Shown here: positions 1 to 43,557 of the stretch, piece by piece | Position numbering within the stretch: the first letter of the stretch is position 1 | Layout: each line of letters begins with the position of its first letter | From: an uncultured Selenomonadales bacterium | Lineage (GTDB): Bacteria; Bacillota; Negativicutes; Selenomonadales; Selenomonadaceae | Reading direction: 5' to 3' | Assembly (NCBI GenBank): GCA_946411735.1 | Contig: CAMKFB010000013.1 | Coordinates: 1 to 43,557, forward strand | Length of the DNA stretch: 43,557 bases | Program-made: the position numbers and the translations under genes | The notes under the pieces: generated by a model | The model's database searches: none | What the model was told of the DNA's origin: nothing | The model's input: only the letters and a program-made list of their open reading frames with translations

Positions 1-1
1 T

Positions 2-1108
2 GAGCCGCTCGAGCCGCCGATTTTTGATCTGCAATTATTTGCCGAGGGCGATAAGACCGAAGAGCCGACGGCGAAGAAACGTCGCGACGCTCGAAAGAAA
101 GGTCAGGTCGCCCGATCGCAGGAGCTCAATGCCGCCTTCGTGCTGCTTATGGGTTTTTTCATGCTCAAGCTCCTCTGGGAGTATATCTACGGCAATCTCG
201 CCGAGTACATGACTTACATCTACGGTAATCTCTATCAAAATACCTCGACCGAATCAATCTCCGAACTGTTCATCGGCATCATGATCCTGCTCGCGAAAAC
301 CGCGCTGCCGGTTATGATGGCGATAATGCTCATCGGGCTCGGGATTAATCTCATGCAGGTCGGGCTGGTCGTCTCGACCGAAAAACTTGAGCCGAAACTC
401 GACAACCTCAATCCGATCAACGGCTTCGGAAGAATTTTTTCCAAGCGCTCACTCGTCGAGATGTTCAAGTCGATCTTCAAAATCATCATCATCGGCTTTT
501 TCCTCTGGCTCTATATCAAGGATCAGATATCCTACGTGCCGTATTTTATATATCTCGACCTCGGAACGAGCCTCGAGCAGATCGCCGACATCATCTTCAC
601 GATGGCGTTTCAAATCATCGCCGTGATCATGGTGCTGGCGATCGCCGACTACGCGTATCAATCGTGGCAGACGACGCAGGATTTGATGATGACCAAGCAG
701 GAAGTCAAAGACGAGTTCAAACAGACCGAAGGCGATCCGCAAATCAAAGGCAAAATCCGTCAAAAGCAGCGGCAGATGGCGATGTCTCGAATGATGCAGG
801 AAGTTCCGAAGGCGGATGTGATCGTCACCAACCCGACGCACTTGGCGGTCGCGCTGATGTATAAACAAGGAATGACGGCGCCGGTCGTGCTCGCCAAGGG
901 GCAAGATATTGTCGCCGAACGCATAAAGAAAATCGCTCGGGAAAATCGAATCCCCGTGCTCGAAAACAAACCTCTCGCTCGAGCGCTGTTCGATGCCGTC
1001 CAAGTCGGCGACATCGTCCCGCGCGAATTATATCAGGCAGTCGCCGAGGTTCTTGCTCACGTCTATCGACTCAAGCACGGATCGAAAGCGCGCGCCGCCG
1101 CCGCGTGA
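2..1108 (+). CDS. flhB: Flagellar export switch protein FlhB (5' end outside window)
   Basis: FlhB is an inner-membrane component of the flagellar type III export apparatus and switches substrate specificity from rod/hook to filament proteins by self-cleavage. The frame is open from base 2; the first visible residues lead into FDLQLFAEGDKTEEPT, the usual FlhB N-terminus, so only a few residues are missing. Four hydrophobic segments are followed by a charged cytoplasmic linker and the autocleavage motif NPTH (in VIVTNPTHLAVAL, about codon 278). 368 residues are visible, which is full family length. The stop lies 187 bp before the preferred flhA start, with a consensus promoter in between. Family identification is certain; the start codon cannot be seen. 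Confidence 0.96.
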   Translation, partial: EPLEPPIFDLQLFAEGDKTEEPTAKKRRDARKKGQVARSQELNAAFVLLMGFFMLKLLWEYIYGNLAEYMTYIYGNLYQNTSTESISELFIGIMILLAKTALPVMMAIMLIGLGINLMQVGLVVSTEKLEPKLDNLNPINGFGRIFSKRSLVEMFKSIFKIIIIGFFLWLYIKDQISYVPYFIYLDLGTSLEQIADIIFTMAFQIIAVIMVLAIADYAYQSWQTTQDLMMTKQEVKDEFKQTEGDPQIKGKIRQKQRQMAMSRMMQEVPKADVIVTNPTHLAVALMYKQGMTAPVVLAKGQDIVAERIKKIARENRIPVLENKPLARALFDAVQVGDIVPRELYQAVAEVLAHVYRLKHGSKARAAAA

Positions 1109-1134
1109 TTACCGCTCCGCGCAGAGCTTGCCGA

Positions 1135-1162
1135 TTGACAATAACCGTTGAATTTGTATAAT
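1135..1162 (+). promoter_or_regulatory. Sigma-A-type promoter upstream of flhA
   Basis: TTGACA at 1135-1140 and TATAAT at 1157-1162 are separated by 16 bp. Both hexamers match the consensus exactly. Transcription would start near 1169, giving flhA-flhF a housekeeping promoter independent of flhB readthrough. Just upstream (1114-1127) lies GCTCCGCGCAGAGC, an imperfect copy of the palindrome found throughout the window. Confidence 0.8.
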
Positions 1163-1295
1163 TGATAAAAACGAAGATCGGCAACGACTGTTAGAGACGA
1201 TTGATGCAATGAACAACGAAGACGTTTTTTCTCGACTCGAGTATTCGCTCGGCGAGCTCAGACGGCAACACGAACAAAAGAAAAGGGAGAGAGGC

Positions 1296-3377
1296 ATGGC
1301 AGCACCGGAAGGCATGACGGGCGGAAGAACACTCGGCTCGTTCATACAGAGATACAGCGATGTCATCATCGCGTTCACGCTGGTAATGATCGTCATAATG
1401 ATGATCATCCCGCTCCCGACCGCGCTCCTCGACCTGCTGATCTGTTTGAACATCACGATCGCGCTGATCGTCATAATGAGCGCGATTTACAACGAAGAGG
1501 CGCTCGACCTTTCGGTTTTTCCTTCGCTTCTTTTGGTGACGACGCTTTTTCGATTGGCGCTGAACATCTCCTCGACGCGGCTGATCTTGATCAACGGCTA
1601 TGCGGGCGAAGTCATCACGGCGTTCGGCAATTTCGTCGTCGGCGGCAATCCCGTCGTCGGCTTCATCATGTTCATCATCCTCGTCATAATCAACTTCATC
1701 GTCATCACGAAGGGCTCCGAGCGCGTCGCGGAGGTCAGCGCGCGCTTCACGCTCGACGCGATGCCCGGCAAGCAGATGGCGATCGACGCCGACTTAAATC
1801 AGGGCGCGATCACCGACGCGGAGGCGAAGGTTCGACGCGAAAAAATTCAACGCGAGGCGGATTTCTTCGGCGCGATGGACGGTGCTTCGAAGTTCGTCAA
1901 GGGCGATGCGATCGCGGCGATCGTCATAATGCTGATCAATATCGGCGGCGGTTTCGTGATCGGCATGGCGCAACGGGATATGTCGGCGGCGGATTCGCTT
2001 CAGACTTACACTCTGCTGACTGTCGGTGAAGGGCTCGTGAGCCAAATTCCGGCGCTGTTGATCTCGACGGCAACCGGTATCATCGTCACGCGCGCGGCGT
2101 CGGAGGGCAATCTCGGTCAGGACATCGTCGGTCAGCTCTTCCGCAACGAGCGCATCTTCTTCATTGTGGCGGTTGTGCTCGGGCTGCTGGCGATCGTGCC
2201 GGGGCTGCCGGGCATACCGTTCTTCAGCCTGGCGGCGATCTGCGGCTTTATCGGATATAATCTGCAGCGCGGCGTCAGTGTGCCGACGGAGGAAGAAGAA
2301 GCGGCGGCGGCAGCCGAAGCAAAGGCGGAGGCGACGCGCCCCGAAAATATTGTATCGTTACTGCAAGTCGATCCGATGGAACTCGAGATCGGCTATTCGC
2401 TGATCCCGTTGGTCGACACCGGTCAAGGCGGCGATCTGCTCGATCGAATAGTGATGATCCGACGGCAATGCGCGCTCGAGCTCGGTCTCGTCGTGCCCAC
2501 AATCCGAATACGCGACAACATTCAAATCAAGCCGAACGCGTATATCATCAAACTCAAGGGCATGGAGATCGCGCGCGGCGAATTGCTGTTGGATCATTTT
2601 CTTGCAATGAACTCCGGAACGGTATTTGAGGAGGTGCCGGGCATCGAAACGGTTGAGCCGGCGTTCGGATTGCCCGCGCTGTGGATTCCCGAAAGCGAAC
2701 GCGAACAGGCGGAGCTCAACGGCTATACGGTCGTGGACGCGGTATCGGTGCTGGCGACGCACTTGACGGAAGTGATCAAACAGCACGCGGCGGAAATCCT
2801 CGGACGCCAAGAGACGCAAAATCTCATCGACAACCTTGCCAAGACGCATCAATCGCTCGTCGACGAAGTCATGCCCGAGCTGATGGGCGTAGGCGAAATT
2901 CAAAAAGTGCTGTCGAACCTGTTGAAAGAGCGAATATCGATCCGCGATATGGCGACGATCCTGGAGGTGCTGGCCGATTACGGTCGAGCGACGAAGGACA
3001 CGGAAATATTGACCGAGTATGTGCGACACGCAATGGCGCGGCAAATCACCTCGCAAGTGGTGCAGGATAACGTGCTGACATGCGTGACGCTCGACCCGGG
3101 ACTCGAAAACAAAATCGCGGCATCGGTGCAGCGAACCGATCACGGCTCGTTCGTATCGATGGACCCCGATTCGATGCGGAAGCTCGTGCAGGCATTGAAC
3201 GCCGAGCTCGAAAAAATGACCAACGCCGGTTATCAGCCCATCGTTTTGACATCTCCGGCGGTACGGTTGTACTTCAGGAAGTTGATCGAGCGTTCGATCA
3301 GCGGCTTGACAATCGTATCGCACGCCGAGATAGATCAATCGGTCGAAATCCAAATCGTCGGGGTGGTGAAAATCTAA
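1296..3377 (+). CDS. flhA: Flagellar biosynthesis protein FlhA
   Basis: FlhA is the large inner-membrane export-gate protein; its N-terminal half spans the membrane and its cytoplasmic C-terminal half docks chaperone-substrate complexes. The sequence shows several hydrophobic helices over about the first 320 residues, the conserved FHIPEP-type cytoplasmic loop (VSARFTLDAMPGKQMAIDAD) and the long soluble domain ending in VEIQIVGVVKI. I chose ATG 1296 (693 residues, normal family length) because AAAAGGGAGAG lies just upstream. An in-frame ATG at 1209 would add 29 charged residues and sits only about 40 bp from the predicted transcription start, so it remains possible. The stop abuts the flhF start. 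Confidence 0.95.
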   Translation: MAAPEGMTGGRTLGSFIQRYSDVIIAFTLVMIVIMMIIPLPTALLDLLICLNITIALIVIMSAIYNEEALDLSVFPSLLLVTTLFRLALNISSTRLILINGYAGEVITAFGNFVVGGNPVVGFIMFIILVIINFIVITKGSERVAEVSARFTLDAMPGKQMAIDADLNQGAITDAEAKVRREKIQREADFFGAMDGASKFVKGDAIAAIVIMLINIGGGFVIGMAQRDMSAADSLQTYTLLTVGEGLVSQIPALLISTATGIIVTRAASEGNLGQDIVGQLFRNERIFFIVAVVLGLLAIVPGLPGIPFFSLAAICGFIGYNLQRGVSVPTEEEEAAAAAEAKAEATRPENIVSLLQVDPMELEIGYSLIPLVDTGQGGDLLDRIVMIRRQCALELGLVVPTIRIRDNIQIKPNAYIIKLKGMEIARGELLLDHFLAMNSGTVFEEVPGIETVEPAFGLPALWIPESEREQAELNGYTVVDAVSVLATHLTEVIKQHAAEILGRQETQNLIDNLAKTHQSLVDEVMPELMGVGEIQKVLSNLLKERISIRDMATILEVLADYGRATKDTEILTEYVRHAMARQITSQVVQDNVLTCVTLDPGLENKIAASVQRTDHGSFVSMDPDSMRKLVQALNAELEKMTNAGYQPIVLTSPAVRLYFRKLIERSISGLTIVSHAEIDQSVEIQIVGVVKI

Positions 3378-5267
3378 ATGCAGATCAAAGTGTTTAAGGC
3401 GTCAACGATGCGCGAGGCGGTCGCCCAAATGAAGCAGGAGCTGGGCGACGATGCTGTGATCCTCCACACGAAGAAGTACAAAGACGGAGGATTTTTGGGC
3501 ATGGGCAGTCGCGAGATGATCGAATTGACAGCGGCGATCGAAGACGAGAAGCCCGTCAAAAAGGAACTCACGACCGAAAAAATCTCGCCTCCGTCGACGG
3601 CGCAATCGGCAACCCGACCGTCCTCGGTAGTGTCGCAGTACAAAACGAGCGGCACGGAGGAAGGGCTTGCCTTGGCGGAGAAATCGCAACCGCCGGCATT
3701 GCCGCCTCCGCCGCCGATCGAGCCGCCTTCGGAGCCCGCGCCCGATGACTTTGCCAAGCGATTGCAGGAAGCGGAGCAGGCGACGGAGCCGATCGAAGAG
3801 CCAATCGAAGAGTCGGCGACAGTCGAGGCGGAGAATGAGTCGTATGACGCGGCGGCGGTCGAGCCGGAAGAAGCGGGCGGGTATGCGCGGTCGGAAGGAG
3901 CGGTGCCGGCGGAAGAATCGACGCAGATTCCGCTCGATGACGCGGCGACGGTCGAGCGCGTGGCGGAAATTTTGTCGGCGGCAATGACGATGTCGGCGAC
4001 TTCGGAGCCGGTTCCTCAGCCCGAGCCGGAGACTCAAGCGGCGCCCTTGCCGACGGAACTGTCGCATTTGACGGCGGCGGTTCCGAACGCGGTCGAGCAA
4101 ACCTCCGCGCGGAGCGAGCAAATGACTTCGACGCCGCCCGATGCACAACCGCCGGCGCCTCCGCCGCCGATGCCCGAGGCGGGAACGGTGACGTTGACGA
4201 CCGAGCAGCTGGCGCAAATGCAGGCGGCGATGGTGGCTCAGGCGATGGCGCAAATACATATGAACGCAGTCGCTCAACAGCCGATCCAACAACAGCCGAT
4301 CCAACCGTCGGCGATCCAACAGCCGATTCAACAGCCGCCGGTCGAGCCGCCGCAATCGAAGGCGGTCAAGTCGGCAGAGACGGTCGTCGAAGTCGGCGAC
4401 GGCGGCGAGGAAAAAATAAAGAAGCTCGAGGCGGAAATCGCTCAAATGAAAGCGATGCTGGCTCAAGTGCTCGGGCGGGACGTTTCGCGCGGCAAAGTCA
4501 CGTTGCACGAAGCGTTGCGTCAACAGGAAGTCAGCGAAGAAATTCTGAATGACATGGCAGTGAGCGCGGGCGCGGGCGAGACGCTGGTCGATTGCATATC
4601 GAACGCGGCGTATGTGACTTTGACCAATTACCTGCAATCGAACATCATCTTCACGGAAGGCATCAAACTCAACCGGCACGGCGTGAGGATCGCGGCGCTT
4701 TTGGGTACGACGGGCGTGGGCAAGACGACGACGCTTGCAAAAATCGCGGCGAAGTTCGTGCTCGAAAGCCAAGCGACGGCGGCGCTGATCACGGCGGACA
4801 CCTACAGAATTTCGGCGGTCGAACAGCTGAGGACGTATTCGGACATCCTCGGGCTGCCGCTCGAGATCGTTTATACGCCGTCGGAGCTGTCGAAGGCGAT
4901 CGTCAAGCATCGGAGCAAGGATTTGATTTTGATCGACACGGCGGGGCGTTCGCAACACAACGACGATCAGATGCGGGAGCTGCGCGCGCTGCTGTCGATC
5001 AACCAACGGATCGAAAAACATTTGGTATTGAGCGTGACGACGAAGCAATCGGACGCGAAGGCGATCATCGAAAAATTTTCGTTGTGCGAGCCCGATCGGG
5101 TGATTTTCACGAAGGCGGACGAGACGGAAACGATCGGCTCGATCGTCAATTTGTTGGCGAAGCAGAAACTGGGGCTGTCGTATTTGACGAACGGGCAGAG
5201 CGTGCCGGACGACATAATGACGGCGACGCCGGAGAACCTTGCCGATCTCCTGCTCCGATCACAGTAA
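3378..5267 (+). CDS. flhF: Flagellar SRP-like GTPase FlhF
   Basis: FlhF is a signal-recognition-particle-type GTPase that sets flagellar position or number. The N-terminal B domain (MQIKVFKASTMREAVAQMK) is followed by a linker of roughly 270 residues rich in Pro, Glu, Ala and Gln with repeated QQPIQ units. The NG GTPase domain starts near residue 400, with P-loop GTTGVGKTTTLAKIA (about residue 441), ADTYRISAVEQL, DTAGRSQHND and FTKADET. At 629 residues it is longer than most homologues because of the linker. It begins directly at the flhA stop. The usual next genes flhG and fliA are absent; rpoB follows instead. The linker contains one copy of the palindrome CTCCGCGCGGAG (4103-4114). Confidence 0.95.
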   Translation: MQIKVFKASTMREAVAQMKQELGDDAVILHTKKYKDGGFLGMGSREMIELTAAIEDEKPVKKELTTEKISPPSTAQSATRPSSVVSQYKTSGTEEGLALAEKSQPPALPPPPPIEPPSEPAPDDFAKRLQEAEQATEPIEEPIEESATVEAENESYDAAAVEPEEAGGYARSEGAVPAEESTQIPLDDAATVERVAEILSAAMTMSATSEPVPQPEPETQAAPLPTELSHLTAAVPNAVEQTSARSEQMTSTPPDAQPPAPPPPMPEAGTVTLTTEQLAQMQAAMVAQAMAQIHMNAVAQQPIQQQPIQPSAIQQPIQQPPVEPPQSKAVKSAETVVEVGDGGEEKIKKLEAEIAQMKAMLAQVLGRDVSRGKVTLHEALRQQEVSEEILNDMAVSAGAGETLVDCISNAAYVTLTNYLQSNIIFTEGIKLNRHGVRIAALLGTTGVGKTTTLAKIAAKFVLESQATAALITADTYRISAVEQLRTYSDILGLPLEIVYTPSELSKAIVKHRSKDLILIDTAGRSQHNDDQMRELRALLSINQRIEKHLVLSVTTKQSDAKAIIEKFSLCEPDRVIFTKADETETIGSIVNLLAKQKLGLSYLTNGQSVPDDIMTATPENLADLLLRSQ

Positions 5268-5273
5268 ATTTCT

Positions 5274-5302
5274 TTGACAGCGCCAAATGCCTTTGATATA
5301 AT
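5274..5302 (+). promoter_or_regulatory. Sigma-A-type promoter for rpoBC
   Basis: TTGACA at 5274-5279 and TATAAT at 5297-5302 with a 17-bp spacer, a perfect consensus promoter. It begins seven bases after the flhF stop and gives a leader of about 60 nt before the rpoB start at 5369. It explains how rpoBC can be expressed at high level away from the usual rplKAJL cluster. Confidence 0.88.
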
Positions 5303-5368
5303 CAATCGCCTACGATGTTTCAGATCGAAAATCAGCGGCGTCCGATCATAAAAGGAGTGACAGCCTTA

Positions 5369-9223
<3,855 letters not shown>

Positions 9224-9259
9224 TCTCGACGGCATTTTTGAACGGAGTGATGGCATTAA

Positions 9260-12200
9260 ATGTTGGATGTCAATATTTTTGATTCGATGCGGATCGGATT
9301 GGCGTCGCCCGATCAAATTCGGGCGTGGTCGCACGGCGAGGTGAAAAAGCCCGAGACGATCAACTATCGCACGCTCAAGCCCGAGCGCGACGGTCTGTTT
9401 TGCGAACGCATCTTCGGACCGACGCGCGATTGGGAGTGCCATTGTGGCAAATACAAGCGCATTCGTTTCAAAGGAAAAATTTGCGAGCGATGCGGCGTCG
9501 AAGTCACGCGCGCCAAGGTTCGGCGCGAGCGCATGGGGCATATCGAGCTTGCCGCGCCGGTCAGCCACATTTGGTATTTCAAGGGCATCCCGTCTCGAAT
9601 GGGTTTGATCCTCGATCTGTCGCCGCGTATTCTCGAGAAGGTTTTGTACTTCGCGTCCTACATCGTCACCGATCCCGGCAAGAGCGGGCTCAACAAAAAG
9701 CAGCTGTTGATGGAAAATGAGTATCGCGCGGCGCGTGAGCAGTACGGCAATACTTTCCGCGCGGAAATGGGCGCGGAGGCGATCCAACGTCTTCTGCAAG
9801 AACTTGATCTCGATAAGATGAGCGAGGAGCTCCGCGCGGAGCTGCGTAACACAACCGGTCAAAAGAAGATCCGCGCGATCCGTCGGCTCGAGGTGGTTGA
9901 GGCGTTCCGAAAATCCGGCAACAATCCCGCGTGGATGATCCTCAACGTGATCCCCGTGATCCCGCCCGAGCTTCGACCGATGGTGCAGCTCGACGGCGGT
10001 CGGTTTGCGACGAGCGATCTCAACGACCTTTATCGTCGAGTGATCAACCGCAACAATCGATTGAAGAGACTGCTCGATCTCGGCGCGCCCGATATCATCG
10101 TCCGCAACGAAAAGCGCATGCTCCAAGAGGCGGTCGATGCGTTGATCGACAACGGTCGGCGCGGGCGTCCCGTCACCGGTCCCGGCAATCGCGCGCTCAA
10201 ATCCTTATCCGACATGCTCAAGGGCAAGCAAGGGCGCTTCCGTCAAAATCTGCTCGGCAAACGCGTCGATTATTCGGGGCGCTCCGTCATCGTCGTCGGA
10301 CCCGAACTCAAATTGCATCAGTGTGGTCTGCCGAAGGAAATGGCGCTCGAACTTTTTAAGCCCTTCGTCATGAAAAAACTCGTGTCGGACAAGATCGCGC
10401 AGAACATAAAACTCGCAAAGAAACAAGTCGAGCGCGGGCAAACGGAAGTCTGGGACGTGCTCGAGGAAGTCATCAAAGAACACCCCGTCCTGCTAAACCG
10501 CGCGCCGACGTTGCATCGACTCGGCATTCAAGCGTTCGAGCCGGTCTTGACGGAAGGGCGCGCGCTCAAGCTCCACCCGTTGGCGTGCACGGCGTATAAC
10601 GCGGATTTCGACGGCGATCAGATGGCGATCCATTTGCCGTTGAGCTCCGAAGCGCAAGCCGAAGCCCGCGTGTTGATGCTCGCCGCCAACCACATTCTTG
10701 CGCCGAAGGACGGCAAGCCCATTATCGTCCCGACGCAGGACATGGTGCTCGGCACTTATTACTTGACGATCCTCAAGCCGGGCGCGAAGGGCGAAGGCAA
10801 AATCGTCACCGGCATCGAGGAGGCGATTTTCGCTTACAAACAGGGCGAACTCGAGCTGCAGACGCCGATCAAGGTGCGAGTCCACGCCGATGAACTGCCG
10901 AATATCGAGGGCGATACGACCAAGGTCGACGCTCAAAAAAATAACGGCTACGTGCTCGTCAACACCTCCGTCGGGCGGATGATTTTCAACGAGATTCTTC
11001 CGTCGGAGCTGCGCTACTATCACAAGGAAGCGAACGGCGAGTGGAGCCTCGGGATTCTGATGAATAAAAAGGAGCTCGGCAAGCTCGTCGCCGCCTGCTT
11101 CAACCGTTTCGGCGCCACCGTCACGGCCGAAGTTATTGACAACGTTAAGAATATGGGGTATCATTACGCCTGTATTGCGGGCATGACTGTGGCCATTTCG
11201 GATGTTATCGTGCCTCCGCAGAAAAAGGACATCATCGAGGCGACCAAGGAGCGCGTCAACAAGGTCGAGCGCCAATATACGCGCGGGCTCATCACCGAGC
11301 AGGAGCGCTATAAAAAAGTTGTCGACCTTTGGAACGCCGCAACCGAAGACGTTGCCGACGCGATGATGGCGAATATGGATCCGTTCAATCCGATTTTCAT
11401 GATGGCCGACTCCGGCGCGCGCGGTAATAAACAGCAGATGCGTCAGCTGGCCGGGATGCGCGGGTTGATGGCTGATCCGTCCGGAAAGATCATCGATCTC
11501 CCGATCACCGCAAACTTCCGCGAGGGACTTTCGGTCTCGGACTACTTCATAAGTTCGCATGGCGCGCGCAAGGGACTTGCCGATACCGCACTTCGGACGG
11601 CGGACTCGGGCTATCTCACGCGGCGGCTGGTCGATGTGGCGCAAGACGTGATCGTTCGCGAAGACGATTGCGATGTATCGGTGATCAATCTGCTTCTCGC
11701 TCGAGCGAAGCTGGCGGAGGACACGCTTGATGCGCTCGAAATTCTCAATGACATGCTCGTCGGGCGGGTGCTCGCCGCCGATATCATCGATCCCGAAACG
11801 GGGGAACTTCTCGTCAAGCGCGATTCGATCCTCAACGAGGAGTCGCTGACGAAAATCGGTGAGCTCTCGATCTCGAGTCTGGTCATTCGCGGGACATCGT
11901 TGCACTCGCAGACCGGCGCCGGGCACGTCATGATAAAGGAGATGATCAAACTCGGTACGACCGATGATGATGAGCGGCAAAAGCTCCGCGCGTCGATTTT
12001 CCACGAAATGCTCGGCAAGGAAGTGACGCGCGACGTCGTCAACTCCGAAGGCGATTACATTCTCGACGCCGGCGACATTTTGACGGAGGAAAAAGTTTCG
12101 ATGCTGCTCGAGAGCGATGCACGCGAAGTTTATGTAAGAAACAACAACGTGCGCGGGATCGAGGTCGAAGCGATCAAAGAGGGGGCGGGCGTGATCGAGT

Positions 12201-13288
12201 CGCTTGAGGATCGGATTGTCGGGCGCGTGCTCGCCGAGGACATCATCGATCCCAACACCGGCGAAAAGATCGCGTCGCTCAACGATCCCGTCGATGCGGA
12301 TCTGGCGAAGAAGATCGCCAAGGTGCGCGACAAGGTTTCGATTCGGAGCGTGCTGACGTGCAAATCGCAATTCGGCGTGTGTATCAAGTGCTACGGACGC
12401 GATCTGGCAAACCAATCGGAGGTCGAGGTCGGTGAAGCGGTCGGGATTATCGCCGCGCAATCGATCGGCGAGCCCGGTACGCAATTGACGATGCGCACGT
12501 TCCACACGGGCGGCGTCGCCGGCGAGGATATCACGCAAGGTCTGCCGCGCGTCGAAGAACTGTTTGAAGCGCGCAAACCGAAACACAACGCGCTGATCGC
12601 GGAGATCGAAGGCGTCATTCGGCTCGATGACAAGGGTAAAAACGGGATGAATCAGATATTCATCGTTCCCGAAGAAGGTGTGCCGCGCGAATATCTGGTA
12701 CCGTACGGCGCGCGGATCGCGGTCGCCGAAGGCGATACGGTCAAGCTCGGCGACAAGCTCACCGAGGGCGCGATCAATCCGCACGATATCCTCAGAGTGT
12801 GCGGGCTGAAGGAGACGCAGCGATATCTCGTTTACGAGGTGCAGAAAGTTTATAAGTCGCAAGGCGTCGAGATCAACGACAAGCACATCGAAGTGATGGT
12901 GCGGCAGATGCTCCACAAGGTGAAGATCGAGGAGTCGGGCGCGACGGATTTCCTGCCGGGAGAGTACATCGATATCAACGCGTTCGAGGCGGCGAATACG
13001 AAAGTGATCGAAGAGGGCGGCGAGCCCGCGGTCGCAAAGCCGATCCTGCTCGGGATCACAAAGGCGTCGTTGGCGACCGACTCGTTCCTGAGCGCGGCAT
13101 CGTTCCAAGAGACGACGCGCGTGCTGACGGACGCGGCGATCAAAGGCAAGGTCGATCCGCTCATCGGTCTGAAAGAGAATGTCATCATCGGAAAACTGAT
13201 TCCTGCCGGTACGGGAATGCCGAGGTACCGTGATTTGGAAGTTATCGATAAAACCATCGATCCCGATTACATCGAGGACGAATTTTGA
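9260..13288 (+). CDS. rpoC: RNA polymerase beta' subunit
   Basis: Catalytic subunit of RNA polymerase. The N-terminal zinc site [20 protein letters not shown], the Mg-binding loop [16 protein letters not shown] (about residues 450-465), the trigger-loop region ([17 protein letters not shown]) and the second Cys cluster ([13 protein letters not shown]) are all intact. Length is 1342 residues, longer than Bacillus RpoC. Between about residues 800 and 965 there is extra sequence carrying modules related to [26 protein letters not shown] and [17 protein letters not shown]. Start ATG 9260 follows AACGGAGTGATGG, an arrangement like that before rpoB. The next gene downstream is an RTX-like protein, not the usual rpsL-rpsG-fusA group. 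Confidence 0.98.
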
Positions 13289-13324
13289 GTCATAAATTAT
13301 TGACCGGAAGGGGTAAGAACAAGT

Positions 13325-14605
13325 ATGGAAAAAGACATGCAGAAACTCGCGGCGTTGGAGGGCGACGGCTTCTACACGACAACTTATGAGGTGGTCAACG
13401 ACGATTCCTCGACGACGGTTGTGCGCACGACTTACATCGACGCCAACGCGACCGTGCCTGTCACCGACGACGACGAGTACTGGGCGGATGCTTACGTCGG
13501 TACCGGCAGAAACGCGGGGGTCGACTTCTCCGGCTCTTCGCGCAATATCACCGTCTCGCTCGGTCACGATTCGGACGTCTCGATTGCCGATATCGTTGCG
13601 CTGGGCGGCACGGCGTTTGAAAGCGTCACGGCGGTGCGCGGCTCCGACGGCAACAGCGAAATTTACGGTTCGAGCGCGGCTGAGACGCTCTACGCCGGCA
13701 TGGGCGACAGCACCCTCTACGGCGGCGCGGGACGCGACGTGCTCGTCAACGACGGCGGCAGCAACAAATACGGCGCGGCGACGTTCATGTTCGGCCTCGG
13801 CGACGGCAAGGATACCATTTACGGCTTCCAAGAGCGCACCGAGGACAACGCGGCGGTCGCGGATATGCTCGTGATTGACTCTGCGGAGGATATCGGCAGC
13901 GATGTCGAGTTCCGTACGGTTGGCGACAACCTGAGAATTTCTTACAACAGCAACGATCAGCTCACGATCGTCGACGGTAAAGATGAGATTCTGCAGATCA
14001 ACGGCGACGTGGTGGCGATCGGCACCGATCTCGAGTATCAGCGCTTCGTCAATCACTACATCGGTCTGTCCGAAAATTCCTCGGTCGAGGTCGGCGATCT
14101 TGTCGGCGACGTCAACATTTGGATGAATCTCGACGGCATCGAGGGCTTTGAGGAGTTCGGCGTTTACGAGGATATCAAAGTTCTCGACGCGAGCGGCTTC
14201 TATGAGGGCGCTTCGCTGGTCGGCGGCTTCGGCGTGGACAATGAGATTTATGCCGGTCACGGCACCAACAGCCTCTGGGGCGGCAACGGCGGCAACGACA
14301 CGCTCTATGCGGGCGCGGGCATGTCGCAGTACTTCTATCTTAACGGCGACGGCGTTGACATCATCGAGGGCGCCAAGAATGATGAGGTCGTCAACCTGCT
14401 CAACATCGGGCTCGAGGAGTTCGACTTCGAGGGCGGTCCGCTCGATTACGATTCCACACACATCAAACTCAACTTCGCCGACGGCGGTTCGCTCGACGTA
14501 AAATCGAGTGCGGATGTCGTGTTCGAGATCAAAGACGGTTCGCAATGGAAGCTCGATCGCACGGCGAATACGCTCAATTATCAGGGCAACAGTCGCGGCG
14601 AGTAA
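13325..14605 (+). CDS. RTX-like (haemolysin-type calcium-binding repeat) protein
   Basis: An acidic 426-residue protein with glycine/aspartate nonapeptide-like repeats: EIYGSSAAETLYAGMGDST, LYGGAGRDVLVNDG and GGNGGNDTLYAGAGM. In the RTX family such repeats bind calcium in a parallel beta roll, and the proteins are usually exported by type I secretion. There is no N-terminal signal peptide, which fits that route, but no type I transporter is in the window. Gly/Asp-rich blocks occur near residues 115-170 and 295-340. The gene starts 36 bp after rpoC, with GGAAGGGG upstream of ATG 13325 and no terminator between, so it probably shares the rpoBC transcript. Exact function is unknown. Confidence 0.8.
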   Translation: MEKDMQKLAALEGDGFYTTTYEVVNDDSSTTVVRTTYIDANATVPVTDDDEYWADAYVGTGRNAGVDFSGSSRNITVSLGHDSDVSIADIVALGGTAFESVTAVRGSDGNSEIYGSSAAETLYAGMGDSTLYGGAGRDVLVNDGGSNKYGAATFMFGLGDGKDTIYGFQERTEDNAAVADMLVIDSAEDIGSDVEFRTVGDNLRISYNSNDQLTIVDGKDEILQINGDVVAIGTDLEYQRFVNHYIGLSENSSVEVGDLVGDVNIWMNLDGIEGFEEFGVYEDIKVLDASGFYEGASLVGGFGVDNEIYAGHGTNSLWGGNGGNDTLYAGAGMSQYFYLNGDGVDIIEGAKNDEVVNLLNIGLEEFDFEGGPLDYDSTHIKLNFADGGSLDVKSSADVVFEIKDGSQWKLDRTANTLNYQGNSRGE

Positions 14606-14627
14606 TTCCAAGCGATCAATCGAAAAA

Positions 14628-14657
14628 AATAAAGGGGGCGGTCGCCGCTCCCTTTTT
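14628..14657. terminator. Bidirectional intrinsic terminator
   Basis: The arms AAAGGGGGCGG (14631-14641) and CCGCTCCCTTT (14645-14655) pair around loop TCG with one G-T pair. The hairpin is followed by a T run on + and, read on -, by TTTATTTTTTT. It lies between the RTX gene (+) and ricT (-) and can end both transcripts. Confidence 0.85.
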
Positions 14658-14677
14658 GATTGCTCCGCGCGGAGCGC

Positions 14678-15736
14678 TCAAGCGTCGTCGACATTAGGAC
14701 GGCGCGAATGAAAATTTTTGTCGCGTTGATAAGCCGATCGTTTTGAGCGCGGCTTATTTTTTTGCGGCGGTTTTTTACCGGGATCGCTCGGAGGAGTCGT
14801 CGATTGCGCCGTCGATTGAGGTTTCGTCGAAAAACGATTGCCGGGACGCGCTCCCCGCTCCCGATTGCCCGTCGAGCCGCGCCGCTCACTTTCACGTCGA
14901 TCGCCTTCGCGCCGATCATTGCGTCGACCGTCGCCGCGCCTCTCGAACGGCTTATCGACTTTGTTCTCGACCGGCGAAGGCGCAATGTTCTCGAGTTGCT
15001 CCTCTTCGATCTCGAGCTCCTCAAGTTTTGCCGCCGCCGCTTGATCGTCCTCGGCGTTTATGTTGTTGATTGTCGATTCGCCGCGACAGAAATTGCAATT
15101 GCCGTGATAATTATCGTCCTCGTATTGCAGGCAGCACATCAGTCGCCCGCAACAGCCCGAAATTTTTGCGGGATTGAGCGACAGGTTTTGCTCCTTCGCC
15201 ATTCGGATCGACACCGCCACGAAATCTCCCAAGAAACTCGCGCAGCACAGCGGTCGACCGCAATTGCCGATCCCGCCCATCACTTTCGTCTCGTCGCGTA
15301 CTCCGACCTGTCGCAGCTCGATCCGCGTTCGAAATACATACGCCAAATCCCGCACCAGATCGCGAAAGTCCACGCGCCCCTCCGACGTGAATGAAAAGAT
15401 AATTTTGTTGACGTCGAACGTAAATTCCACGCCGATCAGTTTCATCGGCAGCTTCCGCTCCGCAATTTTTTCTTTGCAGATTAAAAACGCTTCCTGCTCG
15501 TGTTTGCGATTGTCCGCGTGCTTTATCAGATCGTTCGGCGTCGCGCGACGCCGGATGCACCGCAATTGTATTCCGTCCGCGACAATCTCGCTCGGCCCTA
15601 AAACGATCTCACCGCACTCGAGCCCGCGCGTCGTCTCCGCTATGACCCAATCGCCTTTCTGCACGCTCGCCGCGCCCGGTCGATAGTATTCTATTTTCCC
15701 CGTTCGCTTGAATCGCACTCCGATTGCCGTCTGCAT
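14678..15736 (-). CDS. ricT: PSP1-domain protein RicT/YaaT
   Basis: RicT (YaaT) is a cytoplasmic protein which in Bacillus works with RicA and RicF in RNA maturation and developmental control. The PSP1 core is clear: the N-terminal MQTAIGVRFKRTGKIEYY, then two cysteine-rich stretches GGIGNCGRPLCCASFLG and KISGCCGRLMCCLQYE followed by CNFC. At 352 residues it is longer than Bacillus YaaT because of a C-terminal tail of about 100 residues, rich in Arg, Asp, Glu and Gly, then Pro/Lys, that looks disordered and possibly RNA-binding (inference). The start follows AAGGAGTG and immediately abuts the holB stop, so the two are translationally linked. Confidence 0.93.
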   Translation of the reverse strand: MQTAIGVRFKRTGKIEYYRPGAASVQKGDWVIAETTRGLECGEIVLGPSEIVADGIQLRCIRRRATPNDLIKHADNRKHEQEAFLICKEKIAERKLPMKLIGVEFTFDVNKIIFSFTSEGRVDFRDLVRDLAYVFRTRIELRQVGVRDETKVMGGIGNCGRPLCCASFLGDFVAVSIRMAKEQNLSLNPAKISGCCGRLMCCLQYEDDNYHGNCNFCRGESTINNINAEDDQAAAAKLEELEIEEEQLENIAPSPVENKVDKPFERRGDGRRNDRREGDRRESERRGSTGNRERGARPGNRFSTKPQSTAQSTTPPSDPGKKPPQKNKPRSKRSAYQRDKNFHSRRPNVDDA

Positions 15737-16708
15737 TCAAACACTCCTTCTCATTCGCAACAGCAGCGCGTCGCATATCAGCCGCAAATCCGCGTTCGTC
15801 GACAGCCGCCGTTGCGCCTCCAATGCTCGATCGAACATCTCAAATATTCGTCGCTCGCCGAATGCCTGTCGCCGTGTCGCCAGTTCGAATCGGACGTCCT
15901 CATTATACAGCCGCGCGTTCACATCCGCCAGCAGCATGTCTCGCAAAAATTTTTCGAGGCAAGTCAACCAATCCGATATCGCTCCGCGCGGATTTTTCGA
16001 CAATTCCTCCGTCAGCGCGAACACCTCCGCGATCGTCATTCGATCCAGCCGATTGAGTACGTCGAGTACGTTGCGCCGCATCTCCAAGCCGCCCTCCTCC
16101 GACAGTTGGAGCGCTCGCCCCAGGCTTCCATCGGCAAGCTCCGCGATCGACTCGTCGAGTCCGCGCGCGCGCAGTCCCTTCGCGATCTCCTCGACCGTCA
16201 GCCGATCGAAGTTGAGCGTGATGCATCGCGAGCGCAACGTGATCAGCAAATCCGAACGTCGATCCGTCACGAGTATGAACGCCGATCGCCCGACCGGCTC
16301 CTCGATCGTTTTGAGGATCGAATTTTGGGAGATCGCGTTCATCGTGTGCGCATCGTCGATCAGAATGACGCGGAGATCGGAGATCATCGGCTCGAGTGCG
16401 ATCCCGCCGAGCATCTCTCGAATTTGCGCGATCTTGATCGTCGGGTTCTTTGCGGTCGAGTCGGGCGCGATCCTAAACAGGTCGGGATGACTGCCCGCCC
16501 GCAACGCTCGACACGACGCGCATTTTCCGCACGGCGCCTCCGAAGACGATTCGCACAGCAACGCCGCCGCCGTCAATTCGGCGATCGTATATTTGCCGAT
16601 CCCGCGTACACCGGCGAAGATCATCGCATGCGGAAAGGAGCCGTCGGTTGTGATCGAGCGAAGGCGCTTTATAATGTTGGCATGCCCGATTATTTCAGTC
16701 CAATTCAC
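15737..16708 (-). CDS. holB: DNA polymerase III delta' subunit
   Basis: Delta' is a clamp-loader subunit of the DNA polymerase III holoenzyme. The protein has the AAA+ layout with MIFAGVRGIGKYTIAE (P-loop, residues 30-45), a zinc site with cysteines in CESSSEAPCGKCASC, and the sensor region ILIDDAHTMNAISQNSILK. Its 323 residues fit the family. The start is GTG 16708, preceded by AAGAGGTGAT. In Bacillus, yaaR-holB-yaaT is contiguous; here a 687-bp repeat region separates yaaR from holB. Confidence 0.95.
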   Translation of the reverse strand: MNWTEIIGHANIIKRLRSITTDGSFPHAMIFAGVRGIGKYTIAELTAAALLCESSSEAPCGKCASCRALRAGSHPDLFRIAPDSTAKNPTIKIAQIREMLGGIALEPMISDLRVILIDDAHTMNAISQNSILKTIEEPVGRSAFILVTDRRSDLLITLRSRCITLNFDRLTVEEIAKGLRARGLDESIAELADGSLGRALQLSEEGGLEMRRNVLDVLNRLDRMTIAEVFALTEELSKNPRGAISDWLTCLEKFLRDMLLADVNARLYNEDVRFELATRRQAFGERRIFEMFDRALEAQRRLSTNADLRLICDALLLRMRRSV

Positions 16709-16772
16709 CGGGAGCTATCACCTCTTAAAAAAATTGTCCCGCCCGATATGGCTTGTCGGCAACGGTTGATGT

Positions 16773-16849
16773 GGGCGCCGCCGACGCTCCCACCCACCGT
16801 GTTCGGCGCCCAACAGAGACTGCGATCCCACCCTGCGTCGGCGGCGCCC
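16773..16849. repeat. 15-bp inverted repeat upstream of holB
   Basis: GGGCGCCGCCGACGC at 16773-16787 and its exact reverse complement at 16835-16849 enclose 47 bp that carry CCCACCC and CCCACCCT tracts. It could form a long-loop hairpin in the holB leader. Confidence 0.7.
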
Positions 16850-17327
16850 CATAAGACGTGCCTGCACCTTCGAACGTTGGCGATGCCATTTGAATGTCGA
16901 TTGCGCCTTCGAACGTTGGCGGCACCCTTTGAATGGCGTCCGCGCCTTCAACCAGCGGCGATGCCATTTGAATGTCGCTTGTGCCTTCGAACGGCGTCGA
17001 CGCCCTTTGAATGTTGATTGCGCCTTCAACCGTCGGCGGCGCCATTTGACTATCGCCCGCGCTCTCGACCAGCGGCGGCGCCATTTGAATGTCGATTGCG
17101 CCTTCAACCGTCGGTGGCGCCATTTGACTATCGCCCGCGCCCTCGATCAGCGGCGGCGCCATTTGAATGTCGATTGCGCCTTCAATCGGCGGCGGCGCCA
17201 TTTGAATGTCGATTGCGCCTTCGAACGGCGTCGACGCCATTTGAAGGTTGATTGCGCCTTCAACCGTCGGCGGCGCCATTTGACTATCGCCCGCGCTCTC
17301 GACCAGCGGCGGCGGAGCCCGCCTTTT

Positions 17328-17378
17328 TGAAAAAATTTTTTCGAGGGAGGGTGGGTGGGGCGAAAAAATTTTTTTCTC
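17328..17378. repeat. Palindrome/G-quadruplex/A-tract element, copy 1
   Basis: On +, the palindrome GAAAAAATTTTTTC is followed by GGGAGGGTGGGTGGGG (17345-17360), four G tracts with single-base loops, and then CGAAAAAATTTTTTT. It sits just downstream of yaaR. The G-rich strand is the template strand of the yaaR-holB-ricT transcription unit, so the transcript would be C-rich here. Two further copies of this layout lie inside hisH and the hotdog gene. Confidence 0.75.
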
Positions 17379-17395
17379 GTCGCCCCCGTCGATTA

Positions 17396-17851
17396 TTACA
17401 TGTAGAGATCAACGAGCATGCCGCGGATCGCATCGTGCGACGCCACTATGTCAAGCTGCTCCGATTGCCCCAGGCGAATTTTTTCCGCCATCTCCTCCAG
17501 CTTGCGATCCACTTTGCGAACCGTCGTATACGCCCGCTGCCGCCCCATCCGATCCCAGCCCGCGCTCGTGTGCAGTTCGTACATCTGCGACACCGCCGCG
17601 CTGATGAAATTTTTGATCAGCGTCCGATATTCCTTGAGCTCGTCAAATGTCGGCGAACGCGACAGCCGCCCCGCCTGCTCGTCGATTTTTCGGAGCATCT
17701 CCTCAAGCTGCTCGTGCGTCGCGCCGTCCGCTTGCTCCTCAAGCAGCTGATCCGCAAACGACGGGTCCTTCGCGCTCACCTTGTGCGTCGTATCGCGAAA
17801 CGTCTCAAACGCCGAGTGCGTCGGCGTCGACGATACCATTTTGACCGGCAT
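17396..17851 (-). CDS. yaaR: YaaR family protein (DUF327)
   Basis: A 151-residue helical protein of unknown function, identified as YaaR by its C-terminal half (KEYRTLIKNFISAAVSQMYE, then KVDRKLEEMAEKI) and by its place upstream of holB and ricT, as in Bacillus. It has no signal peptide or membrane segment. The start ATG at 17851 follows AAAGGTTGTGAT. The promoter is TTGAAC-16 bp-TATAAT on -, overlapping the nif3 promoter on +. Confidence 0.88.
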   Translation of the reverse strand: MPVKMVSSTPTHSAFETFRDTTHKVSAKDPSFADQLLEEQADGATHEQLEEMLRKIDEQAGRLSRSPTFDELKEYRTLIKNFISAAVSQMYELHTSAGWDRMGRQRAYTTVRKVDRKLEEMAEKIRLGQSEQLDIVASHDAIRGMLVDLYM

Positions 17852-17869
17852 ATCATCACAACCTTTTCA

Positions 17870-17918
17870 TTGCAATCAATTTATTCATCGATTATACTGC
17901 AGCCGTTCTAAAGTTCAA
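17870..17918. promoter_or_regulatory. Overlapping divergent promoters for nif3-like gene and yaaR
   Basis: On +: TTGCAA 17870-17875, 17-bp spacer, TATACT 17893-17898, driving the nif3-like gene. On -: TTGAAC (reverse complement at 17913-17918), 16-bp spacer, TATAAT (reverse complement at 17891-17896), driving yaaR-holB-ricT. The two -10 boxes overlap, so polymerase should not be able to occupy both at once. Confidence 0.75.
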
Positions 17919-17935
17919 AATGAGGGGCGACGAAA

Positions 17936-18718
17936 ATGTTGAAAGTACAATCGATTGCCGACGCGCTCAACCGTTGGGCGCCGTCGAAACTGGCCGAGGA
18001 GTGGGACAACGTCGGAGTGCTCGTCGGCGATCCCGCGGCGGAAGTCAAAAAAGTTTTGGTTTGTCTCGACATAGGACTGCCGGCGATCGATCACGCCGTC
18101 GAGATCGGCGCTCAGATGATCGTCTCGCATCACCCGATGATCTTCCGCCCGATCAAAAACGTGCGGCTCGATCTCCCGCTCGGTCGACGGTTGAGAACGC
18201 TGTTGAAGAACGATATCGCCGTCTTCGCCGCGCATACCAATCTTGACTCGGCGGTCGGCGGCGTCAATGACGTGCTCGCCGAAAAGCTCGGACTGGTCGA
18301 CGTCAAGATGCTCGATCGCGAATCGATCGAACCGACGCTCGGACGGATCGGTCGATTGACGGAGGAAATGTCGCTGCGGGATTTCGCCGCCCGCGTCAAA
18401 AGCGCGCTCCGCGCGGATTACGTTCGTTTGGTCGACGCGGGAACCGGCGCAATTAAAAAAGTTGGCATCTGCGGAGGTGCCGGTGCCGACTTCATTCTGA
18501 AAGCAAAATTTTACGGAGCGGACGCGTTCGTGACCGGCGACGTGAAGTATCACGAGGCGCAAGCCGCCGTCGACAACGGCATTCATCTGATCGATGCGGG
18601 ACATTTTGCGACGGAGCGTCCGATTGTTGAGGTGATTGCGCAACGGCTCCGCGCGGAACTGCCAGAGTTGGAGGTGGAGACATTCGAGCGCGAATCCGAT
18701 GTGTTCTCGATAATATGA
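17936..18718 (+). CDS. Nif3-like dinuclear metal centre protein
   Basis: This belongs to the NIF3/YbgI/YqfO family of metal-binding hexamers, often annotated as GTP cyclohydrolase 1 type 2 homologue, whose role is unsettled. Visible signatures are LAEEWDNVGVLVGD near the N-terminus, MIVSHHPMIFRPIKNV (metal-binding His), FAAHTNLDSAVGGVNDVLAE, and the C-terminal DAGHFATERPIVE. At 260 residues it is the short form without the middle domain of YqfO. In Firmicutes it often lies near trmK/rpoD, which is not so here. Its stop TGA (18716-18718) directly touches the stop of the convergent PRC-barrel gene, with no terminator in between. Confidence 0.93.
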   Translation: MLKVQSIADALNRWAPSKLAEEWDNVGVLVGDPAAEVKKVLVCLDIGLPAIDHAVEIGAQMIVSHHPMIFRPIKNVRLDLPLGRRLRTLLKNDIAVFAAHTNLDSAVGGVNDVLAEKLGLVDVKMLDRESIEPTLGRIGRLTEEMSLRDFAARVKSALRADYVRLVDAGTGAIKKVGICGGAGADFILKAKFYGADAFVTGDVKYHEAQAAVDNGIHLIDAGHFATERPIVEVIAQRLRAELPELEVETFERESDVFSII

Positions 18719-20062
18719 TTATTGTATGCTTTGAGCAAGCTCGCCGAGCTTGGTCGCAAGGCGCGCCTTTTGATAAACGGCATCGGTGACCTCCGCGCCC
18801 TCCTCGACGATGACGATGCCGCCGTCGGTTCGAATGGTTTTCGTGGCGTGCTTGCCGATAAACATTGCGCGCTTATTCAGTAACTGTTCGTCGGAGGGTA
18901 CGTTTTTTGCGGCAGGTTTGTTGCGACTCTGCTTTGCCATAGCCGCCGCCAATGCCGCCTTCAAACGTTTTGCCTGTTGAGTTTCATGACTGCCGCCGCT
19001 CGGAGCGGGTTTCGGCTCGGGAATAGGTTCGGGTTTCGTTTTGATAACGGGATCGGGCGTCGGTTCGACAACCGGCTCGGGCATCGACTCGACAACCGGC
19101 TCGGGAATCGGTTCGACAACCGGCTCAGGCTCGGTTTTGACAATCGGCTCGGGCGTCGACTCGACAACGGGCTCGGGCGTCGACTCGACAACGGGCTCGG
19201 GAATCGGCTCGACAACGGGCTCGGGAATCGGCTCGACAACGGGCTCGGGCGTCGGCTCGACAACGGGCTCGGGCGTCGGCTCGACAACGGGCTCGGGCGT
19301 CGGCTCGACAACCGGCTCAGGCTCCATCATCGCCTCAAGTTCGACCGGCGCCGGCTCGGGCTCCGCAGGCAACTCGCTCACCGGCGGCACAATCGGCTCG
19401 GGCTCAACAATCGGCTCGGGAATCGGAGCAGGCTCGGGCTGCTCAAATGAAACGGCGACATCCTCCGAAGGCGGTTGGAAAGCAGGTTCGCTCGGAGGCG
19501 TCGCCGAATCAATTTGAACATCACGAACGTCCTCAACGGCGTCGAATCGCGTCGGGGCGTAGTAATCATCGCGGTCGTCTACAAGTTCAGTTTTTTTTTC
19601 CAACTCCGCGTCGATGACCGTGACCTGCTTGCCGAAAATCGCAATCTGATCGGCGGTGACTTCGATGACCGAACCGTCGGGGGAGGTGATTTCGCACTTC
19701 TCGATGCGCCCGTCGTCGCCGATATAAATCTCGGTGACCGTGCCCTGGATTATGCCGTTCTTGGTAATCGCCTTCGTGCCGATGACGCGAATATTCTCGT
19801 CGAGAAGGTTTTCGTAGTCGCCTGCATCCTCGAGCTTGAGAATGTTCTCGCTGTGCGTGATGGTGACGGCGTCGGAGCCGATGGCGATGACGGACTCGTA
19901 AGGAATGAGCTTGACGCCGCGGTACCAGTCGTCATCCTCGATGGTGATCGCCGCGACCAGCCCGTTCTTGGTGTCGATGAGCAGGGATTTGCTCAATCCG
20001 AGCTCGCGCCCTTCGGTGATGCTGATGACCGGCAAACCCAAAATTTCAACGCTTTTCTTCAT
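18719..20062 (-). CDS. PRC-barrel protein with long Pro-Glu repeat region
   Basis: The first roughly 170 residues contain two PRC-barrel-like units (VEILGLPVISITEGRELG; later RVIGTKAITKNGIIQGTVTE). These are small beta barrels common in Negativicute and photosynthetic proteins. A Pro/Glu-rich region follows, with 8-residue units PEPVVEPT/I/S encoded by a 24-bp tandem repeat (about 19040-19330), then a basic, Ala-rich C-terminal segment (RLKAALAAAMAKQSRNK). There is no signal peptide. ATG 20062 is chosen because GGAGGAATG lies just upstream; the frame is open to 20149 without a better start. It is last in a three-gene operon. Function unknown. Confidence 0.8.
   Translation of the reverse strand: MKKSVEILGLPVISITEGRELGLSKSLLIDTKNGLVAAITIEDDDWYRGVKLIPYESVIAIGSDAVTITHSENILKLEDAGDYENLLDENIRVIGTKAITKNGIIQGTVTEIYIGDDGRIEKCEITSPDGSVIEVTADQIAIFGKQVTVIDAELEKKTELVDDRDDYYAPTRFDAVEDVRDVQIDSATPPSEPAFQPPSEDVAVSFEQPEPAPIPEPIVEPEPIVPPVSELPAEPEPAPVELEAMMEPEPVVEPTPEPVVEPTPEPVVEPTPEPVVEPIPEPVVEPIPEPVVESTPEPVVESTPEPIVKTEPEPVVEPIPEPVVESMPEPVVEPTPDPVIKTKPEPIPEPKPAPSGGSHETQQAKRLKAALAAAMAKQSRNKPAAKNVPSDEQLLNKRAMFIGKHATKTIRTDGGIVIVEEGAEVTDAVYQKARLATKLGELAQSIQ
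19040..19330. repeat. 24-bp tandem repeat inside the PRC-barrel gene
   Basis: About twelve units of the type GGCTCGACAACGGGCTCGGG plus four more bases, encoding the octapeptide PEPVVEPT and variants. Neighbouring units near 19170-19310 are nearly identical, which suggests recent slippage; copy number could vary between strains. Confidence 0.85.
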
Positions 20063-20149
20063 GAGGCATTCCTCCAAATAATAGCCGGTGCTCAACGTGG
20101 AGCATCCGAAAATCGGCATTAGTCTAACAAAATACTGCTTTGAAGTCAA

Positions 20150-20863
20150 TCACACGGCGGAAAAAACCGATTGCTTTTTGAACTCGGCGTCGATCTCCGC
20201 GCGGATCGGTCGGGAGATTTTCGAGAAGGGAGTCGAAAGCGCGCGATGTTTTAAAAGAACGGATTGGACGACGCGAAGGTAGGCAAGATTCTCCCGGCAC
20301 TCCTTTCGAGCGGATTCGCTGCGCACGACCGCGGGCAATTTGAGCGCATCCTCGCAAACCTTGATCGCCTTGATATACGCCGCCTGCTCTTTATATAAGG
20401 AGCTGAGGTCGACCACGATGAAGGGCGCGTAATCGTCCTCGCGATAGCGCTCGAGCGCCTTCTGATAGGAGTAGATGGCCAGCTTGAAATTGCCGCCCTG
20501 CTTGGCGGCGTAGGCGAACTCTAGAATTTCATCGAGCGAATGAAGATGCTCCTCGACGGCGCTCAAATCCTCCTCGGTGATGCCGCTCTCGACCGCCGGC
20601 TTCGGTTTAATCGGCTCGGGCTTATCGTCGTCGGCGGTTTTTTTATCGGGCTTGGATTTGTCGATGGCGGCGGAGATTTTTTCGTTGGCAACGGCAAGAT
20701 GAGCCGCCTTGCGCTCGACGACGGTCGGACGCTTGGGCTTGACGATCGGCTCGCTCGAGATGGAAATTTTTTGTTCGATGGCAGAGGGTTTGCGCTCGAC
20801 GGTCGAAATTTTTATGTCCTCGACTTTCTTATCGGCGGGCGGATTTTTTTTTTCTGTCGACAA
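20150..20863 (-). CDS. TPR-like protein with charged N-terminal linker
   Basis: A 237-residue soluble protein. Residues 1-95 are Lys/Glu/Pro-rich and low complexity. The C-terminal half has paired helices typical of tetratricopeptide repeats (FAYAAKQGGNFKLAIYSYQK and YKEQAAYIKAIKVCEDALKL), suggesting a protein-binding scaffold. Its start overlaps the end of the upstream membrane-protein gene by 35 bp, indicating translational coupling. Specific function is not recognisable. Confidence 0.75.
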   Translation of the reverse strand: MSTEKKNPPADKKVEDIKISTVERKPSAIEQKISISSEPIVKPKRPTVVERKAAHLAVANEKISAAIDKSKPDKKTADDDKPEPIKPKPAVESGITEEDLSAVEEHLHSLDEILEFAYAAKQGGNFKLAIYSYQKALERYREDDYAPFIVVDLSSLYKEQAAYIKAIKVCEDALKLPAVVRSESARKECRENLAYLRVVQSVLLKHRALSTPFSKISRPIRAEIDAEFKKQSVFSAV

Positions 20864-21323
20864 TGCTCTGAATGATCGATTGAGCTTGCGCTTGATCGAA
20901 AGCGGGGCGCTCGCTCAACTTTTGCGCCTTGAGCTCGGCAACGCGGCGCTTGACCACATCCGCCTCCCGCGACGGCGTTCTTCTGATGTGCTCGACGATC
21001 GGCGCCTCTTCTTTCGGCTCGACGTTGACTTCGACATCGGGCGCTTGCTCGGCGACTACGGGCTTGGGCTTCGCCCGATAGACGTTGAGCACGGTCGACA
21101 GCAGCGCCGCGAAAACGATCATTGCGGCGAGCTTGACGAAAAAAATTTTGTCGACGAACGCCGAAGTCCGAAGCGCCGCCAGGCTGATCCCGATCGACGA
21201 CAGCGCGCAAAGTGCCAGCGCCTTGTATTTCAATTGGAAACCGAAGTGCGCGGCGAGCGCATGCAGCAGCACGATGCTCAAGATCATGACGCTCGGCACG
21301 ATGAGGAAGAAAGCCAAAAACAT
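20829..21323 (-). CDS. Small membrane protein, first gene of TPR/PRC operon
   Basis: About 164 residues. Three hydrophobic helices (MFLAFFLIVPSVMILSIVLL; ALALCALSSIGISLAAL; FVKLAAMIVFAALLSTVLNV) are followed by an acidic then basic cytoplasmic tail (PVVAEQAPDVEVNVEPKEE). ATG 21323 and TTG 21335 are both possible starts. GGAGGT lies only about two or three bases before the ATG, so the start is uncertain. No family recognised; its neighbours suggest a membrane-anchored complex with the TPR and PRC-barrel proteins (inference). Confidence 0.65.
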   Translation of the reverse strand: MFLAFFLIVPSVMILSIVLLHALAAHFGFQLKYKALALCALSSIGISLAALRTSAFVDKIFFVKLAAMIVFAALLSTVLNVYRAKPKPVVAEQAPDVEVNVEPKEEAPIVEHIRRTPSREADVVKRRVAELKAQKLSERPAFDQAQAQSIIQSIVDRKKKSARR

Positions 21324-21537
21324 TACCTCCAACAAAAATCATGCGGAAAATTTTTCGACGCGCCGATAAAAATTCCTGCCGTTGACGCCCGCGACGCCGA
21401 CCGATCAAAAATTGTAAAAAAATTTTTTGATCGAAGAAGGGAATTATGAGGCGATGAAGAATAAAGCAGGCAAGGAAACGCCGACAGGCATTCTGAACAT
21501 CAATCACAGTTCATTCAAAGATAGGAGAGTGTTGTTA

Positions 21538-21807
21538 ATGTCAGCAGAAGCAACCGCCGTCATCGAAAACAAAACCGGTATTCATGCACGTCCGGCATCG
21601 GTCTTCGTCCAGAAGGCGAGCTCGTTCAAGTCCAAAATCCAGATCAAGGCAAAAGGCAAGAGCGTCGATGCGAAGAGCATCCTCATGATCATGAGCATGG
21701 GACTCGTGAAGGGCACGGAAGTCACTCTCGTTGCCGACGGTCCCGACGAGGCTCAGGCAGTTCAGGAGCTCAAGGCGCTCATCGACAGCAAGTTCGGCGA
21801 GGAATAA
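21538..21807 (+). CDS. ptsH: PTS phosphocarrier protein HPr
   Basis: HPr carries phosphate from Enzyme I to sugar-specific EIIA proteins of the phosphotransferase system. The phosphorylated histidine is in TGIHARPAS, and the regulatory serine region KSVDAKSILMIMSMG resembles the Ser46 site used by HPr kinase in Firmicutes. The 89-residue length is right. ATG 21538 is chosen because AGGAGAG (21523-21529) lies eight bases upstream; an in-frame extension back to 21427 exists but is unlikely. An inverted repeat GATCAAAAA/TTTTTTGATC lies upstream. ptsI follows after about 150 bp. Confidence 0.95.
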   Translation: MSAEATAVIENKTGIHARPASVFVQKASSFKSKIQIKAKGKSVDAKSILMIMSMGLVKGTEVTLVADGPDEAQAVQELKALIDSKFGEE

Positions 21808-21901
21808 TTCGCTGCCTCTGACGGCTCGGGCTCATCGACTCTTCGATAGTCCGTCGTGCATCAACATTCGGCGAAAATATTATTGTCAACAATCTGATCG
21901 G

Positions 21902-21936
21902 AGGGAGGGGGCGTTTTTTCGGCGCCGCCTCCCTTT
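21902..21936 (+). promoter_or_regulatory. Hairpin between ptsH and ptsI
   Basis: GGGAGGGGGCG pairs imperfectly with CGCCGCCTCCC around a T-rich loop, followed by only three T. It could act as a weak terminator or a processing hairpin that sets the HPr to Enzyme I ratio. The ptsI ribosome-binding site GGAGG follows at 21947-21951. Confidence 0.55.
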
Positions 21937-21959
21937 GCATATCAACGGAGGAATTTTAC

Positions 21960-23663
21960 ATGGCAGAGAAAATGAAGGGCAAAGGCGTTATCGCCGGCGT
22001 AGCGGTCGGCAAGATCATGCTCGCGGGTCAGAACCTCGACGGCTATCTGAAAGATTACAAGTCGAAGAAAAAGGCTGACGAGAAGAAGATCGCCGCCGAT
22101 GCGCTCGTGACGGTCGCCGCGAAACTCGTGAAGACGATCGACGATCTCAATAAGAAGGATATGAAGGAGCAGGCGGCGATCCTCGAGGCGCATCGCATGA
22201 TGGTCGAAGACCCGGCAATGTCGGCGGCGATCGATGAGCAGGTTGACAAGAGCGGCAGTGCTCCGCGCGCGGTGCTCGACGCTTACGAGTCGCAGGCTCA
22301 AATTTTCGAGCAGATGGAAGATGAGTACTTCCGCGGTCGTGCGGTCGACATGCGCGATGTCGGCAAACGCATTGCCAAGTATATTCTCGGCATCAAAGAG
22401 CCGGAGATCGGCGAAGGCAAAGTCATCGTTGCCGGTCAGGAAATAGAGCCGTCGGTTATCGCGGGGCTGCCCTCCGATAAGATTGCGGGCGTTATCCTCG
22501 GTCAGGGCTCGACGACCTCCCATGCGATTATCATTGCAAAGACCCGCGCGATCCCGTCGATCGTGGGCGTGGGCGATGCGATCGAGAAGATTGCGGACGG
22601 CGATCCGGTCATCATCGACGGCGAAACCGGCGAAATTCTCATCCGCCCGAGCGATGAAGAGCGCGCCGCCTATGATATCAAGATCAAGAAACAAGAGGAG
22701 CTCAAAGCTCACTACGCTCAGTTGAGAGCGCTGCCGGCAGTCACCTCTGACGGCATCAAAGTCGTGCTTGCCTGCAATATCGGCTCGCCGGCTGATGTCG
22801 ACGCGGCGAAGGATTACGGCGCAGAGGGCGTCGGCTTGTTCCGCTCCGAGTTCGTCTTCATGGGCAAGACCGATATCCCGAAAGAGGAAGATCAGTTCAA
22901 AGAGTACAAAGCGGCGGTCGAGAAATGCGCGGGGCATCTGTGCGTTATCCGCACGATGGATATCGGCGGCGACAAACCGCTTCCCTATATCCAAGTCGGC
23001 ACTGAGGAAAATCCGTTCCTGGGCTATCGCGCGATCCGCATCAGCCTCCAGCGCCGCGACCTGTTCATGCCGCAATTGAAGGCGATCCTCCGCGCGGGCA
23101 AATTCGGCAAAGCGGGCATTATGTTCCCGATGGTCATCAACGTTGCAGAGTTCAAGGCGGCGCAGGCGCTCGTCGAAGAGGCGAAGGTTGAGCTCGTGCA
23201 CGAGGGTAAAGAGTACGGCGACGTCCAGCTCGGCATCATGGTCGAGACTCCGGCGGCGGCGGTCATGACTCCGGTGCTCGCAAAGTACGTCGACTTCTTC
23301 AGCATCGGCACCAACGATCTCGTTCAGTACACGTTGGCGGTCGATCGCGGCAACGCTCAAATTTCCTACCTCTACAATCATTTCAACCCGGCAGTCCTGC
23401 GTCTGATCAAGCGTACGATCGAGTCGGCGAATAAGGAAGGCAAATGGGCAGGAATGTGCGGCGAGATGGCGTCCGATCCGAACGCGGCGATTCTGCTGAT
23501 GGCGATGGGCATCAAGGAGTTGTCGATGAGCGCTCCGTCGATCCCGAAAGTCAAAGAGCGTATTCGCAACATCTCCTCGACGAAAGCGAAAGAGATTCTC
23601 GACAAAGTCATGGAGATGGAAGACGGCGACGAGATCAAGAAATACCTCGCGACGATCGGCTAA
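21960..23663 (+). CDS. ptsI: PTS Enzyme I (phosphoenolpyruvate-protein phosphotransferase)
   Basis: Enzyme I takes phosphate from phosphoenolpyruvate and passes it to HPr. The active histidine lies in GQGSTTSHAIIIAKTRAI; the PEP-binding barrel shows GVGLFRSEFVFMG, IRTMDIGGDKPLPY, FSIGTNDLVQYTLAVDR and the catalytic cysteine in MCGEMASDP. At 567 residues it is full length. ATG 21960 follows ACGGAGGAATTTTAC. An intrinsic terminator closes the operon at 23692-23725. Confidence 0.97.
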   Translation: MAEKMKGKGVIAGVAVGKIMLAGQNLDGYLKDYKSKKKADEKKIAADALVTVAAKLVKTIDDLNKKDMKEQAAILEAHRMMVEDPAMSAAIDEQVDKSGSAPRAVLDAYESQAQIFEQMEDEYFRGRAVDMRDVGKRIAKYILGIKEPEIGEGKVIVAGQEIEPSVIAGLPSDKIAGVILGQGSTTSHAIIIAKTRAIPSIVGVGDAIEKIADGDPVIIDGETGEILIRPSDEERAAYDIKIKKQEELKAHYAQLRALPAVTSDGIKVVLACNIGSPADVDAAKDYGAEGVGLFRSEFVFMGKTDIPKEEDQFKEYKAAVEKCAGHLCVIRTMDIGGDKPLPYIQVGTEENPFLGYRAIRISLQRRDLFMPQLKAILRAGKFGKAGIMFPMVINVAEFKAAQALVEEAKVELVHEGKEYGDVQLGIMVETPAAAVMTPVLAKYVDFFSIGTNDLVQYTLAVDRGNAQISYLYNHFNPAVLRLIKRTIESANKEGKWAGMCGEMASDPNAAILLMAMGIKELSMSAPSIPKVKERIRNISSTKAKEILDKVMEMEDGDEIKKYLATIG

Positions 23664-23691
23664 AATATTTCTCCCGATCCAATCAGGCAAC

Positions 23692-23725
23692 AAAAAAGGG
23701 CGGCATCAATCGGTGCCGTCCTTTT
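23692..23725 (+). terminator. Intrinsic terminator after ptsI
   Basis: AAAAGGGCGGCA (23694-23705) pairs with TGCCGTCCTTTT (23714-23725) with one G-T pair, and its arm ends in a T run. Its reverse also offers A/T-rich flanks, so it may also serve the convergent mini-chemoreceptor gene. Confidence 0.85.
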
Positions 23726-23740
23726 CGATTGAAAAATTTT

Positions 23741-24268
23741 TTATCGCAAGCTCGAGACGTATTTGCGAAGTTCCTCGGTGGCCGTGCGGACGCGCGCAAG
23801 ATTCGCCGTAATCTCCGAAGTCGACGCCGCTTGCTCCTCGCTCATTTTGCCGGTGTGCTCGATCGTTTTCGAGATCTCGTCGACCGCCTGATTCATCTGG
23901 TTGAGCGTCAGCTGGATTTTCTCCGTCGCCTCGCGCGATTGCTCCGCCAACTTGCGTACTTCCTCTGCCACGACCGCAAACCCGCGTCCCTGTTCGCCCG
24001 CGCGCGCCGCCTCGATCGCCGCGTTCAATCCGAGCAGATTCGTTTGACCGGCTATGTTCGTGATGAAGTCGATGACTTTGATCGTGTCGGCGTTCTTCTC
24101 TTGCAAAAGTTTCGCCTGCGCCACCGACTCGTGCACGATTTTCGCCATCTCGTTTGCGTTCTTGGCGACCTCTTCAACCGTCGCATAGCTCACCTGGTTC
24201 GACTTGACGATCTCATCGATCAGTTGGCGCAACTTTTCATAGTCGCCGCTGTTTTTGATATCCGCCAA
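23741..24268 (-). CDS. Soluble mini-chemoreceptor (MCP signalling domain only)
   Basis: A 175-residue methyl-accepting chemotaxis-type protein without membrane segment, HAMP or ligand-binding domain. The hairpin tip that contacts CheA/CheW is conserved ([20 protein letters not shown] then [12 protein letters not shown]), flanked by short coiled-coil arms. The start is TTG 24268, because GGGAGGAGG lies six bases upstream; no good ATG exists in this frame. It follows the Cys-rich secreted-protein gene by 16 bp, so they form one operon. It could bring cytoplasmic signals to the array, or a partner could supply sensing (inference). Confidence 0.85.
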
Positions 24269-24284
24269 AACAATCCTCCTCCCG

Positions 24285-24482
24285 TTACCGGCAGCCGCGC
24301 TGACCGTCATAGCAGTAGCCGCCGCCATTCCAATCGCCGCGCTCGTTTTGATCGCCGCTCTGAGTGTAGCAGTAGCCGCCGCGGCAGCAGTAATTGTCTT
24401 GCGATTGAGCCGCCTCGACTACCGTCAATGCGCCCGTCGAAAGCACCAGCGCCAACGCCGCCGGCAAAAACTTCTTCAACAT
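24285..24482 (-). CDS. Small secreted cysteine-rich protein
   Basis: A 65-residue protein with a clear signal peptide ([20 protein letters not shown], probable cut after VVEAA or nearby). The mature peptide of about 41 residues has five cysteines and the repeated motif GGYCY ([11 protein letters not shown] and [12 protein letters not shown]). ATG 24482 follows GAGGTGATAAATC. It begins 36 bp after tRNA-Leu with no terminator visible, and the mini-chemoreceptor follows. I recognise no family. Confidence 0.72.
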
Positions 24483-24518
24483 GATTTATCACCTCATAAA
24501 ACACTTAAAACCGTCGAT

Positions 24519-24602
24519 TGGTGCGGGCGAAGGGACTTGAACCCTTACGTCCGAGGACATCGGATCCTAAGTCCGACGCGTCTGCCGATTCCGCCACGCC
24601 CG
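24519..24602 (-). tRNA. tRNA-Leu (anticodon UAG)
   Basis: Read on -, GCGGGCG pairs with CGCCCGC in the acceptor stem. The anticodon stem-loop is TCGGA-CTTAGGA-TCCGA with anticodon TAG. A long variable arm (TGTCCTCGGACGT) identifies a class II leucine tRNA. The T arm contains GGTTCAAGTCC, and the 3' CCA is encoded (24519-24521). Confidence 0.97.
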
Positions 24603-24614
24603 CTTGACTTCTAA

Positions 24615-24643
24615 GTTATATCTTATCGCCGCCGGTTTGTCAA
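24615..24643 (-). promoter_or_regulatory. Promoter of tRNA-Leu
   Basis: On -, TTGACA (reverse complement at 24638-24643) and TATAAC (reverse complement at 24615-24620) are 17 bp apart and end 12 bp before the mature tRNA 5' end. It may also drive the Cys-rich and mini-chemoreceptor genes by readthrough. Confidence 0.82.
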
Positions 24644-24716
24644 TCGGCAATCGGCAGGAAACAGTTGCCGCTCTGCAGAATATTGTCGACGTTATTAATC
24701 GAAGGGGGCGCGTGAT

Positions 24717-25784
24717 TTGCTCAAATACAGAAATCATTTGTCGGAGATGCCGTCGTATGACGGTGTCGAGCGCGATTATCGCATCAAGGTCAACGCCAAC
24801 GAGTGCAATCTCAATCTGCCGCCGTTGGTGGAGGAGCGCGTGATGAGTCGGCTGTCGCGGATTGCTTTCAATCGTTATCCGAATGAGCAGTATGATGATT
24901 TGCGCGATCAGATCGCTCGAAACTTCAACGTTGACATGGATCAAATTTTGCTCGGCTCGGGCTCGAGTGAGATTATCGAGAAGGTTTTTTACGCGTTCGG
25001 AGGCTCCGCGCGGAGGCGGATAGTATATCCGTCGCCGTCGTTTTCGATGTATAAGATTTACGCGAAGGCGGCGGAGGCGCAAGCGATCGAGTTTGCGCTT
25101 GACGAAAATTATGATCTCGACGTGGATCGATTCATCTCGACGGTGCGGGAGTCGAAGGCGCAATTGGCGGTGGTGTGCAACCCGAACAACCCGACGGGCA
25201 ATGTGTTGGCAGTTGATCGGATCGAGGAGATTGTGCGGTCGATCGATTGCGCGGTGCTGCTCGACGAGGCGTATGTGGAGTTTTACGGTCGCTCGGCGGC
25301 GGGGCTGGTCAAAAAATATCCGAATCTGCTCGTGGCGCGGACGTTTTCGAAAGCGTACGGGCTGGCGGGCGCGCGGGTCGGATATATGATCGCGCATCGG
25401 GACGTGACGCGGATGATCGAGAAAACTTTTATGCCGTACCACCTGAACGTGCTGTCGCTGGCGACGGCGGACATCGTATATCAGATGCGGGACGAGTTCG
25501 TGCCGCGCATACAGATGATGGTCGCGGAGCGCAAACGGATGTCGGAGCGGCTGAGCGGGCTGTCGGGCGTGAAGGTATACCCGTCGGCGACGAATTTTTT
25601 GCTGATGAAATACGATCGGGCGGCGGCGCTCAACGCGCGGCTTGAGGAGCTTGACATCGGAGTGCGATGCTTCAAAAATAATGCGCGGCTGGAGAATTGC
25701 CTGCGGATATCGATGGGGACGCGCGAAGAAAACGACGCTTGGTTTGCGGCGATCGAGAAATTTGTAAAGGAGGCGACGGCATGA
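24717..25784 (+). CDS. hisC: Histidinol-phosphate aminotransferase
   Basis: A PLP-dependent fold type I aminotransferase that makes histidinol phosphate from imidazole-acetol phosphate in histidine biosynthesis. Visible signatures are [47 protein letters not shown], and the PLP lysine in [16 protein letters not shown]. At 355 residues it is full length. The start is TTG 24717 with only a weak GGGGG upstream. A palindrome copy falls in the codons for [10 protein letters not shown]. The stop overlaps the hisB start (ATGA). hisG and hisD are not in the window. Confidence 0.95.
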
Positions 25785-26365
25785 GGACGGCTCAAATTGA
25801 GCGCAAAACCAATGAGACGGCGGTAAAAATTTTTTTGGAGCTTGACGGCGATGGCAAGGCGAATATCGACACGGGGATCGGCTTTTTCGATCACATGCTG
25901 ACGTTGTTCGCCGCGCATGGTCGATTCGATCTCGACGTCAAATGCGACGGCGATCTTCACGTTGACGGTCATCACTCGGTCGAGGATATCGGCATCACGC
26001 TCGGGGCGGCGATCAAGGAAGCGCTCGGCGACAAGCGCGGCATCAATCGCTACGGCACATTTTATCTGCCGATGGATGAGTCACTTGCGTTCGTCTCGCT
26101 CGACATAAGCGGGCGCCCATTCCTCGTATGTGATCTCGGCGAATTGACTCCGACGGTCGGCGCCTTCGACACTCAACTCGTCGAGGAATTTCTCCGCGCG
26201 GTGGCGTTCAATGCCGGCATCACTCTCCACGTCAAGGTTCTCTACGGCTCCAACACTCATCACAAGATCGAGGCGGTGTTCAAAGCGCTCGGGCATGCGT
26301 TGCGACACGCCGTCGAGAGCGATCCAAGGATGAATGATATTCCGTCGACGAAGGGAATGTTGTGA
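25781..26365 (+). CDS. hisB: Imidazoleglycerol-phosphate dehydratase
   Basis: Dehydrates imidazole glycerol phosphate to imidazole acetol phosphate. The metal-binding histidine motifs [17 protein letters not shown] and [19 protein letters not shown] are all present. The 194-residue monofunctional form lacks the phosphatase domain of enteric HisB. ATG 25781 follows AAAGGAGGCGACGGC and overlaps the hisC stop; its own stop overlaps the next start. Confidence 0.97.
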
Positions 26366-27609
26366 TGAGTACGGATAAATATCCGATCCGGTATTTTTGC
26401 GGTTCGGGCGCGCAGATTTATCCGAAGGACGATTTCCTGAAGAAAATACGTTTCTTTCTTGAGCATCACAAAATGCCGCCGACGATCTTCGGCGAGACGG
26501 GCATCGACGGCGTGTTGCTCGATTTCAATTACGGGCTCCGATTGCAGATTCCCGAGGGCAATTGGTACGTGCGCATCGTCGATGCCGAGAGCGAATATAT
26601 ATTTTTAGACGAGGACGTCTCGAGCGTTACGCTGATCTCCGTCGAAAAGTTTTTCATCGAGTGGGAGATTGCAATTTGGTCGGATGGCGAGCCCGTTTTT
26701 TATCATCGTTTCGATCCGCGCGGTCAACACGTTCACTTTGATTTTAATCGGGCGATCGGCGACAACATTGCGCTGTTGCCGTACGTCGAGGCGTTTCGTC
26801 AAAAATTCGATTGCGAGGTTTCGTGTTCGGTCATTCGCCCCCTGCAATGTCTCGCCCGAAATTTTTTCCCGAATGTAACGTTGACATCTGAGGCGCCGGA
26901 GGATTCCTACGCTACATTCTTCATGCAAGCGCCGATCAACATGTCTTTCATCGCAATGGAGGACGGTTTGCACATTCCGTTGTTGCACTTGGGAAATTCG
27001 ATCCTCCGCCGCATCGACCAACCGCCGAAAGTAATTTATCGACCGACCAAGCCGCGCTCGATCGAAGAGCCGTATGTGTGCATCGGAGTTCAGGCGTCGA
27101 CGCCGACGAAGGGGTGGCTCAATCCCGACGGTTGGGATCGAGTTGTCGAGCATTTAAAGTCGCTCGGTTACAGAGTTCTTTGCATCGATCGCGACAGGGA
27201 ATGCAAGCAATTCGGTTTGACGGTCAAGATGCCGCGCGAAGCGGAAGATTTTTCGGGCAAATACGATCTTCTCGATCGAGTTAATCAGTTGGCGTATGCG
27301 GATTTTTTTATCGGCGTCTCGAGCTCGCTGTCGTGGTTGGCGTGGTCGGTCGATATTCCTGTCGTGTTAATCAGCGGGCTTACCGCCCGTTGGTACGAGT
27401 TCGACACGCCTTATCGAGTGTATAATCCGCTGGTCTGTCACGGCTGTTTCAATGAATTTTGGTGGGTAAAAGACGAGGGCGAGCGTTGCACTATGTTTAA
27501 GCATACCGACCGTGCTTTCGAGTGCTCGAAAAATATTTCCGCGCAACAAGTGATTGACGTTGTCGATCGCCTTGTCAGCGACATCAGACAATCCGGAGGC
27601 GCTTTATGA
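26365..27609 (+). CDS. Autotransporter-type O-heptosyltransferase homologue 1 (BAHT family)
   Basis: Resembles TibC/AAH-type bacterial autotransporter heptosyltransferases, cytoplasmic enzymes that add heptose from ADP-heptose to Ser/Thr of surface autotransporters. The N-terminal region has FGETGIDGVLLDFNYGLRLQ and IEWEIAIWSDGEP. The likely catalytic segment AIGDNIALLPYVE matches the GD motif of related GT9 enzymes. A C-terminal nucleotide-binding half shows GYRVLCIDRD and YADFFIGVSS. A four-cysteine metal finger is present (CHGC, then C, then ECSK, from about residue 357). 414 residues. Start ATG 26365 overlaps the hisB stop. No autotransporter substrate gene lies in the window. Confidence 0.85.
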   Translation: MSTDKYPIRYFCGSGAQIYPKDDFLKKIRFFLEHHKMPPTIFGETGIDGVLLDFNYGLRLQIPEGNWYVRIVDAESEYIFLDEDVSSVTLISVEKFFIEWEIAIWSDGEPVFYHRFDPRGQHVHFDFNRAIGDNIALLPYVEAFRQKFDCEVSCSVIRPLQCLARNFFPNVTLTSEAPEDSYATFFMQAPINMSFIAMEDGLHIPLLHLGNSILRRIDQPPKVIYRPTKPRSIEEPYVCIGVQASTPTKGWLNPDGWDRVVEHLKSLGYRVLCIDRDRECKQFGLTVKMPREAEDFSGKYDLLDRVNQLAYADFFIGVSSSLSWLAWSVDIPVVLISGLTARWYEFDTPYRVYNPLVCHGCFNEFWWVKDEGERCTMFKHTDRAFECSKNISAQQVIDVVDRLVSDIRQSGGAL

Positions 27610-28781
27610 AATATCCGATACGATACATCTTCGGTTCGAGAGCGCAGACTTATCCGAAAGAGCCGTACATGCGCGAGCTTGAAACTTTCAACGATCAAAT
27701 TTCGATGCCGCAATCGATCTTCGGCGAGACGGGCATCGATGGGCTGTTGCTCGATTTCAATTGCGGGCTCCGATTGCAGATTCCCGAGGGCAATTGGCAT
27801 GTGCGCATCGTCGATTTTGAAAGCAAATATATTTTTTTCGATGAGGATATTTCGTGTGCAACGCTGATCTCCGCCGAAAAGTATTTTATTGATTGGGAGA
27901 TTGCGATTTGGTCGGACGGCGAGCCGGTCTTTTATCATCTTTTCGATCCGCGCGGTCAACGCGTCCACTTTCGATTCGATCGAGAGAGCGACGTCAGCAT
28001 TGCGACGTTGCCTTATGTCGAGCAGTTTCGACGGCAGTTCGAGTGTGAAGTTTCGTGTTCGATTGACGAGCCCATGCAATGTCTCGTTCGAGAGTATTTC
28101 CCGCATGTGACGTTGACTTCGACGGTGCCGGACGATTCCTACGCCGCGTTTTATATTCGAGCCGCGAGCAATTTTCCGTTCCTCACGCAGGAGAATGTGA
28201 TGCGCATTCATCTGTTGCAATTGGGAAATTCGATCCTCCGCCGCATCGACCAACCGCCGAAAGTAATTTATCGACCGACCAAGCCGCGCTCGATCGAAGA
28301 ACCGTATGTGTGCATCGGAGTGCAGACGTCTTCGCCCGCCACAAGTTGGCTCAATGCCGACGGTTGCACTCAAGTCGTCGAGCATCTTAAATCGCTCGGC
28401 TACAGGGTCGAAAATGTGAGCGGCGAGCATTCTTTATCGGATCAGATCAATCGGCTGGCGTATGCGGATTTTTTCATCGGAGTCTCGAGCGGGCTGTCGT
28501 GGCTGGCGCGGGCGGTCGATATCCCCGTCGTTTTGATCAGCGGCATCACTGCCCGTTGGTACGAGTTCGACACGCCTTATCGAGTGTATAATCCGCTGGT
28601 CTGTCACGGCTGCTTCAATGAATATTACAGAGCTTACGGGGAGCCCGTTAAGTGTTTTCTGTTTAAGCGGACAGATCGCGCGTTCGAGTGCTCGAAAAAC
28701 ATTTCCGCGCGGCAGGTGATCTCTGCCGTCGATCGTTTGATTGCCGATCACAATTTGGGGGCTCAACGTAATGAAACGTAG
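27606..28781 (+). CDS. BAHT-family heptosyltransferase homologue 2, divergent active site
   Basis: A close tandem paralogue of the preceding gene (391 residues), with the same GETGIDG, IDWEIAIWSDGEP and complete four-cysteine finger (CHGC, C, ECSK). It differs where catalysis is expected: GDNIA of copies 1 and 3 is SDVSIA-like here (RESDVSIATLPYVE), DGW is DGC, and about 22 residues after GYRV, including CIDRD, are missing. It may be a pseudoenzyme or an assembly partner (inference). ATG 27606 follows CCGGAGGCG and overlaps the previous stop (ATGA). Two stretches are almost identical in DNA to copy 1. Confidence 0.82.
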   Translation: MKYPIRYIFGSRAQTYPKEPYMRELETFNDQISMPQSIFGETGIDGLLLDFNCGLRLQIPEGNWHVRIVDFESKYIFFDEDISCATLISAEKYFIDWEIAIWSDGEPVFYHLFDPRGQRVHFRFDRESDVSIATLPYVEQFRRQFECEVSCSIDEPMQCLVREYFPHVTLTSTVPDDSYAAFYIRAASNFPFLTQENVMRIHLLQLGNSILRRIDQPPKVIYRPTKPRSIEEPYVCIGVQTSSPATSWLNADGCTQVVEHLKSLGYRVENVSGEHSLSDQINRLAYADFFIGVSSGLSWLARAVDIPVVLISGITARWYEFDTPYRVYNPLVCHGCFNEYYRAYGEPVKCFLFKRTDRAFECSKNISARQVISAVDRLIADHNLGAQRNET

Positions 28782-29997
28782 ATATTTTCATGGTTCGTCG
28801 CTCGACATTCTTCCGCCTCCGCTGCTCGAGAGCGGGCTGAAATTTTTCGAGGAGCGCATTGCTTTCAAGGATAAAATTACGGGCGAGACGGGCATCGACG
28901 GACTGATGATCGATTTCAACGACGGACTCCGGCTGCAGGTTCCGAAGGGCGATTGGCATGTGCGGATATCGGACGGCGACATGATTTTTTTCGATGAGGA
29001 CGCGTCGGAGGTGATGTTGATCTCAATGGAAAAATTTTTTGTCGAGTGGGAGATCGCCATTTGGCTCGACGGGGAACCGGTGTTTTATCACCGCTTCGAT
29101 CCGCGCGGACAGACGGTGCATTTCGTGTTCAGGCAGGCAATGGGCGATAACATAGCGCTGTTTCCTTATGTCGAGCAGTTTCGACGGACGTTCGATTGTC
29201 GAGCGACGTGCACGGTGCCGCCGCACATGCGCGAGCTCGTCGAAAAATATTTTCCGCGCCTGGAGCTGACGGACGAGTTGCCCGAGGACAGTTATGCGTG
29301 CTTTTACATGGTGGCGTTGAGCAATATGCCGTTTGCGGCGACGCACGACTTCAGGACGGTTGCGCTCGAGCTGACGGGCAAAACGATTTTAAATTCGCCG
29401 CTGATCCGCCGCCCGTCGAAAGTGATCTACGCTCCGACCAAGCCGCGTTCGATCGAGCAGAAGTATGTGTGCATCGCGGTGCAGGCTTCGGGGACGCATA
29501 AATGTTGGTTGGCGCCGGACGGTTGGAATCGCGTCGTCGAGTATCTTAAATCGCTCGGATATCGAGTGCTGTGCATTGATCGCGATCGGCAGTGTTCGGG
29601 GAACGGATTGACGGTCGAGATGCCGGCGGGCGCGGAGGATTTTACGGGCAATATTCCTTTGCTCGAGCGGATCAATGTTCTGGCGTACGCGGATTTTTTC
29701 ATCGGGCTGTCGAGCGGATTGGCGTGGTTGGCGTGGGCGGTCGATGTGCCCGTCGTGATGATCAGCGGCGTCACCGAGCCGTGGTATGAGTTCGATACGC
29801 CTTATCGCGTACAAAATCCGATGGTGTGTCACGGCTGCTTTAATGATATGCGCGTCGACTTCAGCCATGTTGCGGCGTGCGTGAGTTATGAGGATGCGGA
29901 TCGAAAATACGAGTGCTCGAAAAGAATTTCCGCGCGGAGCGTGATCGAGGCGATTGAGCGATTGATGGTCGACAACAATCTTAACGGGGGGAATTAA
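28771..29997 (+). CDS. BAHT-family heptosyltransferase homologue 3
   Basis: Third tandem paralogue, 408 residues, more diverged than copies 1 and 2. It retains the full set: TGETGIDGLMIDF, VEWEIAIWLDGEP, AMGDNIALFPYVEQF, GYRVLCIDRDRQC, ADFFIGLSSGLAWLAW, and the four-cysteine finger (VCHGC, AAC, YECSK). It is therefore probably active. ATG 28771 lies 11 bp inside the end of copy 2, with GGGGG upstream. hisH starts right after its stop. Confidence 0.84.
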   Translation: MKRRYFHGSSLDILPPPLLESGLKFFEERIAFKDKITGETGIDGLMIDFNDGLRLQVPKGDWHVRISDGDMIFFDEDASEVMLISMEKFFVEWEIAIWLDGEPVFYHRFDPRGQTVHFVFRQAMGDNIALFPYVEQFRRTFDCRATCTVPPHMRELVEKYFPRLELTDELPEDSYACFYMVALSNMPFAATHDFRTVALELTGKTILNSPLIRRPSKVIYAPTKPRSIEQKYVCIAVQASGTHKCWLAPDGWNRVVEYLKSLGYRVLCIDRDRQCSGNGLTVEMPAGAEDFTGNIPLLERINVLAYADFFIGLSSGLAWLAWAVDVPVVMISGVTEPWYEFDTPYRVQNPMVCHGCFNDMRVDFSHVAACVSYEDADRKYECSKRISARSVIEAIERLMVDNNLNGGN

Positions 29998-29998
29998 T

Positions 29999-30646
29999 TT
30001 GATAGCGGTGATTGATTACGGTGTGGGGAATTTGTTCAGCGTGTCGAAGGCGGTGGAGGCTTCGGGCGCGACGGTGGAGGTGACGGGCGATCCCGATCGA
30101 ATCCGCGCGGCGGAGAAATTGATCCTGCCGGGCGTTGGAGCGTTCGGCGATTGCATGAAGAATTTGCGAGCGGCGGGGCTCGACGGCGTGATCCTCGAGG
30201 AGATCGGGCGCGGCACGCCGCTGATGGGCATATGCGTGGGGCTGCAGATTTTATTCGAGGGCAGCGAAGAGTCGCCGAATGTGGCGGGGCTGGGCGTGTT
30301 CAAAGGCGTTGTGAGAAAAATCCGCGCGGAGGGCTTGAAAGTGCCGCACATGGGTTGGAACTCAATCGCCGTTGCCGCCGACAATCCGTCCGCCGAAAAA
30401 TATTTTATCCCGCCCGCCCGCCCTCAACAGTTTTCAACTGTTAACGATTCGCGCTCGTATTTTTATTTTGTGCACAGTTATCATGCGGTGCCGGAGGATC
30501 GAACGCTGATCGCGGCGACGACCGATTACGGCGAGAAATTGACGGCGGCGGTTGCGCGTGATAATATTTTTGCGGTGCAATTTCATCCCGAGAAGTCCGG
30601 CGACGTCGGGCTGCAACTTCTAAAGAATTTTGTTGGGAGGGCTTAA
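29999..30646 (+). CDS. hisH: Imidazole glycerol phosphate synthase, glutaminase subunit
   Basis: HisH supplies ammonia to HisF. The class I glutaminase nucleophile is in GICVGLQ and the catalytic His in FHPEKSGDVG. The N-terminus IAVIDYGVGNLFSVSKA is standard. The start is TTG 29999, after GGGGGG. Compared with typical HisH, about 14 extra residues (KYFIPPARPQQFSTVN) lie between MGWN and YFYFVHSYHA; the DNA here is a C-rich/hairpin element shared with the hotdog gene. The reading frame is kept, so the protein is probably functional. Confidence 0.95.
   Translation: MIAVIDYGVGNLFSVSKAVEASGATVEVTGDPDRIRAAEKLILPGVGAFGDCMKNLRAAGLDGVILEEIGRGTPLMGICVGLQILFEGSEESPNVAGLGVFKGVVRKIRAEGLKVPHMGWNSIAVAADNPSAEKYFIPPARPQQFSTVNDSRSYFYFVHSYHAVPEDRTLIAATTDYGEKLTAAVARDNIFAVQFHPEKSGDVGLQLLKNFVGRA
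30401..30442 (-). repeat. Hairpin/G-quadruplex/A-tract element, copy 2, inside hisH
   Basis: On -, the hairpin AACAGTT-GAA-AACTGTT (30426-30442) is followed by GGGCGGGCGGGCGGG (30409-30423) and then ATAAAATA. On + it reads TTTTATCCCGCCCGCCCG and so on. Four G tracts with one-base loops; the G-rich strand is the template strand of hisH. Confidence 0.75.
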
Positions 30647-30647
30647 G

Positions 30648-31373
30648 ATGGTAATTCTTCCGGCGATCGATCTCAAGGGCGGCAAGTGCGTCCGCCTCTA
30701 TCAGGGCGATTTCAATCAGTCGACGGTTTTCTCCGATTATCCCGAGGAAATGGCGCTCAAATGGCAGCAGCAGGGCGCAAAGCATCTGCACATCGTTGAT
30801 CTCGACGGCGCAAAGAAGGGCGAGCCCGTCAACGTTTTCAGCATCAAAAAAATTCTCGAGACCGTCCGCATCCCGATCGAGGTCGGCGGCGGCATCCGCA
30901 CGCTCGAGAACATTGAAGACCTGCTCGACATGGGCATTGAGCGGGTGATCTTGGGCTCGACGGCTGTTTCCAATCCCGCGCTCATTCGCGAGGCGGCGCG
31001 CGAGTTCGGCGAGAAGGTGGTCGTGGGCGTCGACGCCAAGCAGGGCTTTGTTGCCGTCGACGGCTGGCTCAGCTTCAGCGACTTGACGGTGCTCGATTTG
31101 GCGATCGAGGTCGGCGACATGGGCATTTCGACCATCATCTACACCGACATCGCAAAGGACGGCACCTTGGCGGGACATAACGCGGAGGCGACGGCGGATT
31201 TGGCGCGGCAAGCGGGGATATCGGTGATTGCCTCGGGCGGCGTGGCTTCGCTCGACGACATTCGCGCGTTGAAAGCGCATGAGGCTGACGGGATCGAGGG
31301 CGTGGTGATCGGTCGCGCGCTCTACACCGGCGCGCTCGATCTTGCCGAGGCGTTGAAGATTGCAGAGGATTGA
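30648..31373 (+). CDS. hisA: Phosphoribosylformimino-AICAR-phosphate isomerase
   Basis: HisA, a (beta/alpha)8 isomerase of histidine synthesis. Catalytic Asp residues are in LPAIDLKGGKCVRLYQGD and IIYTDIAKDGTLAG; phosphate-binding [17 protein letters not shown] and VIASGGV are present. 241 residues. ATG 30648 follows GGGAGGGC, one base after the hisH stop. Confidence 0.97.
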   Translation: MVILPAIDLKGGKCVRLYQGDFNQSTVFSDYPEEMALKWQQQGAKHLHIVDLDGAKKGEPVNVFSIKKILETVRIPIEVGGGIRTLENIEDLLDMGIERVILGSTAVSNPALIREAAREFGEKVVVGVDAKQGFVAVDGWLSFSDLTVLDLAIEVGDMGISTIIYTDIAKDGTLAGHNAEATADLARQAGISVIASGGVASLDDIRALKAHEADGIEGVVIGRALYTGALDLAEALKIAED

Positions 31374-31374
31374 C

Positions 31375-32301
31375 ATGAAATTTTTATTCAACCTCAGCGA
31401 CGCCGTGTCGAAATACATGGCGCTGTTGGTGATAGTCGTGACGGCGGTGTCGTTGCTCTCGCCTTGGACGTTCAAGTGGGCGACGCCGCACGTCACCATT
31501 TTTTTGGGTGCGGCGATGCTCGGCATGGGCATGACGCTCAAGCTCGACGACTTTCGCTCGATCGTACGCAGTCCGCGCGGAGTGTTGATCGGAGCGGCGG
31601 CGCAATTCATCGTCATGCCGATGTTGGCGTGGCTGATCGCCAAAGGCTTCGCCTTGCCGCCGGAGCTTGCGGTCGGCGTGATATTGGTCGGCACATGCCC
31701 GGGCGGGACGTCGTCGAACGTGATGACATATCTGGCGCGCGGCGACGTGGCGCTGTCGGTGTCGATGACGATGACTACGACGCTCCTGTCGCCAATTGTG
31801 ACGCCGCTGCTGACGTTATGGTTGGCGGGCGAATGGATTGCAATCTCGTTTACGGCGATGATGCTGTCAATCGTGCAGGTCGTGATTTTGCCGATCGGAT
31901 TGGGGATTGCGATCAACGCGGCGTTCGGCGCCTTCGTCCGACGGGTTGAAAAAATTTTGCCGCTGATTTCGATCGTCGCAATCCTGTTGATACTCGGCGG
32001 CGTGGTATCGATCAACGCCGAAAAAATTTTGTCGACGGGCTTAATCATATTGCTCGCGGTTGCGTGTCACAATCTGCTCGGCTACGGGATCGGCTTCCTC
32101 GTGGCGCGGGCGTGTCGAATGAACATGGCGCAGTCGAAGGCGGTCTCGATCGAAGTCGGGATGCAAAACTCGGGGCTGGCAACATCGTTGGCGCTGACGC
32201 ATTTCAATCCGGCTACGGCGATCCCGGGCGCAATATTTTCGGTGTGGCACAACATTTCGGGGGCGATCGCGGCGAATTATTTATCGCGGAGGAGATTGTA
32301 A
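31375..32301 (+). CDS. BASS-family (bile acid:sodium symporter type) membrane transporter
   Basis: A 308-residue membrane protein with about nine or ten hydrophobic helices. The family signatures LVGTCPGGTSSNVMTYLARG and SIEVGMQNSGLATSLA identify the sodium-dependent BASS/SBF superfamily, whose bacterial members move organic anions such as bile acids, pantoate or keto acids. The substrate here cannot be read from sequence. ATG 31375 starts two bases after the hisA stop with AGAGGA upstream, and hisF starts right at its stop, so it is fully embedded in the his operon. Confidence 0.9.
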   Translation: MKFLFNLSDAVSKYMALLVIVVTAVSLLSPWTFKWATPHVTIFLGAAMLGMGMTLKLDDFRSIVRSPRGVLIGAAAQFIVMPMLAWLIAKGFALPPELAVGVILVGTCPGGTSSNVMTYLARGDVALSVSMTMTTTLLSPIVTPLLTLWLAGEWIAISFTAMMLSIVQVVILPIGLGIAINAAFGAFVRRVEKILPLISIVAILLILGGVVSINAEKILSTGLIILLAVACHNLLGYGIGFLVARACRMNMAQSKAVSIEVGMQNSGLATSLALTHFNPATAIPGAIFSVWHNISGAIAANYLSRRRL

Positions 32302-33060
32302 TTGTTGACGAAAAGAATAATCCCGTGCTTGGACGTGAAGGACGGGCGCGTAGTGAAGGGCACAAATTTTGTGGGGCTGAGGGACGCGGGCGATCCGATC
32401 GAGCTGGCGAAACGCTACGATCTCGAGCGCGCGGACGAGTTGGTTTTTCTCGACATAACGGCGTCGCATGAAAAGCGCGGGACGATCGTCGAGGTGGCGC
32501 GGGGTTGCGCTTCGCAAGTTTTCATACCGTTCACGGTGGGCGGCGGGATTCGGACGGTCGAGGATATGAGAGTGCTGTTGAAGGCGGGCGCCGACAAGAT
32601 TTCGATCAACAGCGCCGCCGTCAAAAATCCCGATGTGATCGCCGACGGCGCCAAGAAGTTCGGCAGTCAATGCATAGTGCTGGCGGTCGATGCGAAACGT
32701 GTTGGCGACGGTCGATGGGAGGTCTACGTCAACGGCGGGCGCAAGCCGACGGGGATCGATTGTATTGAGTGGGTGCAACGGGCGGTCGGATTGGGCGCGG
32801 GCGAGATTCTTCTGACGAGCATGGACGCCGACGGCACCAAGGATGGCTACGACATCGAGTTGACGCGCGCGGTCTCGGAGGCGGTTGATGTGCCGGTGAT
32901 TGCCTCGGGCGGCGCGGGCGAACTCGAGCACTTTTATGATGTGCTGGTCGCCGGCAAGGCGGACGCGGTGTTGGCGGCTTCGGTGTTTCATTACGGCAAA
33001 TTTACGATTCGGCAGGTGAAGGATTATCTTGCCGGTCGCGGAGTTGAGGTGCGCTTTTGA
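32302..33060 (+). CDS. hisF: Imidazole glycerol phosphate synthase, cyclase subunit
   Basis: HisF closes the imidazole ring using ammonia from HisH. Catalytic Asp residues lie in [17 protein letters not shown] and [14 protein letters not shown]; phosphate sites FTVGGGIRT and VIASGGAGE are present. 252 residues. The start TTG 32302 follows GGAGGAG at a good distance and immediately abuts the transporter stop. hisI is not found downstream. Confidence 0.97.
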
Positions 33061-33061
33061 C

Positions 33062-34168
33062 GTGGACGCTTACAAAAAAATTTTGCTGATCAACCTGATG
33101 CACTTGGGCGATCTGATGTTGGTGACGCCGGTGCTGCGGACGTTGCGGGCGAATTTCCCGACGGCGGAGATTGATCTGTTGGCGGATAAGAAACTGGCCG
33201 ATCTGGTCGAGCACAACCGTTGGATCGATCGGTGTCTGCTGATCGACAAGAAGGGCGTGGACGATCATCTGCCGACGTTCCTCAAATTCATAATGCGGCT
33301 CCGCGCGGAGCGATTCGATCTGGTGATCAATCTGCACCGCAACGAGCGGGCGTCGGCGCTGGCGGCGTGGAGCGGCGCGAAAAAAATAGTCGGCTACTCC
33401 AAGCCGTTTTTTTCTATGTGGTTCGACGAGGTGCTGCCGAATTTGAAGGCGGTGAAGCACCAAATACATTCGCATTTCGACGTGCTGCGGGAGGCGGTCG
33501 GGATCGATCGGATCGACGACGGCGGTCTTGAGATGTGGATCGAGCCGACAGTCGAGCGGGAGATGTCGGCGCTGATCGAAAAGGAGTTCGGCTCGACGAA
33601 GGTAATCGCGTTCAATATCGGAGCGAGCTGGCTGACGAAGCGTTGGCTCGACGGATATTTCGCCGAGTGCGCGGATCGGTTGATCGAGGCGGGATATGGG
33701 ATTGCCTTCCTTGGCGGACCGATGGATGTTGAGATCGTCGCTCGATGCGTTGAGAAGATGCGACATAAGGACAGCGCGCGGCTGAAAATCTTTACGGGGC
33801 GGCTGACGTTGGCGCAAGTGGCGGGGCTGTTGGATCAATGCGTCCTATTCTTGACGACGGACTCGGGACCGATGCATATCGGAGTTGCGCGGAACATTCC
33901 GATCGTCACGATGTTCGGGGCCTCGCCGGTGCCGGGCTTTTATCCCTACGATGCGAAGGACGTGCTGATCAAGACGCCGGAGCCTTGTCATCCGTGCGGC
34001 AAGCATGAATGTCCGCGCTCGGGCGAAGAAAATTTGGCGTGCATGAAAAATATTCCGGTCGATGTGGTGATGAAGTATGTGCAGGAGCTGTTGACGCAGT
34101 ACGGTCAAGCGGCGAAGGATATTCCGCGCGTCTACGGTCAATATCAATGCCGCGTGATCGAGCTTTGA
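33062..34168 (+). CDS. Glycosyltransferase family 9 (LPS heptosyltransferase-like)
   Basis: A GT9 enzyme of the WaaC/WaaF type, which transfers heptose from ADP-heptose to lipopolysaccharide core at the inner membrane face. Signatures are ILLINLMHLGDLMLVTPVLR (acceptor domain GD motif), AFNIGASWLTKRW, FTGRLTLAQVAGLLD and TTDSGPMHIGVA, plus the C-terminal Cys cluster PCHPCGKHECP. 368 residues from GTG 33062, which follows the hisF stop by one base. Its placement after three BAHT genes suggests shared use of ADP-heptose (inference). Confidence 0.9.
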   Translation: MDAYKKILLINLMHLGDLMLVTPVLRTLRANFPTAEIDLLADKKLADLVEHNRWIDRCLLIDKKGVDDHLPTFLKFIMRLRAERFDLVINLHRNERASALAAWSGAKKIVGYSKPFFSMWFDEVLPNLKAVKHQIHSHFDVLREAVGIDRIDDGGLEMWIEPTVEREMSALIEKEFGSTKVIAFNIGASWLTKRWLDGYFAECADRLIEAGYGIAFLGGPMDVEIVARCVEKMRHKDSARLKIFTGRLTLAQVAGLLDQCVLFLTTDSGPMHIGVARNIPIVTMFGASPVPGFYPYDAKDVLIKTPEPCHPCGKHECPRSGEENLACMKNIPVDVVMKYVQELLTQYGQAAKDIPRVYGQYQCRVIEL

Positions 34169-34184
34169 TTGAGAGGCAAACACA

Positions 34185-37100
34185 ATGACCGAACAGGAAA
34201 AAATTTTTTTCGAAGCGATATACAACGACCGTAAAGACTCCGTCATTGCCATGTCGAAAAGACATTTGAGAGGGATGTGGACGAGCATCGTTGAGAAGTA
34301 CACCGGTCAAGCGCATTTTATTTGCTGCTTCAAAATGCCGACGACGCCGGCGCCACTCACGCCCGCTTTGTTCTCAACGACAACGAGCTGATTTTTGCTC
34401 ACAACGGCACTCGCCATTTCTCCGTCACCGATCCCAACGACGAGGAGCTCGACACGGTCAACAAGACGCTCGGCGACGTCAACGCCATTACCTCCGTCGC
34501 CAACTCCAACAAGACCGAGAGCACCATCGGCAAGTTCGGCGTCGGTTTCAAAGCCGTCTTTCAATACACGCGCACGCCGCACATCTACGATGTCAACTTC
34601 AGTTTCAAGATCGAGCACTACATCATGCCGAAGCGTCTCGAGGGAGATCATCCCGAGCGCGGTTCGATGGAAACGCTCTTCGTTTTTCCGTTCGACAATC
34701 CCGCAGTCGAGCCCGAGCGCGCCGAGCAGGAGATTGCCGATAAACTTGCCGCGCTCACTTTGCCGACGCTGTTTTTGAAAAATCTCCAACGCATTGAGTA
34801 TGACCACGGCAGCGGCAACGGTCGCTACACTAAGACGATTGAGACCAAATTGAACACCGGCTCAGTCACTATCGAGCGAATCAGAATGTGGCAGTATCAT
34901 TTCGGCGTTGACGGAAAATCCGCGCCGCCTCAAAGTTTTTGGATGTTCACCAAGACCGAGCGCATCGATGGCTACGACACTGACCTCTCGATCGGATTTG
35001 CCGTCGACGATAAAAATAAACTCGCGCCGATGACTTATAACGCCTTTTGTTTTTTCCCTACGAAGGAGAAGACGGGGCTCAACTTTATAATCCACGCGCC
35101 GTTTCTTTTGACCGACAGTCGCGAAGGCATTCGAGCGAACTCGGATTTCAATCGGCTGCTGATCAAAAAGTTGGCGGAGCTATCGGCGACGGCGTTAATC
35201 CATCTCAAAGGCGCGGGGCTCATCGATGACGATATCTTGAGGATTATCTCGTGCGATCCGAGCACGTTCACTGCCCTCGATGATCGCGATCAAACATCCT
35301 TCCTTCCGTTCTATGACGAGATCAAGAAAACTTTTCGGACGGAGGAAATTCTCCCGACTGCCGAACCGAAAAAATATGTCTCATCGGAGAATGCGTATTG
35401 GGCGACCACCGCCAAACTCAGTCAGCTGTTCGACAACTCTCAGTTGAAAATGTTGACAGGCAATCCGAAGGCGATGTGGGCGTTTACGTCGGTGAGCGAG
35501 CGACACGTCGGAGGAGGCGCGATCAATCGCTACGTCAAAGACCTCGTCACGAAAAGTTTTGAGGATGAAAATTTATTGCCGCTGATCACTGCAGAATTTA
35601 TTGAGCGACAGAAAATCAGTTGGCTGCATGATTTCTACTTGTATTTGACGGAGACGGCGCCGCGCATGAAATTGACTCGGACGCTGCCGATCTTTTTGAA
35701 TCAAGATCGAAAGGCAACGGCGGCGTTCGATGCCAACGGTCGAGCGACACTGTTTATGCCGTTGGAGGGCGTGGACGGTTATGCTACGGTGTATCGCGAG
35801 CTGCTAAAGGATTAGGAGATCAAACAATGTCTCGAGAAGTTCGGGATCAAGGCGCCGTCGCTCAAAGATGAGATTTACAATAAAATCCTGCCGATGTATC
35901 GATCCTCCAATGAAATTGACCCGCATCCGCACATTAGGACTTTCCTGCGATATTATTTCGAGGCGTCGATGTTTGAACGTGAGCGTCTCGTCGAAGATTT
36001 ACGACATTATCAATTTGTGTTGGTCAAGACATTGGACGGCAAAGTTCTTCGGTGTTCGCCCGACAAGGCGTACTTCTATTCGGCGTGGCTTGCGCAATAC
36101 TTTCAAGGCGTGCCCAAAATTTATTTCGTTTACCCCGAGGATTATGAGCTGTTCATTCACACGCAACATCGAAAGAACTGCAAAGGATTCCCGTCGACGG
36201 ACATTGCGGCGTTGCGTCAAACGCCGTGGCTGCTCGACACACAAGGGCGGTTTTGTTCGCCGTTGATGCTCGACACATCAACGCTGTCAAAAGAGTACGA
36301 TCGCAAGTCCGAGGACTCCGAGCGACTGATCAAATTTCTCAAGATCAGCGACGTGTCGAATTTGACGAAGGAGCAGTTGAGAAAAATTCGGCTTGCCGAG
36401 CAGATCGAACAAAAATATTCTCCCGACGAGATCAAAGAACTCATCGGTCGCAAAGAAAAACAATCGCCGCCGTCGCCGCCCGCGCCTTCAACGCCGTCGA
36501 CGACATCACCGTCGCAATCAACGCCGCCGCCCTCAACACCATCGTTCCGCGCGGAGCCGAAAACAGTCGAAAATAAGTCGGAGGATCCGGCTAAAGAGAT
36601 CGAGAATCTCACGAAAAAATATGAGGAGGAATTGCAGAAACTCAATCAGAAGGCGGAGTTGATAGCGCGCGCGGAGGCGGCGCAAAAGTATTCTTACGAG
36701 TGGTTCACGACATTGCTCGAGCTCGAAAAGTTCAACTCCGATGACGCCTCCGACAGTCGAAAGATCGAAATCAGTTTCAGCCGCGTTGAGCGCATGCCCG
36801 ACACTCGACGGACGCTCATCCTCAAATACCCGAGCCGATATATCCCGCGCTCGATCGAGGAGCTGACCGATATTCCGCTGAAACTTTCAAGGCGCGGCGA
36901 AAAAATTGCCGAGCCGATCATCGACGCAATCAGCATCAAATCATTCACGCTGCGCGTCAAGATCAAGGACATCGACAAACTTGCCGGCGTCGATCTGTCG
37001 AGCATCGACGAGGCGTACATCAAAGCCGACAGCCCCGTTTTTCTTCTCGACGCGCTCATCAAATCATTCAAAGCTCTCGACTTCGAGCCGACGTTCGATA

Positions 37101-38539
37101 TGAAATCCAACCTGCCGTCGAATATAAAATTCATATTCGGTCCTCCGGGCACCGGCAAGACCACTTACCTTGCGCGCGAAATTCTGATCCCGCTGATGCG
37201 TGGCATGAATTCCGCGCGAATTTTGGTGCTGACGCCGACCAACAAAGCCGCCGATGTGCTCGTCAGTCGAATAATATCGCTGCTCGACGCCGTCAACGAT
37301 CGATCATACGTCGATTGGCTGATCCGCTTCGTCTTCACCAACGACGAGACGATCGAAGAGCGCGGCGTCCTGCGCGATCGAACGTTTAACATCACGCGGC
37401 TCGCGCGGAGCATCACCGTCACGACCGTAGCCCGCTTCCCCTACGATTATTTCATTTCGGGTGATAAGCGGCTTCCCCTTCAAGATATCGATTGGAATTA
37501 CATCGTGATCGATGAGGCGTCGATGATTGCGCTCGCCGATATCATTCTTCCGCTGTACAAAAAAACGCCGACGCAATTCATCATCGCCGGCGACCCATTC
37601 CAAATCGAGCCGATCACGAAGGTCGAGCAGTGGAAGGACGAAAATATTTATTCGACGGTCGGGCTGTCGTCGTTCCAAAATCCGACAACGGAGCCGCACG
37701 ATTATCCCGTCAAGCTGTTGACGACGCAATATCGGAGCGTGCCGACGGTCGGCGAGATTTTCAGTCGATTCGCGTATGACGGCGTACTCGAGCATCACCG
37801 CTCGACGGGTTCTCAGCGACGGCTCCACCTTGTGTTGCCGTTTCGAACGCTCAATCTGATCAAATTCCCCGTCAGCAAATACGAGAGCATCTATCGACCG
37901 AAGCGGCTGCAAAGCGGGTCGCCGTACCAAATTTACTCGGCGCTGTTCACATTCGAGCTCGTCAAATATTTGGGGCGGCTGATCGCCGAAAGGCACTCGG
38001 GCGAAAAATTTTCGATCGGAATCATCTCGCCGTACCGCGCGGAGGCTGATTTGATCAACAAACTGACGGCGTCGATGAAACTGCCGTCGAGCATCGAAAT
38101 ACAGGTCGGCACGACTCACGGTTTTCAAGGCGACGAGTGCGACATCATTTTTGTGGTGCTCAATTCGCCGCCGTCGATTCAAAACAATGACAACATGTTT
38201 CTGAACAAGCTCAACATCATCAACGTGGCGATCAGTCGGGCGCGGGATTATCTGTTCGTGCTGATGCCTGACGATCAAACGGAGAATATTGAGCGGCTGC
38301 GATCGATCAAACGGCTCGAACAGCTGATCCGATTGAGCGGCGAATGTTACGAGACAACGTCGACCGAGCTGGAGCAAATAATTTTCGGGTCGACGACGTT
38401 CATAGAGGACAATGCGTTTTCGACGGCGCATCAAAATGTTAATATTTACGGTTCGATCGAGCGGCGCTACGAGATAAGGAGCGAGGACGCCGCTGTCGAT
38501 ATTCAACTGCATGAGTTTACTTCGGCAGCGCGCGGTTGA
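34185..38539 (+). pseudogene. Sacsin/Hsp90-type ATPase plus SF1 helicase, broken by a frameshift and an in-frame stop
   Basis: The frame from ATG 34185 gives an N-terminus ending IVEKYTGQAHFI; the next frame, from about 34322, continues LLQNADDAGATHARFVL. Bacterial homologues have HFIYELLQNADDA, so four bases (ATGA of TATGAG) seem deleted at 34323/34324. The second frame runs through a GHKL ATPase domain (IFAHNGTRHF, IGKFGVGFKAVFQYT) to an in-frame TAG at 35813-35815. Protein-like sequence then continues in the same frame (EIKQCLEKFGIKAPSLKDEI) into an SF1 helicase: GPPGTGKTTYLA, VIDEASM, AGDPFQIE, TQYRSVP, GTTHGFQGDECD, NVAISRAR. A Pro/Ser linker lies near 36460-36560. The intact protein would have about 1450 residues. 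Confidence 0.85.
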
Positions 38540-39038
38540 GTTTAACGCCGAGCCACGCCGCCGCGCACGCCTTCATCACATCGCCCGGGATGAACGGCAG
38601 CACCGCCATTACAAGCGCTTGGCTCAACGAAACTTCGCTGACGACCATCATCGAGATCACGCCGCCGACGTATGTGATCGGCACCGCGATGAGCACGTCC
38701 GCGATCGCGTAGCGCTTGAAATTCGGCTCCGCGCCCTTGACCGCGCTCAACAGCGGGAACGCCGCCATCCATGCAAAATAAAATCCGCCCGTCGGACCGA
38801 GCAACTTCGCCAAGCCCTGTTGCCCCGCGAAGACCGGTATGCCCACCGCGCCGATTAAGATATAAGTCACCACGACGATGAGCGTTTGCTTCGGCGGCAG
38901 CACGAACGCCGCCAGGCTGAGCGTCAGTGTCAGCGCCGTCACGTAGCCGGGAGTGAACGGCAGCGGGAACGAGATGTATGCGGCGACGCAACAGAGCGCC
39001 ACGCACAGCGCGATTTTCGTCAATTGTCGAGTATCCAA
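38517..39038 (-). CDS. bioY: Biotin transporter substrate-binding component BioY
   Basis: BioY is the membrane S-component that captures biotin, alone or with an ECF energy-coupling module. The protein has 173 residues, six hydrophobic helices and the family motif GIPVFAGQQGLAKLLGPTGG followed by FYFAW. ATG 39038 lies 19 bp inside the end of the upstream hotdog gene, so the two are coupled. Its 3' end overlaps the convergent helicase gene by 23 bp. No ECF ATPase genes are in the window. Confidence 0.94.
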   Translation of the reverse strand: MDTRQLTKIALCVALCCVAAYISFPLPFTPGYVTALTLTLSLAAFVLPPKQTLIVVVTYILIGAVGIPVFAGQQGLAKLLGPTGGFYFAWMAAFPLLSAVKGAEPNFKRYAIADVLIAVPITYVGGVISMMVVSEVSLSQALVMAVLPFIPGDVMKACAAAWLGVKLNRALPK

Positions 39039-39568
39039 CCTTCAATCTTCCTTTCGTCGGCGTCGACGTAAAACTGCTCGCCGTCGAACGTCAAATACAA
39101 TGCTTCGTCAGTTGCCGTGAAATGTTTGAAACGCAGGCGTATTTTTTTGCGCTCAATCAAGCGTCGATCGTTCAGCAGCGCCTCGACGATCAAAAAGCCC
39201 GGCACGATCGGATGCGCGCCTTGGTGGATTGTGTTATCGTCGTCGGTCTCGCGAATGAATGAGGCAACCTCCTCCCTCGAAAATTTTCTCCAATAATCTC
39301 CGCGCGGAGCGCTGACGGCATCGACATTGGAGCTGTCGCCCCTTAGGGTTTTAAGAGCTTTGCCCTTATGGGGTGGGCGGGCGGGATAAAAAAGTTTTAC
39401 GGTCAATCGCAGTCCCGCCCCCGACGTTTCGACGATCGCCAGATTTTTTTTCGCGCTCAAAATCTTTAACGCCGCGCCGCCGCCCGATCGCTCGATCACC
39501 GCCTCTGCCATCACGAAGCCGACGAATTGTTTCAGCGCCGATAATTTTCTTGCGAGCCTACGAATCAT
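39020..39568 (-). CDS. MaoC/FabZ-like hotdog-fold protein
   Basis: A 182-residue protein whose C-terminal half carries RETDDDNTIHQGAHPIVPGF then LIVEALL. D-x-N-x-x-H plus PIVPG is the active-site pattern of MaoC-type enoyl hydratases/dehydratases. The start ATG 39568 (MIRRLARKLSAL) follows GAGGTGAT; the frame is open further upstream without a good start. The middle (FYPARPPHKGKALKTLRG) is encoded by a C-rich/hairpin element also found in hisH, and by a palindrome copy at 39299-39308. It forms an operon with bioY and is divergent from an acyl-adenylating enzyme, suggesting work on an acyl chain, possibly in biotin or fatty-acid supply (inference). Confidence 0.75.
   Translation of the reverse strand: MIRRLARKLSALKQFVGFVMAEAVIERSGGGAALKILSAKKNLAIVETSGAGLRLTVKLFYPARPPHKGKALKTLRGDSSNVDAVSAPRGDYWRKFSREEVASFIRETDDDNTIHQGAHPIVPGFLIVEALLNDRRLIERKKIRLRFKHFTATDEALYLTFDGEQFYVDADERKIEGWILDN
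39339..39391 (+). repeat. Hairpin/G-quadruplex/A-tract element, copy 3, inside hotdog gene
   Basis: On +, CCCCTTAGGG (39339-39348) and CCCTTATGGGG (39363-39373) form an imperfect hairpin overlapping GGGGTGGGCGGGCGGG (39370-39385), followed by ATAAAAAA. The G-rich strand is again the template strand of the host gene. Confidence 0.75.
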
Positions 39569-39662
39569 TTCATCACCTCTGCAAAGAATTATAAGCGCGC
39601 CGACGATTAACGTCAACAGAATTTCAGTTTGATGTTTTACAATCGGCGGCGAGGTGATTGAC

Positions 39663-40577
39663 ATGAATTTTTATGATCTGCTGGTCGAACGCACGAACGA
39701 GGTCGGCGACAAAATTTTTCTCCGCGTCGATGACCGCTACTTTACCTACAAAAATTTTCTCGACGACGTCCGCGCGGAGTCTCGTCGGTTGAATGTCGAC
39801 GGCAAAAATTATTTCATCGCCGCCGATAACTTTATCGAGCAAGCCGTAAAATTTTTCGCCGCGCAAGCGCTCGGGCGCCGTCCGATCATCCTTAACCGTT
39901 ACAATCCGCCGCCGCCCGCCGATTCCTCCGACGATGACGTGATCGGCGTGCTGAGCTCCGGCTCGAGCGGTCCGTCCAAAATGTTCTACCGCACCTTCGA
40001 CAGCTGGGCGACGTTTTTTCCGATCCAAAATAAAATTTTCGGCGTCGAGCAGAACAGTTCGATGTTCATGCACGGCAGCTTGAGCTTCACCGGCAATCTC
40101 AACGCCTTTCTTGCGACAATGAGCGCCGGCGCTTCGATCGTCACTTGCACCCGCCTCAACGCCCGCGCTTGGTTCGAGCTCATCGACGGCTGCTCGACCG
40201 TTTATCTCATCCCCAAAAAGTTGCACCTGCTCACCGCTCTCAAGCGCTCCGTCAAGACCGTCAACACGATCTTCACCGGTTCGCAGAGCGTCGACGAGCG
40301 GCTCCGCGCGGAGCTTGCCGAGCGATTTTCCAATGCCCGCTTGATCATTTACTACGGCGCGAGCGAGTTGAGTTTCGTCACTTACAAGGTGCTCGAGGGC
40401 GCGGTCGAAGCGAATAACGTCGGGCGCGCGTTCGACGGCGTCTCGATCGAAATTCGCGACGGGCTTATCTATGTCGATACTCCTTGGCGCGCAAGCGGAC
40501 TAAAAACGCCCTATACCGTCGGAGATGCCGGACATCTCAACGGCAAGGGCGAATTGATTTTTGATGGTCGTCGTTAA
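39663..40577 (+). CDS. AMP-dependent acyl-adenylating enzyme, lacking the C-terminal domain
   Basis: A member of the acyl-CoA synthetase/adenylation superfamily. The phosphate loop VLSSGSSGPSKMFYR, the YYGASELSF motif and the GDAGHLNGKGELIFDGR hinge motif are present. The protein ends at once after the hinge, at 304 residues, so the mobile C-terminal domain with the catalytic lysine is missing. Start ATG 39663 follows GAGGTGATTG. The stop TAA shares the sequence TTAA with the stop of the convergent GGDEF gene. In Bacillus, a ligase (YhfT) is linked to a BioY protein, which supports a role in biotin-related acyl activation (inference). Truncation by rearrangement is an alternative. Confidence 0.8.
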   Translation: MNFYDLLVERTNEVGDKIFLRVDDRYFTYKNFLDDVRAESRRLNVDGKNYFIAADNFIEQAVKFFAAQALGRRPIILNRYNPPPPADSSDDDVIGVLSSGSSGPSKMFYRTFDSWATFFPIQNKIFGVEQNSSMFMHGSLSFTGNLNAFLATMSAGASIVTCTRLNARAWFELIDGCSTVYLIPKKLHLLTALKRSVKTVNTIFTGSQSVDERLRAELAERFSNARLIIYYGASELSFVTYKVLEGAVEANNVGRAFDGVSIEIRDGLIYVDTPWRASGLKTPYTVGDAGHLNGKGELIFDGRR

Positions 40578-42412
40578 TCTTTATGGAAAGTGCAGCAGTT
40601 GCCGACGGTCTTTTTGCTCACGTAAGCAGCGGCGTCGGCACGCTTGTAAACATCGGTGAACGAAAGTTTGTCGCTCACTTTGAACAGCGCCGCCCCCAGA
40701 CTGATCGTGATCTTGCGTTCGCCAAGCTCCTCAATCTCGATCCGATCGATCAAATCGAAGAAACGGTTCGCAACAATCCTGCCATGCTCCTCGTCGGTGA
40801 TGCCGATCGCATACGCCGCAAACTCGTCGCCGCCCAGCCTCATTATGACATCGTCGTTTCGGAACGCCCGCTTGAGACAATCCGCAATCGCCTTGATCAC
40901 TTTGTCGCCGGCGTCGTGACCGTAAGTGTCGTTGATCGACTTGAACTTGTCGGCGTCGAGCAGACAGAACATGCCCTCCGTCCCCGCCGCCATCAGATCC
41001 GTGATCGTCCGCTCGCCGCTGCCGCGATTGCGCAGCCCCGTCATCGCGTCCGTCTCCGACAGATACAGCAGATGCTTCTCGCGCCGCTTCGCCTCGTCGA
41101 TCAGCTCGATCGCAAACACGATCTGCTTGAGCGCGCCGTCTTTGTTGTGCTCGACCGCCATGAAATACGCCTTGCACCAACCGTATTGCTCGCTCAAAAA
41201 TTCCTGATGAATCGCCTGCCGATCCTTCATTCGCTCCGATAACGTCGCAAAGTTTATGAACTCGACCATCGCCGGCAGGCTCTCCTTCGACGTCATTTCG
41301 CCGACCGCCTTTTTCAATTGCGCCGCCGCATCGCGCCCGTCGCTCACCAACAGCAGCTGCACGTTCGGGTCCTTGCTCAGTTCGTAGATCATATCGTTCT
41401 TCAAATCGAGCAGATGCATCGACACGTACAATCCGGCGTGGCTCGCAATCCCGTGCTTCTTCGCCGACTCTTCGATGTCGCGCCCGCCCTTTTTGAGGCT
41501 CAACCGAATGAAGGTCAGCAGCGCCGCCAACGCCAACAAAAATCCCACCGACATGTAAAGGATCACGTTTGAAAACGCGCTCTGCATGTCGTCGCCGTGC
41601 CGTTGGATCACCAAATACCAATCCAGCTCCGGAATGTATTTCGTGACGACGTACATGCCATTGATTTTGTTGAGCACGATCGCATCCGACTGACGCCGCA
41701 GCTCCACGTTCTCGAGCTTGAGATTTTCTATGTTGACCGATTCGGTATCGACCTGCACGACGCCGAACCGATTGACCAGCGTGATTTTGATTTTATATGC
41801 CTTTTCGTCGAGCTCCAACATCTTCTGCAGACTGCGCATGCTGATCCCGACGCCGCAAATGCCCAAAACACGCTTGTCGGCGTCTCTGATTTTGTGGTTG
41901 ACGAACACGACCGGCTCATAATTGGCCGCCTCGTCGGTGTCGACATTCAACACGTAATCGGCGTTCTTATTGGCGATCTGTTCGTACCAAATATCGTGCG
42001 GGTCGTTTTCGACATCGAGCCGCTTGATCAAACCGTTCGCCTGCCAATAATGCCCGGAGTTATCTGACGCCAAAAACGCCGCACTGTAATTCAGCCGCTC
42101 CTTCGTCGCGCGCAACCACGCCGTCATTATCTCGGTATACTCCTCGGTGGTGTAATCATTTTCCGTCTTGAGGCTCTGATGCATGAAAGTATCATTCGCC
42201 ATCCCGCGCGACACCATCACCGCCTTCAACAGCTCATTGCCGATGTCGTCGTTGATCTCGGCGGCAATCACCTTGACCATCTCATCATCGTGTCGGCTGA
42301 TCACCTCGCGCACAATAAAACAGGTGATCGAAATCGACAACACCGATGCCAGCGCTATCAACACGATCACCATTTTGAACACACTTCTTTTTTCCGACAA
42401 AAAACTTCTCAT
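40574..42412 (-). CDS. Membrane diguanylate cyclase with extracytoplasmic sensor domain
   Basis: A 612-residue protein. An N-terminal membrane helix (MVIVLIALASVLSISITCFI) precedes an extracytoplasmic Cache-like sensor region of about 240 residues. A second helix (VGFLLALAALLTFI), a cytoplasmic linker region and a GGDEF domain follow. The active site LGGDEFAAY is intact (GGDEF near residue 527) and the inhibitory site RNDD lies exactly five residues before it, so it should make cyclic di-GMP and be product-inhibited. ATG 42412 follows CAGGTGATAAACGACA. It starts 27 bp after the chemoreceptor stop; the two probably form an operon that controls motility versus attachment (inference). Confidence 0.93.
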   Translation of the reverse strand: MRSFLSEKRSVFKMVIVLIALASVLSISITCFIVREVISRHDDEMVKVIAAEINDDIGNELLKAVMVSRGMANDTFMHQSLKTENDYTTEEYTEIMTAWLRATKERLNYSAAFLASDNSGHYWQANGLIKRLDVENDPHDIWYEQIANKNADYVLNVDTDEAANYEPVVFVNHKIRDADKRVLGICGVGISMRSLQKMLELDEKAYKIKITLVNRFGVVQVDTESVNIENLKLENVELRRQSDAIVLNKINGMYVVTKYIPELDWYLVIQRHGDDMQSAFSNVILYMSVGFLLALAALLTFIRLSLKKGGRDIEESAKKHGIASHAGLYVSMHLLDLKNDMIYELSKDPNVQLLLVSDGRDAAAQLKKAVGEMTSKESLPAMVEFINFATLSERMKDRQAIHQEFLSEQYGWCKAYFMAVEHNKDGALKQIVFAIELIDEAKRREKHLLYLSETDAMTGLRNRGSGERTITDLMAAGTEGMFCLLDADKFKSINDTYGHDAGDKVIKAIADCLKRAFRNDDVIMRLGGDEFAAYAIGITDEEHGRIVANRFFDLIDRIEIEELGERKITISLGAALFKVSDKLSFTDVYKRADAAAYVSKKTVGNCCTFHKD

Positions 42413-42438
42413 TGTCGTTTATCACCTGCAAAACATTT

Positions 42439-43557
42439 TTAGACCCTGAATTTGCCGACCTCGTTCTGTAATTGTTGAGCCAGCTCCGCCAATTGCGCGC
42501 CGGCATCCGCCAATTCGTGCATCGTCGCCGCCTGTTCTTCCGTTGCCGCCGAGATCGTTTGCGCATCCTCCGCCGACTTTTGGCTGATGTTGCGGACGGA
42601 CTCGATCGCGCTCAAGATCGCGTGGCTCGTGTTGTTGACGGCATCAATGTGCTCAATCGAGCGCCGGACGTTTTCGTTGAGCGTGTGGACTTGCTCCTCG
42701 ATGGTTTTGAACGCCTCGCCGCTCTCGAGCACAGAGGAGGCTCCTTCCTTGACGCTGTTGTTGCCCAGCTTTATCTCCTCGACCGCTGCCTGCGTGTCGG
42801 ATTGAATCTGTTTAATGAGCTCGGTGATATTCTTTGCCGACACCGCCGATTGCTCAGCCAACTTCCTGACCTCGTCGGCGACCACCGCAAAGCCTTTGCC
42901 GTGCTCACCCGCGCGCGCCGCTTCGATGGCGGCGTTTAGCGCCAGCAAGTTCGTTTGATCGGCTATCGCGGAGATCGTTTCGACGATCGAGCCGATTTCT
43001 TTCGAGCGCTCACCGAGAGTGTCAACGACCTCCGCCGAGCGATTGACGCGCTCCTCGATCGTATGTATTTGCTTGATCGCGAAGTTGACTTTTTCCTTGC
43101 CGTCGAGCGCGCATTGGCGACTTGTTTCGGCGGCCTCGTCCATCTTTTTGGCGCTGATGTGCAGCTCATTCATTTTCGAGCTCATATCATCGACGACGCC
43201 TTGCAACTCCTCGACCGTGTCGGTCTGCTTCGACGCATACTCCGCCATCGCCACGGTATTTTCCGCCACGTGCGTTATCGACTCCGAAGTTTGATCGGCA
43301 TTCGCCGTCAACTCCTGCGATGACGCCGCTACCTTTTCGCTCGAATCGAGCACGTTGAGCAACAGCCGGCGCAACTTTTCCTTCATTATGTTGACGTCCT
43401 TCGACAGCGTGCCGATTTCGTCGTTCGATGTCACTTCCAAATCTTGAATTGCCAGGTTGCCGTGCGAAACTTCTTCCATTGCGTCCGAGACGTGCGTCAA
43501 CTTCCGCATCTGTCGACCGATCACGACCCACGACAGCGTTCCAAGCACCGCCACGAT
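42439..43557 (-). CDS. Methyl-accepting chemotaxis protein (N-terminus outside window)
   Basis: The frame is open to the right edge. The visible 372 codons start within a membrane segment ([12 protein letters not shown]), then a HAMP domain ([20 protein letters not shown]) and a long coiled-coil signalling domain. The conserved tip is [20 protein letters not shown] then [14 protein letters not shown]. The protein ends [10 protein letters not shown]. The ligand-binding domain is not seen. It is upstream of the diguanylate cyclase gene on the same strand. Confidence 0.95.

Follow-up and report, generated by a model that had tools for sequence, protein, structure and literature searches.

A candidate mobile palindromic element ending in a one-base-loop G-quadruplex motif, dispersed in two sister species of Selenomonadaceae

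Three copies within the window

The window (the whole stretch of DNA analysed, 43,557 nt) contains three G-quadruplex motifs, each consisting of four G runs separated by one-base loops; 0.12 were expected from dinucleotide shuffles when one mismatch was allowed, and three or more motifs per window were reached in 1 of 100 shuffles. The first, GGGAGGGTGGGTGGGG (17345–17360, forward strand), is preceded on the same strand by the A/T palindrome GAAAAAATTTTTTC (17329–17342), which assigns it to the A/T-palindrome class of copies, and followed by a second one, GAAAAAATTTTTTTC (17362–17376). It lies in an intergenic mosaic of 690 nt (16708–17397, coordinates from flank matches) where the genome of a sister species (G053) has 12 nt. 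Two terminator-like sites, one of them 5′ of the copy and with a T tail, were found nearby (0.6 expected, sd 1.0). The second motif, GGGCGGGCGGGCGGG (30409–30423, reverse strand), is located within hisH (29999–30646, forward strand), with its G strand as the template; 2 nt from the G runs is the hairpin AACAGTT-GAA-AACTGTT (30426–30442, reverse strand), with a perfect 7-bp stem, and comparison with G053 delimits an in-frame insertion zone at 30388–30446 (approximate ends). The third, GGGGTGGGCGGGCGGG (39370–39385, forward strand), adjoins the hairpin TAAGAGC-TTT-GCCCTTA (39352–39368, forward strand; 7-bp stem with one A.C mismatch), and its G strand is the template of a reverse-strand ORF (39020–39664).

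The initial annotation had placed all three motifs correctly, by position and by strand, and had rightly described a palindrome or hairpin before each and an A-rich tract after each. The string TTTTATCCCGCCCGCCC, said to be common to copies 2 and 3 on the other strand, was also seen, as were their different reading frames (IPPARP versus YPARPP) and the added in-frame peptide, both ORFs being longer at that place than those of G053. As for the host genes, the name HisH stands (a class-I glutamine amidotransferase, PF00117), whereas the second ORF had no match in Pfam, which leaves its 'hotdog' name unconfirmed. Similarly, the claim that the G strand is the template in all three cases holds for copies 2 and 3, while our own gene calls place copy 1 between genes, in a presumed transcription unit.

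Copy number and structure

Exact copies of GGGHGGGHGGGHGGG numbered 111 in the 2.42-Mb genome that includes the window (G000), the window's three among them, and 29 in sister genome G053 (assembly completeness 93% and 91%, respectively). None was present in the other 64 genomes of the genus. Across the order, 185 of 189 genomes had none and two besides G000 and G053 had one copy each, while the maximum count among the other 397 genomes of a phylum sample was 8. Among the genomes searched, the element thus occurs in quantity only in the two sister species. The initial annotation had proposed a dispersed unit made up of a hairpin, a quadruplex motif with one-base loops and an A-rich end, and the further copies that it called for were found when the genome and its relatives were searched. 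Structure and position were read for 100 of the 111 G000 copies; contig-end counts were made by eye. An order-3 Markov model predicted ∼0.3 four-run arrays against the 100 present in the 0.6 Mb read, stretches which had been picked for containing the motif, except for two 20-kb control stretches (C9 and C18).

Four runs and one-base loops are fixed by the search pattern itself; the informative results are the missing fifth run (0 of 100 read copies) and the scarcity of longer-loop arrays (three besides the four-run set) and of one-mismatch forms (38 more places genome-wide, versus 111 exact copies). Three-run arrays in the same DNA numbered 12, with 5 expected. Loop bases are close to an even mix of C and T. 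As no array exceeds four runs, microsatellite slippage is disfavoured as their origin. The replication-strand bias is weak (of 75 copies from stretches of clear skew, 29 carry the G strand on the G-rich side), and an Rfam search for known RNA families with four source sequences matched only a tRNA.

A perfect stem of at least 6 bp was observed just 5′ of the G array in 67 of 98 copies; a clear hairpin is missing in 22 of the 98 readable G000 copies and in 9 of 26 readable G053 copies, and 11 more have one with a mismatch. Perfect adjacent hairpins (≥6 bp) accompany 56 of 85 four-run arrays, 6 of 23 three-run arrays (four of these six being four-run arrays split by the search pattern), 5 of 270 two-run arrays and 65 of 9752 single GGG runs. 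The stems differ in sequence, yet pairing is kept: in 18 stems, picked for perfect pairing, both sides had changed in 45 of 126 cells and one side only in none. The loops are mostly GNA or GNNA. GNA, GNNA or CNNG loops, the last a class reportedly drawn from the DNA tetraloop work of Nakano and Bevilacqua, close 46 of 54 non-A/T hairpins, compared with 27 of 492 hairpin readings of the background, counted over both strands, and only 1 of 13 GNNA loops is of the RNA-type GNRA. DNA folding z-scores for four examples were not strong (−1.8, −2.0, +1.0 and −2.0). A recognisable partner end occurs in only a minority of units, a count confounded by repeat R1, and outward-facing G arrays at both ends are likewise a minority feature (e.g. 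C38:8897, C10:12831 and L248 of G053).

Insertion sites and neighbouring genes

Corresponding sister loci were found for 23 copies, of which 16 were judged; one of the other seven (C16:7717) is a shared site. The G array was absent from the sister at 14 of the 16, including hisH, ORF 39020–39664 and the copy-1 segment, and at sites without the element the hairpin and the G runs are missing together. The reverse was also seen, two loci (L241 and L247) having copies in the sister and none in the window genome. At C38:8897, a stop and a start codon are 75 nt apart, as against 1 nt in the sister. The A-rich tract, described at first as part of the element, came with the inserted DNA at some sites but pre-existed at C55:1966. 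Three sites are common to both species; at these all G residues are kept while 7 of 9 loop bases have changed, a pattern equally compatible with host selection and with independent insertion. When 18 units were examined for target site duplication, 239 of 2000 permutations were as good as the observed set, and there were single suggestive cases only.

Several insertions fall within protein-coding genes. HisH has 16 more residues than its counterpart in G053 (net 48 nt, in frame); the alignment places the ends of the insertion approximately, and the inserted residues are missing in relatives rather than being ordinary conserved sequence. ORF 39020–39664 has a net gain of 11 residues over the part aligned with the sister. 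Relative to solved structures, EngB is 47 residues longer and CarB about 59, while TrpA of the sister exceeds that of the window genome by 20 residues and the solved structure by about 27. A sixth in-gene copy lies at the end of an RTX-type ORF. The peptide PPARP/PPTHP recurs in five of the six in-gene copies examined, and one hairpin, along with the peptide PQQFSTVN, is common to HisH of one species and TrpA of the other. The behaviour for which the initial annotation had invoked Rickettsia palindromic elements, entry in frame into genes for unrelated proteins, is seen in HisH, ORF 39020–39664, EngB, CarB and TrpA.

Coding insertions look exceptional nonetheless. Gene calls were made with a simple caller of our own based on codon usage, by which ∼95 of 100 copies are intergenic; it split the copy-3 ORF, so that copy 3 was counted as intergenic, and counted a start-site copy (C14:25202) as in-gene. 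After correction, at least 5 of 100 copies were identified as in-gene, and in all five the G strand is the template. This figure is a lower bound, as open frames of at least 120 amino acids on either strand span 43 of the 100 copies, although most of these are presumably shadow frames, the genome being GC-rich. Open frames span 8 of the 29 sister copies by scan only, TrpA being the one identified. The proposal that the element inserts into coding DNA holds for some copies but is not borne out as a rule.

With respect to called genes, an edge lies within 30 nt of the 3′ side in 51 of 94 copies, and of the 5′ side in 4 of 87. The G strand is antisense to the called 3′ neighbour in 57 of 94 cases and sense in 37 (the misplaced copy 3 included), so the template orientation of the in-gene copies is not a general rule. 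Antisense-facing copies lie 1–10 nt past the called stop codon in 27 of 57 cases, and sense-facing copies 17–30 nt ahead of the called start codon in 20 of 37. By our own gene calls, divergent genes flank 3 of the 78 intergenic regions that contain an element, versus 50 of the 133 that contain none.

These positions raise the idea of punctuation maintained by the host, selection keeping the element as a transcription or translation boundary: either a roadblock, where the G strand is the template past a stop codon, or an mRNA hairpin and quadruplex ahead of a ribosome-binding site. The clusters at stop and start codons are as such an idea would have them, and so are the rarity between divergent genes, the G runs kept at the three shared sites while the loops changed, and the pair of terminator-like sites around copy 1. 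Both transcription orientations are nevertheless common, copies lie within hisH, engB, carB and trpA, and the GNNA loops are hardly ever of the RNA type. By inspection, G runs and not a T tract follow the hairpin, which is therefore no standard terminator on the G strand, and the absence of the element from the 64 other genus genomes argues against a shared essential role. We consider host-maintained punctuation rather unlikely as the explanation.

Interpretation and known systems

Judged from sequence, the element is probably a clade-specific, REP/RPE-like mobile palindromic miniature element whose conserved end is the hairpin plus quadruplex motif. Its unit measures ∼40–100 nt and comprises, in order, a hairpin in most copies (6–8 bp, often with a tight GNA/GNNA loop), a few nucleotides, the four GGG runs with one-base loops, and A/T-rich DNA; some units bear another G array, facing outward, at their opposite end. 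New sites have been occupied since the two sisters diverged, as element-free sites in one or other species show. The hairpin and quadruplex may form in transiently single-stranded DNA, and structure, not sequence, might be recognised by a putative enzyme or during replication-linked copying. Insertions would be retained at the very margins of genes and rarely between divergent genes; within genes they would be retained if the reading frame is kept and the G strand is the template, which would spare the coding mRNA a G-quadruplex.

Candidate mobilising systems were sought through three protein families. A RAYT-driven REP system was rejected, since Y1_Tnp (PF01797) had no match in G000 or G053; of the 66 genus genomes searched, seven have a match, and the motif is in none of those seven. 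A retroelement origin was rejected as RVT_1 (PF00078) was without a match in either carrier, and an IS4/IS5-type origin because the same was true of DDE_Tnp_1 (PF01609; 10 genomes searched). No mobilising enzyme and no related full-length transposon was found through these three families, and only three repeats of at least 250 bp at 85% identity, 263–372 bp long, occur in the 0.6 Mb read. A narrower version of the mobile reading, put forward tentatively, is that the recognition signal of the family combines a tight single-stranded DNA hairpin with a one-base-loop quadruplex and is recognised through its shape rather than its sequence, and that the enzyme lies outside the families searched.

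A mutational by-product would dispense with any transposition-like step, repeated slippage making the G runs and strand switching at stalled forks the palindromes. Strand switching would indeed leave perfect palindromes beside a replication-stalling motif, and the palindromes are diverse; slippage, however, should vary the run number, which never reaches five, and neither the joint absence of hairpin and G runs from element-free sister sites nor the same hairpin and PQQFSTVN peptide in HisH and TrpA of different species sits well with this account, which we judge very improbable. Least probable of all is that the GGGN period acts at the duplex level, as a site for protein binding or for insertion, instead of as a quadruplex: conserved G runs alone cannot tell a binding site from a fold, but four runs without a fifth, separated by one-base C, T or A loops, match the requirements of a compact quadruplex and would be uncommon in a duplex site.

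The question whether bacterial quadruplex motifs reflect selection, mobility or accident is open. In the present case, a countable expansion in one genome and its sister comes with unoccupied sites, with loops that vary and with G runs that hardly do, so that fold selection, insertion and effects on genes become testable site by site; moreover, central enzymes (HisH, EngB, CarB and TrpA) carry the in-frame peptides of the element. In the open-licence literature, no report of this element was among the titles listed, and no paper pairing G-quadruplexes with Selenomonadales was found.

REP, BIME and REPIN sequences are short hairpins with compensatory changes, present in more than 100 copies, mostly intergenic and in part arranged as outward-facing pairs, and are associated with RAYT transposases. 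The present element resembles them as a high-copy, mostly intergenic palindrome with compensatory stem changes and some outward-facing pairs, and differs in the lack of a PF01797 match in either carrier and in its added four-run G end. Rickettsia palindromic elements are described in a MITE review (PMC10969869), where the word 'quadruplex' does not appear, as about 150 bp long and nearly half in ORFs; likened by description rather than sequence, they too are palindromic and enter unrelated genes in frame with a recurring peptide (here PPARP/PPTHP), whereas the present units are shorter and at least 5 of 100 lie in genes. The Xanthomonas and Nostoc quadruplex repeats GGGNATC and GGGGA(C/T)T (Rehm 2015, PMC4692102) are heptamers in 2 to 26 units with the nearer gene on the 5′ side. 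Shared with them are dispersal, intergenic bias, a preference for four units, rarity between divergent genes and one side closer to the neighbouring gene whatever its orientation; the differences are the four-base GGGN period with one-base loops, the lack of any fifth run, the attached hairpin, the 3′ side being nearer the gene, and the sister-genome evidence of insertion, genes included. The recurrent motifs of Methanomicrobiaceae (Chashchina 2021, PMC8044849) are likewise many similar intergenic quadruplex motifs near gene starts and ends in one clade; in those, the G runs themselves are paired with a C-rich tract on the 3′ side of the motif, whereas here a separate 5′ hairpin leaves the runs free. 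Set beside these systems, the element seems to be a new variety of very small mobile element, one based on uncommon DNA structures.

Copy number and anatomy of the G-run arrays

The coordinates of the three window motifs (17345-17360, + strand, intergenic; 30409-30423, - strand, in hisH; 39370-39385, + strand, in ORF 39020-39664) were borne out by the sequence. With one mismatch allowed, shuffles gave an expectation of 0.12 motifs, and three were reached in 1 of 100. The initial annotation had taken them for copies of a dispersed element, and a whole-genome search indeed returned 111 exact matches to GGGHGGGHGGGHGGG (52 on one strand, 59 on the other) in an assembly of 2.42 Mb (135 contigs, 93% complete). 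Among 66 genomes of the genus, the sister genome G053 held 29 copies and the other 64 none; in the order (189 genomes) two more held one copy apiece and 185 none, and in a phylum sample of 398 genomes, including the window's own, the runner-up count was 8. G053 also has the closest HisH (83% identity; the second, 72%; 60 genus genomes searched), the nearest named records being Selenomonadaceae, Veillonellaceae and Selenomonadales assemblies (58-63%), one of them titled roe deer rumen. The window genome would accordingly come from a member of Selenomonadaceae, perhaps of gut origin. Contig ends, counted by eye, lie within 300 nt of 9/100 copies in the window genome (G000) and 10/29 in the sister. 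Since many contigs of both genomes break at motifs, the actual copy numbers probably exceed those counted.

Copies examined numbered 100 of the 111 in the window genome and all 29 in the sister. In the 0.6 Mb read, made up of stretches picked as motif-containing, 100 four-run arrays were observed vs 0.33 per replicate under an order-3 Markov model (3 replicates); three-run arrays numbered 12 vs 5 expected, and two-run arrays 317 vs 226. Four runs and one-base loops were built into the search pattern, but the lack of a fifth run was not, and none of the 100 window-genome arrays has one. Their loop bases are C or T with few A (T/C/A 54/42/4, 46/52/2 and 31/69/0 for loops 1 to 3). One-mismatch places beyond the exact copies number 38 genome-wide (149 minus 111), some being poly-G or chance, while 0.6 Mb contains three longer-loop arrays not overlapping a perfect copy and six more arrays with G in a loop. 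Because a fifth run is absent, loops are mixed, and one-mismatch or longer-loop forms are few, the G positions are constrained and the loop positions free, the pattern that a compact quadruplex would need. Long poly-G tracts occur elsewhere in the window genome (C32:15250-15311; start of C43, L078), as does, 3′ of a copy on C1 near 24850 (L032), a CCAG tetranucleotide repeat, possibly a phase-variable tract.

The hairpin and neighbouring repeats

A perfect stem of at least 6 bp, sought within 6 nt of the first G, precedes 67 of 98 readable copies, with about 1 at random positions. By array type such stems accompany 56/85 four-run, 6/23 three-run, 5/270 two-run and 65/9752 single GGG arrays, several of the three-run and single-run matches being four-run arrays divided by the search pattern. 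Over all 129 copies, 82 stems are perfect and 11 have one mismatch (5 G.T); 31 copies lack a stem, and a contig end truncates the other 5. The 54 non-A/T hairpins have 41 distinct stem strings, and their loops are GNA (30), GNNA (13) or CTTG (3) in most cases; among background hairpins on both strands of the same DNA, GNA makes up 11/270 triloops, and GNNA and CNNG 10/222 and 6/222 tetraloops. Across seven stem pairs in 18 same-geometry copies from both species there were 45 two-sided changes, no one-sided change and no unpaired position (covariation score 0.93 vs 0.28 shuffled), the one-sided and unpaired counts not being independent of the selection of these rows for perfect stems. When four examples were folded as DNA, the z-scores were -1.8, -2.0, +1.0 and -2.0. 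Since GNA and GNNA loops form very stable DNA mini-hairpins (PMC4686876), and only one GNNA loop in 13 (GCAA) fits the GNRA pattern typical of RNA, the loop types would favour single-stranded DNA over RNA as the acting form.

In a second class of copies, including window copy 1, A/T palindromes flank the G runs on both sides. One terminator-like site lies directly 5′ of the copy-1 palindrome; a consensus scan around this copy found two vs 0.6 expected (sd 1.0). Beside many copies lies a second dispersed palindromic repeat of ∼70 bp, GGGCGCCGCCGACGCTCCCACCC ... GCGTCGGCGGCGCCC, present at window 16725-17397 and many window-genome loci (e.g. L058, L048), with 35 strict half matches in 0.6 Mb and occurring within 600 nt of 34/100 copies. 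Another palindrome, CTCCGCGCGGAG, is scattered through intergenic DNA and within genes (window ∼39296; loci of both species).

Genomic placement and comparison with the sister genome

By a rough gene caller (90% coding), 95/100 copies are intergenic, copy 3 being wrongly counted there. In 51/94 copies a called gene edge lies within 30 nt 3′ of the G runs, and in 4/87 within that distance on the 5′ side. When the 3′ edge is a start codon, 20/37 lie at 17-30 nt; when it is an antisense gene's stop codon, 27/57 lie at 1-10 nt. The element avoids regions between divergent genes: such gaps account for 3/78 intergenic regions of at least 60 bp with it vs 50/133 without.

An orthologous place was found for 23/100 copies (0.79 Mb of the sister compared), and 16 sister loci, including hisH and ORF 39020, were judged: 14 lack a G array; of the remaining two, one carries a three-run array at the corresponding position and the other a quadruplex motif oriented to the other gene of the gap. 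In the clearest case (C38:8897), stop and start codons that overlap in the sister are separated by 75 nt, which bear a C array on one end and four G runs on the opposite end. Conversely, copies in TrpA (L241) and at L247 are sister-only. At the three sites common to both species G was kept in 36/36 positions and loop bases changed in 7/9; at one of them the stem is altered at two pairs, on both sides each. These sites reflect either strong host selection or repeated insertion at one spot. A 39-nt tandem array (window 16785-17353) falls mostly within an intergenic segment of 690 nt that corresponds to 12 nt in the sister.

HisH has 16 residues more than its sister counterpart and the ORF 39020-39664 product 11 more. 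The element residues of HisH are absent from the sister and seven further genus genomes, three of these seven having a shorter extension there. EngB has 47 extra residues vs B. subtilis EngB, CarB ∼59 vs E. coli CarB, and sister TrpA 20 vs window-genome TrpA and ∼27 vs a solved structure; in an RTX-type ORF an element peptide forms the end. The G strand is the template in all six, five encode PPARP or PPTHP, and PQQFSTVN is common to HisH (window genome) and TrpA (sister). More in-gene copies may exist. Just 5′ of hisH lie three tandem paralogues of ∼400 aa (26362-29997), the first matching glycosyltransferase family 9/TibC models, and a PRC-barrel-domain ORF contains 24-nt tandem repeats (18976-19359).

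Possible mobility and related systems

Hairpin and G runs often occur together, their structure is constant, their distribution is lineage-limited, and the sisters differ in the manner of insertions. Hairpin and quadruplex would form and act in single-stranded DNA, and an enzyme or replication process may move the elements. Neither carrier genome matched the three likely engine families searched (Y1_Tnp PF01797, RVT_1 PF00078, DDE_Tnp_1 PF01609), and the target duplication test did not establish a signal; a mobile element is therefore a reading that we favour with some reserve, and punctuation kept by the host a less likely one. The two are compatible, since one may hold at some sites and the other elsewhere.

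In the literature searched, as far as the sources were accessible, the combination of hairpin, four-run one-base-loop motif and insertion was not found. Among the nearest published relatives found are archaeal recurrent quadruplex motifs (PMC8044849), REP-type palindromes and Rickettsia elements (PMC10969869); the likeness to the latter drawn in the initial annotation holds, as in-gene copies add residues to unrelated proteins, with a recurring peptide. The Xanthomonas/Nostoc quadruplex repeats differ in having heptamer units, and their authors (PMC4692102) generally saw no mobile-element association; they resemble the present element in their four-unit preference, intergenic gene-facing sites and non-divergent gaps.
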